Part shown: piece by piece, positions 1 through 64,000 of the stretch
Layout of the letters: each line of letters starts with the position of its first letter
Numbering within the stretch: position 1 is the first letter of the stretch
DNA from: Thereva unica
Lineage: Eukaryota > Arthropoda > Insecta > Diptera > Therevidae
Length of the DNA: 64,000 bases
Assembly: GCA_949987705.1 (NCBI GenBank)
Contig: OX465281.1
Coordinates: 139,858,876-139,922,875 of the forward strand
Direction of reading: 5' to 3'
Notes under the pieces: generated by a model
Database searches by the model: none
What the model was told of the DNA's origin: nothing
What the model saw: only the letters and a program-made list of their open reading frames with translations
Program-made: the position numbers and the translations under genes

Positions 1-290
1 GACGGAGAGCTACACGCCCCGGGGAGCGCCAATCCATCCTTAAGTATTAATTATAAATTAAAAAAACTTTAGGCGGTAGGGAGCTGCCTGCTTCACTCCT
101 CACCAACTAAAGTTTAATGAGTGAATGGGTCGCGCGCGAAGCCACCGCTCAATTTATAGTCGAGTTGCCGGAAAAAGCTCTTTTGTATGAAAATGTCTAA
201 AGGCGCGTGACGGAATGACAAAAATGCTCAGTCGTGCTGCGACCGCCGACGGGTGCAGACCTCTGGTACATTTTTAGATCGAGCCAGCGT
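1..290 (+). repeat. Viral hr-like repeat, copy A
   Basis: First of about nine near-full copies of a ~270-bp repeat in the viral half of the window. The core runs from an AT-rich stretch (around 50-70) through a short imperfect hairpin whose arms read AAACTTTAG and CTAAAGTTT about 32 bp apart, then a GC-rich CGCGCGAAGC block, to a GCGACCGCCGACG segment. Its spacing between viral genes and its internal inverted arms resemble the homologous regions of baculoviruses and nudiviruses, which act as enhancers and replication origins. That role is inference. The window starts inside or at the edge of this copy. Confidence 0.8.
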
Positions 291-428
291 CACATCTAGA
301 GCAAACTGTCGATGGGCCGAGTTGCATGTGTAGACCGCAAGCATGGTGATAATTGGCCGAGTTGCATGTTGCATGTGCATTTTATATGCCGCGAAAAAAA
401 TTTTTATTAATATCAAATACAAATACAT

Positions 429-1331
429 TTATTCATTAATCAGATTCATCACAATATCTACAATTGGCTCCTTTGTGATGATGGTATTATTCTTGGCGGC
501 ATATGAGTCGTTTGGCAGCAATTCCTTCACCCTATTTAATATGTTGATGGCGTTCGGCACGTTATCTTGGTCCACCACCAATTTTTCTCTTTCCTTATCG
601 ACCTGTTTCATCGCTCTTTTCAGATATCGGTTTTGTGTACGGATTTGTCGGTATTTCGATGCTTCCTCGTCGTGATATATCAAGAAGCGATGCCTCTTCT
701 CGCTGTTGTCGGGCATCACGGCCAGACGCGGGCGCTGTACCGTTATTGTTCGGACCAGGGCCAGCATCTGTTCATATTTTCGCACGAGCTGTCCGTCTTT
801 TTGTTTGATAATCGCCATTTGATCGGCTAGCTGTTCATCTTTTCGCATGAGCTGTGTGTCTTTTTGCGCGAGCTGCTCATCTTTTCGCACGAGCTGTTCG
901 TCTTTTTGGGCGAGCTGCTGTTTCAATGCCTCCAGCTGTGCCGGTTGTATGTCTGGAGAAATGTAGGCGCCCGTTTTGCGGATCTGCGGTAGTATATTCT
1001 TGCAGACGAACTTCATGTACCGCCTGGCTTCTGGCTTGTTGGAGCGGGACATCAACATCCAGATGCCCGGTTCCGAGACGAAAAGTGTGTCGGGTTGCCA
1101 ATTTTTTGGTGGTTTGGGGTGGGGGTCTGGTAGGGAGACCACCAGCTCACTCCATGTAATTTTATATTCCGGGTCTATTAATTGATATGCCATTTTCACA
1201 TTGGCATATCCCAAAAGGATGGCAAACTCTTTCAACTTGCAAAATATGTCATTATCGGGCGTCTGGATGGCCCAGCACTCGAATCCCTCGCCTTCTTTAC
1301 CCAATGCAAAAGTGTATCTTTCCAGCGACAT
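429..1331 (-). CDS. bro: BRO family protein with coiled-coil repeat and DUF3627-like tail
   Basis: A 300-residue baculovirus repeated-ORF (BRO) protein. Residues about 10-115 are a BRO-N domain (motifs such as KLKEFAILLGYANV and FVSEPGIWMLMSRS), a DNA-binding module common in large insect DNA viruses and phages. Residues about 130-190 are a heptad-like run of QLxxKDEQL units, predicted coiled coil. The C-terminal third (RPRLAVMPDN...YRQIRTQNRYLKRA) resembles DUF3627, the usual BRO tail. The frame is intact. A TATATA element lies 15-20 bases upstream of the start (1345-1352), which suggests early, host-polymerase transcription. It shares a nearly identical DNA stretch with the next BRO gene, suggesting gene conversion. 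Family call is firm; function of BROs is only broadly known (nucleic-acid binding, chromatin). Confidence 0.93.
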   Translation of the reverse strand: MSLERYTFALGKEGEGFECWAIQTPDNDIFCKLKEFAILLGYANVKMAYQLIDPEYKITWSELVVSLPDPHPKPPKNWQPDTLFVSEPGIWMLMSRSNKPEARRYMKFVCKNILPQIRKTGAYISPDIQPAQLEALKQQLAQKDEQLVRKDEQLAQKDTQLMRKDEQLADQMAIIKQKDGQLVRKYEQMLALVRTITVQRPRLAVMPDNSEKRHRFLIYHDEEASKYRQIRTQNRYLKRAMKQVDKEREKLVVDQDNVPNAINILNRVKELLPNDSYAAKNNTIITKEPIVDIVMNLINE

Positions 1332-1371
1332 GATTGCTTGCTACCTTATATATACAAAAAAAGACAAAAAT

Positions 1372-1803
1372 CTATTTCAATTTTTTTATTTGTTCTTCTA
1401 CAATTTGTATGGCCTCTTCGTCAGACTCGAAGCTATAAAACTCCTTCTCAATAAAACGGGTCTGTAGTATATTCTTGCAGACGAACTTCATGTACCGCCT
1501 GGCTTCTGGCTTGTTGGAGCGGGACATCAACATCCAGATGCCCGGTTCCGAGACGAAAAGTGTGTCGGGTTGCCAATTTCTTGGTGGTGTGAGAAGGTGG
1601 TATGGAAGGCAGACCACCACCTCACTCCATGTAATTTTATATTCCGGGTCTATTAATTGATATGCCATTTTCACATTGGCATATCTCAGTAGAGTAGCAA
1701 ACTCCTTCAATTTGTACCAAACTGTGGTATCGGGTGATATGTAGGCCCAGCACTTGAAAAAACACCCATCGTTTGTGGGGAACCGAAACTCTTCGAGCGA
1801 CAT
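1372..1803 (-). CDS. bro: Short BRO protein, BRO-N fused to a foreign tail
   Basis: A 143-residue BRO-N protein starting at the ATG of MSLEEF, the same start context (ATCAAGATGTCG on the coding strand) as the third BRO gene. Residues 1-105 are BRO-N. After KFVCKNIL the sequence jumps directly into a tail, FYSFESDEEAIQIVEEQIKKLK, that matches the very end of the T5orf172-bearing BRO at 1970-2677. The normal central domain is therefore missing: either an internal deletion or a recombination between two BRO paralogs. It may still make a DNA-binding protein without an effector domain. It sits head-to-tail between the two other BROs. Confidence 0.85.
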   Translation of the reverse strand: MSLEEFRFPTNDGCFFKCWAYISPDTTVWYKLKEFATLLRYANVKMAYQLIDPEYKITWSEVVVCLPYHLLTPPRNWQPDTLFVSEPGIWMLMSRSNKPEARRYMKFVCKNILQTRFIEKEFYSFESDEEAIQIVEEQIKKLK

Positions 1804-1969
1804 CTTGATTACAGCTGATTCAGATCGCTCGGCGGCAGACCATTTATATGACTCAGGTGCTCGGCCCGCTATTGGGGTCAATTTGCGGCGTCGGCAGATA
1901 GGCCCACCGAGCTCGAGCTCCTCGAGGCGACCGGCCCATCCCTAAACATTAAGTAAAAAGACAAAAAAT

Positions 1970-2677
1970 CTACTTGAGTTTCTTTATTTGCTCATCTACA
2001 AGTTGTATCGCCTTTTCGGTTGACTCGAACCGATAAAACCCACCCTCGGTGGAGTGACCATATAGGTTTGCAACGATAAACGATTCCGCCACGCGACAAT
2101 TGTCGACCTGCCACAACTGCAAAAAATAAAAGAGATCGCCGGCGGTCCTCGCGGCATTCATGTTGGCCAAACGTATCTTGGGGTTTTTGGTGGTGAAGCC
2201 GATCCTGTATGTTCCGTTTGCGCGGTGGCTTTCCGATGTCACGAGGTAAATCACGCCACGGCCCTCGCGCGCCTTGAGAAACTCTAGTTCTGCCGTGTCT
2301 CGGTTCGTCTCGTAGTACTCAGCAATGATTTGGCGCCGCAGATCGGGCAGCACCCTCCCACACACCCACTTGCTAAATATTTTGGTGGCCGGCTGGGTCG
2401 ACCTCATCATGAGCGCATAGATGCCTGCTTCCGATACAAACACCACTTCGGGATCCCAGTTGGACGGCGTGCTAATGTATTTGGTATTGGGTAAATTTTT
2501 CCACAATCTCTTGAACTCGGGGTCGATTAAGCGGTATGTCTCGCTCTCCTCCGCATAGTCGAGAAGATTGGCAAACTCTTTCAACTTGTACCAGACCGTG
2601 GTGTCGGGCGACGTGTAGGTCCAACACCTGAAAAACTGTCCGTCGTTTGTACAAAACTGAAACCTCTCGAGCGACAT
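1970..2677 (-). CDS. bro: BRO-N protein with C-terminal T5orf172 (GIY-YIG-like) domain
   Basis: A 235-residue protein with a BRO-N domain at about residues 5-110 and a T5orf172/MUG113-type domain at about 140-235 (GVIYLVTSES then YRIGFTTKNP, matching the GIY-YIG core layout). This two-domain arrangement is well known in poxviruses, baculoviruses and phages; the C-terminal fold is related to GIY-YIG nucleases. The start chosen is the MSLERF methionine, which matches its neighbour's start; a TATATAAATT element lies about 35 bases upstream. The frame is open throughout. Likely a DNA-binding protein with possible nuclease activity; activity is inferred only from the fold. Confidence 0.9.
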   Translation of the reverse strand: MSLERFQFCTNDGQFFRCWTYTSPDTTVWYKLKEFANLLDYAEESETYRLIDPEFKRLWKNLPNTKYISTPSNWDPEVVFVSEAGIYALMMRSTQPATKIFSKWVCGRVLPDLRRQIIAEYYETNRDTAELEFLKAREGRGVIYLVTSESHRANGTYRIGFTTKNPKIRLANMNAARTAGDLFYFLQLWQVDNCRVAESFIVANLYGHSTEGGFYRFESTEKAIQLVDEQIKKLK

Positions 2678-2797
2678 CTTGATTACGACTGAGTCTAGCC
2701 GACCGGCGGCAAGCAATTTATATACGGTAGCGCAGAAAAAAAATATTTATCGATCCATGATGTCTAGGTACCGCTTCCTGCGGCCACAGGAGCGGTC

Positions 2798-2845
2798 CCC
2801 AATGCCATGAATATCATAAATCGCGTAAAGGAATTACTGAACACT
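2798..2845 (+). pseudogene. Remnant of a BRO C-terminus
   Basis: A short plus-strand stretch reads PNAMNIINRVKELLN, nearly the same as residues PNAINILNRVKELLPN near the end of the BRO at 429-1331, but on the opposite strand and with no BRO-N domain upstream. The frame then runs into unrelated sequence. It looks like a fragment left by rearrangement of the BRO cluster. Confidence 0.5.
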
Positions 2846-3059
2846 ACATTTGGACGGGAATATTTTTTTCTACCCTTATATATATACTGTATCACAAGCA
2901 GAAGCGAGAGGCGGAGTCAGGTAGTTTTTGGCGCGCCACCCTTTAATACTAACAAGGTTAGACCCAAAGTGGTAACCAGGGCGATTCAAGCTAGTTTGTC
3001 GCGGCAGAGTCAGGGCGGGGGTCAAAAATTTCGTGCCGGTGGCACCACACAATTTCCAG

Positions 3060-3350
3060 CAGCTGCTCGTCATGAGGAGCTACACGCCCCGGGGAGCGCC
3101 AGCTCATCCTTAAGTATTAATTATAAATTAAAAAAACTTTAGGCGGTAAGGGAGCTGCCTGCTTCACTCCTCACCAACTAAAGTTTAATGAGTGAATGGG
3201 TCGCGCGCGAAGCCACCGCTCAATTTATAGTCGAGTTGCCGGAAAAAGCTCTTTTGTATGAAAATGTCTAAAGGCGCGTGACGGAATGACAAAAATGCTC
3301 AGTCGTGCAGCGACCGCCGACGAGTGCAGACCTCTAGACAATTTAATGGA
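3060..3350 (+). repeat. Viral hr-like repeat, copy B (left arm of inverted pair)
   Basis: Nearly identical to copy A, same orientation, including the CTACACGCCCCGGGGAGCG lead-in. Copy C follows in the opposite orientation after a short spacer, so B and C form a large near-palindrome. Confidence 0.85.
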
Positions 3351-3378
3351 GCTCCTCATGTTGAGCAGCTGACATACT

Positions 3379-3660
3379 TGGCTCGAGTCTCAAAAATGTA
3401 CCAGAGGTCTGCACTCGTCGGCGGTCGCAGCACGACTGAGCATTTTTGTCATTCCGTCACGCGCCTTTAGACATTTTCATACAAAAGAGCTTTTTCCGGC
3501 AACTCGACTATATATTGAGCGGTGGCTTCGCGCGCGACCCATTCACTCATTAAACTTTAGTTGGTGAGGAGTGAAGCAGGCAGCTCCCTACCGCCTAAAG
3601 TTTTCTTAATTAATAATTAATGCTCAAGAATGGCTGACGCTCCCCGGGGTGTGCAGCTCT
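3379..3660 (-). repeat. Viral hr-like repeat, copy C (right arm of inverted pair)
   Basis: Reverse-complement copy of the same repeat, sharing with copy A also the flank GTACCAGAGGTCTGC. With copy B it makes two ~270-bp arms separated by about 30-50 bases of non-matching spacer. Confidence 0.85.
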
Positions 3661-3934
3661 CGATGTCTCGAGCAGCGGATCGAAATCGTGAGGGGCTGTG
3701 CAGCTTTGTGGATCGAGTTCGCGGATGAAAATTGTGCGGTGCGCTTTTATGACCTTGAAACCACTGCCCGCCTTGATCTAGCCCACTGGCGACTTGACAG
3801 CAGTGTCTATACTGCAACTCGTCTCTGCTAGTCCGGCCAGCACCTTGTCTCTGCCGTTACAAACTGGTTTTATCCGCTCCAAACACCACCATAATACAAT
3901 TGACCGCACCTCGCATAGTCCCCCAGTCCCCAAG
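3661..3934 (-). repeat. IAP leader sequence that recurs inverted at 44.1-44.5 kb
   Basis: The 270 bases in front of the first IAP gene, read on the minus strand, recur almost unchanged at about 44150-44465, and in part at 32815-32942 (GGTGTTTGGAGCGGATAAAA and GGCAGAGACAAGGTG blocks). This stretch therefore belongs to a longer mobile or amplified repeat unit attached to the hr-like core, not only to the IAP gene. Confidence 0.75.
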
Positions 3935-4393
3935 ATGACTTTACCGACGGTGTATCGCCCGATGGAGTCGCTGCACGAGCGAATCTCGAGTTTCGTATTC
4001 TGGCCGGCGCACCTGGCGCAGACCCCTACCCAGCTCGCGCGGACGGGACTCTACCACACGGGGTTTCGCGACTGCTGCCGCTGCTTTGTCTGCGACTCGG
4101 AGTGTCGCGACTGGCGGCCCACCGACATTCCGGCCGTGCGTCACCTCCTGACGAGCCCCCGGTGCCTGATTGTTTGCGGAAAGAACCAGATCAAGATGCT
4201 CTTCGACAACCCAGAGCCCGCCCCAACTCCACCGCCTGGTAACAAGATTGCCTGTGCCGTGTGCTGTATCGAGCGCAGCCTCACGGTGCTCCTGCCGTGC
4301 GGCCATAGCGCAGTATGCATGATGTGTGTCTGTAGGTTAAGAAGTTGTCCAATTTGTAAAACCGGTATTCTAGATGTAGCTTGGTTCGAATAG
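3935..4393 (+). CDS. iap: Inhibitor-of-apoptosis protein, one BIR plus RING
   Basis: 152 residues from the ATG at 3935 (upstream codons are open but have no ATG). A BIR domain spans about residues 15-80 with zinc ligands C50, C53, H70 and C77 (CX2CX16HX6C) and the GLYHTGFRD core. A RING finger spans C107-C141 (CAVC...PCGHSAVC...CPIC). BIR-RING proteins bind and ubiquitinate caspases or their activators and block host cell death. It is shorter than the two-BIR viral IAPs of baculoviruses. It is followed 48 bases later by a second IAP gene in the same direction. No TAAG motif is near its start, which fits an early gene. Confidence 0.93.
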   Translation: MTLPTVYRPMESLHERISSFVFWPAHLAQTPTQLARTGLYHTGFRDCCRCFVCDSECRDWRPTDIPAVRHLLTSPRCLIVCGKNQIKMLFDNPEPAPTPPPGNKIACAVCCIERSLTVLLPCGHSAVCMMCVCRLRSCPICKTGILDVAWFE

Positions 4394-4441
4394 GTTTGAA
4401 TAAATCGATTTGACCAGAGTAAGTATGTTTTATTTATACAG

Positions 4442-4927
4442 ATGGGCGACCACGTGATCACGACAGTCATCCGCTCCGACGGCGGCCGGGTTAGTGTGTA
4501 CGGACGCACCCCCCGCACCCCGATGACCAAGATGCAGAGGCTCAGCACGTTTGCGCGGTTCCCGACTGCCGGCAACCCGAGGATCAACCCCGTGCAGCTG
4601 GCCGAGCTCGGATTTTTCTACACCACCCTCGGAGACCAGATTGCCTGCCACCTGTGCGGAGTGATGGTGGGCTGCTCCAACACCGATATCGACTACCGCT
4701 GCCTGCACGCCCGCCTATCTCCGCTGTGCGAGGCGGCTGCCGCGCCGCAGAGAAGGCCTCATAGGCTCGTCCGAGAGTGTGTTGGCTGCGGGGATCCGGG
4801 TGTCGGAATACTACTGCCTTGCACCCACGCGCTGCTCTGCCATAGCTGCTTCGCCGAGCGAGGAGGAATGTGTGCACTCTGCCGGAAGAGGCAGACAGAG
4901 TGGCGGCGCATCTTTTTTAGCATATAA
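4442..4927 (+). CDS. iap: Second IAP, BIR plus RING
   Basis: 161 residues. The BIR core covers about residues 33-97 with ligands C69, C72, H89 and C96; the region between the ligands is diverged (MVGCSNTDIDYR replaces the usual GLxxW helix). A RING spans C113-C147. It has an extra basic N-terminus of about 30 residues. The gene sits 48 bases after the first IAP. TAAG at 4420-4423, 19 bases before the ATG, suggests late expression, unlike its neighbour. The divergent BIR means caspase or IAP-antagonist binding cannot be assumed. Confidence 0.88.
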   Translation: MGDHVITTVIRSDGGRVSVYGRTPRTPMTKMQRLSTFARFPTAGNPRINPVQLAELGFFYTTLGDQIACHLCGVMVGCSNTDIDYRCLHARLSPLCEAAAAPQRRPHRLVRECVGCGDPGVGILLPCTHALLCHSCFAERGGMCALCRKRQTEWRRIFFSI

Positions 4928-4981
4928 ATAAAGCTTTTTCTCGAAAGTAGTCAGTCTTGTTTTAATCCCCGTAGAGTCGAA

Positions 4982-5707
4982 ATGGCAGCACAGTTTGATC
5001 CATCTGTAGAGCCTTTGTTGCGGGAGAACCCGCGCCGGTTTGTCATCTTTCCGATACAGTTTCCCGAGATTTGGAAGTTTTACAAGAATGCCGAGGCGTC
5101 GTTTTGGACGGTGGAGGAGGTCGATCTCTCTAAAGACCAGGCCGACTGGGAGCGCCTCACCGACGGCGAGCGCCACTTTATATCTCATGTGTTGGCCTTT
5201 TTCGCCTCCTCGGACGGGATCGTCAACGAGAATCTAGTGGAGCGGTTCAGCCAGGAGGTGCAGGCCACCGAGGCGCGCTGCTTTTACGGCTTTCAGATTG
5301 CCATGGAGAACATACACTCGGAGATGTACAGCGTGTTGATTGATACCTACATCAAGGACCCGACCCAGCGCGACAGCCTATTCAACGCCATCGCGACGCT
5401 GCCCTGTGTGCGGAAAAAGGCCGAGTGGGCGCTGGCGTGGATCGGCGATAAGGATTCCACATTTGCGGAGCGACTGGTGGCCTTTGCGGCGGTCGAGGGC
5501 ATCTTTTTCAGCGGCAGCTTTGCCGCCATCTTTTGGCTCAAGAAGCGCGGCCTGATGCCCGGCCTCACCTTCTCCAACGAGCTCATATCGCGCGACGAGG
5601 GCCTGCACTGCGACTTTGCCTGTCTATTGTTCCGGCACATGGTGCAGCAACCCAGCAAGGAGCGTATCGTGCAAATTGTGAGGCAGGCCGTCGAGATTGA
5701 GCAAGAG
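4982..5707 (+). pseudogene. rnr2: Ribonucleotide reductase small subunit, 5' part (interrupted)
   Basis: The first 242 codons of a class I ribonucleotide reductase R2 subunit. All metal ligands expected for the di-iron site can be placed by family spacing: D78, E109, H112, E172, E206 and H209, and the radical tyrosine is Y116 in the [12 protein letters not shown] motif. R2 pairs with the large subunit R1 to make deoxynucleotides for viral DNA synthesis. The frame stops only because a BEL/Pao retrotransposon begins at 5708; the rest of the gene resumes at 15603 in the same reading frame once the element and one copy of the target duplication are discounted. No R1 gene is in this window. The ATG at 4982 follows a short leader without TAAG. 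Confidence 0.96.
5703..5707. repeat. Target-site duplication AAGAG, left copy
   Basis: AAGAG immediately before the left LTR (TGTTTTGG...). The same five bases follow the right LTR at 15598-15602. Five-base duplications are typical for LTR-retrotransposon integrases. Confidence 0.93.
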
Positions 5708-7489
5708 TGTTTTGGCCTAAAAGGACAAAACAATTAAAAATAAAATTAAAATACAGAAATTACCTTTTTCCATATCCTATTCGCAATAAAAACAAACTGG
5801 ATGTGTCAAAATAATGACATGCGTGTAAGTATTAAAATATGGAAAGCGTCAAAGCGTCAATATCGTAATTTAGTACATACGATATATATATATGGAAAGC
5901 GAAAACGTAGGAAAGCAGCATTAAGAATTACGCTCTAGTTTTGAGCAATTTTACCCCCACCTAGCCTCGATATCCAGCAACAAGAATTTGGCGAAGGATA
6001 CGAGGCTCGGAGGCAGATATCAAAAATTTAATCTTCTCTGGACATTCGCCGAGAAGGTTGGTATCTGGAATTATTCCGATACGCTTATATCAGGGCTTAG
6101 ATAATTGGTGGGCTTTTAGCCGCTGATTTTTGTGATAGGATTATTTAGAGAAAGTGTTGTTTTTCAGGCAGCTTTTTTACAAAAAATATTTGAGTAATAT
6201 TTATCTTTAAATATATATATATATTATTATTTATATATACGTATATTTAAACGTAACAAATATAATTTTTGTTTCTGGTGGCGGTTTTTAGCTTCCAACT
6301 CCAAGCTGAATAGCGGTAGGCTAATTCAGCCACGGCACTTTTAAAAAATAAAAGATAAAGCAGAGTTACTTGCGGTAACTCGTGAAAATTCTTTGCAAGC
6401 AATTTAAGTCCTCTGGTTGGAATTATTCCGCCAGGTATTGGAGTTATTAAATTCGATTTAATAACAATTCCAGTCTCTAGCAACTTTGTTGTATACAAGT
6501 TGCGTAGAGTGCACCAGAATATTCATCTGGATATAAATTGGTATAAACAATGCAGCGCAGTAAATTTACTTCATTTTCTAGCACATTTGTAATATATAAG
6601 TTGCATAGAGGGCATCAGAATATGTTTTCTGATTTATAAATTGTTGTAAACAATTCGGCGAAGTAAATTTACGTTAATTTCTAGCAACTTTGTAAGATAC
6701 AAGTTGCATAGAGTGCAGCAGAATATTTTTTGCTTATAAATTGTTATAACCAAGTCGGCGAAGTAAATTTACTCCATTTTCTAGCAACTTTGTAATATAC
6801 AAGTTGCATAGAGGGCATCAGAATATTTTTTCTGATTTATAAATTGTTGTAAACAATTCGGCGAAGTAAATTTACTCCATTTATCACAACTTTGTTGTAT
6901 ATAAATTGTGTAGAGAGCACCAGTATATTCTTCTGGTTATAAATTGATAACACCATTAGTGAGTTCATTACAGACAAGTTTGAACCAGGATCTTCCTCCG
7001 GTTTACACCTGTTTTAGGCGATTTCACGTGAGCTTGTATAGGACAAGAGCCATACAAGACTCATTTAGCAAAGTGAAATTTTTATGGTTTGGGATATCCA
7101 ACCATATTTAAATAATAATAAAATTTACAATTTTATTTAAAGTTTAGTGGGAATTCTTCTCCTGAAGCACCCCCCCCGAGGTTGGATACACAGCGGATTT
7201 ACCTGATTGAGGCAGTACTTCAAGGAATATTTGGAGAAGACCAGCTGTATTTTTATTCAAATTTTTATTTTAAAGCAAAGAAGTCGAGTAACGTAGAGTT
7301 AATTTTAAGCATAGATTTAATTAGAATTTATAATTTATAGGAGAAATATATTTGTATCAAACGGACCTTAGACTCTTTTATTTAGAGCAGCCGGCACCTA
7401 TCCTACATTTCAGCTATTTTTTAATTATTACGACGATCACCTCCTAACACCAGGTCTTTAACCGGTTTTAGGAAAGTGACGCCGTAACA
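5708..7489 (+). repeat. BEL/Pao 5' LTR
   Basis: 1782-bp long terminal repeat beginning TGTTTTGG and ending CCGTAACA. It carries internal tandem-like repeats (6480-6960) built on TAGCAACTTTGT...AAGTTGCATAGAG and GGCGAAGTAAATTTAC units. Compared with the 3' LTR I see one 2-bp length difference in a TA run (about 5881-5892) and one substitution (6552). Confidence 0.95.
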
Positions 7490-7507
7490 TTGGTCCTTCG
7501 AGCCGGA
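7490..7507 (+). other. Primer-binding site of the BEL/Pao element
   Basis: TTGGTCCTTCGAGCCGGA starts right after the LTR end. Its complement ends in CCA preceded by a T-arm-like CTCGAAGGA, as expected for the 3' end of a primer tRNA. I cannot name the tRNA. Confidence 0.7.
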
Positions 7508-7601
7508 TAGGTAGCAGTGATACAAATATATTTCTTGTTTTCTTCTCGAGTAGTCATTACGCGATCCAAATATTCCTTCTTATAATTAACCCAGGGTTTC
7601 C

Positions 7602-10184
7602 ATGATGAAAGGTATAGTACAACAGCAGGGTGTCTATAAGGCACAGTTGGATCAGACAATATCCAACTACAAAAAGACACCAAAGCCCAGGCGTACGCCG
7701 GGCTATATTAAGGGTAAATTAGACAGCATTAAAGTTATTGCAAAGAAATTTAATAGCAACCATGCAGAAATCGGGGTAGCTGATTTAGATGCGATTACTG
7801 ATTCAAAAACTAAATCTATTGTGACAGGCTACTTGCAGGGAGAGAAATTCTCGGAATTCGAGGAAACTTATTCCGAATTCCTCGGAGATCTGCAAGACGC
7901 ACTGAGCACCAGCGATAGTCCACAGTCGGTAACTATCGATCAGACCACTCACGATGGCGAACAATCAGGATCACCAAGGGCCTTGGTAAAACTACAAACG
8001 CTGGAGATTCCTAAGTTTGATGGCCAGTACACATCGTGGAGAACATTTCACGACCGGTATGTCTCATTGATACACAATGAAGGTCGTCTGATGCCAGTCG
8101 ATAAATTACACTATTTAAAGAGTAGTCTAACAGGGGAAGCCCGAAGAGACTTGGACTCGTTCGACATGACATCAGAAAACTACGCAGCAGCTTGGGATTT
8201 ATTGTGCAAGCGGTATAACAAAAGGAGACTGTTGATATACGCACAACTCAAGCAATTATTCAATCCCAACGCGATCAGGACAGATTCACACAAGGAATTA
8301 CGAACCTTGCTTGACGAACTGCATCGCATACGGCATGCACTGCAGGTGCTTAAGTTAAGCATCCTAGATTGGGACCCTATTTTCGTGTATATCACAGCGC
8401 AAAGGCTCCCAGAAAAAACCCGTCATTTATGGGAGCAGTTGATCGCCAAATCCGATGAGTTACCAGCACTTAAGGATTTGACTAAATTTCTAGAGGAAAG
8501 ATATAGAAGTTTAGAGGCGATCAAAGATGGTCATAGTAGTAAGTTGAATCAAGAGATTCGCAAGCCGGAGCAGGCACGGCACAAGACTACTAGTTACCAT
8601 ACTCAGCAGCAAGGCGTCAATGCAACAAAGCAGCATAGACGCGGACAAGGAGGAGGTATAGAAACTCTTCAATGCAGAATGTGTCATAAGGAACATTCAT
8701 TATCGCAGTGCGGATCATTTAAAGCGCTATCCGCTGAGGCCAGAGTCCAGTGGGTAGCAAGGCATAGGCTATGCTTTCTATGTTTCAAGCCGCATCACAG
8801 CAGACTTTGCAGAAGTACGAGCAAATGTCCCAGATGCCAAAGAAGGCATCATTTATTGCTTCACAAGGAAGAGGCAAGAAATGCAAAGGTGACTGGCCAC
8901 CTAGCTTCACCAGCCGCAAAAGACATTGAACCAACTGTGGCAACATGTAATTTCAACATGAATACGACACAGTCAATGTTAGCAACGGCTCTGGTTAAGG
9001 TAAAGGACCAGCATGGCAACAGCCTGACCCTACGTGCTCTCATTGACCCAGGGTCACAGTGTTCGCTCATAACAGAATCTGCGTTTCAATCACTACGACC
9101 AGAGGTCTTCTCGGCGTCAATGCAAATTAATGGAGTAGACTTCACTAAAGTAGCAACTGCGAATAAGGTGGCGAAATTCACGATAGTTTCAATGTCAAAA
9201 TCTAGATACGTGAGCGAGATGCAAGCGTACGTTATCAAAAACATTGCCAACGCATTTCCACCAAAGCAGATCCACAAAAACGATTGGTCATGTCTCGACG
9301 GACTGGAATTAGCCGATCCCCAGTTCATGGATCGAGGTCGCATCGACCTGCTACTTGGCGTGAGTGTATATGCAGATATCGTGGAAACCGGGTTGCGAAA
9401 GGGACCGAAAGGAACAATCGTTTTGCAGAAAACCAGTCTTGGGTGGATCATGTTTGGAAAATTACCAGCAGCCACCAGACATGGGAACAACACGAGTTTC
9501 TCTGCATTTACAACGCAGAGGGACGCATCAACAGAGCTGCATGAGCAATTGAAGAAGTTCTGGGAACAAGAAGAATTGCCTCATACGAGGATATTGACAA
9601 ATGAGGAGGAGCAGTGTGAACGATTCTACAACGAGACCTCCAAGCGGCTACCGAATGGACGGTACGAAGTCAGATTACCATTTAGAAATGGCGAGCCCCC
9701 CACACTCGGAGACTCCAAAAGGCAGGCAACATCAAGGTTAATGCAATTGGAGAAAAAGTTAGCCGACAGGCCTACAATGAAGACATCATACTATCAGTGT
9801 CTTCAGGAGTACTTAGAGCTAGGTCACATGAAGGAAATCAAGCAGCGTGAAATTCAACGGTACTACATGCCACATCACGCCGTGGTAAAGGAGAGCACCA
9901 CGACGAAAGTGCGCGTGGTGTTTGACGCCTCCGCACGAAGCTCAAATGGTAATGGGTTAAATCAGCAGATGTTAACACGTCCCACGCTACAACCAAAGTT
10001 ATTCTCTACATTATTAAAATGGCGCAAGTATCGGTACGCAATAACGGCTGATATCGAGAAAATGTATAGGATGATTCTCGTTCATCCAGACGATCGGAAA
10101 TACCAGACCATCCTATGGAGGAATGGACGGACGGAACCGATCAAGGAGTATGAATTGCACACCGTAACATTCGGGACAACGTAA
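7602..10184 (+). pseudogene. gag-pol: BEL/Pao gag-pol, first part (ends at an in-frame stop)
   Basis: 860 codons in order: a capsid region with DUF1759 (about residues 130-215, LEIPKFDGQYTSW start), zinc knuckles (about 355-420, CRMC...CFLC...CPRC), a DUF1758 retroviral-type aspartic protease (ALIDPGSQCSLI, about 485) and the beginning of Pao-type reverse transcriptase (VRVVFDASARSS, ITADIEKMYRMI). It stops at TAA 10182-10184 within the TFGTT-APYLAI stretch that is continuous in the family; the next part continues in the same frame. So one nonsense codon, not a frameshift, separates the two halves. Confidence 0.95.
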
Positions 10185-12836
10185 GCCCCATACTTAGCAA
10201 TTAAAACGTTGCAGACATTGGCACGCGATGATCAGCAGCAGTACTCCAAGGCATCAAAGGTCACCCTCACAGACTTTTACGTAGACGACGTCTTAACTGG
10301 CGGAGACACGTTACAAGATGTTATTGAGCTACAACGCCAATTGATCGGGCTGTTGAAAGGCGGTGGTTTCCATTTACGAAAATGGGCAGCGAACCACCAC
10401 GATCTGTTAAAAACGATTCCCCCCGAAGATTGCGAACTCCAATTACCCCTTCAGGTGAAGGAGGACGAACGCATAAAGGCTTTGGGCATTTATTGGCACC
10501 CAGCAGAGGACTATTTTTCCTACGCCATAAAGCTGGAAGAATTCCAAAAATTGGCAACGACCAAGAGGAGAATATTGTCGGAGGTTGCCAAATTATTCGA
10601 CCCACTTGGTTGGATCACTCCCTGTGTGGTAGTAGCGAAGTTGCTGATGCAAAGGATTTGGATTACGGGGTCCAATTGGGATGAGACAGTAGACGAAGAT
10701 ATACAAGAGGAATGGACCCAATTCAAAGATCAATTACAGCATATCCAAGACATAAAGTTGCCACGATGGATAAATATTGATCAAACAATACGAGAGTCTC
10801 AACTCATAGGTTTTTGCGATGCATCAACTAAAGCATATGCAGCTGTGGTCTATATGCGAACAATTAGTACGGAAGGTAAAATAGCCGTATCTCTTCTTAT
10901 GGCTAAAACACGAGTGGCTCCAATTAAACCCATGTCGCTTCCTCGTTTGGAATTGTGCGGTGCTGTATTGTTAAGCCGATTAATCAAACAAGCAAGGGAA
11001 GATATGCATCTGGGAAACATCTACAGTCAATGTTGGACGGATTCGAAAGTAGTCCTTGCTTGGCTAAAGGGTTTGCCACGGAGGTGGAAAACCTTTGTAG
11101 CAAACCGCACGGTGGAAATAAACGAAAACGCTTTAAACACGTCGTGGCAATATGTTTCAACCAAGGAAAATCCAGCGGATATAGCTTCAAGAGGATTGAT
11201 GCCAGCAAAGCTGAAGAACGCTACCATATGGTGGCGTGGCCCCAGCTGGTTAGGAGAACCAGAAGACAAGTGGCCGAAAGAAATTTCAAACGAATTTAAC
11301 ACGGAATTGGAAGCCAAGACCACAGCGCATGTGTTGCTGACCATTCAACCCCAAGAGGACGAATGGTGGATGAAATTCTCGTCGTATACAAAGACATTGC
11401 GAGTCGTCGCCTACTGTTGTCGGTTTGCAAGCAATTGTCGTAAAAAAGAACATCATCGGCATTCGCAGATCTTAGCAGAGGAGATCGAAAACGCGAAAAT
11501 CAAGCTAGTTCGAATGGCTCAAAAAATGATGTTTAGCGACGAGTACAAACAATTAGAAAGCATGAAAGCCATCAATAGGCAGAGTCGGCTAAAAAGGTTG
11601 AACCCGTTTATAGCGACAGATGGCACATTGAGAATTGGCGGCAGGTTACATCATTCGGACCTGCAATACAATCAGCGACATCCAATGATCCTGCACGGAA
11701 GGCATCATTTAACGAATCTTATCATTGACCATCATCACAAGGTGACGATACACGGCGGAGCTCACCTAGTGCTGACCAACATCAGAAATGAATTCTGGGT
11801 AATAAATGGACTGGCAGTCGTCAAGGAGCGCATATACAAGTGCGTAAGGTGTATGAGATATCGTGCAGCGAGTCCAAGACAATTAATGGGTGAGCTACCC
11901 AGAGCAAGGGTTACAAGAGCCAACACATTTGAAAATGTTGGTATTGACTACGCTGGACCTTGCGAGCTGAAGATGTCAAAACACAAGGGCTCAAAAATCT
12001 ACAAGGGGTATTTCTGCATCTTCATATGTATGAGCACTAAGGCTATACATATCGAAGTAGCGTCAGATATGTCCACTGATGCTTTCCTTGCAGCCCTTAA
12101 GAGATTTATAGGACGGCGAGGGCAGTGCCGTCACATTTATTCAGATAATGGCACGAATTTTGTCGGCGCTAATAAGCAGCTACAAGCTCAGTTAAGAAAA
12201 GCTGTAGAAAGCGCTGCCACTGAAGCCGCGGCCAAATTGGCCAACGATGGAATTCAATGGCATTTCAATCCTCCATCAGCTCCACATTTCGGAGGAATCT
12301 GGGAAGCTGGAATAAAAAGAATCAAATATCATCTAAAAAGAGCCACATGCGAGAAAATACTTACCTTCGAAGAGCTGAATACATTGCTCATCCAGATCGA
12401 ATCCTGCCTAAATTCGCGGCCTTTATGTCTCCTCTCAGCTGATCCATCAAACTTAGAAATTCTCACGCCGGGACATTTCTTGATTGGGAGACATATGACG
12501 GCTATTCCAGAACCAGACTTCACATCGGGAAATATGAAGTACACAGATAGATGGAAACAAATACAACAAACTGTTCAAAGATTTTGGAAACATTGGTCCC
12601 ACGATTATCTGGTTCAACTGCAAACCAGATCGAAATGGCAAATAAAGCAACCCAACGTAAAGGTTGGACAAGTGGTGATCATTATGGACAGCAACAGGCC
12701 ACCTAATCAATGGCCCTTAGGGATAATAAAGGAGATCCATCCCGGGGTGGATGGACAAGTCAGGGTAGTTACCGTGAAGACAAGCACTACCACTTCAAAA
12801 AGACCCATCAATAAACTCTGTGTATTGTCCGCATGA
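10185..12836 (+). pseudogene. pol: BEL/Pao pol, second part: RT catalytic core, RNase H, integrase
   Basis: Same frame as the preceding part. It holds the reverse-transcriptase catalytic FYVDDVLTGGD motif (about 10274-10306), an RNase H-like segment (LIGFCDAST; CWTDSKVVL), an integrase zinc-binding HHCC region (HHKVTIHGG...CVRC) and the integrase core with D, D and E at IDYAGP, YSDNGTNF and GIWEAGIKR. The first internal ATG-type codon does not mark a real start; translation would need the upstream stop to be bypassed. Confidence 0.93.
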
Positions 12837-12945
12837 AATGGTGTACATGTAGTCCGTCCCATTTTATATAGTATAGTATAAGACAAACATGATTAAAATT
12901 ATATTGGTATTATTCCTTTTACAGCGCAAAAAAAAAAAAGAAAAA

Positions 12946-13593
12946 ATGACAAGTGAAGAACTAAGCTTAGACCTTGATCTAGATAATTATCTAGAGTTGT
13001 GGCCTCTAACTGCTGAGCAGATGGAAGAGTTGTGGAAGCCCGAGCTATTGGATGAAGAGCTAAGCTTGGACGCATCTCCGCACCCCAGCGACAGTGAAGT
13101 ACCTACTACTCCAGGTAAAAACTTGCCCGACCTTCTTGAGGAGACTATGGATAACTCAAACAATCCGGTCAACAATCCAGTGCACCCGATAGCTCCACCT
13201 GAGGCTCCACAGGCCCTCCCAGAGCCCCAGCACAAAGGTCCCGGGATAAACAATCCCGTGCACCCGATAGCTCCACCTGAGGCTCCAGAGGTTCTCCCAG
13301 AAGCCCAACACAAAGGTCACGATGCAGAGCAAATCTCACCACCACCGCCACTTGAAACGGCACCCCAAAAAGGCACCGCGGAGCTAGACAATAAGGTCTA
13401 TGAGCTACCGACCAACGAAGGTGTATTTTTCAAAATAACTCACCACCAGCTCCACTCGATCCCCTACAAACGGATCGACGATTCCAAACGGAAAAAATAT
13501 ATAGTTAAGTTAGGCGGTGGTAGAAGGGTCCACCTGAAAAGGCGCGACTATGTATCACATTTTTATAATTACACCGAAGATACAACAGAATAA
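12946..13593 (+). CDS. Accessory 3' ORF of the BEL/Pao element, unknown function
   Basis: 215 residues from the ATG of MTSEELSLDL (an in-frame upstream ATG at 12889 would add a hydrophobic and poly-lysine leader). It lies between pol and the polypurine tract, where some elements carry env. There is no convincing signal peptide, no transmembrane segment and no cysteine pattern, so I do not call it env. The N-terminal half is acidic; the middle carries two copies of a proline-rich NNPVHPIAPPEAP unit; the C-terminal 70 residues are basic (KRIDDSKRKKYIVKLGGGRR). The frame is intact. I do not recognise the family. Confidence 0.7.
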   Translation: MTSEELSLDLDLDNYLELWPLTAEQMEELWKPELLDEELSLDASPHPSDSEVPTTPGKNLPDLLEETMDNSNNPVNNPVHPIAPPEAPQALPEPQHKGPGINNPVHPIAPPEAPEVLPEAQHKGHDAEQISPPPPLETAPQKGTAELDNKVYELPTNEGVFFKITHHQLHSIPYKRIDDSKRKKYIVKLGGGRRVHLKRRDYVSHFYNYTEDTTE

Positions 13594-13803
13594 TGTAATG
13601 TAGAAATTTGTAGACTGCAGTGCAAAGCGAATTAGAGTTAAGCAACTAAATGGAGAAAAAAAAATAGACTATGAATTAATATATTGAATAAAATTTACGA
13701 ATATAAATATTAGCATATAAATTGAAAATAAAACTGAAATACACTTTATATTTAAATAACACAGCAGGTGATGGCATAGAAATTGTGTTGATGCAACGCA
13801 TCA

Positions 13804-13817
13804 ACAAGGGGGGAGTA
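13804..13817 (+). other. Polypurine tract of the BEL/Pao element
   Basis: ACAAGGGGGGAGTA lies directly before the 3' LTR start TGTTTTGG. This is the expected position and composition for plus-strand priming. Confidence 0.8.
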
Positions 13818-15597
13818 TGTTTTGGCCTAAAAGGACAAAACAATTAAAAATAAAATTAAAATACAGAAATTACCTTTTTCCATATCCTATTCGCAATAAA
13901 AACAAACTGGATGTGTCAAAATAATGACATGCGTGTAAGTATTAAAATATGGAAAGCGTCAAAGCGTCAATATCGTAATTTAGTACATACGATATATATA
14001 TGGAAAGCGAAAACGTAGGAAAGCAGCATTAAGAATTACGCTCTAGTTTTGAGCAATTTTACCCCCACCTAGCCTCGATATCCAGCAACAAGAATTTGGC
14101 GAAGGATACGAGGCTCGGAGGCAGATATCAAAAATTTAATCTTCTCTGGACATTCGCCGAGAAGGTTGGTATCTGGAATTATTCCGATACGCTTATATCA
14201 GGGCTTAGATAATTGGTGGGCTTTTAGCCGCTGATTTTTGTGATAGGATTATTTAGAGAAAGTGTTGTTTTTCAGGCAGCTTTTTTACAAAAAATATTTG
14301 AGTAATATTTATCTTTAAATATATATATATATTATTATTTATATATACGTATATTTAAACGTAACAAATATAATTTTTGTTTCTGGTGGCGGTTTTTAGC
14401 TTCCAACTCCAAGCTGAATAGCGGTAGGCTAATTCAGCCACGGCACTTTTAAAAAATAAAAGATAAAGCAGAGTTACTTGCGGTAACTCGTGAAAATTCT
14501 TTGCAAGCAATTTAAGTCCTCTGGTTGGAATTATTCCGCCAGGTATTGGAGTTATTAAATTCGATTTAATAACAATTCCAGTCTCTAGCAACTTTGTTGT
14601 ATACAAGTTGCGTAGAGTGCACCAGAATATTCATCTGGATATAAATTGGTATAAACAATTCAGCGCAGTAAATTTACTTCATTTTCTAGCACATTTGTAA
14701 TATATAAGTTGCATAGAGGGCATCAGAATATGTTTTCTGATTTATAAATTGTTGTAAACAATTCGGCGAAGTAAATTTACGTTAATTTCTAGCAACTTTG
14801 TAAGATACAAGTTGCATAGAGTGCAGCAGAATATTTTTTGCTTATAAATTGTTATAACCAAGTCGGCGAAGTAAATTTACTCCATTTTCTAGCAACTTTG
14901 TAATATACAAGTTGCATAGAGGGCATCAGAATATTTTTTCTGATTTATAAATTGTTGTAAACAATTCGGCGAAGTAAATTTACTCCATTTATCACAACTT
15001 TGTTGTATATAAATTGTGTAGAGAGCACCAGTATATTCTTCTGGTTATAAATTGATAACACCATTAGTGAGTTCATTACAGACAAGTTTGAACCAGGATC
15101 TTCCTCCGGTTTACACCTGTTTTAGGCGATTTCACGTGAGCTTGTATAGGACAAGAGCCATACAAGACTCATTTAGCAAAGTGAAATTTTTATGGTTTGG
15201 GATATCCAACCATATTTAAATAATAATAAAATTTACAATTTTATTTAAAGTTTAGTGGGAATTCTTCTCCTGAAGCACCCCCCCCGAGGTTGGATACACA
15301 GCGGATTTACCTGATTGAGGCAGTACTTCAAGGAATATTTGGAGAAGACCAGCTGTATTTTTATTCAAATTTTTATTTTAAAGCAAAGAAGTCGAGTAAC
15401 GTAGAGTTAATTTTAAGCATAGATTTAATTAGAATTTATAATTTATAGGAGAAATATATTTGTATCAAACGGACCTTAGACTCTTTTATTTAGAGCAGCC
15501 GGCACCTATCCTACATTTCAGCTATTTTTTAATTATTACGACGATCACCTCCTAACACCAGGTCTTTAACCGGTTTTAGGAAAGTGACGCCGTAACA
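13818..15597 (+). repeat. BEL/Pao 3' LTR
   Basis: 1780-bp copy of the 5' LTR, TGTTTTGG...CCGTAACA, followed immediately by AAGAG (15598-15602), the right copy of the target duplication. Confidence 0.95.
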
Positions 15598-15602
15598 AAG
15601 AG

Positions 15603-15866
15603 TTTCTCACAGATGCACTGCCCGTCGCGCTCATCGGCATGAACTGCGGTCTAATGGCCCAGTATATCGAGTTTGTGGCGGACCGGCTGCTGCGCGAGCT
15701 CGGTGTGGGACCCACCTACAAAGCCGTCAACCCCTTCCCCTTCATGGAGCTCATCTCGATGGACGGCAAAACCAATTTTTTCGAGAAGCGGGTGGGCGAG
15801 TACCAAAAGGCCGGCGTATCGACTAACCGGCTCGAGAACACCTTTACCCTAGATGCAGATTTTTAA
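15603..15866 (+). pseudogene. rnr2: Ribonucleotide reductase small subunit, 3' part
   Basis: The last 87 codons plus stop of the reductase R2 gene, resuming straight after the right target duplication. It contains the expected C-terminal helices ([19 protein letters not shown]) and ends in FTLDADF, the canonical R2 tail that docks into the large subunit. No lesions other than the transposon are visible, so the gene was intact when the element inserted; the two parts add up to about 329 residues, a normal R2 length. AATAAA follows at 15888. Confidence 0.96.
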
Positions 15867-15948
15867 ACCATTTGATATTGATATTGAATAAAGACCAAAA
15901 AATACATTGCATCTTTTATTATTATTCCTACATATGGCATAAATTAGT

Positions 15949-16245
15949 CTATCCACTAGGCGTACTGCTTACTTGGCCGATCCAAAGCGGCCACTCTCGC
16001 TCGACGGGTCTGTGTCCCAGCCGCTTGAAGAGCTCCGGTTCGACGGCCCGAGCATTGCCCATGGCTCTGTTGTGTACGAATCGCATGCGGTCGTGGTTCA
16101 GGCGGCCCGAGTTGAGTGTCGAGAGCCTGGCTGCCGGCGGAACAGTAGTGAAGCCAATCTTAAAGTACCCCATCCGCGTGTATATTGATGTTGTGGCAAT
16201 ATATATGACTCCGCTCCGCTTGCTGTGTTTGGTACGCTGTTTCAT
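15949..16245 (-). CDS. Stand-alone T5orf172 (GIY-YIG-like) protein
   Basis: 98 residues almost entirely made of a T5orf172-type domain: GVIYIATTS, then YFKIGFTTVPPAARLSTLN. The same domain forms the C-terminus of the BRO at 1970-2677. Here no BRO-N domain precedes it. It converges with the 3' end of rnr2 across an 80-bp gap. It could be a small nuclease-like protein or the remnant of a BRO gene that lost its N-terminus; the intact frame and own ATG favour a real gene. Confidence 0.7.
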   Translation of the reverse strand: MKQRTKHSKRSGVIYIATTSIYTRMGYFKIGFTTVPPAARLSTLNSGRLNHDRMRFVHNRAMGNARAVEPELFKRLGHRPVEREWPLWIGQVSSTPSG

Positions 16246-16334
16246 TGTTTGGAATAGAAACTAGTTTTTTTAATGCGATATAATTTATTTAAAAATAGGT
16301 ACAATTAGGGCCACTGCTGGAAAGGGACTGACGC

Positions 16335-16455
16335 CGTGGGGGGTCGGTGTAGTGGTTTTAAGTTGGTGTAAAGCTGGATTCGTCACGGCGCGACGTGGAG
16401 GGGGTCGGTGAAGTGGTTTCAAGTTGGTGTAAAGCTGGATTCGTCACGGCACGCA
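16335..16455 (+). repeat. Imperfect tandem duplication, ~60-bp unit
   Basis: Two adjacent copies of a unit reading GGGGTCGGTG...GTGTAAAGCTGGATTCGTCACGGC. The 300 bases between 16246 and 16551 contain no supportable gene. Confidence 0.75.
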
Positions 16456-16551
16456 CTAGTTTAAACCGGTTTGCCGCCCCCCTTGACTCACAACACCACC
16501 CTACCCCAGTCGCGCGGCGAAATTCTAAATCATGCATCCATATAAAGTGTC

Positions 16552-16812
16552 TGGAGGTCTGCACTCGTCGGCGGTCGCTGCACGACTGAGCATTTTTGTC
16601 ATTCCGTCACGCGCCTTTAGACATTTTCATACAAAAGAGCTTTTTCCGGCAACTCGACTATAAATTGAGCGGTTGCTTCGCGCGCGACCCATTCACTCAT
16701 TAAACTTTAGTTGGTGAGGAGTGAAGCAGGCAGCTCCCCTACCGCCTAAAGTTTTTTTAATTTTATAATTAATACTTAAGGATGGGCTGGTCGCCTCGAG
16801 GAGCTCGAGCTC
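16552..16812 (-). repeat. Viral hr-like repeat, copy D
   Basis: Reverse-orientation copy of the ~270-bp repeat, complete from the GTCGGCGGTCGC block to the AT-rich end, followed by CTCGAGGAGCTCGAGCTCG. Confidence 0.85.
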
Positions 16813-16917
16813 GACGGGTCGAACCACTGATCAAAATCGTGCAGTGCCACAGATATGAATTTTTTTACCCCCGCCTTGGTCTTCTGACACCGACCCCAAG
16901 ACCTCCCGTATGGTAAG

Positions 16918-17627
16918 ATGGAGCCCCAGTACCTCGAGCTACTAAAAAATGCACCAGCAGTGCCGCGCGACGATGATTGGAAGCGGACCCCGCTCATATT
17001 GCGCTCGTTCCTGCTGCACCTGAACCTGATCAAGTGCCAAATGCTCTACGGCAAGATATCGTTCAAGCCGGTGGTCGAGAATCTCTTTCTTGATCGTTTT
17101 CCCAATGGTCACGTGCGACACTTTTCAGCAGAGGTAGAGCAGATGCTCTGCAGGGTAGACTACGTGCAGCACCTGGCGGCCGTGCTGCGCCGCGAGGTGC
17201 CGGACCAGAAGGAGCGCGCACTGGAGCTGCTACACGGCGCGATCTGGCGGCAAAACACCGTTCCGCAGTGGAACAATGCAGTAGAGCACAAGATGCTGAT
17301 GGAAAAGATTCGGGTGCTATTCAAAAATAGTCCATACATGACGCAGCAATTTTTTTTACGGCAACAGGCTGGGCTGGGCAAGTCTTTTACGGCAACAGGC
17401 TGGGCTTGTCCCAGCCGCGGCTTATCGTGCCCGAAGTTGTGGAACAGGTCGTACCAGAAATCGAGCCCCCCAACCCATTCCTCCCCTCTAACAAGCCGCA
17501 GCCATCCCGACGGCTTATCGTGCCCGGGGGCATGGGGCGGGCCGCACCAAAAATTACGGTCATCTCTGACATCGAGCTGCCCACACCAATGCGCCTGAAA
17601 CAAAAACTTAAGCCGGAAACGAGATAA
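16918..17627 (+). pseudogene. Unknown viral gene, frameshifted near a 31-bp duplication
   Basis: The first ~145 codons from ATG 16918 (MEPQYLELLKNA) give a well-formed, mostly helical protein with no domain I recognise. At 17355-17410 there is an imperfect tandem duplication (the block TTTTACGGCAACAGGCTGGG occurs twice, offset 31 bases) next to a T run. After it the original frame degrades into serine/proline-rich junk, while another frame continues as PRLIVPEVVEQVVPEIEPP to a basic end at 17627. The true protein was probably about 230 residues and is now broken, unless the T run is a sequencing error. TAAG at 16914-16917 abuts the ATG, suggesting a late gene. Confidence 0.65.
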
Positions 17628-17669
17628 AGACAACTCTGATTACAGTACATTCATTCAAAATTAATTTTA

Positions 17670-18935
17670 TTAGATATTCTGTCGGTCGTCGCGGTCGCCT
17701 TCGACCCGTCTGCTACAGCATAGCCAGCACTTTATGCAGATTAAAGTCAGCCCGAACCCAAGCACCAGCACCCCCGTGATGATTTTACCTAAATTGGGTC
17801 CAGCTGCTGTCTCTTTTGGTGTATTGATTTCATCGCGTAGTCGCTTCAAATCGCTATTGGGGTCAAAATCCGGGAAAGGTATTGGCGGTGGATGCAACAG
17901 TTTATCGAGATCGTCTTTCGGGATCTCGATGTGGTTGCCTAGGATCTTGAAATGGGATGGCAATTCTTCCTGGTGGACGCTTCTCTTAGCTCGCTGCTCG
18001 CACGCGGGGATGTGTGACTGCGCCAGGTGGTAGAGGTAAAAGAGCACGTAGCCGCGGTCGCCATGATAAAATTTCCCGAGTGACAGGACTAGTCCCTCGT
18101 CGATGGGCAGGCCCTCGCTCCTGATGCGGGAGGCCAATTTTTCCGCCAGCGCGAAGGGGTCAGAGTGGTTGGTGGGCCGCCTGCCTCGCACAATGCCCGC
18201 GAGTAACCTGCACTGAAATAGTACCCTGTTGCGTCGGCAAAACTCGCCCAGGTAGTCGGTGCCCCCGCCAAACAGCGTAAACACCAGCTCGTAGTAATCG
18301 TAGGCCCATACGTTCGCAATATTGGTGGTGTACGAAAGCAGCGACACTATGCGCTCGTCGTAATCTACGAGGTAATATTCATTCGGCACGTGTTTGGCTC
18401 CGTGCTCTGGAGGTTCTGGTCGCTCGTAGAGCGCGGTGCGGCATTCGTCAATGCCCCCCACATGATAGACGCGGTCCACGCCGTTGATGTCGGGGCAGGG
18501 GCGCAGGCGCTGTAGCTCGAGGACGCGGGCGCTGGGGTAATCTTCCTCGTCGCAGGCGTGCAAGTACTGGTGTGTGTAGGTGTGCAGGGCGCAGGCCAAG
18601 TCCCGCGGGTCGATATGGCGCACATCGAGCCGGGCCAAGTTGGTTAAAGCGTAGTAGGAATAGAATCCAATCATGCTAGACATTGGCTTCTGGTAGAGCC
18701 GCACCCAGTTGACAAAGGTCACCAGCTCGGTCGAGAACCAGCACTCGTGAATCATCTCGGATGTCGTCGTCGCATTAAGATAGGAGAGGTGGCTCGCCTT
18801 CAGCAGGGAGACTGCTTCGCGCACGCCCGGAAACTCTTCGTAGACGCTGCGGTACTGCCGGACTGCCCTATTGATTCCTGCGCCATCGGCCGCCAGCACT
18901 AGAAACACTGAGAACACTACTTGTAACAACACCAT
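17670..18935 (-). CDS. Predicted type I membrane glycoprotein with furin-like site
   Basis: 421 residues starting at the ATG at 18935 (a slightly longer frame begins with a non-ATG codon). Residues 1-19 are a signal peptide, 20-383 an extracellular region with eight or more cysteines and N-glycosylation sequons at N54 and N256, 384-404 a transmembrane helix, then a short Cys- and basic-rich tail. RAKR at 315-318 followed by SV fits a furin cleavage site. The layout is that of a virion envelope glycoprotein, but I do not recognise it as GP64, the F protein or a named PIF. It diverges from lef-9 across a 100-bp promoter region with a TATAAATT element near 18987. Confidence 0.75.
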   Translation of the reverse strand: MVLLQVVFSVFLVLAADGAGINRAVRQYRSVYEEFPGVREAVSLLKASHLSYLNATTTSEMIHECWFSTELVTFVNWVRLYQKPMSSMIGFYSYYALTNLARLDVRHIDPRDLACALHTYTHQYLHACDEEDYPSARVLELQRLRPCPDINGVDRVYHVGGIDECRTALYERPEPPEHGAKHVPNEYYLVDYDERIVSLLSYTTNIANVWAYDYYELVFTLFGGGTDYLGEFCRRNRVLFQCRLLAGIVRGRRPTNHSDPFALAEKLASRIRSEGLPIDEGLVLSLGKFYHGDRGYVLFYLYHLAQSHIPACEQRAKRSVHQEELPSHFKILGNHIEIPKDDLDKLLHPPPIPFPDFDPNSDLKRLRDEINTPKETAAGPNLGKIITGVLVLGFGLTLICIKCWLCCSRRVEGDRDDRQNI

Positions 18936-19035
18936 TTCAACAAAACTTTTCAACAAAACTGATCTCGATTGGGCCAGCTAGCTCCAATTTATAGGCAAGC
19001 CGCGACAGTCGTTGTTTAGCTGTGGTAGTGTCAAC

Positions 19036-20744
19036 ATGCTCACATATCAAATTTATCAGCTCCTGCTGAGTCAGTGCGACCCCAAGAAAATTTTTACACA
19101 CGACCAAGTGATTTACTCGATTTCAAAGTGGCATGGTGGGGGTGGGCACTCGAAGCGCTGTATGCTGCTGCGCACAAATTACCCGTGGGTATTCAAGAGT
19201 AAAAACGAAATTATATCGCACATAGATGACTATCGCTTGCTGGTTATTCCCTCTCTACAAATATTTGGACGGCCGAGCATTGGAAAGTTTAAAATGGTGG
19301 TGCTGCTTGATAAATTTGCCCAGCAATCAGAGTACGCCAACCACTGCGTCGGGCCCGACGAGCGGCGCCGCATCCGCCGGCTCATCTTCTCCAACGCTGA
19401 AGAGGCGCTGACCAAGCTGCTTTTGAAGCTGTCGCCAGAGATCCGGGCCAGCCTCGAGGAGCGCGTCTCCACCACCCTGCAGATGATCCGGCCGCTGTTT
19501 GAGATTCGTATGAAGTCGGATGTCAAATTTATCAAGATGCTGCAGGGCAAAAACTCGATAATCCGGGCAGCCGTGACTAAGAAAAAGCTGGCGATGCGCG
19601 CCCAGGTCATGCTGAGGCCCGAGCTGGAGCCGGGGTCCGTTATACTGCCGTACGTGTGGGCGCCATTCCTCAACTTGCACGGCCCCGTCGACATTATCGA
19701 CATTAGCGACCCGGCGCCCATAGACCCCGCGCGGTTCATCACGCTGCCGTTTTACTTGCTTTTCAAGAGGGACCCGGTCATCAATGGCGGCTCAATCACG
19801 GCGCACAATAAGGTGCTCTTCTCACGCCACGAGTACATCTTTCTGGGCCAGTCGACCTCGACAACAAAAACAAGGATTTCGATGGCGACACCGAGATTGG
19901 GATTGTGTGCGACCGCAGCGAGGCCACCACCCTTGAGATTGGCGCCAATATGGACATGCTGAACAATGCGCGCATCTATCAGCAAAACCGCATCTGCTTT
20001 TCAGAGATGCACGTACTCTACATGCACCAGCGCCGCCTGCCGCTCACGTTCCCCCACCGCGACCTCTACGAGCACATTCGGATGCACGAGACATATAGCT
20101 GGCTCAGCGAGTACTACAACCGCAAGCTGCTCGACGATTTCGACGCCAAGTACCCCCACTGCCGCATTCGGACATATGTAGAGCCGACGCGCACCATCCT
20201 GAAAAAGTTTTTTGCCGCGCTCACTCAATTACACTCATCGGCCGTCACGACACAGGTCTACAACTACCTCACCACACAGCTACTGCTCCTGAGCAACGGA
20301 CAACCATCCGAACTGGCGGACCCCGCCCTGCCGCACGACTACCCCATGGAAGCAGATGTGCTGTGCGACAGTCTCATCCGTATATGCGTGAGCGGGGCGC
20401 GGGGGTCGCTCGAGTCGCTCTTTATGATTGCCAACAGGGTGCACGCCAACGACGGCACCACGGAAATCACCCCCGAGCTCAAGCCGCTGGCCCCCGGCTT
20501 CCTACAACAGGCCGACGAGGCCAATAAGCAGATGGCCAACAAGTCGGCAAAGGTGCAAAAGGCCGGCCACGTCTTTTTCAAGGCGCTGATTGGATACAGC
20601 ACCCTATCGTTTACCAACAACGCAGTTAACTACAACAACATCAAGCTGATGGATGACGCCGACAAGCTGCTGCCCTCCGGACTCTTTATCGACTCGGCAA
20701 TTGTAGGGCATCTTTTGTTTGGTAACCGCATTGTAGACAATTGA
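19036..20744 (+). pseudogene. lef-9: LEF-9-like RNA polymerase subunit, frameshifted at about 19850
   Basis: Homolog of LEF-9, the beta'-like subunit of the four-part baculovirus/nudivirus late RNA polymerase. The first frame runs from ATG 19036 through KRDPVINGGSITAHNKVLFS, the conserved lead-in, to FLGQ; it then leaves the family sequence. The frame starting near 19853 restores VDLDNKNKDFDGD (DFDGD at 19875-19889, the metal-binding catalytic motif of all multisubunit RNA polymerases) and continues to 20744. Losing one base between 19850 and 19857 explains it. The combined length, about 570 codons, is close to the ~500 of baculoviruses. So the gene is full-length but broken immediately before its catalytic motif, unless the base is missing from the assembly only. 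No slippery heptamer is seen. Confidence 0.85.
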
Positions 20745-20832
20745 CAATAAAATATATGAAATCTTCACGTGCCGCTACTGACTAGTATATGTATTCGAGT
20801 ATCTTTATAGTCGGCTCCGCGGGCGCTGCAAC

Positions 20833-20955
20833 TTATGACGTGTTTTCAGAGGGGGTAGAGGGTTCACTGGGATTCAAGGGAGTCATGGTGGCGAACGCGG
20901 CCCATACCGCCATTGCCAACACCAAAATAAACACAACTACATAAATCAAAGTCAT
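20833..20955 (-). CDS. Tiny single-span membrane protein
   Basis: 40 residues: one hydrophobic helix (about residues 2-24, LIYVVVFILVLAMAVWAA) and a Ser/Thr/Pro-rich tail. The start chosen lies 8 bases after the stop of the BIR gene on the same strand and has TAAG directly before it (20957-20960 on the complement), a baculovirus-type late initiator. Such small membrane proteins are common on occlusion-derived virions, but no specific family is recognised. Confidence 0.55.
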   Translation of the reverse strand: MTLIYVVVFILVLAMAVWAAFATMTPLNPSEPSTPSENTS

Positions 20956-20962
20956 ACTTAAT

Positions 20963-21355
20963 TTAATCGATACACACATTTTCCCGTACATCGAATAAAT
21001 ATTCGTGACGACTAAAGCTGCGCCCAGCATCGTAGGCCGGCGGTGGCATGCATCTGCGCATGAGCCGGGGGTTCACGGTAACATTGTCGGTGTTGTGGTG
21101 ACGCAGCAGCGGGCAGTAGGGTTGCATGCGAAGGTGTCTCGTCACCGGGTGATCGTCGTCCATCCAGTCATCGATATATATGTTGCAAAAGTAGCAGCAC
21201 ACGCCATCACGAAATCCCGTATAATACATGCCGGTGCGTGCCAGAAGCCGCTTGTCGACACTGCCTGGCCAGGCCGCGAGGTCGAAGGTCGCCAGCCTCG
21301 CGTTTTCTCGGTTGAGTGTAAACAGGTGTTGCTTTCGCGAAAACTTTACACCCAT
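20963..21355 (-). CDS. Single-BIR protein without RING
   Basis: 130 residues from the MGVKFS methionine. One BIR domain (about 20-85) with ligands C54, C57, H74 and C81 and the typical GMYYTGFRDGVCCYFC core and DDWMDDDHPVTRH helix. The remaining 45 residues have no RING. It could sequester caspases or IAP antagonists without ubiquitinating them, as known for some short viral BIR proteins. It is followed by the 40-residue membrane protein in the same direction. Confidence 0.88.
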   Translation of the reverse strand: MGVKFSRKQHLFTLNRENARLATFDLAAWPGSVDKRLLARTGMYYTGFRDGVCCYFCNIYIDDWMDDDHPVTRHLRMQPYCPLLRHHNTDNVTVNPRLMRRCMPPPAYDAGRSFSRHEYLFDVRENVCID

Positions 21356-21436
21356 CTCTATGATTGATGAATAAAAACTGGTCACAAATAGCGGCGCGTA
21401 CCGTATTTATAGCTTTCTAATCGCGGCAAAGGGTAT

Positions 21437-21796
21437 GGGCTGTTTCACACGAGCCGACGGCCGACCAACAGAAATCGTATGAAAACGTCATTTGTAGAGA
21501 AGAGGGTGAGAGAGGACGATGGGGAGGGAAGATTTTTCCATTCAACTTTCTCACACGATTTTCGATACGACTTTTTGACAGCTGTGTGGTTGTTGTTGTT
21601 TTTTATTCCTTTGGGAAAAAGAAAAGAAGGAGAAAAGACAAAACAACAACAATAAGCTAAAGCGTTTTGACGTAGAGTTGGTTGGAAAAATTGGCCTGTG
21701 TGAAAGCCCATGCGACTTTTCGTCGAGTTTCAAAAGGGAATGGACGGATAACAGCCGATTTCTGTTGGTTGGCCGTCGGCTCGTGTGAAACAGCCC
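21437..21796. mobile_element. 360-bp MITE with ~42-bp terminal inverted repeats
   Basis: The left end GGGCTGTTTCACACGAGCCG (21437) is the inverse of the right end ending at 21796; the arms match for about 42 bases with few differences. TAT flanks both sides, a possible TA-type target duplication. It has no coding capacity and sits between the BIR gene and the serpin. This is a host-type DNA element in a viral intergenic region. Confidence 0.88.
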
Positions 21797-21838
21797 TATT
21801 TATTTGTATGATTGATGTGGGGCGACCAGTTTTGCAAG

Positions 21839-22957
21839 ATGCGCCGTACCGACAACTGTTTGTTAGCCGGGTGCTTGGTAGTCGTTACCATGGTGGTGCT
21901 GGGGATCGGCATCGTTGGAAATGTGGGATCCCGGGCCGCGGTATTCACAGAGCCGATGGAGACAACGCCGACACCAGAAGCGGCAACCCCGCTTGAAGCA
22001 ACAGAAGCGACAACCCCGGCCGCATTAATACAGCCGACAACGGTCTTTATCAATCCACTGTTTGCGCACACCTACAGAACGACAAATTTCACCACCGTCA
22101 TCTCTCCAGTCGCAATACTGTTCAACCTGAAGCAGCTGTACTCGATGGTCGACCCGGGATCGGAGGCGCACCGCGGCCTGGAGCCCCTGAGCGCGATGGC
22201 GCCGAGGTCGCATAGCGAATTTGTCGAGACGACCAACCTGCTGTTTATGCCCAACCACTCGGACCCATGGGAGGCGGTATCCGCCATCAACACCGCCGTC
22301 TCGACCGCCACACACGGCCGCATCAGTCACGTGGTCAGCTTTGCCGATCTCGGTTCGGACACGCGCATGATGGCTGTCAGCGCCTGCTACTACCGCGGCA
22401 ACTGGAGCGTGCGGTTCCCCGCCAACCAGACCTACGACGGGTGGTTCCGCGCCGCCGACAACACCGTCGAGCGGATGCGGTTCATGCAGGTGGAGGGCGC
22501 TTTCTTGTTTGGCACCCACGACGGAATCAAGTTGCTGCAACTGCCGTACGCCGACGGGGACCTCTCGATGTTTCTGCTGCAGCCCCTGCACCCGGAGGTA
22601 ATGCTGTCGCAGGTGCACGACAGTATCCTCGCCATGGACCTGCTATCCCTCGAGCAGCACATGCGCCCCGAGCCCCGTGTAATGGTGCGACTGCCCAAAT
22701 TTAAATTGGTCGCTGAAATTAACCTGCAACCCATCTTGCAGCACTTTGGGCTGGAGGCCCTCTTCGCCTCTGCCGACGGACCGGTCACACACATCGAGCT
22801 GACCGAGTGGGGCACAGAGGCGGCCGCTGCAGTTACGGCGGTCCTGACACCAGTCTCTGGGGACGACTGCTTCTTCTTCGGCAACATACCATTCTTCTTT
22901 GCCGTCAGGGATTCGTCAAATGTATATTTTATTGGTAGATTTGATGGATTGATCTGA
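21839..22957 (+). CDS. Membrane-anchored serpin
   Basis: 372 residues. Residues about 8-30 form a hydrophobic signal or anchor, followed by a Thr/Pro/Ala-rich linker (to about 60), then a serpin fold: FTTVISPVAILFNL, INTAVSTATHGRI, MAVSACYYRGNW, VMVRLPKFKL and the C-terminal FFAVRDSSNVYFIGRF. The hinge of the reactive loop (WGTEAAAAV) has the small residues needed for loop insertion, so an inhibitory serpin is likely; target protease unknown. The serpin region is shorter than usual between strand s6B and helix F. ATG 21839 has a better context than ATG 21815. A MITE ends 42 bases upstream and may have displaced the native promoter. Likely role: blocking host protease cascades such as melanisation, by analogy. 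Confidence 0.92.
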   Translation: MRRTDNCLLAGCLVVVTMVVLGIGIVGNVGSRAAVFTEPMETTPTPEAATPLEATEATTPAALIQPTTVFINPLFAHTYRTTNFTTVISPVAILFNLKQLYSMVDPGSEAHRGLEPLSAMAPRSHSEFVETTNLLFMPNHSDPWEAVSAINTAVSTATHGRISHVVSFADLGSDTRMMAVSACYYRGNWSVRFPANQTYDGWFRAADNTVERMRFMQVEGAFLFGTHDGIKLLQLPYADGDLSMFLLQPLHPEVMLSQVHDSILAMDLLSLEQHMRPEPRVMVRLPKFKLVAEINLQPILQHFGLEALFASADGPVTHIELTEWGTEAAAAVTAVLTPVSGDDCFFFGNIPFFFAVRDSSNVYFIGRFDGLI

Positions 22958-23062
22958 ATAAATGAATTTTCTTGAATACGTGTGTTTTAATGACACCGGA
23001 AAGCCAAGGCGGGGGTAAAAAGTTTCGTGATCCAGGCACCGCGCAAATTTCGTCTGCTGCTC

Positions 23063-23330
23063 GATTCGAGGGGCTGCACACCCCGAGGAGCGCCAGCCCA
23101 TCCTTAAGTATTAATTATAAATTAAAAAAACTTTAGGCGGTAGAGGAGCTGCCTGCTTCACTCCTCACCAACTAAAGTTTAATGAGTGAATGGGTCGCGC
23201 GCGAAGCCACCGCTCAATTTATAGTCGAGTTGCCGGAAAAAGCTCTTTTGTATGAAAATGTCTAAAGGCGCGTGACGGAATGACAAAAATGCTCAGTCGT
23301 GCAGCGACCGGCGACGAGTGCGGACCTCCA
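23063..23330 (+). repeat. Viral hr-like repeat, copy E
   Basis: Forward copy of the ~270-bp repeat, preceded by GGGGCTGCACACCCCGAGGAG. The flank 23000-23050 (AAGCCAAGGCGGGGGTAAAAAG) recurs at 23634-23690. Confidence 0.85.
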
Positions 23331-23696
23331 GCTTTTTTCAGAGCTGGTCGCCTCGTCGAGTTGCAGCTCATGATGAGCTCGAGCTGGTCGCTTCGACGAG
23401 CTGCAGCACGTGATGAATGCATGCATATATGTTTTCAGCGCTATTAGAGTCAAGGGGCGGCAAATCGGTTTAAACTAGTTTTGCGCCTCTGGAGAGAATG
23501 TCGTGGCGGGGGTAAAAAGTTTCATGATCCAGATACAGCGCAATTTTCAACTCTGAATTGATCTACAGCGAATTTATGTGGAAGAGACCAGGGCAGGGAA
23601 CTAAACCAGAGTCAAGGATGGGGTCGGCACCAGAAAGCCAAGGCGGGGGTAAAAAGTTTCGTGATCCAGGCACCGCGCAATTTTCAGCAGCAGATC
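23331..23696. other. Intergenic repeat mosaic
   Basis: No gene is visible. It contains CTCGTCGAGTTGCAG blocks and GGGGGTAAAAAGTTTCGTGATCC blocks that recur around other hr-like copies, suggesting repeated duplication of hr flanks. Confidence 0.6.
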
Positions 23697-23965
23697 GACC
23701 CACCGAGCTTGCGCTGCTCGAGGCGACCAGCCCATCCTTAAGCATTAATTATAAAATTAAAAAAACTTTAGGCGGTAAGGGAGCTGCCTGCTTCACTCCT
23801 CACCAACTAAAGTTTAATGAGTGAATGGGTCGCGCGCGAAGCCACCGCTCAATTTATAGTCGAGTTGCCGGAAAAAGCTCTTTTGTATGAAAAATGTCGA
23901 AAGGCGGGGGTCACGACGACAAAAAGCTCAGTCGGTGTCGAACCGCCGACGAGTGCGGACCTCCA
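23697..23965 (+). repeat. Viral hr-like repeat, copy F
   Basis: Forward copy, more diverged at its 3' end (AAAGGCGGGGGTCACGACG replaces the usual segment). A 50-bp partial copy of the GGGTCGCGCGCGAAGC block follows at 24086-24133. Confidence 0.82.
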
Positions 23966-24217
23966 GCTTTTTTCAGAGCTCTCGAGCTGGTCGCCTCGTC
24001 GAGTTGCAGCGGTTCAAACTAGTCTTGCGCCCCTGTAGAGAGTGTCAGGGCGAGGATAAAAAATGCATGCTGGAGGCACCGCGCAAATGGGTCGCGCGCG
24101 AAGCTACCGCTCAATTTATAGTCGAGTTGACGGTGGTCAGTATATATTGAGCCGCTGACAATTCGACGAGTCACAATAAATAGAGCGCGATACAATAAAA
24201 ATAGCCAGTATACAGCA

Positions 24218-25003
24218 ATGAGTGCCTTGCGCGAGTGCTTTACGTTCTTTCTCGACAACTGCTCCGATATCGACAACCGAGATGAGAGCGGCAAGACCAT
24301 CCTACATTTAGCGGCGACTTTCGGAGAGATCCATTTGCTGGAAGCCATCATCAGGAAGGGCGCCACCATAGATGTGCCGGATAACGATGGAAATACGCCA
24401 TTCATGGCGGCAGTGGCTGCCTGCTACGTTTCTTGCGCCAATTTGCTGGCCGAGGCGGGCGCCGACGTCAACTACCGCGACAATAAGGGGGAGAATATCG
24501 TGCACGCCGCCGTTCGCTCTGGGAAGCAGTTTAAGCTCGCCTACGCCATGCGATTTGGAGTCGATATAAATGCGCGCAACAACGACGGCTGGACCTCACT
24601 GCACCTGGCCATTGTTCCCGCTGGCACGGCCACCACATGTTTGCCCTCCGATTCGGACCCCGCCCAACACATCCACATAAAGTATGCCGTCAACAAAACG
24701 GGCTACGACATGGTATCCTGCCTGATGCGAATTGGCGCGGACCCCGCCATCCCCAACAACGAGGGCTGCACCTCCGAGCAGACAGCCACCAAACACGGGC
24801 TCGAAATGATTGCCGCCCGCCTGCGCGGCCGAGAGTGCGACAAGAGTCGGTGCTACTTTTGCGGCAAGAATCGATGCGACGTTGCCTACAAGGAGTGCGG
24901 CCACATCGTTTCCTGCCACGAGTGCCTGCGCGGGCTCGCAAAGTTTTGCTGCCCCCAGTGCATGAGTCCTAGCGTAGTCATAAGATTGTATTTTTCCAAT
25001 TAA
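24218..25003 (+). CDS. Ankyrin-repeat RING protein, copy 1
   Basis: 261 residues. About five ankyrin repeats fill residues 18-205 (SGKTILHLAATFGE, DGNTPFMAAV, NDGWTSLHLA). A C-terminal RING spans C212-C248 (CYFC...CGHIVSCHEC...CCPQC). The layout is that of a substrate-recruiting E3 ubiquitin ligase: ankyrins bind a host target, the RING recruits an E2. The next gene encodes a protein of the same plan 65 bases downstream in the same direction, a likely tandem duplication that has diverged strongly. The N-terminus has no BIR. ATG 24218 is the first in frame. No TAAG is near the start. Confidence 0.88.
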   Translation: MSALRECFTFFLDNCSDIDNRDESGKTILHLAATFGEIHLLEAIIRKGATIDVPDNDGNTPFMAAVAACYVSCANLLAEAGADVNYRDNKGENIVHAAVRSGKQFKLAYAMRFGVDINARNNDGWTSLHLAIVPAGTATTCLPSDSDPAQHIHIKYAVNKTGYDMVSCLMRIGADPAIPNNEGCTSEQTATKHGLEMIAARLRGRECDKSRCYFCGKNRCDVAYKECGHIVSCHECLRGLAKFCCPQCMSPSVVIRLYFSN

Positions 25004-25068
25004 ATATATAAATAGTGTATTTTTCGATTTCGAAATCAGTTTCAATTCATCCTTTACCATAACCAAAT

Positions 25069-25896
25069 ATGAAGCGAATTGTAGCGCGTTTGGGAGAGCG
25101 GTTAACCGACCTAAATTTCCGGGATCGGCGCGGGTGCACGCCCCTGCACCACTGTGCGCTACACAAGCTCAACACTACATTCGACAACCTGATGTACCAG
25201 GGCGCCGACTATACCATCGCCGACGAGTGCGGCCGCACCGTGCTCCATGTAGCCGTGCAGCACAACAACTCGCGCCTGATTAGCCTGTTGCCGCTAAATA
25301 TTAGTCCTGCTGGTAAGCTGAGGTCAATCATCGACACCCAAGACAAGAGGGGCTACACCGCCCTGCACGTGGCCGCGATGCAGTCCTCCACCCGCAACAT
25401 CCAGAATCTGCTGGCGGCTGGGGCGGACCGCGATATTAGGACTCTGCGGGGCGAGCACTTTCTGCATTTAGTGGCGGCCAACCCCCACCTGACGCTCGCC
25501 TCTGTCGACGGCGGGAAGAATCTGTATTTTGCAGTCACCGACGACCGCGGCTGGACCCCGCTGCACCACGCAGTCATCAACACACAGCTCTCCAACATTG
25601 AGTATTTGATGCGCAAGCAGGGCGCCGCCAGTTTGGACACCACCGACAACGATGGGCGCACCCCCTACGATCTGGCCGTCTCGATGAACAATAAGACCGT
25701 CATCCGGATGTTTGAAAACAACCGAGTCGACGAAACCACCCCCCAGGAACAACTCTGTATCTGCTGCATAGAGAAGCTCTACAACACCGTCTACGTAGAC
25801 TGTGGCCATGTATGTGTATGCCTAGACTGCGCCAGGCGGCTGGGAGCAAAATGCCCCGTCTGCCGCGCAGCCACCAGCTTTGTCGAATTGAAATAA
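25069..25896 (+). CDS. Ankyrin-repeat RING protein, copy 2
   Basis: 275 residues with ankyrin repeats over about residues 15-215 (GCTPLHHCAL, GRTVLHVAVQ, GYTALHVAAM, GWTPLHHAVI, GRTPYDLAV) and a RING at C230-C265 (CICC...CGHVCVCLDC...CPVC), the RING being of the IAP type. Same architecture as the upstream gene. Likely a ubiquitin ligase aimed at a host protein. It is followed at 50 bases by the inverted tail of a serpin gene. Confidence 0.88.
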   Translation: MKRIVARLGERLTDLNFRDRRGCTPLHHCALHKLNTTFDNLMYQGADYTIADECGRTVLHVAVQHNNSRLISLLPLNISPAGKLRSIIDTQDKRGYTALHVAAMQSSTRNIQNLLAAGADRDIRTLRGEHFLHLVAANPHLTLASVDGGKNLYFAVTDDRGWTPLHHAVINTQLSNIEYLMRKQGAASLDTTDNDGRTPYDLAVSMNNKTVIRMFENNRVDETTPQEQLCICCIEKLYNTVYVDCGHVCVCLDCARRLGAKCPVCRAATSFVELK

Positions 25897-25943
25897 AAAA
25901 CATATATATAAGTAGAAATAGATTTATTTGTAGTTTAAACTCA

Positions 25944-26108
25944 TTATGATTCATACTGCGGCCCCTCGTACCGCCCTAAAAAGTAGATATTTTTGGTATC
26001 CGACACATAGAAGTAAAATGGTCTGACTAAGACGTACTCGTCCAATAACTCGAATCTCGCGCTAGTCCGCATCTGCCCCTTCTCGCTGACCTGGACACGG
26101 TCCTGTGT
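25944..26108 (-). pseudogene. C-terminal remnant of a second serpin
   Basis: 54 open codons ending in TAA (25944-25946). They read like the last strands of a serpin: VSEKGQMRTSARFE at the reactive-loop hinge position, then RPFYFYVSDTKNIYFLGRYE, close to the FFFAVRDSSNVYFIGRF end of the serpin at 21839-22957. No ATG lies in the frame, and the body of the serpin is absent: just upstream the frame closes and another gene's 3' end follows at 26131. It is a truncated gene left by deletion or rearrangement. Confidence 0.72.
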
Positions 26109-26130
26109 TTAAACTGTTGCACGCGTGAAG

Positions 26131-26502
26131 TTATACTGAATCGCCAGAACCTTCGTCAACATCAAGCCGGGCATGGTCTATTCCTGAATCGCCAGAACCC
26201 TTGTTGAATCCTGAATCGCCAGAACCTTCGTACAAATCGAGCAGGGCATGGTCTATTCCTGAATCGCCAGAACCTTCGTACAAATTGAGCAGGGCATGGT
26301 CTATTCCTGAATCGCCAGAACCCTTGTTGAATCCTGAATCGCCAGAACCCTTGTTGAATACTGAATCGTCAGAAACTTTGCCAATATCAAGCCGGGGACG
26401 GTCTACAGGACTTTCGTCTAACACGAACCGGTGTATAGGAGCTGCCCCCAAAACGCCGCAAGTTATCGCGACTGCTGCTAGTAGTACACTTTTCAACTGC
26501 AT
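26131..26502 (-). CDS. Small secreted protein with Gly-Ser-Gly-Asp repeats
   Basis: 123 residues: a clear signal peptide (MQLKSVLLAAVAITCGVLGA), a short basic segment, then a repeat region of two unit types, FNKGSGDSG and IDHALLDLYEGSGDSG, used six times in alternating order. The acidic residues around each Ser-Gly would also suit glycosaminoglycan attachment, which is inference. The coding DNA repeats are near-identical, so the array has expanded recently. No family recognised. Start is the ATG at 26502. Confidence 0.65.
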   Translation of the reverse strand: MQLKSVLLAAVAITCGVLGAAPIHRFVLDESPVDRPRLDIGKVSDDSVFNKGSGDSGFNKGSGDSGIDHALLNLYEGSGDSGIDHALLDLYEGSGDSGFNKGSGDSGIDHARLDVDEGSGDSV

Positions 26503-26599
26503 TTTCAAAACTTTATCATGTAGAGCTCGGCAGCGCTATTTAAATGCAGTTACTGCGTACTTTGACTTTGCATAAACAGTCGAATCAACAATTGCACCA

Positions 26600-26700
26600 T
26601 TGCTGACCGGACACACGCGCCCGTATATTGTTGGTGCCGTGTGTAGTTGGGCAACGACCGGACGCGCATGCCCATATATTGTTGGTGCCGTGTGCTTTTC
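26600..26700 (+). repeat. Two direct repeats, ~40 bp each
   Basis: The block GACCGGAC...TATATTGTTGGTGCCGTGTG occurs at about 26616 and 26668. It lies between the secreted protein and the nuclease genes and may be regulatory. Confidence 0.6.
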
Positions 26701-26781
26701 CCGGAAATCCAGAGCAAATCCGCAAATAGCACAAATAACGCCATTGTTCTTTTAACCTTGTGCAGTATTTAAGGACAAAGA

Positions 26782-27267
26782 ATGCAGTTATTGCGCGGTC
26801 TGAAAAAGCATGTTCTTTTAAAAAATGCCCTAAACTCAAACACCCTAGCCCAGTATTTCCCGGAACTCCAGCGCCAAATTGCTGACTGGACGCTAATGCA
26901 CACAGAGTACACGTGTTCGCACCAGCAGATCCGTGGGTCGATCGACGCCATTTTCGAAATGACCCCTGGCAATGATATCGCGATTGTCGACTGGAAGTTT
27001 TCCCACCTCGATCACGCCACCATTGACGCCATCGCGCGTGAAAAACTCACGCCACGATCTATATACAACAACAGCGTCAACAAATATCGCCTCCAGTTGC
27101 TGTTGTACCGCCACATACTCGGCTGTCAGGGCCATTTTAGAGATCGGCGCATACGGACATTCATCTGTTTCATCCGCGATCGGCGCGCACACCTCATCGA
27201 GCTGGCCGATTACAACGACACCGACGCCGAGCTCTTTATTGGGTATGTGCGGGCCCAATCCCTCTAG
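26782..27267 (+). CDS. PD-(D/E)XK superfamily nuclease
   Basis: 161 residues with the RecB/Cas4-like nuclease signature: E42 in motif I, GSIDAIFE (D55), IVDWK (D70 and K72) and a following LQLLLYRHIL with Q105 and Y109, the QxxxY motif of RecB-family exonucleases. This points to a metal-dependent exonuclease, distinct from the alkaline nuclease of baculoviruses. TAAG lies 9-12 bases before the ATG (26770-26773), suggesting late expression. It probably acts in viral DNA processing or recombination. It is a single compact domain without helicase. Function beyond the fold is inference. Confidence 0.78.
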   Translation: MQLLRGLKKHVLLKNALNSNTLAQYFPELQRQIADWTLMHTEYTCSHQQIRGSIDAIFEMTPGNDIAIVDWKFSHLDHATIDAIAREKLTPRSIYNNSVNKYRLQLLLYRHILGCQGHFRDRRIRTFICFIRDRRAHLIELADYNDTDAELFIGYVRAQSL

Positions 27268-27313
27268 ATTATTTGATCCCCCATCGAAAAAAAAGATTTT
27301 TTTCAGCTACGAT

Positions 27314-27589
27314 TTAACGGTTTATTGGAAACAATACAGAATAGATGGCTTGATCTTCGGCTAGGGTTCGCATCTTACGCAGCAAAAGTGTCGAGGCACC
27401 AGCCAGCACGAGTACGGCCACCATAACGAGCAGCAGTAGTCCCAGCACAATCAACACGGGCAAGAGCGACTCGCGGGCGCCAAATTCCTCCTTCAGCCCA
27501 GAGATTGGCAGGTCCAGCAGCACGTCGCCCTCGGCCCAGCACCGCAACATGCCCTCCTGCCGCACACACTCTCTAGATATATTCAACAT
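27314..27589 (-). CDS. Small single-span membrane protein
   Basis: 91 residues with one strong transmembrane helix (about 42-65, LLPVLIVLGLLLLVMVAVLVLAG) and a short basic cytoplasmic end. The start is the ATG at 27589, which overlaps the last codons of the upstream membrane protein by 17 bases. Likely part of a set of small envelope proteins with the next gene and ODV-E66; family unknown. Confidence 0.6.
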   Translation of the reverse strand: MLNISRECVRQEGMLRCWAEGDVLLDLPISGLKEEFGARESLLPVLIVLGLLLLVMVAVLVLAGASTLLLRKMRTLAEDQAIYSVLFPINR

Positions 27590-27869
27590 TGTTGACGTGT
27601 CCGACAAATTGCACAGCCAGAATCAGAAAATTCGAAATGATACACACAATCAGCCCCAGTGCCAGCCCGATGAAGAATGATACGCGCTGTCCGCTGCTGG
27701 GCGCGCTCTCACTCGATAGGTAATTATTGGTAATATCCGAGTAGTTTGCGTCATCGGCCAGCGATATATTGTTATCGCGGATATGCTTCAATAGCCGGTC
27801 GATGCGCGCATCAGATAGGTAGTCGTAGTTTTCTTTCAAGAAGGCTCGATACTTGTCTTCAGCCGACAT
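27573..27869 (-). CDS. Small membrane protein with C-terminal anchor
   Basis: 98 residues: a charged, helical N-terminal 55 residues and one transmembrane helix (about 64-87, VSFFIGLALGLIVCIISNFLIL). TAAG on the coding strand (27871-27874 of the complement) sits one base before the ATG, the classic late initiator position. It follows ODV-E66 by 6 bases and overlaps the next gene, so the three form a tight late cluster. Confidence 0.65.
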   Translation of the reverse strand: MSAEDKYRAFLKENYDYLSDARIDRLLKHIRDNNISLADDANYSDITNNYLSSESAPSSGQRVSFFIGLALGLIVCIISNFLILAVQFVGHVNNVEYI

Positions 27870-27875
27870 TCTTAT

Positions 27876-29921
27876 TTAGATATTTACAATCATCTGGTAA
27901 CGCGTCTTTATCACAGTCTGGTAATTTCTGTTGAATTTTACCGAGTTGTTTGCCTTGTACGACGACCCCACATTATCGACAATGACCTTTTCGGGCACCG
28001 ATATCGATGTACGGAAAGTGGTGCCCATATCGTTGGAGATGGCCACCCGCCGTTCCTTGGCATCGGTCAGGAATAGGTGGTCATCGGCAAATCTTAATGT
28101 AAACAATCTCGATTTGATCTCGTTGGTTTTAGGCATCTCGAGCAGTTCGTCCTGCATGGAGTGGCCGGTGGAGAAGCCGCCGATGCAGACTTGCTCCCCG
28201 TCGACCACGCGAATCCGGGGCTGCAGCTGGAGCGCCGTGAGTTTTTCCTTCTTGGCAATATTGGGGTCCGTCACCTTGTCTAGCAGCACCTTCCCCGTGC
28301 CATCGATATTGTGCACAAAGGTGTAATTATTTTCAAACTTGTAGCCCTGGCTCACACCTGTGGTTTGTTCGGTCGCGTCGTAGTTTCCAATGTTGCAGGC
28401 GATCGTGATCGGGTACTGCGCCGCTAGGGATATATCGGGCCTAATCTTGTACACGCAGTGCAGTCCGCCCTCTGTCAGTAGGGTCAGCTCCTCCACGTCA
28501 AACACCTCATCCGTCTGATCGATTAGGTACTTGTTGTACATCCCGATGGCATTCTCAAAGCTGCAAATCATCGATACGGCCACGCTGGGCATCTTGGTGT
28601 CGGTGGTCGTCCTGGTTGAGGGCAGCTCAATGGTCCGGTTGCCGTAGCTCAACACGCCGGGGTAGTAGGTGAGTAGCGATTTTTGGACGACTGGCGACTC
28701 TGCGCTGTAGAACGACGACTCGTGGTACAGGAACATGCGGGCCGAGAACCAAAACTGCGCCCAGAACCAATCGGTCTTGTCCGACTCGTAGAAGCACAAC
28801 GCCATGTTCTGGCCATTGAAGCCAATGTACCAGTTTGAGGTCTTGGCGCACACCCCACGCATATGGTCCAGCACGTAGAATCCGTAGCCCCCGTACTTTG
28901 AAAAGGCCGAACTGAGGCTGCTGGTGCGCGTGAACCACGGCGCAAAGTGCATCCTGATGGTGGGGTGCTCAATCTTGCGCAGGGCGCTGGTCAGCCGCGC
29001 CACCGAGTCCAGCTCGAAAAACCTGCTGACCAGCACATAATCGGCGAATGCGGAAGTCGGGTAACCAAACCCCCGCAACGTGGTGTGCGTGATGTAGGAA
29101 CCGTCGGGAAATATGCCCTCGCCGCTGTGCACCGAGTTTAGCTGGACCTCCTCGTGGACGTACTTGTAGCCATTGTGCGAGGGGTCAAAGGTTTTTTGAA
29201 AGAGATTGCCGCCAATCATCGGGACAGCCATCATGATTGCGTTCGGCCCATCGCGCCGCCACCCCATCGAGTATATGCCGTTCGCTTGGGGGCCGTGTTG
29301 AAAGTAATTTGTGATATATTTGGAGAGGTGCAGCACATTGAATTCGGTGACGCGACCAAACAGCTTCATCTCGAGGAATACACTAGACACCAAAAATAGC
29401 GGGTACGTGATGGAAAACTGATACCAATTGTCGCCCCATGGAAATTTTGTTTGTGCAGGCGTAGTGGGCAGCTTGAGCGCGACCTTGCCGATGTAGAATC
29501 GCACAATTTTCCAAATCTTTCCGCTCTTGTAGTGGCGCGAATCCGGATCTATGGTCGCCGCCATCATCCTGTGAATTGTGGCAGTCATCTTCCCAAACAC
29601 CTCTGCGTGCGAGTACCACCGGTGATTCGCCTCCACATAAGTGGGATCCATCATGACGGGCGGCAGCATATCGGGGCTGTTGAAATCAAAAGTGGATATC
29701 AGCACATCGATTTGATCACTGGGTAACAAAGCAAACGCCTTGCAATAGTCCAGTATCAGCGCGAGATAACGGCTCGAGTATGTTTTTATTGCAACTGAAC
29801 TCTGTATTTGTCTGTAAATAAAATAACCAACAACAACAAGGCATATCACAATCAATATGGGCAGCAACCGCGGGCCAATAGCGTACTTGAGCTTGTCAAA
29901 CAATGATCGGTTATGAAACAT
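27876..29921 (-). CDS. odv-e66: ODV-E66-like occlusion-derived-virion envelope lyase
   Basis: 681 residues, close to the ~700 of baculovirus ODV-E66. Residues 18-37 are the N-terminal transmembrane anchor; the rest is an alpha/alpha-toroid plus beta-sandwich polysaccharide-lyase 8-type body. Motifs expected for that family are visible: WGDNWYQFSITYP (163-174), RRDGPNAIM (N227), and GEGIFPDGSYITH with H279 and Y287, the likely catalytic pair. ODV-E66 degrades chondroitin or hyaluronan and helps virions cross the gut peritrophic barrier. The frame is fully open. TAAG lies directly before the ATG (complement of 29922-29925). It diverges from a zinc-finger gene across 90 bases. Confidence 0.93.
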   Translation of the reverse strand: MFHNRSLFDKLKYAIGPRLLPILIVICLVVVGYFIYRQIQSSVAIKTYSSRYLALILDYCKAFALLPSDQIDVLISTFDFNSPDMLPPVMMDPTYVEANHRWYSHAEVFGKMTATIHRMMAATIDPDSRHYKSGKIWKIVRFYIGKVALKLPTTPAQTKFPWGDNWYQFSITYPLFLVSSVFLEMKLFGRVTEFNVLHLSKYITNYFQHGPQANGIYSMGWRRDGPNAIMMAVPMIGGNLFQKTFDPSHNGYKYVHEEVQLNSVHSGEGIFPDGSYITHTTLRGFGYPTSAFADYVLVSRFFELDSVARLTSALRKIEHPTIRMHFAPWFTRTSSLSSAFSKYGGYGFYVLDHMRGVCAKTSNWYIGFNGQNMALCFYESDKTDWFWAQFWFSARMFLYHESSFYSAESPVVQKSLLTYYPGVLSYGNRTIELPSTRTTTDTKMPSVAVSMICSFENAIGMYNKYLIDQTDEVFDVEELTLLTEGGLHCVYKIRPDISLAAQYPITIACNIGNYDATEQTTGVSQGYKFENNYTFVHNIDGTGKVLLDKVTDPNIAKKEKLTALQLQPRIRVVDGEQVCIGGFSTGHSMQDELLEMPKTNEIKSRLFTLRFADDHLFLTDAKERRVAISNDMGTTFRTSISVPEKVIVDNVGSSYKANNSVKFNRNYQTVIKTRYQMIVNI

Positions 29922-30011
29922 CTTACTAATGGGAGGGGATGGCCTCCGGCAACTCTAAAAACCCGGCCCGAGACCTCTTCTCTATCAGTTTCTCGAGAGC
30001 ACTTTAGCTGA

Positions 30012-30356
30012 ATGGACGCAAGCAAACAATCGAAATACGGTGGTTCCTCTTCAAAGGACGGCAGTGGCTCTTCTTCTTCCAAGTACGACAATTTTCGCTC
30101 CAACACGAAGCGGTACGCGCTTAAAAAGCAATACGACTACTTAGTATCAACAAGCAAGGAAGTGGTGCGGTGCGCAAAATGCGGATTCGAGTTGCAGCCC
30201 AAATACATGAACCGGCACATCGAGAAGGAGCACGCCAGCCACATCCGCCAGACGTGTTTGTGGTGCAACCAATATACCTGGAAGCAGAGGTCGGGTGATG
30301 GCACGGAACAGTACCGCCACCGCACAGAGTGCCTCAAGAGCAAGCTGGGCAAATGA
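30012..30356 (+). CDS. Small Cys/His zinc-finger protein
   Basis: 114 residues. A Ser-rich N-terminus is followed by a compact zinc module: CAKC, then HIEKEH, CLWC and H..EC near the end. The same module, with identical spacing and the CLWCN core, forms the N-terminus of the 596-residue protein at 33393-35183, so the two share a domain by duplication. Its stop overlaps the TAAG leader of the next gene (4-bp gap), suggesting co-regulation. Likely binds nucleic acid; unknown family. Confidence 0.75.
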   Translation: MDASKQSKYGGSSSKDGSGSSSSKYDNFRSNTKRYALKKQYDYLVSTSKEVVRCAKCGFELQPKYMNRHIEKEHASHIRQTCLWCNQYTWKQRSGDGTEQYRHRTECLKSKLGK

Positions 30357-30362
30357 GTAAGT

Positions 30363-31493
30363 ATGGCGACGTCTGATTTGCCGATACCAGATAATTTCAA
30401 GGTTTTGTTTTTTTCAGAAGACATAATTAGCCCCGCGACAATCGGTGTGTTTGGCGTGAATGATTCACAAATTGGCATAATCGAGTATATCCCCATAGAT
30501 GACCATGTTTGTGTGCGATACGTGTCTGCGCGTGTCGATAAAACATTTAGTTCGATAAAGTGTATATATGAAGTTTTGAATAAATATTTAGAATTTATAA
30601 AGAGTCATTCAATCTTTAAAATTGACTGCAAAAAATATTTCAAGCTACAGTTGGTCGACAATGGCGTCGATTCGGGCGGCCGGCTGGTCGTTGTGCCGCG
30701 AACCAATGCGGCGCGGGGGGTGTTGTCGTGCATCAATACGCAGTTTTCCATCACTCTGCGCATGCCCGCGCACTTTTACGCCGACGGTGAAGAGTGCCCG
30801 CCGCCCGTGCCGGCCGAGAGCGCGGAGCGGGACAACCCCCAGAGCCCGCGACCCGTCAGCGAGATCGACAGTGATGGTGAGAGCGAGAGTAGTGATGAAG
30901 AAGAGGTCGTCGTGCCCCCGCCCCCGCGTCCCGATCCAGAACCAGTCGCGCCAGAGCCAGTTGCAGTACCCAAGCCACCGCCACAACCAATCTATAGGCA
31001 GCCAAAGCCAATTATCTTGACGAGCGACTCTTCCTCTGACGACCGTTCCGATATATCGCTGATCTCGAGCGGCAGGTCAGATGTTTCGAAGCTGAATGCA
31101 CGGTTTGCCAAGTCGCAGATCGCGGACGCCCCGTCCACCAGCAAGAAACCCATCGTGCAGCCGACGAGGTTCGTGCAACCGCGGCCGGTGGTGGTCGCCC
31201 CCGAGGAACAGGGCCTGCTGCACAAGCAAGAGCGCAGGCAGGGGGGCAGGGCTGTCGTGCCGGACCCCGTCATGATGGATGTTGTGGCCGCACCAACCAA
31301 GCGGCAAAGGGCCGATTTTTCCTCCGACGATGAGGTGCCCTACCGCCACGTCCGCCAGCGCGCGCGCCGCGACAGCCCGCCGACCCTCTACGGGCTCGAT
31401 GACGCAGAGATGATGCCCATCGATATTGATGATAATGATATCTCGTTGTACGAGGATGAGGATGTCGACATGAAGTTGGTCAAGTCGGATTAA
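30363..31493 (+). CDS. Acidic, proline-rich protein of unknown function
   Basis: 376 residues. The N-terminal ~130 residues look globular (PDNFKVLFFSEDI, VRYVSARVD). The rest is low-complexity: acidic Ser/Asp/Glu tracts (SDGESESSDEEE, TSDSSSDD), proline runs, and basic patches (KRQRADFSSDD, RQRARR) that could be nuclear signals. TAAG overlaps the stop of the upstream gene and lies one base before this ATG. The makeup suggests a nuclear phosphoprotein or DNA-binding accessory factor; that is inference only. Confidence 0.65.
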   Translation: MATSDLPIPDNFKVLFFSEDIISPATIGVFGVNDSQIGIIEYIPIDDHVCVRYVSARVDKTFSSIKCIYEVLNKYLEFIKSHSIFKIDCKKYFKLQLVDNGVDSGGRLVVVPRTNAARGVLSCINTQFSITLRMPAHFYADGEECPPPVPAESAERDNPQSPRPVSEIDSDGESESSDEEEVVVPPPPRPDPEPVAPEPVAVPKPPPQPIYRQPKPIILTSDSSSDDRSDISLISSGRSDVSKLNARFAKSQIADAPSTSKKPIVQPTRFVQPRPVVVAPEEQGLLHKQERRQGGRAVVPDPVMMDVVAAPTKRQRADFSSDDEVPYRHVRQRARRDSPPTLYGLDDAEMMPIDIDDNDISLYEDEDVDMKLVKSD

Positions 31494-31495
31494 TA

Positions 31496-31566
31496 TCGCT
31501 TTACTAGGGAAAGAATCGGCAACCGCTTTACAAGGGAAAGAATCGGCAACCGCTTTACAGGGGAAA
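31496..31566 (+). repeat. 27-bp tandem repeat, ~2.6 copies
   Basis: CGCTTTAC(T/A)AGGGAAAGAATC units directly after the acidic protein gene. Confidence 0.75.
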
Positions 31567-31868
31567 AATTTTTTACCCCCGCCCCATCCTCTTCCGCGCA
31601 CTTTGGATCAAGCGCGGTGCCTCCAGCACGAATTTTTTTACCCCCGCTCCCGAGTGCCAGTGCAACCCAAGCATGTCGCTATCCCAATGTCGAGTAGCTA
31701 GAGCTCGTCGAGTCGACCAGCTAGAGCCCGTTATCATGAGCATGTTATCTCTTCGAGCAGCGGCACACAGAGCTCGACGGACTCGAGTAGCAGATAAGAA
31801 TGGAGCTGGCGATGTCGACCAACTCGAGCTCGTCATGAGCTGCAGCTCTTCATGGCGACCAGCTCGAG
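31567..31868. other. Intergenic, hr-flank fragments
   Basis: No gene. It contains CTCGAG/GAGCTCGTCGA-rich blocks and TTTTTTACCCCCGC motifs that also flank other hr-like copies (for example 16860 and 32170). Confidence 0.5.
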
Positions 31869-32106
31869 GTGTTTACTCGTCGGCGGTCAGACACCGACTG
31901 AGCATTTTTGTCATTCCGTCACGCGCCTTTAGACATTTTCATACAAAAGAGCTTTTTCCGGCAACTCGACTATATATTGAGCGGTGGCTTCGCGCGCGAC
32001 CCATTCACTCATTAAACTTTAGTTGGTGAGGAGTGAAGCAGGCAGCTCCTCTACCGCCTAAAGTTTTTTTTAATTAATAATTAATGATTAAGAATGGCTA
32101 GAGCTC
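31869..32106 (-). repeat. Viral hr-like repeat, copy G
   Basis: Reverse copy of the ~270-bp repeat; its outer end runs into a unit that is duplicated at 32943. Confidence 0.85.
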
Positions 32107-32440
32107 CTCGAGGCGTGCAGCTCCTCGGGTTGAGCAGCTCGAGTTGAAAATTGCGCAGTGCCTCCAGCACGAAATTTTTGACCCCCGCCCCGGCACGCTG
32201 GCGCCGACCCCGCCTTGAGTCTCGAGACATGTCCAGACGTGTCGCGGGGAATCCCCTAAAAGATTTTTTCCGGACTCGACTTTTGGCGAGGGCGAAAAAG
32301 ATCTTGGTCGAAAATTGCATGACCCCCTCCTTGACTCCATGACCCCCTTGAGACTACCGGGGTCAAAGGTCACAAAGGTACACTTCGACAAACAGATCAC
32401 CGATCGACAGAACTGTTTCTGGTCCAGCTTTACTGAGCGT
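32092..32440 (+). repeat. Duplicated hr-flank unit, copy 1
   Basis: A block beginning AAGAATGGCTAGAGCTCCTC (32092) and ending with CAGCTTTACTGAGCGTAACC (about 32440) recurs at 32943-33306 with small differences in the middle. No gene inside. Confidence 0.85.
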
Positions 32441-32544
32441 AACCCCCTCCTTACTCCCGCTGGGCCTGACCCCCTCCTTGAGACTACCGGGGTCAAAGGT
32501 CACAAAAGTGCACCTCACGATTTCGATCCGCTGCTCGAGACATC

Positions 32545-32798
32545 GAGAGCTGCACACCCCGAGGAGCTCGAGCCCATCATTAAGTATTAATTATTAATTA
32601 AGAAAACTTTAGGCGGTAGGGAGCTGCCTGCTTCACTCCTCACCAACTAAAGTTTAATGAGTGAATGGGTCGCGCGCGAAGCCACCGCTCAATATATAGT
32701 CGAGTTGCCGGAAAAAGCTCTTTTGTATGAAAATGTCGAAAGGCGCGTGACGGAATGACAAAAATGCTCAGTCGTGCTGCGACCGCCGACGAGTGCAC
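32545..32798 (+). repeat. Viral hr-like repeat, copy H
   Basis: Forward copy of the repeat. It is followed (32799-32942) by ATCGCTGGTATAAATTTGAG and the IAP-leader-like block, exactly as after copy I at 44107. Confidence 0.85.
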
Positions 32799-32942
32799 AT
32801 CGCTGGTATAAATTTGAGGCTCGAACAAGTAGGGGATTATTGCGTGGTGCGGTCAATTGTATTAAGGTGGTGTTTGGAGCGGATAAAACCAGTTTGTAAC
32901 GGCAGAGACAAGGTGGTGGACGGACTAGCAGAGACGAGTTGC

Positions 32943-33306
32943 AAGAATGGCTAGAGCTCCTCGAGGCGTGCAGCTCCTCGGGTTGAGCAGCTCGAGTTGA
33001 AAATTGCGCAGTGCCTCCAGCACGAAATTTTTGACCCCCGCCCCGGCACGCTGGCGCCGACCCCGCCTTGAGTCTCGAGACATGTCCAGACGTGTCGCGG
33101 GGAATCCCCGTAACAAACTTTTCTGGACTTGGTTTTCGGCGAGCGCGAAAAAGATCCTTGTCGAAATTTAGCTGTCCACCCCCTTACTCCGCTGAGCGTG
33201 ACCCCCTCCTTGAGACTACCGGGGTCAAAGGTCACAAAGGTACACTTCGACAAACAGATCACCGATCGACAGAACTGTTTCTGGTCCAGCTTTACTGAGC
33301 GTAACC
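32943..33306 (+). repeat. Duplicated hr-flank unit, copy 2
   Basis: Second copy of the 32092-32440 unit in the same orientation, so copy H is bracketed by direct repeats of about 350 bp. Confidence 0.85.
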
Positions 33307-33392
33307 TCCTCCTTGGCACGGCCTGATGACGTCATCAAAGTTAAGTCTTATTATTATAGTATTAGGGCTGTTCGTTAGGGCTGTTGGGTTGC

Positions 33393-35183
33393 ATGATTAC
33401 CTATAAATGTGAGCTCAATTCTGATGTTTGTTTAGTTGATTTCGGGACCAAGAGGCATTCAGTTGATTTCGGGATGAAGAACCATTTAACTAATTCGGGG
33501 AAGAAGAATTATGAAAATCAAGTACAGTATAGCAAGCAGCTGCTGATGTGTCGGTTGTGTCCTGAATTAGTTTTGCCGCGCTTTTACGGCCGCCATATTG
33601 AAAACAACCATAAGCAGAAGGTACTGCAGGTGTGCCTTTGGTGTAATGATTACCGGTGGAATAAGCGATCGAATAATAATAATTACGAGCACCGGCTGGC
33701 GTGCTTGAAAGCGCTGCTGCAGCGACAGCGCGATGAGCGTGACGAGCGTGAGGCTGGACCGAGCCATGCAGAGCCAGAGGAACCAGTAGAACCGCCAAGA
33801 AAGCGTATCCGCAGCGACCTCTATTTGAAATGCAAAGATTGTGACGCATGGTATAAAGCAGGTCGCAGCTACATATACGAGCGCAAGTTTGACGAGTTGC
33901 CAGATTCTTTTGCGGAGGAAATACCCATCGCGGATGAGTTGATGTCGATGGATTTTGGTGGCGTCCCACCTCATACGCCCGAGCCGCTGATGGAGATGAG
34001 GGATACAACAAAGACGAAATTTAAAAGTAAATCAAAGGATATGGATGCTCGAACGGGAAGGCGTGAATTTATGCGGCACACGCTGGGACTCAAGTTTACC
34101 ATCGAAAACAATCTCGACCCACACTGGATCCGGCTTTTTTACATGGGTGGGACTGCGTATAAATGGTATCACTACTCGTTCCGGTGGCAGGTGTGGGATC
34201 AATTTTTCAAGGTCGCTACAGAAAATGCCGCCAAGTTCTGTGTGCTGCCTTACTGGTGTCTATGTAACGCGGGTGACCCTGAGAACCTTGAATTTTACCA
34301 CCGGCACTGCGTGGTGGTCGTGAAGGCCGAACATCTTGAGGAGTTTGAGCGACTGGTGGATGGCATGCGGTTCCCAGGCGGCCAGCGGAGGATTCGTAGT
34401 GCAACTCGGCCCAATAAGTTTGTGTATACGAAGCTGAGCAAGAGGATCATGTCGACCAAGCATTTACTCAATACAATCATGTACGTTAGTAATCCTGAGG
34501 CGTCGTGCAAGGAGACGGAGATGGTTTTTGACGCGGTGAACGAGGCGCGTAACGAATCTACTTTTCATGGAGTGAAGCAGTGGAGCAGTACGCCTGTACC
34601 GCGTTCTCGACGATGCAAGTCGCACTACTTTATTGCCAAACCGCTGCCGCCGCATGCACTCTTGTTTATGGCGCTGGTGTACCCGGAGGGGTGGCAGGAC
34701 GTGAGCGAGATACTCAAAACTAATCACAAGGCCTACAATCTGCGCGACGTGACAAAAGTGGGCGAAAAGTGGTGCGTCAGCTGTAAAGACTTATTTGGCG
34801 AGATTGACCAGCACGATATACCATTTGAGGTTAGCAACTCGGTGGAGGAGAACGTGTATTTTTTTATCGCCGCCAATAAGGTGAAGCTGCTGCAACGCGA
34901 CCAACCCGATCAGCTGATGAATTCCATAAGGGCCCAGATTGCGATGAATGATTTCCAGGCGCGGGTCTACGAAGAGGTGCGCCAAGTCCGGATGGAGCTC
35001 TTGAAGAAGCTGGAGGAAAAGGACAATCTGCTGCGCGAGAGAGACGACGAGTTGCGCGAAGTTCGGAAGGAGCTCTTGAGGCAACTTCACTGGCACCAGC
35101 GCATATTTGAGGATATGCTCGATATAATAAAAAAACACAACATAAAATATGAGCCGAATCTAGAAATAAATGATGACGACTAA
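33393..35183 (+). CDS. Large zinc-finger protein with possible HUH-like core and coiled-coil tail
   Basis: 596 residues from the first ATG. Residues 50-106 carry the zinc module shared with the 114-residue protein at 30012 (C53, C56, H68, H73, C81, C84, H100, C104). A charged linker (KRIR, 137-140) and a second CxxC (147-150) follow. Residues about 225-470 form a globular domain with HRHCVVVV at 303-310 and TIMYVSNPEA at 361-370; the order H-x-H followed about 60 residues later by a conserved Tyr recalls HUH rolling-circle Rep domains, although the middle residue is not hydrophobic. Residues about 515-580 are a strong coiled coil (ELLKKLEEKDNLL). No confident family; the Rep resemblance is inference. 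Confidence 0.7.
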   Translation: MITYKCELNSDVCLVDFGTKRHSVDFGMKNHLTNSGKKNYENQVQYSKQLLMCRLCPELVLPRFYGRHIENNHKQKVLQVCLWCNDYRWNKRSNNNNYEHRLACLKALLQRQRDERDEREAGPSHAEPEEPVEPPRKRIRSDLYLKCKDCDAWYKAGRSYIYERKFDELPDSFAEEIPIADELMSMDFGGVPPHTPEPLMEMRDTTKTKFKSKSKDMDARTGRREFMRHTLGLKFTIENNLDPHWIRLFYMGGTAYKWYHYSFRWQVWDQFFKVATENAAKFCVLPYWCLCNAGDPENLEFYHRHCVVVVKAEHLEEFERLVDGMRFPGGQRRIRSATRPNKFVYTKLSKRIMSTKHLLNTIMYVSNPEASCKETEMVFDAVNEARNESTFHGVKQWSSTPVPRSRRCKSHYFIAKPLPPHALLFMALVYPEGWQDVSEILKTNHKAYNLRDVTKVGEKWCVSCKDLFGEIDQHDIPFEVSNSVEENVYFFIAANKVKLLQRDQPDQLMNSIRAQIAMNDFQARVYEEVRQVRMELLKKLEEKDNLLRERDDELREVRKELLRQLHWHQRIFEDMLDIIKKHNIKYEPNLEINDDD

Positions 35184-35282
35184 ACTAGTCTTTTTCTCTT
35201 TATCTTTATTTTGAATCGCCCAATACCCTGGCTTGAGCAGAGCGCCCAATACCAGCGAATAAAGTGTTTTATTTATAAGAGG

Positions 35283-36380
35283 ATGGCTCCCGAAGCAATT
35301 CTTTCCCTCCGCTTTATCAAGCCTTGTGCCGACAATGAAGATACGCACTCAATCTGGGTCATCGATTTGTTGGCCGAGCGCTACATTATGGCTGACGCTT
35401 TGGCCTTTATCGTGACCGAGAACGACCTCACGAGCTGGGGAGTGCGCTCGTATTTTCGGCGCATGGGTGACTTGCTCCCCGACATCCCCCAAGACATTGA
35501 CACCTTCCACAAAGATGTCGTCTTTGTCAATATACGGGGGCTCGAACAAGTTCGGCGAAAAGTCAACAATCCCCAGTTCGACGTAATTTTAGAGAGGCTC
35601 AAGCCCCCGTCGCCCACCGCGGTGGCCCCGGATTCCGAGCACGTGCAGGTCCGCGAGATCATGGAGGGGGTGCGCAAATTGATAGAGGCAATCAACAGCA
35701 AGACGATTGGCACCAATTACGAAAAGTTTTCGAGCATTGTTCGCGCCTTCCTAAACCTCTACACGATGCCCGACATGTTTCCCAAAAAGCAGTACGACTG
35801 GGTCAAGATGTTCCTCGACGAGGCGCTCGACCAAGATACCGACACCCTATACAAGATGACGGCCAAGTACCTGCCCAAGTTTGCCAACAGCGGTATCGAG
35901 ACGATGCTCATCATCAACATGCTGTCGCTGCTCAACTCTTTTGTCGAGCTAAACAAGCGCGAGATACTGGTCGACAGAAAAAAACAAATTACAAACTTTA
36001 CGCTGCGCACCCCCGGCATGGATCCATTCAACCGCTTGTTGACTGAGCAGATCAAGGGCTCGCCGCAAAACACTACGCACAAGGCCACCTTCTGCAGCAT
36101 TCCGCCCGAGCAGCGTTTCAATGTGCTCAAGATGATTCGCGATATCGATGATGAGTCGCTGCGCAAAAAGTACCAAGATATGGTCAGCAAATATAATTCA
36201 GTCAATCCACTGGCACTACTAAAGTATCCCTCCGAGATGACACTCACGCCCGAAAACTGTATCGGGGGCATCAGCGGCATGATCCGAAAGATGTACGAGC
36301 AGGCGCTCCTGTTTTGCGAGGTATCCAACCGCGAGGTATTTAAAACCAACAACGTTGTTTGTACGATCAACATTACGTAG
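35283..36380 (+). CDS. Conserved-looking viral protein of unknown function
   Basis: 365 residues from ATG 35283 (an open non-ATG extension lies upstream). TAAG at 35276-35279, four bases before the ATG, suggests a late gene. The sequence is well-ordered and mostly helical, with an N-terminal region (IVTENDLTSWGVRSYFRRMG... FVNIRGLEQVRRKV) that has a faint BRO-N/KilA-N flavour but lacks its key motifs. No transmembrane segment or metal-binding pattern. It converges with the LRAT-like gene (5-bp gap). Possible structural or replication protein; I do not recognise it. Confidence 0.75.
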   Translation: MAPEAILSLRFIKPCADNEDTHSIWVIDLLAERYIMADALAFIVTENDLTSWGVRSYFRRMGDLLPDIPQDIDTFHKDVVFVNIRGLEQVRRKVNNPQFDVILERLKPPSPTAVAPDSEHVQVREIMEGVRKLIEAINSKTIGTNYEKFSSIVRAFLNLYTMPDMFPKKQYDWVKMFLDEALDQDTDTLYKMTAKYLPKFANSGIETMLIINMLSLLNSFVELNKREILVDRKKQITNFTLRTPGMDPFNRLLTEQIKGSPQNTTHKATFCSIPPEQRFNVLKMIRDIDDESLRKKYQDMVSKYNSVNPLALLKYPSEMTLTPENCIGGISGMIRKMYEQALLFCEVSNREVFKTNNVVCTINIT

Positions 36381-36385
36381 GGCGG

Positions 36386-36991
36386 TTACGCGGGGCGTAT
36401 GTGTATGCATTTCTTAAAGTTGATATTAGAGTTGAATCGCAGTATGATCTTGTATATTAGAAACATGACGACCAGCAGCACCATTGCGATGGCGTAGTAA
36501 ATCTCGTTGCCCGATAGCATGGAGGTAATCAAGAGTGTGAAGAATGCCCCTATGACAAGTGTCTCGAGGCACTGGCCAATGATAAACTGGCAGTTGTTGG
36601 TCAAAATGTTGAATTTCGAGTCGTGCACAAAATTGCTGTGCATAAAGTGATACAGGCAATAATGGCACATCTCCTTGATGCCAATCATGCGCCCGCCGTC
36701 GACATCGTCCTTTTTAAAAATATTTTTATCATCTGTGAACCCGGGGTGCCACACTTTTCCATCGACCATGAGGTAGTAGTGGTTAGGGAACCCAATCAAC
36801 GAAATGATAGGGTAGTATTTGTAGATAACAAAGCTCGAGCCAATCGGGGCGCCGGGGGAGGCATTCTTCTCGCGAAACTGGTACATGTTTAGGCGGGAGT
36901 TGAGCGAGCTTATCGGCGGCTCGTCGTCTTTGGCATAGGCCCAGTCAGAAAGAGCTTCATTTATTGTTTCTCTGGAATATTTATTAATCAT
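36386..36991 (-). CDS. Membrane-anchored LRAT/NlpC-P60-like protein
   Basis: 201 residues. HYYLMVDGKVWHPG (H71) followed about 60 residues later by NILTNNCQFIIGQ (C134) gives the His then Asn-Cys order of the circularly permuted papain-like LRAT/NlpC-P60 group, whose members include thiol acyltransferases and phospholipases at viral membranes. Residues about 145-183 are one or two membrane helices and the tail is short and basic. TAAG lies one base before the ATG on the coding strand (complement of 36993-36996). Likely a virion or membrane enzyme; activity is inferred from the two motifs only. Confidence 0.62.
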   Translation of the reverse strand: MINKYSRETINEALSDWAYAKDDEPPISSLNSRLNMYQFREKNASPGAPIGSSFVIYKYYPIISLIGFPNHYYLMVDGKVWHPGFTDDKNIFKKDDVDGGRMIGIKEMCHYCLYHFMHSNFVHDSKFNILTNNCQFIIGQCLETLVIGAFFTLLITSMLSGNEIYYAIAMVLLVVMFLIYKIILRFNSNINFKKCIHIRPA

Positions 36992-37002
36992 TCTTAATTC
37001 TA

Positions 37003-37656
37003 CTACAAATTTCGCCGCCTATAGAAATGATTACAAAATTGAAAAGTCAGTTTACTCATGTCGAATCGCCGCACATCTAGTTTAAGTCGGTTGAGGGCCT
37101 CGTTGTCCGATTTGTGGGTTGCCGTGTACTGTTCATACGCCATGGTCACCATTGTGTGGTAGGGACCGTGCTCGAGCAATTTTCGTATGGTGCCTACGCC
37201 CTCGCTAATCTCGTTGATAAAATCGGCCCGCTCAAAGTAGACAATCATCGCGAGCATGGCATCGTCGGTGTAGTAGTTGGTCGCGCCCGGGGGTGAAAAC
37301 GCATACGCCAGGGCGGCAAAGATGCACTTGTACGAGAGCTGGAAGGTGGTGTCGCCATCGTCAATCAGGTAGTACGTGCACCTGTCGCACAGGTAGTTCT
37401 TTGTGCAGGCAAACATGCTGAGAGTGCTGCATCCGCATCCGTCCTCGTCTGATGAATAAAACGGCTGACATCGCTTGCAGACATATTTTTTACAGTCGGC
37501 GCACCGGACCCCGCCTCCCGGACTCGATGGCACTCCGCAAAAGCCGCACGTATATGGGCTCGTGCGCTTGTAGTCAATGTAGTAATATTTGAACGAGAGC
37601 CTCAGCAACTTGTGTAGATTGTGCCAGGGGTCGCTTGTTAGTTTTAATACCTCCAT
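37003..37656 (-). CDS. Cys-rich zinc-binding protein, unknown family
   Basis: 217 residues. Residues about 37-105 contain a dense double treble-like cysteine array (CGFC, CADCKKYVCKRC, CGCSTL, CTKNYLCDRC) that could bind two or three zinc ions, in the manner of FYVE, RING or PHD-like fingers, but the spacing fits none exactly. The C-terminal half is helical without motifs. It is 11 bases downstream of the LRAT-like gene's start, on the same strand. A ubiquitin or lipid-binding role cannot be distinguished from the sequence. Confidence 0.7.
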   Translation of the reverse strand: MEVLKLTSDPWHNLHKLLRLSFKYYYIDYKRTSPYTCGFCGVPSSPGGGVRCADCKKYVCKRCQPFYSSDEDGCGCSTLSMFACTKNYLCDRCTYYLIDDGDTTFQLSYKCIFAALAYAFSPPGATNYYTDDAMLAMIVYFERADFINEISEGVGTIRKLLEHGPYHTMVTMAYEQYTATHKSDNEALNRLKLDVRRFDMSKLTFQFCNHFYRRRNL

Positions 37657-37686
37657 CTGAAAGAGTGCGGTGAACGAGACTGGTGT

Positions 37687-37947
37687 TTAGAACTGCATTG
37701 CACCCCTTTTATAGAGAACCGACTCCAGTCGCAGCGACACCGTACACCAGCAGCACCTAACGATCCGATAGAGTGACCCGGGGTCATCGGCGGCGAGCGA
37801 CAGCTTTGTCTCGAAATACGGCATCTCACCCGGGCTAGTTAACGCGACCCAGTACGCGCACGATAGGAAATTTTCGTCGCGCCTGGCGCACATGAATGCA
37901 TCGCGATCCATGAACGTTGTCACGATAAAGTCGTGCCACTGCCGCAT
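37687..37947 (-). CDS. Small unknown protein
   Basis: 86 residues, start ATG 37947, in the same direction and 30 bases upstream of the Cys-rich protein gene. Contains a CCWC cluster near the C-terminus (about 69-72) but no recognised domain. The frame is open and the codon use resembles the neighbours. It might be an independent late protein; low confidence in function. Confidence 0.5.
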   Translation of the reverse strand: MRQWHDFIVTTFMDRDAFMCARRDENFLSCAYWVALTSPGEMPYFETKLSLAADDPGSLYRIVRCCWCTVSLRLESVLYKRGAMQF

Positions 37948-38038
37948 CTTGAAATCGGACTGGCCCCCAACTATTCGTCGCGACTATAAAATAGCTAGAA
38001 CAAAGTGTGAGATTTAGTTTTTATCAGAAAGCCGCGCC

Positions 38039-38623
38039 ATGAAGACAAAAAGAGCGAGTAAACTGAGAGTCGTATATACGCGTAAGCAGAAACCGCCACC
38101 ACCGACGCCCCCGCGCCTAGTGCCAGTCGATAATCTCTTGCTCTGCTCCACATACAGTCTGGACGAGCACCAGCGGACACGCGTAATGGTGGGGTTCCAC
38201 CCAAAGAGCTTTGCAGCTACAACAATCATTCACCGATTCGGGAACCTCCCCGCACTACTGGGTTTCGACGAGTGGATCACCTTGAAGAAAAGCATTTCCG
38301 TGATGCAGGAAACGAGCGAAATCAGGTGCAACCGGCCAGCCGACTACCAGTACACCGTCAACAACATGCAATTCTCGCAGCCCGAGATGATACAATTCAT
38401 CCAGTATATTCCGCTGGTGGAGCGGTTCATGCAAATCAACAACGTGCTTGCGACGGGTATTCGCAAATACTACGAAAACTACATCAGGATGTGCCGCACA
38501 AAAAATACCAGCAGATTAGATCTCAACGACTTTTTTGTACCCAACCATGACTTTTCAGTGTACGTTAATTATGTTATACTTTTTTATGAAATTCCACTAC
38601 TTTGTAGTGTCAATTTATTGTAA
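38039..38623 (+). CDS. Unknown protein with basic N-terminus
   Basis: 194 residues. The first 30 are very basic and proline-rich (KTKRASKLRVVYTRKQK), which could be a nuclear or nucleic-acid-binding tail. The rest is an ordered domain (VGFHPKSFAATTIIHRFGNL, FIQYIPLVERFMQI) without known motifs. TATAAAA lies at about 37985, suggesting early transcription. Its last 9 bases overlap the end of the opposite-strand gene. Confidence 0.65.
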   Translation: MKTKRASKLRVVYTRKQKPPPPTPPRLVPVDNLLLCSTYSLDEHQRTRVMVGFHPKSFAATTIIHRFGNLPALLGFDEWITLKKSISVMQETSEIRCNRPADYQYTVNNMQFSQPEMIQFIQYIPLVERFMQINNVLATGIRKYYENYIRMCRTKNTSRLDLNDFFVPNHDFSVYVNYVILFYEIPLLCSVNLL

Positions 38624-39136
38624 TAAATACAGATACAAGATACGGTGTGAGTTTTTCATTTGTTCCTTGCGAACTAGCTTCAATCCATCCACCAAAGAGT
38701 CACTCGACGGCCGAAGAGGATCCTCCATCGGCGGATGTCGCTGCCGCCTCATAAATATGGAATCTGGTCTCTCCACACTCAGCGAGATGTAAGTAAATTT
38801 CTTGATGGCAAATATGCGCGCGTGCATGTAATTTTCCTCGGTGGTGATACAGTTGAGGATGGTCCGTATGGTGAATTCGCCCATATTGGGCTGCTCCATG
38901 ACGGCGAAAAACAGCGAGCTCTCTATATCGATGTTGAGAGAGTCGATAAACCTGACGAGATCGGCCCGGGCGGTGTGTTTTTTGTCATTGAAGAGTGTCT
39001 GCATGCACAAGTCGCGCAGTGAGGCTGGTCCGTTCAAGAGTTTGTACCTCCGAGGGTCCGCGAGGCGGCGCCCGTAGTAAGATTGCCGTTTTTCGCACAA
39101 GTGGTGGTACTGGGGGTGGCCGGTGAGTAGTGCCAT
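38615..39136 (-). CDS. Unknown protein, convergent with neighbour
   Basis: 173 residues. A segment PASLRDLCMQTLF (about 37-49) is weakly like a SOCS-box BC box, but nothing else supports that. The C-terminus is basic. The start codon (39134-39136) is only 6 bases from the divergent ATG at 39143, so its promoter must lie inside the neighbouring gene. Confidence 0.65.
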   Translation of the reverse strand: MALLTGHPQYHHLCEKRQSYYGRRLADPRRYKLLNGPASLRDLCMQTLFNDKKHTARADLVRFIDSLNIDIESSLFFAVMEQPNMGEFTIRTILNCITTEENYMHARIFAIKKFTYISLSVERPDSIFMRRQRHPPMEDPLRPSSDSLVDGLKLVRKEQMKNSHRILYLYLLQ

Positions 39137-39142
39137 TATAAG

Positions 39143-40537
39143 ATGGAGTATGCAAACAATCGAGGGTCTTTATTTAACCGCACGTACGGATACAATTTAT
39201 CCTTTTTCAAACCACTACAGATTTGGGAATGGCGCGCCGACAATGATCGTGCCTTTATAAACGACAAATATGTCGACGGGTCGGGGCCATCCCCTCCAAT
39301 AACCTGGCTTCGAGATGTTCGGAGCATCGAGCAGCTCTTCCAGTTCTGCCAAAAGACGGGCAGCGACGCCGTCTTCTCGAGCACGCCGCTCGCCCCAATG
39401 CCGGCCTCGGCCATACAGGGCCGCACCAATCTGAGTCTGCGCGTATTGATTGTCAACGGCATGGTCGACCTAGCTACCGTGTCGCGATTGTTTCCCGAGT
39501 TGCGGCACATTTACTGCTCCTCGCTGATTATCAGCGACAGCGCCGAGTGCCCCCAACTGCGCACCCTATCGACATTCGGCGGGTCGGTGGTCGAAATCAA
39601 CGAGAGCTTGATTGCCCCCCACCTAACCGCCCTAGACCTCATAAAGAGCTCGGGTGATCTCAATATCGGCAAGTTTCCGTTCCTCAACACACTGCGAATC
39701 GGGGCCTCGGTGCGGGTGGTATCGATCGAAGCGCCATGGCCCAAGCTCAAGGTTCTGCATGTGCTCACACTCGACGATGACATGAAGACCACAACAAACA
39801 TGGCCGAGTTGGTGAGGGTGCACTCTCCCGAGGACATGATTGTGCCACTCAACGCGCTGGGCAGCCAAGAAATCACCAGATTCTACGAGTCGCTTAACAA
39901 CCTCAAGACCATAGGCGTCTATTGCCTCGACGAGCGTCTAGAGGAATACATACGGTATTTTGGCAACAAGCTACAAATCTACGATTCCGCCAACAAATAT
40001 ATATCGATGTGCGTTAGGCATAACAAGAGCATGCGCAACTACTTGAACCGCTGCTACGGCAACGTGCTGACAAGTACGGCATGCCAACAAATGGACGGGA
40101 CCGAAGAGCCGCTCATCGTTCTGACCAACTACAATTTCACGAGAAAGAATTCCGATAAGGTGTCCGCCTACAATGAGCGCTGGATCAATGTGGTCAATGT
40201 GGTGCGCAATATCTATGAGAACGATCCCGTGATCATTGTACGGGACGAGATCATACAGAATGACGAGTTTGCGTTCCCGGACCCAGTCGTCAACAACAAG
40301 CGCCGCCAGATCATTGTCGATCTCAAGCGAAAGACGCTCACATTCTTCACATCGTGCGGCATCATAACGCAACTGGCGACACTAGTGCGCGACTTTTTAG
40401 CGACCTTTGACGCCATAGAGCTGCTGCGCGTCAACCTGTACGGATCATGTGTCTCCGCCGAAAATATCGTGAATGCGATAAGACGCACCACCCCCCTCAA
40501 GAATATCGTTATAAACCACGAGAAATATCTGGTGTAG
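39143..40537 (+). CDS. Leucine-rich-repeat-like viral protein
   Basis: 464 residues. Residues about 90-260 show irregular leucine-rich repeats (LRVLIVNGMVDLATVSRLFPELRHIY, CPQLRTLSTF, FPFLNTLRIGASV, LKVLHVLTLDDD). The C-terminal 200 residues are ordered but unrecognised. TAAG at 39139-39142 abuts the ATG. It may be a protein-interaction factor; LRR proteins of unknown role are found in several large insect viruses. No signal peptide. Confidence 0.65.
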   Translation: MEYANNRGSLFNRTYGYNLSFFKPLQIWEWRADNDRAFINDKYVDGSGPSPPITWLRDVRSIEQLFQFCQKTGSDAVFSSTPLAPMPASAIQGRTNLSLRVLIVNGMVDLATVSRLFPELRHIYCSSLIISDSAECPQLRTLSTFGGSVVEINESLIAPHLTALDLIKSSGDLNIGKFPFLNTLRIGASVRVVSIEAPWPKLKVLHVLTLDDDMKTTTNMAELVRVHSPEDMIVPLNALGSQEITRFYESLNNLKTIGVYCLDERLEEYIRYFGNKLQIYDSANKYISMCVRHNKSMRNYLNRCYGNVLTSTACQQMDGTEEPLIVLTNYNFTRKNSDKVSAYNERWINVVNVVRNIYENDPVIIVRDEIIQNDEFAFPDPVVNNKRRQIIVDLKRKTLTFFTSCGIITQLATLVRDFLATFDAIELLRVNLYGSCVSAENIVNAIRRTTPLKNIVINHEKYLV

Positions 40538-40592
40538 AGCAGTATCTCCCCAGACGTCGGACAGCGCGGATCGATAGGTTATATATAAGAGG

Positions 40593-41327
40593 ATGGAGTT
40601 TACATATGTAACCATAACAATCATAATTGTTGCAGTTATCGCTGTCGGCGCCCTCACATGGTACATCTACAAAAAGACAAACGTATCCAAGAGCATAAAC
40701 AAGCTGCCGCATAAATCGACCATCGCCGAGTATGACGAATTTGTCGCGCACAACGAGCTCGTTGAGTCGTTTCTGCCGTGCCAGCGCTCGCTTCTGAATG
40801 CAAAATATTTTTTTTCCTTTGTCTCGGATCCTGGTTGCATCTTGAACAGTGAGCATGCCCCGCTGTACCACTGCAAGAATATGCACGAGGCCTACTTCAC
40901 GTGCATCACGTACTGCAGCACCGTCGAATGCAGGCAGCGCCACGTGTGCAACATATTCCCGATCCTGATTGGGTCCGAGCTCGATCACGCCGTGTTCCAG
41001 AAGCTCTATCCGGAGAGGTACCGCCGCGACTTGTCCTGCTTCGACAACCTGTTTGGCATGATCTTTGTCGATGGGACGCTCTGCTACTTCCCCAACATCT
41101 TCACCAACCGCAAGCAGATGGGTCACATGGTCAAGCGCAGCAACGACATCTTTTGCATATATCTGTACGACAGCCAGGAATCTGGGCACCGGCTGACTGT
41201 GGTGCAATCTGGCGAGATGGTGTACCGTAGCAACCTGGGCAAGAACTACACGCTCGCCCCGGGCACATTCGACATACCGATCGAGTTTCCAGTAGATGGC
41301 GCCCACCTCGATATGAGCCAATTATAA
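40593..41327 (+). CDS. N-anchored Cys-rich protein, PIF-like
   Basis: 244 residues. Residues 4-26 are an N-terminal membrane anchor (YVTITIIIVAVIAVGALTWYIY), the rest an extracellular-type domain with about ten cysteines (CQRS, GCIL, HCKN, TCITYC, ECRQRHVC, SCFD, LCYF, FCIY). An N-terminal anchor plus Cys-rich ectodomain is the plan of several per os infectivity factors of baculoviruses and nudiviruses, but I cannot match it to a numbered PIF. TAAG lies 3-7 bases before the ATG (40586-40589). The lef-8-like frame follows in the same frame with only the TAA stop and a few codons between. Confidence 0.72.
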   Translation: MEFTYVTITIIIVAVIAVGALTWYIYKKTNVSKSINKLPHKSTIAEYDEFVAHNELVESFLPCQRSLLNAKYFFSFVSDPGCILNSEHAPLYHCKNMHEAYFTCITYCSTVECRQRHVCNIFPILIGSELDHAVFQKLYPERYRRDLSCFDNLFGMIFVDGTLCYFPNIFTNRKQMGHMVKRSNDIFCIYLYDSQESGHRLTVVQSGEMVYRSNLGKNYTLAPGTFDIPIEFPVDGAHLDMSQL

Positions 41328-41372
41328 GACGTGGTGTCAAAGATATACAGGCACACTGTGCCCATCGACAGC

Positions 41373-43277
41373 ATGGAGAACAAGCTCATCTTTTCGATGA
41401 TGCACATACTGATGGAGGTCTGCCAGATGGCCCGCTATGATTGGAAGCTGATCCGCCGCTACATGTTGAGGGGCGAGCTCGAAAAGTTTCTGTCGACGCG
41501 CATCGAGTTTGCCTCGGTCAACGACACGAAGAAGAACTCTTCGGCCAATGGACTTTGCGGCATATCGGGGTTCCACTACCGCAAGATTGCGCCGAACCAG
41601 ATCCCCACTACCCGCGAGGCGGCCGCGGCCCGGTACGACAGATATGTGGTGCGCCCCACCGGCCGCAGCGTGCTGAAATCTAGTGTTCCGGAGCGCACAG
41701 AGTTCTTTTTGTGCCCGATCGAGCGCAGTATGAATATAAATCAGCCCAACAGGTGGCTCACGCTGCTGGACACTGTCGAGATCTCGACAAAGGCGACGCT
41801 GGCACGCGGTGACTCGATAAATGATGTGATTGAATTCATGTGCAACTCGGGGCTTATTGTCGCCTATGAGCGGGGCGCAAACGTGAAAAAACACGTGCTG
41901 ATAAATGGCTGCATATGCACAAAATACCAATTAGCAGTGGATAGAATCGACATGACCACCCTGCGCGCCTTGAAGCAATTAAATTCTCATTACGAGTACT
42001 ACGAAACGAGTGACTTTCTAATGATCAACATTTATCCGGGTGTACCATTCATTAGAGTCGGTGACTGTGCGATTTCACCACTCGAGCTGCACAATACGCT
42101 GCGCGCCGACGACATACCTGTGACCCTGAAGGTTTTCGGGCCCAACATTTCGGAGCAGACGGTTGCCGACGCCCAATATGCAGTAAGTAGCAAGCTATTG
42201 ATTGCGACCAACCATATGAAAAACCGATATTCCACGAGCAAGACCCTAAAGTACTTTGGCTATACCAACGAAAACACCAATGTCGCCATTAAAAATCTGA
42301 ACCCAAACGACACGCTAATGAGCGTCGACCTTCGTTTTAGCAGTCATCCGCAGATTATCGGTGACAGCTACATCATTAACCGAGACCTAAAGGTGCCGTG
42401 CGTAATTATGCACAAGACGCGCTTCGAGTTCGATTTCGACCGGAGCACTAATATCGTGTTCGAGGACAACCTTACCGCCGCCAACTGCATGTTGACGAGA
42501 AACTCGATGGGCATGCCGATACGCAAGGAGCTAAAGGTCATGTGGATTGAAAAATTTGGTGCACCACTCAGCATCAAGATATTTCCGCAAATCAAAATGT
42601 ACGCGGTGGAATCTGAGAATGCCGCTGGCCGCATATACAACATATACAAGTATTTCGATGAGATGCATCACCTGGAGAGCGAAAATTTCGATATCTGTGT
42701 GACTGGCATTGTGCGGGCGACCATTGGAAAGACTCTCCGCATGTATGTCGATGTTGTCACGAGCATCGAGTGCTCCAACTACGATGGCATGAAGTTTTGC
42801 GACGATTGCAGCCAGAAGGGCATCGTGCTGCCGCAGGACTGCTCCCGCTACGACAGCAAGACGGAGGTGGTGGCATCGATATTCTCGATACCTGCCCGCC
42901 AGCCCGTGGGCCAGATGAAGCGACTGCGGCGCAACAACCCCACTAGCGAGATACTCCGCGGACAATACCAGATGGGGGTCCTCAAGAATAATGCATCTTC
43001 GTTTAAGAACATTGCCTCCACGAAATTCGACAACTACCAGGTGCACATCTTGTCAACAAACAACGTCAACCACGGGGTGTACGACTACTATCAGGCAACT
43101 CTACCCCGGGAGGAGCGCGGTCGCATCCTTCCGATGGAGAATAGCAATGCCCTCGGCACAATAAATGCTGTGCGAGTGAACGTAGCTGTGCGGTACGGTG
43201 GCAAGGAAACTAAGCTCGATAATTTAATGGACCACGACGAGTACAGACAGGTCGCCGATAGGATAAACAATCGCTAG
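41373..43277 (+). CDS. lef-8: LEF-8-like RNA polymerase subunit, apparently lacking its N-terminal part
   Basis: 634 residues from ATG 41373 (the frame is open from 41328). It is the beta-like subunit of the viral late polymerase: FFLCPIERSMNINQPN (about 115) matches the beta-subunit CPI(E/D)TPEG region, DDCSQKGIV (about 478-486) with IPARQPVGQMKRL (about 505-517) matches the QKG...SR.T.GQ core, and RYGGKETKLDNL lies near the end. In LEF-8 proteins of about 850-900 residues the CPI region lies several hundred residues in, so roughly 250 N-terminal residues (protrusion and lobe) seem to be missing. The anchored Cys-rich gene occupies that place. TAAG overlaps its stop (41325-41328). Either truncated or unusually short. 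Confidence 0.8.
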   Translation: MENKLIFSMMHILMEVCQMARYDWKLIRRYMLRGELEKFLSTRIEFASVNDTKKNSSANGLCGISGFHYRKIAPNQIPTTREAAAARYDRYVVRPTGRSVLKSSVPERTEFFLCPIERSMNINQPNRWLTLLDTVEISTKATLARGDSINDVIEFMCNSGLIVAYERGANVKKHVLINGCICTKYQLAVDRIDMTTLRALKQLNSHYEYYETSDFLMINIYPGVPFIRVGDCAISPLELHNTLRADDIPVTLKVFGPNISEQTVADAQYAVSSKLLIATNHMKNRYSTSKTLKYFGYTNENTNVAIKNLNPNDTLMSVDLRFSSHPQIIGDSYIINRDLKVPCVIMHKTRFEFDFDRSTNIVFEDNLTAANCMLTRNSMGMPIRKELKVMWIEKFGAPLSIKIFPQIKMYAVESENAAGRIYNIYKYFDEMHHLESENFDICVTGIVRATIGKTLRMYVDVVTSIECSNYDGMKFCDDCSQKGIVLPQDCSRYDSKTEVVASIFSIPARQPVGQMKRLRRNNPTSEILRGQYQMGVLKNNASSFKNIASTKFDNYQVHILSTNNVNHGVYDYYQATLPREERGRILPMENSNALGTINAVRVNVAVRYGGKETKLDNLMDHDEYRQVADRINNR

Positions 43278-43467
43278 TACTCGCTAGTATTTTATTTTTA
43301 AAATGCCGCGGATAAATTCGTGCATGATGGTATTGGAAGCGTCCTGTGGTGCGTGCGGAACTCGCAGAAAGTGGTATACTTCGTGAAGGATAACTCTCTG
43401 CAGTTGCTGTGATGTAGTCCTTATTTGCATATTGATATGTTCTTGTAGTAAATAAATAATTTGGAAA
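43278..43467. other. Intergenic
   Basis: No supportable gene. GC content falls and this is the last stretch before boundary repeats. Confidence 0.5.
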
Positions 43468-43620
43468 TGGAAATTCTAGCTTTTAACTTACAACTCTCCG
43501 ATAACCTCGATTTTTAAATATGTTATTTTTGGGGTCATCCTGAGCACATTTATATATATATGGGCGCGCTCTCGCATCCTTTATATTTTTTTTGGTTTCA
43601 AAGATTATCCTTTCCCCTGT
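43468..43620 (+). repeat. MITE-like repeat, left copy of inverted pair
   Basis: Begins AAATTCTAGCTTTTAACTTACAACTCTCC and runs through TTATTTTTGGGGTCAT and GGGCGCGCTCTCGC. A copy in the opposite orientation lies at 44690-44872, diverged by roughly 15 percent. A further partial copy of ACAACTCTCCGATGGCCTTGATTTT is at 43643. Confidence 0.75.
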
Positions 43621-43854
43621 CTGACTGTGTAGCTTTTAGGGTACAACTCTCCGATGGCCTTGATTTTGGGATATGTTGTAGGGAGGAACATGCTGATGAC
43701 AAATATATAAAAATGACAGCGACGGGAGGAAATAAGTAGCAAGAGATAGTTATGGTACCAACTGCAATCACTCGTATTAAACTCTGAGAGGGCGCTATCT
43801 GGGGTCAAAGGTCGCAAAAGTGCACCTCACGATTTCGATCCGCGAACTCGATCC

Positions 43855-44106
43855 ACAAAGCTGCACGGCCCGAGGAGCGTCAGCCATTCTTAAGCATTAA
43901 TTATTAATTAAGAAAACTTTAGGCGGTAGGGAGCTGCCTGCTTCACTCCTCACCAACTAAAGTTTAATGAGTGAATGGGTCGCGCGCGAAGCCACCGCTC
44001 AATATATAGTCGAGTTGCCGGAAAAAGCTCTTTTGTATGAAAATGTCTAAAGGCGCGTGACGGAATGACAAAAATGCTCAGTCGTGCTGCGACCGCCGAC
44101 GAGTGC
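43855..44106 (+). repeat. Viral hr-like repeat, copy I
   Basis: The last full copy of the ~270-bp repeat, forward orientation, and the last clear viral-type sequence. It is followed by the ATCGCTGGTATAAATTTGAG block and the IAP-leader-like block (44107-44246). Confidence 0.85.
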
Positions 44107-44246
44107 ACATCGCTGGTATAAATTTGAGGCTCGAACAAATAGGGGATTACTGCGTGGTGCGGTCAATTGTATTAAGGTGGTGTTTGGAGCGGATAAAACC
44201 AGTTTGTAACGGCAGAGACAAGGTGGTGGCCGGACTAGCAGAGACG

Positions 44247-44369
44247 AGTTGCAGTATAGACACTGCTGTCAAGTCGCCAGTGGGCCGAGTTGCAGTATAG
44301 ACACTGCTGTCAAGTCGCCAGTGGGCCGAGTTGCAGTATAGACACTGCTGTCAAGTCGCCAGTGGGCTA
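44247..44369 (+). repeat. 41-bp tandem repeat, three copies
   Basis: Three near-perfect units starting GAGTTGCAGTATAGACACTG at 44247, 44288 and 44329. A single unit occurs inverted at about 3780-3820 upstream of the first IAP gene. Confidence 0.9.
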
Positions 44370-44445
44370 GATCATGGCGGACAGTGGTTTCAAGGTCATA
44401 AAAGTGCACCGGACAATTTTCATCCGCGAACTCGATCCACATAGC

Positions 44446-44512
44446 TGCACGGCCCGAGGAGCGCCCGCTCAATATATAGTCGAGTTGCCGGAAAAGCTCT
44501 TTTGTATGGGAA
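44446..44512 (+). repeat. Partial hr-like repeat, copy J
   Basis: GCTGCACGGCCCGAGGAGCG is joined directly to CGCTCAATATATAGTCGAG and the GCCGGAAAAGCTCTTTTGTA block; the AT-rich and hairpin parts are deleted. Confidence 0.75.
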
Positions 44513-44562
44513 TTGTGTCGATGCGGTTGAAACTAGTTTGACCCTGTCTATACGTTGCGCGC

Positions 44563-44655
44563 TGAGCCCCGGGCCTTATGAAATTCCTAGATGCGGGGAG
44601 TGCTCGGAGGGGCGCATATCCTCCCCGCATCTACGAATTTCGTGAGGCTCGGGCC
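44563..44655. repeat. Imperfect long hairpin
   Basis: Two ~33-base arms: GGCCTTATGAAATTCCTAGA TGCGGGGAG on the left pairs with CTCCCCGCATCTACGAATTT CGTGAGGC on the right, around a ~20-base loop. Possibly a fold-back element. Confidence 0.7.
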
Positions 44656-44872
44656 TACAACTCTCCGATGACCTTGATTTTGAAATATGTATGTTATTTT
44701 TGGGGTTTAGTGATAACCTTTGAACCCCAAAAACAATATGAAGGAGGCGAGAGCGCGCCCTACATATATATATCAGCGTACTCAGAATGACCCCAAAAAT
44801 AACATATTTAAAAATCAAGGTCATCGGAGAGTTGTAAGTTAAAAGCTAGAATTTCCCAATTTTGTCTATTTT
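44656..44872 (-). repeat. MITE-like repeat, right copy, with its own inverted ends
   Basis: TACAACTCTCCGATGACCTTG at 44656 is the inverse of the end near 44837, so this copy is a ~180-bp TIR element. The remainder (to 44872) matches the inverse of the flank at 43468. Confidence 0.75.
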
Positions 44873-44907
44873 TTCTATAATTAGAATATAATTTTATAAT
44901 TTTATCA

Positions 44908-45387
44908 GGAGCGCGTTCAAAAACCTTACTATAGTAAACCACGAGGTAAGCTGTGGTTATGCTACATCACTTCACTTAACCACGAAAGTTTATGTTTAAC
45001 CATAGAGGTTTTTGAACGCACCGTGGTTAACTACGTGGTAAAGAAAATTTAAATTTTTTTTCCATAAAATGGTGTCGGCTATTTGCCTCAATTATTGCCA
45101 ATAATTATATATTTAGAATAATCACCCAAATCCCACTTTGATTTGTTCATTATTAACATTAAAACAAATGTCAAAAAATTGTTTTTAATCTTCTTCTTCT
45201 TAACTATCGCTAACCATGCTCCCGAGCATGGTTAAAATTTAACTACACCATGGTTAACCACAGGAGTTTTTGAACGCCAAAAAGTTATGCTCGTGGTTAT
45301 GTTGTAGTTAACCACGGAGTTTTTGAACGACAAAAGTTTACCATAGTTAACCATGGTTAACCATAGTAAGGTTTTTGAACGCGCTCC
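44908..45387. mobile_element. 480-bp TIR element (MITE)
   Basis: GGAGCGCGTTCAAAAACCTT at 44908 is the exact inverse of the end at 45387. Inside, GTTTTTGAACG and GTGGTTAAC units are repeated in both orientations. It has no coding capacity, and I could not define a target duplication. Confidence 0.85.
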
Positions 45388-45587
45388 AGGTTATTACTGT
45401 GGTTATGTTCTGAGAATGCTTTTCGGAATGACAAGCATTCCGTAAGTATTCTAATTTCAGAAGCAAAATTTTCGGAATACTTTTCGAAATGTCATGCGAC
45501 CACGGTGTTGTTAAAATTATACAACAAAACATTTAAAAACCAATGGTCTATTTTGTTCAGCAAATTTGGAGATTATCGCATTGATAT

Positions 45588-46930
45588 CTATGATGTCGCG
45601 ATGAATGTGCAACAATGCACAGTGAGCCTCTTTTCTGTCAATGTTGATCTTAGCCAAGTTTTGAGGCGGCATAGACTTGAAAAACTTCGTTCGGCAGTGG
45701 CTACGCTTACCGGAAGTATGATAAGGATACGTAGCAGTTTATTAATACTTGGATAAATACACTTGGTCACACTCATCACAAAAGAGAAGAATCGAATTGT
45801 CGAGTTCACCGCCGTTCTCAACAATTCGATCACACTTCGCTACGCACAGTTCGAACTTTTTTTTTATGTGATAGACTAGAGTCTTAGGAAAAAGCCCCTT
45901 TGTACTGTTCGACAATCTAATTTTTCGTGTAGAATGTCGAACAGCAATGCAATAATAGTTGAGATGGAAGAATCCAAAAGCTGCCGATACGCTTCTGCTA
46001 CTTGACGAACATCTTTAATGTCTCAACTGATCAATGTCTCGGTCCAACATGTCTGGAGTAAGTATTTTATTAAATTCGGTAGTAATATTGTCCAATAAAG
46101 GAATGAAGATTCCTCTGTAATATTCTTCTGGAGTTTGATTTTTTTAATGATTGTCACGGTGTTTTTGATGATAAACAACCCATGACATACCCCTTTCAAA
46201 TCAGATGCCATCGCCGAGCAACTATTTGTTCTAATTCCAACCAAATATTTTAGGTTCAAGTCGAATTTCTCACACAAATCAATGACGATATGTGCCATTG
46301 CCACTTCAGTTAAACGACGCTTCTTTAGTACTTCTTCGGAACGAATTGCTTGGTATGCATCGCAAAATGTGATGAAATCCTGTCTGATTGATCTGTTGCA
46401 GTAGTAGCATTAGGATAATCTAAGGTGTTTTGTATGGGAATTGTCGGTCGTCTCATCAAATACAACTGCGCAAACTCTAACTCTATTCAGAATATCTTTC
46501 TGAATTTCTTCTTTGCAGGCTTCTATAAGTTGATTTTGTGTGGTTTTACTGATGTATGTCGCGCGGTTTCCAAATGATGCTGAAGAGTAAAGTCACCAAA
46601 TTCAACTCTATAGCGAACAGTGTGCTGAAGTTCCTACCATTTGCCACTAAACTATTTACTTTTCCGTCAATGTCACGATTATAGAGAAGTTCATCATCCC
46701 TACATAATGCCCAGGTAAAGAAATATTCTGCTGATATCGATCTCGGCTTTCTTTTACTTGTCCCGTTGTACACACACTTGGTTGACCTCTTCAAATCTGG
46801 GTTATAGAAAGTCTGAAGGAAACCCTTTTCAGCTTCTACCACCCTCTAATGATATTGGTTCCGTTGGTGAAATGAAAGCGTTCCATTTTGTCCAAGTAAA
46901 TCGTCGAATGCTTTCAGTGTTTCGCTTTCT
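45588..46930 (-). pseudogene. Decayed hAT-type transposase
   Basis: Fragments of a hAT/ZMYM-like transposase on the minus strand in several frames: VFDETTD (about 46460-46480), CEKFDLNLKYLVGIRTN (about 46250) and the C-terminal dimerisation segment SVATAERSFSSLCRLKTWLR (about 45640-45710). Frames are broken by stops and by a SINE-like insertion at about 45855-45960. No intact gene remains. Between 45388 and 45587 I see nothing else. Confidence 0.8.
45855..45960 (-). repeat. SINE fragment
   Basis: A T run followed by ATGTG(A/G)(T/A)AGACTAGAGTC, then GTCGACAATCTA-like and AATGTCGAACAGCA blocks, matches the 3' part of the SINE at 57779-58251. It lacks the tRNA-like head. Confidence 0.65.
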
Positions 46931-46959
46931 TGGTTTACTTTTAATTCCGTGACCCCCTC

Positions 46960-47381
46960 CAAAACAAAATTTTAGATCCGCGCCTGACTACAAGTCGCAT
47001 GTTTATATGTTCGAACGTTTCCGGGAAATATGAGACCAGTTATAAAGATTCAGGGTTAACCCCTCTGCAATTTTAGAGTCCCTAGTCGATACCAATTTTA
47101 GAGAAAACAAACACACTTCAGGAATATCGCTCAAGCAGCAACAAAAATTTGCAGACCTTCCACATTTGAAACAGTTGTCTCCTATATCAAAGCTTCTTTT
47201 GAAATGAATACAAAGTTTTTGGAAACAGCTAATTAAAAATAAGCTAATGCGCTATTTGCAACAAAATTTTATAATTGAAAACACATGAATTTCGGGCACG
47301 ACCACAATTTATAGCTTAAAAGTTTAAGGACATTTATTTATAATAAAAGTAATTAATGAGTTTACATTATATAAGAAAATA
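46960..47381. other. AT-rich host intergenic sequence
   Basis: No gene or repeat that I can support. Confidence 0.5.
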
Positions 47382-48384
47382 TTAAATATTTCCCACGTGC
47401 GGTGATCCAACTACATCGATAATATTCTCCAAAGGTTTTAAATCTTCTGGAGATGCTATTAAAGAAATCGGAATACTAAGCGTCTATAAAAAGATAAAAA
47501 ATAAATTTTATATATGTATATCAAACAAAAATTGTACATGCCTTTCCAGGGCACACAGCTTCATATTGGTGTTTGAGACTTTCTAATTCAAATGTACATG
47601 TTTGGAGAGCAGTCCTTAACTCACATAACAAAACCATATCAGATCTTAATTCATTAAAAACATTTGAAATTTCTTCTGTTGGCGGAGGCGCAGGATCTAT
47701 TTAAGAGAACATTGTCAAAAACTGGGTTTTATATTTTATAACAGTAAATACCAACCAACTTTGAATTCTTGAATTGCTTGCTCAAGAGCTTTCGCTTTCT
47801 TTTGGCCAATATTTGCGGGTAATTTCATTTTTTGAGAACGCAAAGATACCCCAGAGCCTCGTAAATCTGCAAATTTTATTCCTGCAGTCTCTACAGCCTA
47901 TCAAAATAAATATGTGGATAAATATATCAAGATAAATTATTGTTTTATACATTAACTACGGAATCCACTTTAGATGGTCTTGGCTGGTTTTGAATTTTTT
48001 TCTTATAAAATTTCTTTTCGTGTTTTCTTCCTACAATCGCATTGTGGGCTGAGTCTCCTTGCTTAAGAAAAGTTATCATTCCTGATTAAAGTACGGCTAA
48101 AGCAAATAACTTACTTGATCAGCTTGCGATATTAACTTCTGTAAATCTTGCGTTTTTCGCTCTCTCTCCTTTTTCCTTGCTTCTATCTTTTTCAACTCAT
48201 TCAGTAGCATTTGTTCTTCTTCTATCTGCATTGTATTCATATAAAGTTGATATAAAATAATTTTAGTAACAATACTTACTTGTTTCGGTGTTCTATCGAA
48301 TAATTTTTTTAATTGTTCTTTTCGCTTCCTTTCATGTTCTGAATCAAAAACGTAAACCTTTTTTTCGCTATTTCCACCCTTTAT
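47382..48384 (-). CDS. DMAP1: DMAP1-like host gene, six 3' exons
   Basis: Six exons on the minus strand: 48280-48384, 48115-48225, 47960-48061, 47756-47897, 47542-47696 and 47382-47483 (stop at 47382-47384). They encode the C-terminal half of DNA methyltransferase 1-associated protein 1: KVYVFDSEHERKRKEQLKKL, EARKKERERKTQDLQKLI, ETAGIKFADLRGSGVSLRSQ, EEISNVFNELRSDMVLL. DMAP1/Swc4 is a subunit of the NuA4/Tip60 and SWR1/SRCAP chromatin complexes. Reading frame is kept across all five introns; the last intron needs a GC donor (AAG followed by GCATGT). The N-terminal exons with the SANT domain are not recognisable upstream. This anchors the right side as animal chromosome. Confidence 0.88.
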
Positions 48385-48639
48385 CTAAAAATTTAAATTA
48401 ATTTATAATAATTCTTTAAAATATTAAGTTTCACAACAAGGGAAATACAATATACTGTAAGTTATATCAGAGACAAGATTTATTACAATTAGTTGATAGG
48501 AATTCTGAATTTTTGACCCTTAACCATCACCTAAGATTAGGCACAATTATTACATTGTATCTCTTCTTTTTTTTTAAATTGGCGCATATGTGTAGTTGCC
48601 ATCTATTTTTGCATCGGCAGAAACAGCAACAAATTTATT
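48385..48639. other. Intron or intergenic upstream of the DMAP1 exons
   Basis: AT-rich; no further exon can be recognised. Confidence 0.5.
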
Positions 48640-49325
48640 TATTTATTTGCCAAACAAGGCACACATTTAAGTATACAAAATTAAATTAATTATAAAATTA
48701 TCAAGCTAGTCAGGTACAGGTATAGTTAGCTGTAGTTAGAATATACAATATTATCTTTAATTTACAAAGGAGGCTTAAAAGGATTGGAGGGAATTTAGGG
48801 TTTCAGCATAAGTTTTAATTTCCTTTTGTAGGACAGTTTGTTAGTGAGGTGAGTAAAGCATTGACTATGATCATTGACGACCATGCAACATCTATTAATG
48901 GGCTCGTTCCTTGCGTACTCGGTGCGATGACAGTTTTTCTTAAGCAGTCTCGTAAGCCTTGTGCGTCGAACTTCTTCACTGAATACGACCCTGTCCGACA
49001 AGAACTTCACAATTTCTTAGTGCGAACTGGAGAAATTGTTTTTGAATGGATTCAATCCTGTTGCTGTTCACGTGAAATATGGGATCCCAGTCAGGGCATG
49101 CGTATTCCAGGATTGGACGGACAAGTGAGCAGAATAGTGTTTTAATGACCCCGATGTTATCAAATTCCTTAGCCCTTCTTTTTATAAAACCTAGGAGTTT
49201 GTTGGCTCTGGCAGTAATATTATCGTAGTGCAGGTTGAAATTTAACTTGTTGTCTAAGACAACACTTAGGTCTACGATTTTATCAACATTGTTTAATAGC
49301 TTGTTGTCAAGATAATATTGCTGCA
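48640..49325 (-). mobile_element. 5'-truncated LINE fragment
   Basis: The minus strand encodes the C-terminal end of a jockey-like reverse transcriptase: VVLDNKLNFNLHYDNI, ANKLLGFIKRRAKEF, CSLVRPILEYACPDWDPIF, NRIESIQKQFLQFALRN. Stops interrupt the frame toward 48800. The upstream end is cut at about 49325. Confidence 0.8.
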
Positions 49326-49591
49326 GCTAGGCGCTTTTATTCCGGGAGAAGGTGCATGGCATTTGCTAGTGTTAAGTTGCAACTTATTAGTGTTGCACCA
49401 TTAGGCTTCGTCTGAAGGAATGATACATCGGCGTCGGACTTTATAGCGCAAGATGACTTCCCTGGGGGACACCGGAAGTTACTTCTCTTTCTTTGGTTAA
49501 AAATCAGGTGAGGGCCCTTCCTGTAGTTTTGTATTCTAAGGCTCAAATCTGAAAATCGAATTCAGCTCAATTCAGCACGTCTCTCTTGATG

Positions 49592-50064
49592 GTGAAATTC
49601 AGGGAGACTATACAAGGAGATATGTATAACTCTTATGGGGAAAATAACCGGAAATGGATGGGTAGCAGAAACTAAACTTCTAGTTCATTGTTTGCCACAG
49701 ATGTCGCCTAAAGCTGACGTGCCCCACATGAAGTTAGCTGAATTTTACCCATTTCGACGATTTCTTCAAAATTGTCAGCCGAAATGCAAAAAAATTCATT
49801 GGGAATTAATTAAAATTCATTGGAAAATCCATAAAATGGTTAAATACGAAAAATCAGAAGCTGATTTTTCAAGTTAGGCGTAAACATAAAATATCTTAAA
49901 AACAAAACATAAAATATCTTATTAGTTAACGAGCTTGGCCATGAATCGGATGAATATAATCGGCCATGTTTTTTGGGGTACATGTGACTGTGTCGCCCTC
50001 ATTAATCAAACCAAAAGTGACAACACAGAGTTATATCTCCTTGTATAGTCTCCCTGGTGAAATT
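49592..50064. mobile_element. 457-bp hAT-type MITE with 8-bp target duplication
   Basis: The element runs 49600-50056 with matching ends CAGGGAGACTATACAAGGAG and its inverse. Both sides carry GTGAAATT (49592-49599 and 50057-50064), an 8-bp duplication typical of hAT elements. No coding capacity. Confidence 0.9.
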
Positions 50065-50590
50065 GTCAGTTTGACACTATTTAATAACACGGGTTTTATT
50101 TTGAATATGAAATTCACATTTTAACATTCTTCCAAATGCAAAAATCCAAGATATATAAAAGAAAGAAGCTATGGCTTTGCTAGAAGAGAAATCGCTAGTG
50201 AACTTTGGGCTGAAAAAATCAAACACATGTAGTGCTAGAAAAATCTGTCAAACGAAATCATTTCAATCCAGTGCGAACGGTTCTACATAATTTCAAAATC
50301 ACTTTACAAAATCACCTAATTTCGGCTCAGTGGGAAAATAGCTGTGTTCCATTGGGCGATATTTGCTACTCCGGAGTACTCCCGAGGACCTCCAACTACC
50401 CCTGTTCTTGTTTTGGGGGATTTCACTCCTAGTAGAAACGCATAAAATTTCCGACAGGTTTTCAAGCTTTAGCTACTTAAAAATAGATGGCCTTTTGTTT
50501 TTTCAGTTAAAATAAACTGTCAGATTTATTATTATATGGGGTATTTTAAAATAAACAAAACCCGTAACAGTTTAAAGTGAGTAAAATAAA
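50065..50590. other. AT-rich host sequence
   Basis: No gene. A palindrome-like GTTCCATTGGGCGAT block near 50346 has a relative at 62222-62270. Confidence 0.4.
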
Positions 50591-52745
50591 TAACAGTGGC
50601 AACACTCTCTCTCCGGACGCCAACGACGACAGTCGACAGTGATAGTTCCTTGTCTTTTTTTTGTGTGTTTTTGTGAATCAGTGGCGAGCTGTTTGTGAAG
50701 GAAAAAAAAAAAGGAAAAAAACCAATTTCTTACGGTTTCTATAAAAAATTTATATAAAAATTTTAGTATTCTAAATAGTTTGTTACTTTTTATTTTTGCC
50801 TGTTATTTTATTTAGTTTTAAATCATTTATTCAATATTTTTGCTCCTAGAAAACTGTAATTTGATTACGGTTCATGGATTCTAAAGAACACGTTTTTAGA
50901 CATGTGCTTAACAGTTTTTATTTTATCCTGTTATTTCATTTAAAAATTCTACATTTATTGGTGTTCCCATTTAATATAATTTATTTTAATTTGTTAATTT
51001 AGTGATTTTTAGGTCCTATTTCATGTTTAAACATATTTATCATCCTTTTAAATTGTTTCTGGCATTGTAATTGGCTAAGCCAGGTCAGTGGGCGAGATTT
51101 CTGTGTTTTCATTTCCACCTCGCGAAGCTAAATTATATATATTTATACAGTTTTTTACGTGCCCTGTTTTTATTCCTTGGAAAACTCCTTCCCCTGGGAC
51201 CGTGTTCTGATACGAGCCCTGCTTTTTAAGTCAAAATGAATAACATGACGAGAGCCTCCGCACGACTCATGGGGAAAAAGATTACACCCACGTCCAAAAC
51301 AAATGATGGTCCCAAAAGGACGGAAGAAGGTACTAGTTCTAATGAACAAAGCTTAAAAAACCTCCGAGTAAAAAGAAACAGTGTGGTTCCAACAAAGAAA
51401 AAAAGAGAGTTGGCTCAAATTCCCCATCCCACTTCGCCACAACCTAGTACAAGTTCCTCAGTTATCCCGAAACAAAATGCAAGCAACAAACCAATAGTAA
51501 AGCCTTCTGCGATTTCGGACAAAGCTAAATCCACACTGATGGGTTACATTGAGCAAGACTCGGGTCCCTTTCATGTCCTTGTACAAAAAACCAACCCTTT
51601 AGACGAAATGTTAAACGATCTAAATCCACTCTCCTTGGGCAAATGCCTAATAAGGGCCTCCACCACTGGTGTTACACACATCACAAGGTTGGCACTGGGT
51701 AAATGCAGAATTACATTTGACAATGCAACCAATGCCAATAATTTCGTTCGAAACTGCCCCCTGGATCCAAAATTCAGGGCATTCATTCCCCTAGGATTCA
51801 TGGCCACCCCAGTCATTATTCATCGAATTGATGAAGACTTAACTGAGGAAGAATTGCTGGAGGCCCTCAGAGAGAGCAATCCCTCTCTAGACATCAAAAA
51901 AGTCTTCAGAATAATCTGGAAAAGGAAAGTGGAAACAAATATTTTGACTTCTGTGACTAACAAAGTCAAAGTATATATAGGAGGAAAGGTTATCCCAGAG
52001 AAACTTAACCTATACTTTTCAACCTTCAATATAAATAAATTCGTTTATGCTCCGTCGAGATGCTTCAAGTGCCAACGATTTGGGCACCTTAGTCGCTTCT
52101 GCAAGTCAAAGTGGAAGCTTTGTGGAAGATGCGGAGAGGTGAACTGCAATGAGGGCAGGCAATGCAGTAAAGAGGAAAAGTGTGTGAACTGCAAAGGCAA
52201 CCATAGTGCCTTTGACAAAATATGCCCGATCTGGCTGAGAGAAAAGGGAATCGTTGAGATTATGAGACGTGGTGGCCACTCAAGAGGGGATGCCTTGAGG
52301 ATATTCAAATCTAAAAACAGAAAACAAACGGGACTCAACCTCAAGGAGAAAGCCATCCAACGAGAAGATGGTCCACAAGGAATTAGAAAGGAAATAGTTA
52401 TTTCAAAGCCACCCCAACACAGGGTTAATCTCAAAAAGATATCAAAGGATCCCCAGTCAAAAAATGCAAATGGAAAATTGGTTAATAGAAAGAAAACCTC
52501 TCAAGATCCCACCCCTATTGAAAAATCAAAGTCCCACAATGTATCCAGCTTAGAAGTCAATAGCTCTCAGGAGTCGGATCTTGACTTTCCCTTGGACCTT
52601 GACAAGTCAGATCTTCATTTCAACGATTTTCTAAGAGATGCGTCTACAAAGGATAGTACGCTCGTAGGGCGGATCAGCTGTGGGCCAAAGAAACATGAAA
52701 AGGAGAGCACTGACTGGGATGCTCGTATTATGTCCCCTCCACTTT
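50590..52745 (+). mobile_element. Non-LTR retrotransposon 5' part with ORF1 (gag-like)
   Basis: A likely 5' UTR (from about 50600) followed by ORF1 at 51236-52747. I find no ORF2 (endonuclease/reverse transcriptase) after it; the following 600 bases are non-coding. So the element is internally deleted or 3'-truncated. Confidence 0.7.
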
Positions 52746-52747
52746 AA
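51236..52747 (+). CDS. LINE ORF1 Gag-like protein with three CCHC knuckles
   Basis: 503 residues. A basic Ser/Pro/Lys-rich N-terminus, an RRM-like middle (VIIHRIDEDLTEEELLEAL), then three CCHC knuckles (CFKCQRFGHLSRFC, CGRCGEVNC, CVNCKGNHSAFDKIC) and a C-terminal disordered region. This is the standard plan of jockey/I-type LINE ORF1 RNA-binding proteins. The frame is intact. Confidence 0.85.
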   Translation: MNNMTRASARLMGKKITPTSKTNDGPKRTEEGTSSNEQSLKNLRVKRNSVVPTKKKRELAQIPHPTSPQPSTSSSVIPKQNASNKPIVKPSAISDKAKSTLMGYIEQDSGPFHVLVQKTNPLDEMLNDLNPLSLGKCLIRASTTGVTHITRLALGKCRITFDNATNANNFVRNCPLDPKFRAFIPLGFMATPVIIHRIDEDLTEEELLEALRESNPSLDIKKVFRIIWKRKVETNILTSVTNKVKVYIGGKVIPEKLNLYFSTFNINKFVYAPSRCFKCQRFGHLSRFCKSKWKLCGRCGEVNCNEGRQCSKEEKCVNCKGNHSAFDKICPIWLREKGIVEIMRRGGHSRGDALRIFKSKNRKQTGLNLKEKAIQREDGPQGIRKEIVISKPPQHRVNLKKISKDPQSKNANGKLVNRKKTSQDPTPIEKSKSHNVSSLEVNSSQESDLDFPLDLDKSDLHFNDFLRDASTKDSTLVGRISCGPKKHEKESTDWDARIMSPPL

Positions 52748-53361
52748 AGGGGACCTTTTATCAATGTCTCATGAACAAACATCTATGTCCTCGTAGAACA
52801 TGACTAGTCCTAATCTGGTTTGAATCTCAGAACTTTTGTACAGGGGGAGGATCCTCAAAATTCACTGTTTTTTTTAGCCCTTTGGAGCAAAGTCTCTGAC
52901 ACTAAGGCGCCCACTGATCATTTAGCCTTTAGTTAAAAAATCTTTTTTGTGTTTAAATTTTTATTAATCAATGACAATGACAATTTTTATTGTTAGCTTT
53001 TGAATTATTTATAGTAGCCACAGCAGCCCACTATATCTTGTAATGACTGAATAATACGAACTTATACAAGACGACATCCCCACTGACTTGGCCCATCAGA
53101 CAGGGATTGATGATCAGAGAGAGAGTTTTTCCTTTTCTTTTACTAAAAGGAAAATTTTGGCCGATAAAATAAAAAATCAATGAATCATGGTTAATATGGC
53201 TGTAGTGGCCGAGACCAAAAAAGCCCTTTTTGGGTTCACTAGTTTTCTTTAAACTAGTTAAAAACAAACAAACAAACAAACAATAACAGTGGAATTTAAA
53301 AAATTATAAAATGGATAATATTGATAGATATAATACGGTAAGATAAAAAAATTATTTTATT
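52748..53361. other. Host or LINE-derived non-coding sequence
   Basis: No gene. An (AAAC)n simple repeat lies at about 53261-53284. Confidence 0.5.
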
Positions 53362-53366
53362 ATAAC

Positions 53367-53553
53367 TTTTGTAATATTCAAATTAGATTCTCGCACTTTC
53401 GATTTGTTTTTGTTAATTGATCAACTTCATTTTTCACAGTCCTAGTAGGCTCTGTCTATCTGACAAAAACGACTTGTATTACTAGTGTTATAATAAACCT
53501 CAAATTGTTCAAAGAAGATCTGAAGTTACATTATTTGTTGAAAATTAATAATA
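53367..53553 (+). repeat. Copia 5' LTR
   Basis: 187 bp; differs from the 3' LTR by a 2-bp deletion and several substitutions, so this insertion is older than the BEL/Pao one. Confidence 0.88.
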
Positions 53554-53877
53554 GGTTATGGGCCAAGGAACGCAACGAATAATATTGGGTTAAATAAGGT
53601 GAGATAAATAATAAAAAAGTAAAAACAAAAATGCGTTTGTCGCTACACGTTTGTCGTGTTAATATATAAAATGCGTATGTCGCTAAATGTTTGTCATGTT
53701 TATAAACAAAAAATGCGTTCGTGGCTAGACGTTTGTCTTGTTAATAAATAAAAATGCGTATGTCGCTACATGTTTGCCATGTTGACAAATTTATAAAAAA
53801 AAATATGCCAATGAATGAATGATTTTAAGTCAATTACAATCAATTTTTAGGCAAAACAAGTTTAAAATCGCAATAAA

Positions 53878-54642
53878 ATGGCAGACAAAATTGACACTGG
53901 TCACATTAACAAATTTGATGGCTCCAATTACAATCAATGGAGATTTCAAATCCAGTGTGCGAATCCGATCGTCGATGGTACTGAAGCCAAACCAGCAGCA
54001 GCTGGCAATGAGCAATCAGCATGGATAAAAAATGACGCTGCTGAAATGTTTATCATGACTTCTGCAATGGATTTTTCTCTAATAACGCTAATTGAAAACT
54101 GCTCCTCGTCAAAAGACATGCTGACCAAACTTGATTCAATCTACATGCAGCGATCAGAATCAAATAAAATGATAGCGCATGAGAAATCCCATCAGTACAA
54201 GATGAAAGAAAATGAAAAGATGACGCAACATATAGCCAATGTGGAAAATCTTGCTAAAAGGCTCAGAGAAATGGGTGAGAACATCAGCGACGCTGCGATA
54301 ATGACAAAAATCATCGGCACACTACCACCTAAATATAGAAATTTCCGTCAAGCATGGCTTTCAATGTCAGATGATAGGCAAACTATTATAAACCTGACAT
54401 CAAGACTCATCTATGAAGAATCAAACCTTACTGCGACAGAACAAGTTGAGTCGGCTTTGGTTTCAACTCACAACTCGAAAATATATAATTTTCGTGGGCA
54501 GACAAGAGGTCGAGGTAGTCATCACGAAACTCAAAGAAACCATCGTTATCATCCATATCAACAGAGAAAACAAGCTTTGAAAAATCCCAAGAGAGATCAA
54601 CTGCTCCAATTTGTTACTATTGTCGTAAACGTGGACACATAG
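53878..54642 (+). pseudogene. gag: Copia gag
   Basis: 254 codons of UBN2-type copia Gag (HINKFDGSNYNQWRFQI, KIIGTLPPKYRNFRQAW). The zinc knuckle CYYCRKRGHIARNC follows in another frame at about 54609-54652, so a frameshift separates it; a TAG comes right after. Confidence 0.85.
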
Positions 54643-54689
54643 CTCGCAATTGTTAGTTCAAGGAAGAAAAGTCAGATAGTCAGGATTCA

Positions 54690-56246
54690 GAAAATTTGAC
54701 CAAAGATCTGACTTCCGTCCAATTAGTCTTCTGTGTTTCCTCTCAAAAGTTTTTGAAAAAATTGTTTCTAAGCAACTCATGTCCTATCTAGATCAAAGTG
54801 GTCTTCTCTCTATATGGCAATCTGGTTTCAGGTCTGGACACAGCTGTGAAACGGCACTCTTAAAAGTCTCAACTGATATTTTTGAGTCACTTGATAACAA
54901 TAAAATTGCAATCTTAGTCCTACTCGACTTCACTAAAGCATTTGACTCGGTAGACCATCTGATGTTACTAGAAAAATTAGGCAGAAATTTTGGGCTCGGC
55001 CCTACTGCAGTTAAACTTTTTAAAAGCTATCTCCAGGAGCGTTCCCAAATTGTCAAGGTACAAGAATCTTTCTCCGAACCCGCCCTTCTTCACTGTGGAG
55101 TACCTCAAGGCTCTATCCTAGGCCCCTTGCTTTTCAGCCTTTATATAAATGACCTTCCTAATGTAATCAAACATTCTTCTATTCATTTATATGCCGATGA
55201 TGTACAAATCTATCTAAGCAAACCTCTTGAACTTATCGAGGATTGTACTGTTCAGCTAAACAGTGATCTGAAACGCGTTACTGCATGGTCAGTTCAATAT
55301 AAACTGCTGCTGAACCCTGCCAAGTCGTCATGCCTTGTCGTCAGCAGAACTCCTATTCATCCAGAAAATTTGTTCCCAATTAAAATTAATGGTAATGTTC
55401 TACCCTATGTTGATTCTGTAAGAAATCTGGGAGTCGAGCTCAACTCCAAATTCAGCTGTTGTAATCAAACTAGAGTTGTGCTTCGTAAGGTTTATACCTG
55501 CCTTCGTCAACTCTGGGTATCCTCTAATCTATTGCCTCTTGCCTTACGTATACGATTGGCGAAGGCTTTGGTAATGCCTTACTTCACTTACGGTAGCCTA
55601 ATTTTTTCAAAACTTGATGCTGATTGTTCAAGAAAAATACAAGTCGCGTTCAACGACACCCTTCGATTTGTTTTTAAATTGCGTCGTTTTGATCATATCA
55701 CGCCTTATGCTTCAGCTCTGCTTGGTATGACCTTTGTAAACTACCTAAAATATTACCGATTAAAATTTACTTTTAAACTGATTCACAGCCGGTGCCCTGG
55801 ATATTTATTTGAAAAACTTAATTTCTTGCAATTAAGCAGACAATCTAGCATATTATTGGTGCCTCGTAGACACACATTGTATGGTGAACGCTCTTACTTG
55901 TTCCAAATTGCTTGCATATGGAATAAACTACCTAGGTGTATACGGAGCCGGTCCTCCTGTCGATTATTCAACAAACTCCTAAAGGAATATGTTATAAATA
56001 ATAATTTGTAGGGTCACACATTTTGAATTTATTTTTTTTTTTTTATTTTCTTGTCTTAAGTATTCTTTTTTTTAATATTATTTTTCATTCTTAACTTTTA
56101 GCTTTTTTTTTAGTCTTTATCTTTTATCTTAGTGTTCTTTCATTTATTTTATTTTATTTTAATTTTATTTTTGTCAAATACTTTCCAACTCGCATTTTAT
56201 TTGTACGCCTTTAAGAATTATGTTCTTTTGTGCAATGAATAAATTA

Positions 56247-56283
<37 letters not shown>

Positions 56284-56284
56284 C
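54690..56284 (+). mobile_element. 5'-truncated LINE inside the copia element
   Basis: Starts in the middle of a reverse transcriptase (DFRPISLLCFLSKVFEKI) and ends in a (ATT)n tail at about 56252-56284. The 410-codon frame 54779-56011 carries the catalytic YADDVQIYL motif and ends intact. It splits copia gag from protease. Confidence 0.85.
54779..56011 (+). pseudogene. LINE reverse transcriptase, C-terminal part
   Basis: 410 codons with LDFTKAFDSVDH, GVPQGSILGPLLFSLYIND and YADDVQIYL, then the LINE-type C-terminal region. The endonuclease and N-terminal RT are missing by 5' truncation; the AT-rich 3' UTR follows. Confidence 0.85.
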
Positions 56285-56319
56285 ATGGTGAGTTTTCAGC
56301 TTTAAATGCGGTCATTTCA

Positions 56320-57672
56320 GTGAAACATAATGACACGTCCAAGTTTTGGACCATGGACAGTGGAGCCAGTGCTCACATGACTCATCACTTGGATTTTTTC
56401 TCAAAGCTTTCTAAAGTTGATGATACAACTGTTCTACTTGGAAACAATGAGTCACTTCATGTGCAAGGAATTGGAGATGTCAGGATTAAGAAGCTAAATT
56501 AACAACTCTTGGTACGAATCTATCATCACAGATGTCTTGTATGTTCCGGATTTGAAGAGAAACTTGTTCTCAGAAGGCGTTATCACAAAAAAAGGTTGGA
56601 CAATCATCAAGAAAGGGACGTTTGCTGAAGTCTATGATGGTGATGAACTTATTGCTAGTGCTGTTCAAGAAATGCAATCAATGAAGAATTGGAGTCTTTG
56701 AAGAAAAACAATACCTGGAAAGTAGTTCCTAAGGAACCAGGAATGAACATCGTTGGATCAAAATGGGTCTTCAAAATCAAGGACACGGGTAACAAGGACA
56801 ATCCAAGATTTAAAGCAAGACTTTGGGCGAAAGGGTTTACTCAGAAGGATTATCAAGAAATTTTCTCACCAACACCTCGATACGATTCGATCAGGATTTT
56901 CTTGGCTCTTGCAGTTCAACACAAATGTAAAATTATGCAATTTGATGTGAAGACTTCATTTTTGCATGGAAGTCTGGATGAAACTATCTACATGGGACCA
57001 CCAGAAGGTGCAGGAATTCCAAATTCTATGGTCTGTTTACTTCTGAAAGCTCTATATGGTTTGAAGCAATCATCACGTTGTTGGAACAAGCTATTCAATG
57101 ACTTCATGATTAAAAGAAACTTCAAACGATCTGAAGCTGACAAGTGTGTTTACACAAAGGAAACTCAAGGAACATTCATTAAGGTCGTCCTCTATGTTGA
57201 TGATGGGTTGGTATTCTCACCTGTTGAAAAGATTCTGACGGACTTCATTCAAGATCTGAAAGCGACTTTTGAGATCACCTTCAACAAGCCAAACACTTTC
57301 GTAGATATTCAAATTGAACATGATGAGGAGAACCATCGTATCTTCATCCATCAAAGTGAGTATATCAACAAGTTGATAAACAAGTTCGGACAAGAAGCAG
57401 CAAACGAGGTGAGTGTTCCAGCAGATCCGCATACTGTGCTCAGCCAAAATGAAGAATGTGACACAGAGAGCAACATTCCATATCAGGAAGCAGTCGGATC
57501 TTTGATGTTTGCAGCTCTTGTAACCAGGTGCGACATCATGTTTGCTACTAATTGTGTTAGTCGTTTCTCTGCAAAGTTTGGTCAACCCCACTGGAATGCT
57601 GTCAAGAGGATACTAAGATACATATCTGAAAGGCACAAGTCATCTCGGCATAGAATATCGTCATTGCGATGA
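56320..57672 (+). pseudogene. pol: Copia protease and reverse transcriptase, integrase deleted
   Basis: 56320-56502 carries the protease (WTMDSGASAHMT). About 200 bases later, after VLYVPDLKRNLFSEG (frameshifted), the sequence jumps directly to the reverse transcriptase NNTWKVVPKEPGMNIVGSKW (56704 on) with catalytic YVDDGLVF (57195-57220). The whole GAG-pre-integrase and integrase region is absent, a deletion of about 2 kb compared with complete copia elements. Confidence 0.88.
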
Positions 57673-57778
57673 AGGTTGCAGTTTGCTAGGATATTCTGAC
57701 GCAGATCATGCAAAAGATATCGATACTCGGCGCTCTACTTTAGGGTACGTGTTCTTCATGTCAGGAGGTCCTATCACT

Positions 57779-58251
57779 TTTTTTTTTTTTTTTTTTTTAT
57801 GTGGAAGACTAGAGTCACAGGAGACGCCCTTTATACTGTGTCGACAATCTATTTTCTTCATATAGAGTGCAATGTCGAACAGCAGCTCTAGTCGGGGTAG
57901 AAAGGAACTGTCACAACCTACCCGCGATATTTTTAGTCCACCTACTTCCAACCATTACTGTTGCGACTTTGACATCGGGGTATCGAGAAACAACTCGCTG
58001 GAGTGTTATGCCTCCTGAAACGAGTTGAATCTCATCAACCAACCGATGACATGCGCTTTTTGGTGGAGCGGGGAAGGGCTAAGGAAGGCTATGACAGGAG
58101 GGATCAGGAATGTAAAGAGGAAGATGAAAGAAGGAAAGTTATGTGGGTGGGAAAGTGGAAAAGGCGAAGGACCGTGAGGCTGGCCGGGATTCGAACCCGG
58201 GACCTCTAGAATAGTAGCCAGGCGCCTTACTCCCTAGGCTACGGAGGCCCC
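57779..58251 (-). mobile_element. tRNA-derived SINE in copia
   Basis: Read on the minus strand: a tRNA-like head (58251 down to 58178) with a B-box GGTTCGAATCC and an A-box-like TAGCCTAGGGAGTA, a unique body, and a poly(A) end (T run at 57779-57798). It splits the copia RNase H region between GGPIT and RQKSVALSTTEAEF. A related fragment is at 45855-45960. Confidence 0.8.
58178..58251 (-). other. tRNA-like head of the SINE
   Basis: 74 bases with recognisable internal promoter boxes. I do not call it a functional tRNA because it is continuous with a poly(A)-tailed element and its anticodon arm pairs poorly. Confidence 0.65.
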
Positions 58252-58358
58252 CTAACTTAGTCAACTTAGAGACAGAAGTCAGTGGCATTATCTACAACTG
58301 AAGCAGAATTTGTAGCAGCACGTGAAGCAACAAAAGACATCATTTGGATTCGACAGTT

Positions 58359-61300
58359 GGGGGGCGAACGGCTAACAAAGATCTCGGAAAGTGGTGACAC
58401 CCGATTTGTCACTTCTATTAAAATCCGAAGAGATCCACTGCAATCAAACACCAAGCAGACCTGTTAGCAAGTCCTAATCCCACCTCCCCGCGGTGCCCCC
58501 TGGGGTACTTCTTCGGAAGGAGCTAACGGGAGAGGGGCGAATGGCGAGCTCTCTGCGCCACAAAACAGAGCTTTTAAGTCGGTTGGGCTGAGGGTTAGCA
58601 ACCCGCTCCCATAAAAAACACTATTGCTACGAATCGGCAAACAGTGCCTCGGAACCGGATGGACAACACGACGACGACCTTTGCTTTTCGAACAAGGACA
58701 CGAATCGGATCATGGAATGTGAGAACAATGCTTGCTGAGGGACGGCTGGATGAAGTCCTCAACGAGATGAATCGATATAAAATCAAGATCATGGGACTGA
58801 GCGAGACCAGATGGCCCGATGCGGGGGAACATATCTGCCCAAATGGCGAGTCCTTCTTATATTCTGGGAGAAATGAAACTGAAAGCCGTAGGAGTGGTGT
58901 TGGCGTAATACTCACCAAAGAAGCCAGGGCTAGCCTCATTAGCTGGTCACCAGTTTCTGAGAGGATTATTACCGTGCGCCTACGTACCAGGCTAAGAAGT
59001 ACTACGGTAGTTCAATGCTATGCTCCAACCGAAGACGCAGAAGATGACATCAAAGACGAGTTCTACATGCGACTGAATGAGGTTTTTCGCTCTATTCCAA
59101 GGGGAGACATCATTGTATTAATGGGTGACTTAAATGCACAAATCGGTCACGACAACACCGGTCTTGAACAAACAATTGGAAAACAAGGCCTAAGCCAAGT
59201 TACCAATAACAATGGTGAGCTTTTCGTTGACTTTTGTTCTTCCCATCAACTTATGGTAGGTGGAACTTACTTTTGTCACAAGAAGATACATAAAGAGACC
59301 TGGGTATCGCCCGATGGTAGAACGAGAAATCAGATAGATCATGTGGCCGTCAGCCGCAGATGGAGAACCATTCTGGAAGATGTCAGGAGCTTCAGGGGAG
59401 CGGACACTGGAAGCGACCACCATTTGGTAGTAGCAACTATTCGCCTTAGAATCGCTGCAATCAGAAACTTTCAACGTGAATCTATAAACCGTAGACGGTT
59501 TAACGTTGACCTCTTGCGGGAGAGCGCTAAAAAGCGAGAATTTGCTGGAAACCTGCAGCAAATATTAAACCAGCAAACCGTTTCTGACGACACAAATATT
59601 GAAGACCTGTGGAGTACAACAAAGGGTGCTATATTGACGGCTGCGGAAACGAGCTTCGGTTATGTCCAGAGAAACATGCAACATTGGATCTCGGACAGCA
59701 CCTGGCAAAAAATAGAACGCAGGAGGGCCCTCAAAAATAACATAAACTCTACAAGCGACCCGGATAGACGTCACCAACTTGAACGGGAGTACTCTCAATT
59801 ACACCGAGAGGTAAAGAGAAGTGTCCGGCGTGATAAAAGGCAGCAGATAAACGAGCTCGCAGAAAAAGCGGAAAACGCGGCAAACACAGGCAACAGTAAA
59901 GTGCTGTACCAAATTACTAAACAGCTCACGGGAAAGCACTCTACTAAAAAGCATGCCGTTAAGAGTGCGGATGGAAGGCTGCTGTGCAGCGACGAGGAGC
60001 AGCTCCAAAGATGGAGAGATTATTTCTTCGCCGCCCTGAATGGCTCACTCACACAGGAACCTCAGGAAAACAGCAACAATGCACAGCCGATAAGAATCAA
60101 CACCCGGGCCCCATCCAAGACGGAAATAGTAACCGCAATTCATGCGATGGCCAATGGTAAAGCAGCTGGAAAAGATGGCATCCCGCCAGAATTGTTGAAA
60201 GCCGACTCAAGCCTCATAGCAGATGCGCTTCAGCCAATCCTCGAATTAGCATGGAACACCTGTACCTTTCCGGAGGATTGGACGGAAGGTATCATAGTCA
60301 AAATACCCAAAAAGGGGGATCTAACAATATGCGACAACTGGAGAGGCATCTGTCTATTATCTACTGTGGGTAAAATCTTGTCCCACACTATACTATCAAG
60401 AATAAGAGAGGCAGTAGATCAAACGCTTAGAAGGCAGCAGGCCGGATTCAGGAAGGGCCGTTCATGTATAGATCACATCAACACCTTAAGAATAATAGTG
60501 GAACAGTCTACTGAATTCCGATCCCCCCTTTACCTTGCTTTCGTAGATTATAAGAAAGCGTTCGACTCGGTTAATAGGAGCTTTATATGGCAGGCATTAC
60601 GGCGACGTGGACTGCCGGATAAGATAATAGAATTGATAAAAGCCCTATACAACAATTCCAAATGCAGAGTTCTCCATAACGGAAAATTATCCGACAGCTT
60701 TGAGGTGAGTTCAGGAGTACGACAAGGATGCTTACTATCCCCATTACTATTTCTTATAGTAATAAATGACATTCTTGTTGGCGCTCTAGATAGCAGAACA
60801 GGCGGCATACAGTGGGGTTTGCTAGATCGCCTTAAGGACCTCGACTACGCAGATGATATCTGTTTGCTGGCCCACAGACATCAGGAGCTAAAAAACATGT
60901 TAAACAATTTGGCAACAGAAAGTAGTCTAGCAGGCTTAAGGCTGAATCCGAATAAAACCAAAGAAATGCGGATAAATGCAAACACACTTGAACGAACTGC
61001 GCTGAATAACCGTGACGTGGAACTGGTAGATAAATTCTGCTACCTCGGTAGTATTATTACCGAAAATGGTGGTGCAGAAGAAGACGTCAGTTCCAGAATA
61101 AATAAAGCACGAAGCGCATATGCATGCTTGTTCCGCATATGGAGATCAACGGAGATCTCAACCAACACCAAATTGCGGCTGTTCAACTCCAACGTTAAGG
61201 CAGTTCTTTTATACGGTAGCGAAACATGGAAAGTCACCCAATTCATCACAGGGCGCCTACAAGATGCCTACAGATGCCTACAGATGCCTACGTCGTATCC

Positions 61301-61639
61301 TAAAAATCCGCTGGCAAGATAGAATTTCAAATGAAGAGCTATGGCGCCGTGCCGGCCAAGAAAGGATAGACGACCAAATCAGGCGAAGGAAATGGAATTG
61401 GGTTGGCCACACCTTGCGACGCGATAACGAAAATCTAGCCAAACAGGCCCTTGACTGGAACCCGCAAGGATCCCGTCGAGTTGGAAGACCTAGAACAACG
61501 TGGAGGAGAACCCTACTAGCAGAGGCCGCAACTACTGGGAGATCCTGGTCAGAGCTAAGAGCTGTCGCGCAAAACAGAGTCCGCTGGAGGGCAACTGTTT
61601 CCGCCCTATGTCCCACGAGGGATTAAGGGGCACATAGAT
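58359..61639 (+). mobile_element. Near-full-length LINE (endonuclease + RT) in copia
   Basis: About 3.3 kb flanked by AGTTG (58354-58358 and 61640-61644). It has a 5' UTR of about 300 bases, one long ORF and a short 3' end without poly(A). It splits copia RNase H exactly between WIRQL and LEDIGNP. Confidence 0.87.
58659..61626 (+). pseudogene. LINE polyprotein, frameshifted by a microduplication
   Basis: An AP-type endonuclease (GSWNVRTM, GLSETRW, VLMGDLNAQIG, GSDHHLVV) is followed by reverse transcriptase (FVDYKKAFDSV, GVRQGCLLSPLLF, LDYADDICLLA) and a C-terminal segment (WNWVGHTLRR, RVGRPRTTWRR). At about 61258-61290 the unit GATGCCTACA occurs three times; the extra copies shift the frame, so the first frame ends at 61322 and the true tail continues in another frame to 61626. 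Otherwise the ORF is intact. RTE/CR1-like; I cannot place the clade firmly. Confidence 0.85.
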
Positions 61640-61690
61640 AGTTGTTAGAAGACATTGGAAATCCAATCCATGAGCCTACATCACTTTTGA

Positions 61691-61918
61691 TTGACAACCA
61701 GGGAGCAATCAGTCTCATTAAGAATCCAGTTCCATAGACGAACTAAACACATCGACACGCAGTACAATTTCGTACGAGAAAAAGAAGAAGCAAAATTCAT
61801 ACAAGTAGATTACGTATCAACTGAAGAACAATTGGCAGATGACTTCACGAAGCCACTCCCACGTGACCGCTTCAAAACTATCATTAACAAGATTGGATTG
61901 GCTGAGAAGAAGTTCTAA
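61691..61918 (+). pseudogene. Copia RNase H, C-terminal end
   Basis: RTKHIDTQYNFVREK and QLADDFTKPLPRDRF are the last conserved motifs of copia RNase H, ending at TAA 61916-61918, about 90 bases before the 3' LTR. Confidence 0.85.
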
Positions 61919-62004
61919 TATTTCTTTATTTATATTGCTTAAACTCGAATTTTTATTAAACTCTTGAATTTATCATATACTCGAAAGCACTCAAATAGCG
62001 GGAG

Positions 62005-62189
62005 TTTTGTAATATTCAAATTAGATTCTCGCACTTTCGATTTGTTTTTGTTTTGATCAACTTCATTTTTCACAGTCCTAGTAGGCTCTGTCTATCTGAC
62101 ACAAACGACTTGTATTACTAGTGTTATAATAAACCACAAATTGTTCAAAGAAGATTTGAAGTTACATTATTTGTTGAAAATTAATAATA
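62005..62189 (+). repeat. Copia 3' LTR
   Basis: 185 bp, preceded by a purine-rich AATAGCGGGAG tract and followed by ATAAC. Confidence 0.88.
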
Positions 62190-62194
62190 ATAAC

Positions 62195-64000
62195 CTTGTT
62201 TACTTGTTATATCAAAAATCGTGTTCCATTGGCCATGTACTCGGGAGTAGAAAAAATCTCCCAATGGAACGCAGCTAATGGTATACGATTTCTACAATCC
62301 CTGAATAGGTACATATCTGTTTTTTCTAAATCCTGCTTGATAATCCCCTATTTTGTCTTTAATATGTATATGGTATGTACTCAAAAAAATATGTGAAAGT
62401 GAGAAAGTTCTGTTCAATAACATGATTGGTCTTCAATTCACGTTTGAGGCAATTGTGCCCAACTTTGTGACACTTTCTGATTTTCTGTAGCTTGTAAGTG
62501 GCACTATGTAGAGTATGGCGTAACTTCTGCCTTCATTTCTTTTAAATTTATGTGGGTAGTATTATGATTTTTAAGTTTCGCTTTGGCATTTGCAAGTTAT
62601 GAGCAATATATCCCTAATAAAATCTGGAAAAGTTGCTCGCCCATAATAATGGACGATGTATAATATAACTAAATGCTTACACGTTCTTAACATCCTACGC
62701 GTAATATATTGATCGATGATCTATGGGGTACAAATACAAAATATAAATCACTTAATAAATTTTCCTGGAGTGCCTGGAATTTTGCAGGAGATTCAAACTG
62801 CAAGTAGAAGTCCAACTAAAACAAATACAACATTTTATTGCTCTACTACAAAAAAGTACAAAATCACACCCTGAGAAACTTGCATTAGTTATTAGTAGAA
62901 ACCTTGATATAGAATAAGTCGCCTTTTTATGCGAAACACTAGAACTGCTCAGATGCAGATGTCCATGCCCCCATAAAATTAATAAGATACGAATATTGGC
63001 ACTTTTATTTTTTTTAAATTTTACAAAATACGAACGGTTTGATTCTAACATTCGCTGATTTGATGAAATATCGGGTTATATTGGGCAGGGAGAAGAATAT
63101 ACAGACAGTATTGCTTATCGCGATTTGTAATTTTACTTTGCATTTACACTGTAAATGTAGAGTTTTTACAATGTAACTAGTAATTCGAATTTTCCAGGCT
63201 CTTTTATTTTAGTTATACCATAAATACTTTTTTATACGCTATCTAGAGAAAGTATATTAATAACTTATATATACTTTATATTTAAGATACTCGATAAAGA
63301 AGCTGCTAATACATTTCGCGATAAAATAATTTTTTTTTTGCAAAGAAAAATTCCCAGGGGCCAATTCACGCAATTGAGGCAAGTTACACGGCATAACATT
63401 TCTTCCATCAACACTTCCAATAATTCCAATAAACCGGTTTTATAGGCAAGGGGTCGCGGGGAAGTTTGTTACTTGTGCATCCCAAAAAATTCTCGACTGC
63501 ACAGAGCAACACACTAACACAATCATAATTTCATTCTCGGGGTTGCTCGGGGTCTACGAAAATGACTTAAAGTTTGTACACAGCTACATAGACAATAGAA
63601 TTGTTACACGAAAAAATGCAGAACAGTCAGTTTATCGTGAAATTCGTATAACACGCACAAACCGGTTTGTTACAGCAGAAAGTGTTATACCGTGTAACAA
63701 GCCTCATTGACGTTCACATCGGCGCTTTATGAAAGCGACATTAGTTTCATCAAATTTCAAATAAGTTTCACCTTTGATTATCTATAAGTAGATACGAAAC
63801 CTTTTATATATGAAGATGGCCTACACTGAATTTAAAAATCCATGGCTCACGAGGTTTCGAAAAATATAAAAGCGGTCTATCAGTTTCGCAGTTTACGTAA
63901 CTTACCCGGCGTTTACACGGGACAGTGCTACTTTCCAACTGGCCGATTAGCGTTTGCTCCACTGGCAGACAGTTCCGCTTAAAAATGATTTCTACATCAC
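62195..64000. other. AT-rich host sequence with no supported gene
   Basis: No ORF here has family features. A weak Harbinger-like FIGIIGSVDGRNV reading on the minus strand at about 63390-63430 is too short to annotate. Confidence 0.5.

What the first reader, a model, noticed from the sequence alone, without database searches (positions are those of the whole stretch)
1..44512. Large endogenous naldavirus-like block beside a host gene
About 28 compact intronless genes with LEF-8-like, LEF-9-like, ODV-E66, BRO, IAP, RNR2 and serpin proteins lie in one stretch, next to AT-rich DNA with a spliced DMAP1 gene. Host-type elements (BEL/Pao, a MITE) have inserted into the viral part and several viral genes are broken. 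This fits an integrated virus of the baculo/nudi/filamento/hytrosa group that is decaying. The family is unclear and may be undescribed.
Basis: partly seen in the sequence, partly recalled or inferred. Interest (0 to 1): 0.92.

Follow-up and report, generated by a model that had tools for sequence, protein, structure and literature searches.

The report
Insect virus riding inside giant transposon
The viral genes in this stretch are one end of a roughly 199,000-base unit in which a baculovirus-like virus genome lies between the inverted ends of a cut-and-paste DNA transposon, and several nearly identical copies sit at different places in the host genome, so it looks like a virus that spreads as a transposon rather than a dead fossil.

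Summary
The viral block beside DMAP1 is real, but it is not simply a decaying fossil. It is the right 44.9 kb of a 198.9-kb unit (C1:139704825-139903731) in a 910-Mb assembly. The unit has inverted terminal repeats (147 bp, 96.6% alike; left one measured on the C870 copy) and a perfect 8-bp target duplication (CAATTTTG). A DDE transposase domain of the IS1595/Merlin class (PF12762, 5.7e-18, C870 copy) lies just inside the left end; the window's own unit carries the same stretch at 99.4% identity. Family searches place a type-B DNA polymerase, PIF-1, p74 and Ac81 in the unit; ODV-E66 lies in the window. Near-identical units sit elsewhere on C1, C4, C313/C870 and C883 with different flanks; 4 of 5 units with both ends on one contig have perfect 8-bp duplications (a 20.6-kb one on C5 does not). 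Seven copies differ by 3-13 of about 3,045 bases. The 'MITE' at the junction is the unit's own end. BEL/Pao came later: the C313 copy has the empty site. LEF-9 is supported by motifs only and is frame-broken; LEF-8 is not confirmed. Nearest kinds: Teratorn and sesarmid-crab nimaviruses. Host unnamed; present mobility and infectivity not shown.

The parts
1..44856 (+). right-hand part of the 198,907-bp unit C1:139704825-139903731 (window start = C1:139858876)
44710..44856 (+). right terminal inverted repeat, outer end GAATTTCC; matches the left repeat of the C870 copy over 147 bp at 96.6%
44857..44864 (+). 8-bp target duplication CAATTTTG; second copy directly outside the left end of the same unit
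43469..43609 (-). internal inverted copy of the terminal repeat sequence, present in the other copies too
43801..44508 (+). hr-like repeat cluster; further clusters at 5-286, 3042-3697, 16537-16878, 23002-23987, 31863-33390
429..1331 (-). BRO gene (Bro-N 8.3e-16, DUF3627)
1372..1803 (-). short BRO frame, 143 aa (Bro-N 7.4e-15)
1970..2677 (-). BRO gene (Bro-N 6.3e-19)
3935..4393 (+). IAP-like, BIR and RING
4442..4927 (+). IAP-like, BIR and RING
4982..5707 (+). RNR small subunit, first part (frame ends in the LTR); second part starts at 15598
5708..15597 (+). later BEL/Pao retrotransposon, LTRs 5708-7489 and 13818-15597 (1779/1782 identical), AAGAG duplication; absent from the C313 copy
19036..20744 (+). 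LEF-9-like region: two overlapping frames, broken; DFDGD at 19875-19889, SGARGS at 20391-20408
20963..21355 (-). BIR protein (5.4e-16)
21815..22957 (+). serpin (8.1e-40)
24218..25003 (+). ankyrin-RING protein
25069..25896 (+). ankyrin-RING protein
27876..29921 (-). ODV-E66, 681 aa; N, H and Y aligned with the solved ODV-E66 chain 3vsm
36386..36991 (-). Ac81 (9.1e-29); 8 matches in the genome
41373..43277 (+). 634-aa frame without known relatives; LEF-8 not confirmed
47521..48384 (-). host side: three stretches of DMAP1 (PF05499)

Best explanation
The block is the right part of a giant composite DNA transposon: a naldavirus genome enclosed by inverted repeats of a Merlin-type element, with a Merlin-class (IS1595) transposase domain next to the left end. 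Shown: precise ends, 8-bp duplications, the transposase domain, viral core genes and near-identical dispersed copies. Inferred: a transposase, from the unit itself or from related elements, moved the unit by its inverted repeats and duplicated 8 bp at each new site; viral replication genes may have raised the copy number between jumps. Copies then began to decay by retrotransposon insertion, deletion between hr repeats and broken frames.
For: Right ends of 7 units (window, C1:76.5M, C1:156.3M, C1:157.7M, C4, C313, C5) stop at the same terminal sequence with different flanks. All 8 left-type ends read begin GGTAATTCTATC, unlike the right ends (GGAAATTCTAGC), so the copies share one founder with two distinct ends. 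8-bp duplications are identical in 4 of 5 units with both ends on one contig. PF12762 transposase domain at 5.7e-18, bit score 65.8 against a cut-off of 27, and the same stretch in the window's unit at 99.4% identity with both frames open. Ac81, PIF-1, p74 and DNA polymerase B fall inside the unit's span. Copies differ by 3-13 of about 3,045 bases.
Against: The C5 unit (20.6 kb) has no matching duplication, and no left end was found for the C1:156.3M copy. The transposase is in two frames of 150 and 183 aa in the same register with a stop between them (or an intron) in both copies read, so it may not be working, and the ends also occur on small elements, so it could act in trans. The genome-wide search for this transposase did not complete (14 tries). 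The C4 unit of 366 kb must hold large inserts not looked at. No movement, expression or reads were seen. That Merlin makes 8-9 bp duplications and that PF12762 covers it is recalled.
Confidence: 0.87

Rival explanations
1. One old endogenous virus fossil, later copied by segmental duplication.
For: Several copies lie on one chromosome and are nearly identical.
Against: Flanks beyond the common end are unrelated apart from short dispersed repeats, and the 8-bp duplications differ from unit to unit but agree within each of 4 units.
Confidence: 0.03
2. Repeated germline integration of a free, circulating virus whose own genome ends in these repeats (virus first, transposase only as its integrase), rather than jumping of a chromosomal unit.
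For: Two sequence patches shared in conflicting ways suggest recombination among replicating copies; endogenous nimaviruses are described as moving by acquired integrases.
Against: None decisive; small elements with the same ends exist in the host genome, which favours a resident transposon family but fits both.
Confidence: 0.3
3. Assembly join of a free virus with host contigs.
For: No reads could be inspected here.
Against: Seven right and eight left ends at the same terminal sequences, with matching duplications up to 366 kb apart; a retrotransposon with its own target duplication inside the viral part.
Confidence: 0.01
4. The viral genome is a passive passenger mobilised in trans by a separate Merlin transposase elsewhere in the genome.
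For: The transposase frames in the two units read are split; small elements share the ends.
Against: A transposase domain lies inside the unit in both copies read.
Confidence: 0.35

Closest known systems
Teratorn (herpesvirus-piggyBac fusion, medaka; PMC5601938, search listing only)
   Same: about 180-kb mobile unit that is largely a DNA virus fused with a cut-and-paste transposon (listing)
   Different: herpesvirus and piggyBac there; naldavirus and a Merlin-class transposase with 8-bp duplications here
Endogenous nimaviruses of sesarmid crabs (PMC10871703, passages)
   Same: Naldaviricetes members bounded by inverted repeats (46 bp) with a transposase, called giant transposable elements by the authors
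   Different: Nimaviridae, Ginger2-like transposase, AT/TA microsatellite targets; here Ac81/ODV-E66-bearing virus, PF12762 transposase, 147-bp repeats
Labial gland disease viruses CjLGDV/AgLGDV and their ant elements (PMC12548425, parts 1-5 of 8 read), with AmFV
   Same: GC 52% in CjLGDV, ac81, odv-e66, bro, iap, virus-specific repeats; many near-identical paralogues in Harpegnathos; AmFV GC 50.8% (listing)
   Different: the passages read describe no inverted ends, target duplications or transposase; RNR, serpin and ankyrin are not mentioned in that paper; no sequence comparison was possible
Hytrosaviridae (Musca, Glossina, Drosophila suzukii associated)
   Same: nearest named ODV-E66 proteins: 30% Musca, 35% Glossina (353-aa record), 33% D. 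suzukii
   Different: one gene only; labial gland disease viruses did not appear in the answers, so the ranking is incomplete

Membership tests
Naldaviricetes | pif genes | tested here: met
   PIF-1 (8 matches) and p74 (6 matches), each with one match inside the window's unit; 0 of 14 control genomes in both. PIF-2 search unanswered; others not tried
Naldaviricetes | type-B DNA polymerase | tested here: met
   23 matches in the genome, one inside the window's unit; the family also rings in 5 of 14 control genomes and in probable host polymerases
Lefavirales | lef-4, lef-8, lef-9 | tested here: inconclusive
   lef-9-like by two motifs only; lef-8 not confirmed and its genome search unanswered; lef-4 not tried as a family search
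Lefavirales | ac81 | tested here: met
   PF05820 9.1e-29; 8 copies
LGDV/AmFV lineage | core-gene tree placement | not testable with these tools
   no LGDV or AmFV protein sequences were obtained; GC 0.514 is compatible
Hytrosaviridae | core-gene tree placement | tested here: inconclusive
   only ODV-E66: nearest named hits are hytrosaviral at 30-35%; the tree has mostly unnamed rows and leaves the window unresolved in a 12-row set that does not hold the D. suzukii hytrosavirus row
Merlin transposons | IS1595-class DDE transposase | tested here: met
   PF12762 5.7e-18; same stretch in the window's unit. Link of the family to Merlin is recalled
Merlin transposons | inverted repeats and 8-9 bp duplications (recalled) | tested here: met
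   147-bp repeats; perfect 8 bp in 4 of 5 units with both ends on one contig, not in the C5 unit
Teratorn (as a piggyBac element) | TTAA duplications (recalled) | tested here: not met
   8-bp duplications, none of them TTAA; it works like Teratorn but is not a member
sesarmid endogenous nimaviruses | Ginger2-like transposase | tested here: not met
   the transposase found is PF12762; the rest of the unit was not read, and nimavirus genes were not searched

The most novel reading that the evidence does not exclude
A Merlin DNA transposon and an Ac81/ODV-E66-bearing naldavirus have fused into a self-mobilising virus-transposon that entered its presumed insect host recently, multiplied to several near-full copies, recombined among copies, and may still alternate between chromosomal and viral life.
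Probability: 0.3. Interest if true: 0.97.

Novelty: new variant of a known kind. Interest (0 to 1): 0.92.

Why it matters
Whole large DNA viruses fused with transposons are described for fish herpesviruses (piggyBac) and crab nimaviruses (Ginger2). A third pairing, between the Merlin class and a baculovirus-like virus, would suggest that nuclear large DNA viruses repeatedly become heritable by acquiring a transposase. It also gives a testable explanation for the multi-copy AmFV/LGDV-like elements reported in the ant Harpegnathos saltator: look at their ends for inverted repeats and target duplications.

Tried and rejected
Rejected: (1) a single old fossil; (2) a chimeric join; (3) 'a MITE inserted at the junction', since the other copies end there too; (4) host = ant, which I assumed after reading PMC12548425: nothing here shows it, and a 910-Mb assembly is larger than ant genomes that I recall; (5) LEF-8, not confirmed.

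Led nowhere: homologue search with Ac81 (77 candidates, none at E 0.001) and with the 634-aa frame; viral-contig scans (no relatives); tblastn in phages; single-sequence fold (pLDDT 29, not searched further). The ODV-E66 tree used the window plus 24 of the 32 hits, nearly all unnamed; P0014, P0018-P0021, P0023, P0024 and P0031 were left out. Searches were aimed at the RNR site of the C1:156M copy and showed instead that it lacks the stretch between two hr clusters; (C313) gave the empty BEL/Pao site. The telomere pattern search did not complete, so the host order stays open.
Full report
WHAT IS IN THE WINDOW. The left 44.9 kb has compact open frames, most of the long ones with high third-position GC, and GC 0.514 without the retrotransposon; 44,860-64,000 has 0.381. 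Pfam gives three BRO-N, two BIR-RING, RNR small subunit and BEL/Pao, a third BIR, serpin, two ankyrin-RING and a PL8 lyase domain, and Ac81 at 9.1e-29. The lyase is ODV-E66: 32 homologues, 31-44% identical; it matches the solved ODV-E66 chain 3vsm at 8.9e-15 alone and 2e-39 as a profile, with aligned N, H and Y; its model (pLDDT 89) matches Musca hytrovirus ODV-E66 best. A LEF-9-like gene rests on DFDGD and SGARGS in one frame, overlapped by an upstream frame in another register, so it looks broken. LEF-8 could not be confirmed. DMAP1 stretches lie at 47.5-48.4 kb; the rest of the host side holds copia-type and non-LTR elements.

THE WINDOW'S PLACE. The window is C1:139858876-139922875 of a 910,112,553-base, 930-contig genome, and Ac81 occurs 8 times in it, 8 of 8 without stops, 0 of 14 control genomes. 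The stretches round Ac81 are 97.1-99.7% identical to the window.

PRECISE RIGHT END. In C1:76.5M, C1:156.3M, C1:157.7M and C4 the similarity to the window stops at window 44857-44862; the flanks beyond share only short dispersed repeats. C313 and C5 end in the same sequence. A 1,561-base query from this end had 276 matches, not all listed; among those listed, hr-like repeats of the window's locus reach 110 kb left of the window.

LEFT END, REPEATS AND TARGET DUPLICATIONS. A search with 109 bases of the terminus (80 matches) found inverted partners: for the window at C1:139704825, giving a unit of 198,907 bp; for C1:157.6M about 150.6 kb, C1:76.4M about 183.7 kb, C4 about 366 kb, C5 about 20.6 kb. 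No left end was found for C1:156.3M. All 8 left-type ends read begin GGTAATTCTATC; right ends begin GGAAATTCTAGC. The repeats match over 147 bp at 96.6% (left one from C870, right one from the window). The 8 bases outside are identical at both ends in the window (CAATTTTG), C1:157.6M (CCAAAATG), C1:76.4M (CTGAATTC) and C4 (GAATTTGT): 4 of 5 units with both ends on one contig; C5 does not match. C870 and C313 hold one end each with the same AAATATTA, so they are probably halves of one copy (inference). An 8-base match by chance is about 1 in 65,000 per unit if bases were equally frequent; these flanks are AT-rich, so somewhat more.

TRANSPOSASE. Inside the left end of the C870 copy are two minus-strand frames of 183 and 150 aa in the same register with a stop (or an intron) between. 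The first is PF12762, ISXO2-like DDE transposase, 5.7e-18; the second has a zinc knuckle match. The window's own unit has the same stretch at 99.4% identity, both frames open (C1:139705625-139706659, minus). That PF12762 covers the Merlin superfamily and that Merlin makes 8-9 bp duplications is recalled. The genome-wide search for this family did not complete.

VIRAL CORE. PIF-1: 8 matches, none with stops inside. p74: 6 matches; open frame 548 aa in the window's unit, 589 in C1:157.7M, 673 in C870 (partial match) and 694 in three. DNA polymerase B: 23 matches; 7 lie in the window's, other C1, C4:57.8M, C870 and C883 units; similar ones in C42, C4:40-42M (one with a TAG) and C3:112-114M suggest further units, and the remainder look like host polymerases (this sorting is mine). 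Pieces of other copies hold a matrixin protease, a BRO and a BIR gene (3 of 10 frames scanned had a match above cut-off).

AGE AND DECAY. Over about 3,045 bases of the Ac81 region seven copies differ by 3-13 substitutions and the C2 copy by 35-40; over 931 bases near the right end by 0-8. With 3-7e-9 substitutions per site per generation (recalled) this means roughly 10^5 to 10^6 generations, a rough inference. Extra differences between two groups cluster in the first 430 bases of the fetched stretch, and the end region shares blocks in conflicting ways, so copies have probably recombined. The BEL/Pao (LTRs 1779/1782 identical, AAGAG duplication) is absent from the C313 copy, where window 5037-5708 is followed directly by 15598-16332: copies without the insertion exist. 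The C1:156M copy lacks the stretch between two hr clusters; C313 has a 7.5-kb insert near the right end, and the C2 copy is broken up.

THE REPEATS. Nine larger hr-like copies in six intergenic clusters, both orientations, 91-99.6% identical; BLAST found none in 44.6-64 kb. Labial gland disease viruses also have virus-specific repeats with palindromes. A roughly 440-bp element at C4:62907821-62908258 has the same inverted ends with flanks that differ at one of 8 bases, so small relatives exist.

KNOWN AND NEW. CjLGDV/AgLGDV and related elements in ant genomes were published in 2025 (PMC12548425; outline, parts 1-5 of 8 and passages); Harpegnathos has many near-identical paralogues (PMC10259472 passages). 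Ant elements like AmFV were reported in 2019 (PMC6540820, passages). AmFV has RNR and BRO genes (PMC4517127, passages). Nimaviruses of sesarmid crabs have 46-bp inverted repeats and a Ginger2-like transposase (PMC10871703, passages). Teratorn joins a herpesvirus to piggyBac (PMC5601938, listing). I saw no report of a Merlin-bounded naldavirus in searches; none of them used the word Merlin, and the library holds open-licence papers only. Hence: a new variant of a known kind, the virus-transposon fusion.

LIMITS. No reads, expression or movement were seen. Gene content left of the window is known from four family searches and scattered pieces. The family is open: ODV-E66 points to hytrosaviruses among named proteins, GC and gene set are also compatible with LGDV/AmFV, whose sequences I did not have.

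Noticed in passing
window 51236-61322: Host side packed with mobile elements: a CCHC ORF1-like frame, copia gag and RVT_2, two RVT_1 frames, apparently nested.
   Followed up: no
window 47521-48384: Only three DMAP1 stretches were seen; the N-terminal half was not found with a few typed motifs, so the gene may run on beyond the window or be incomplete.
   Followed up: partly
G000:C4:62907821-62908258 and ends on C2, C3 and C4: Many further copies of the terminal repeat, some on elements of about 440 bp; a family of small relatives of the giant unit.
   Followed up: partly
G000:C3:112-114M, C4:40-42M, C42: More viral-like DNA polymerase matches, one with a stop, near other terminal repeats on C3 and C4; possibly older units.
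   Followed up: no
window 26131-26502 and L065:3658-5999: Frames made of short tandem repeats inside the viral unit, function unknown.
   Followed up: no
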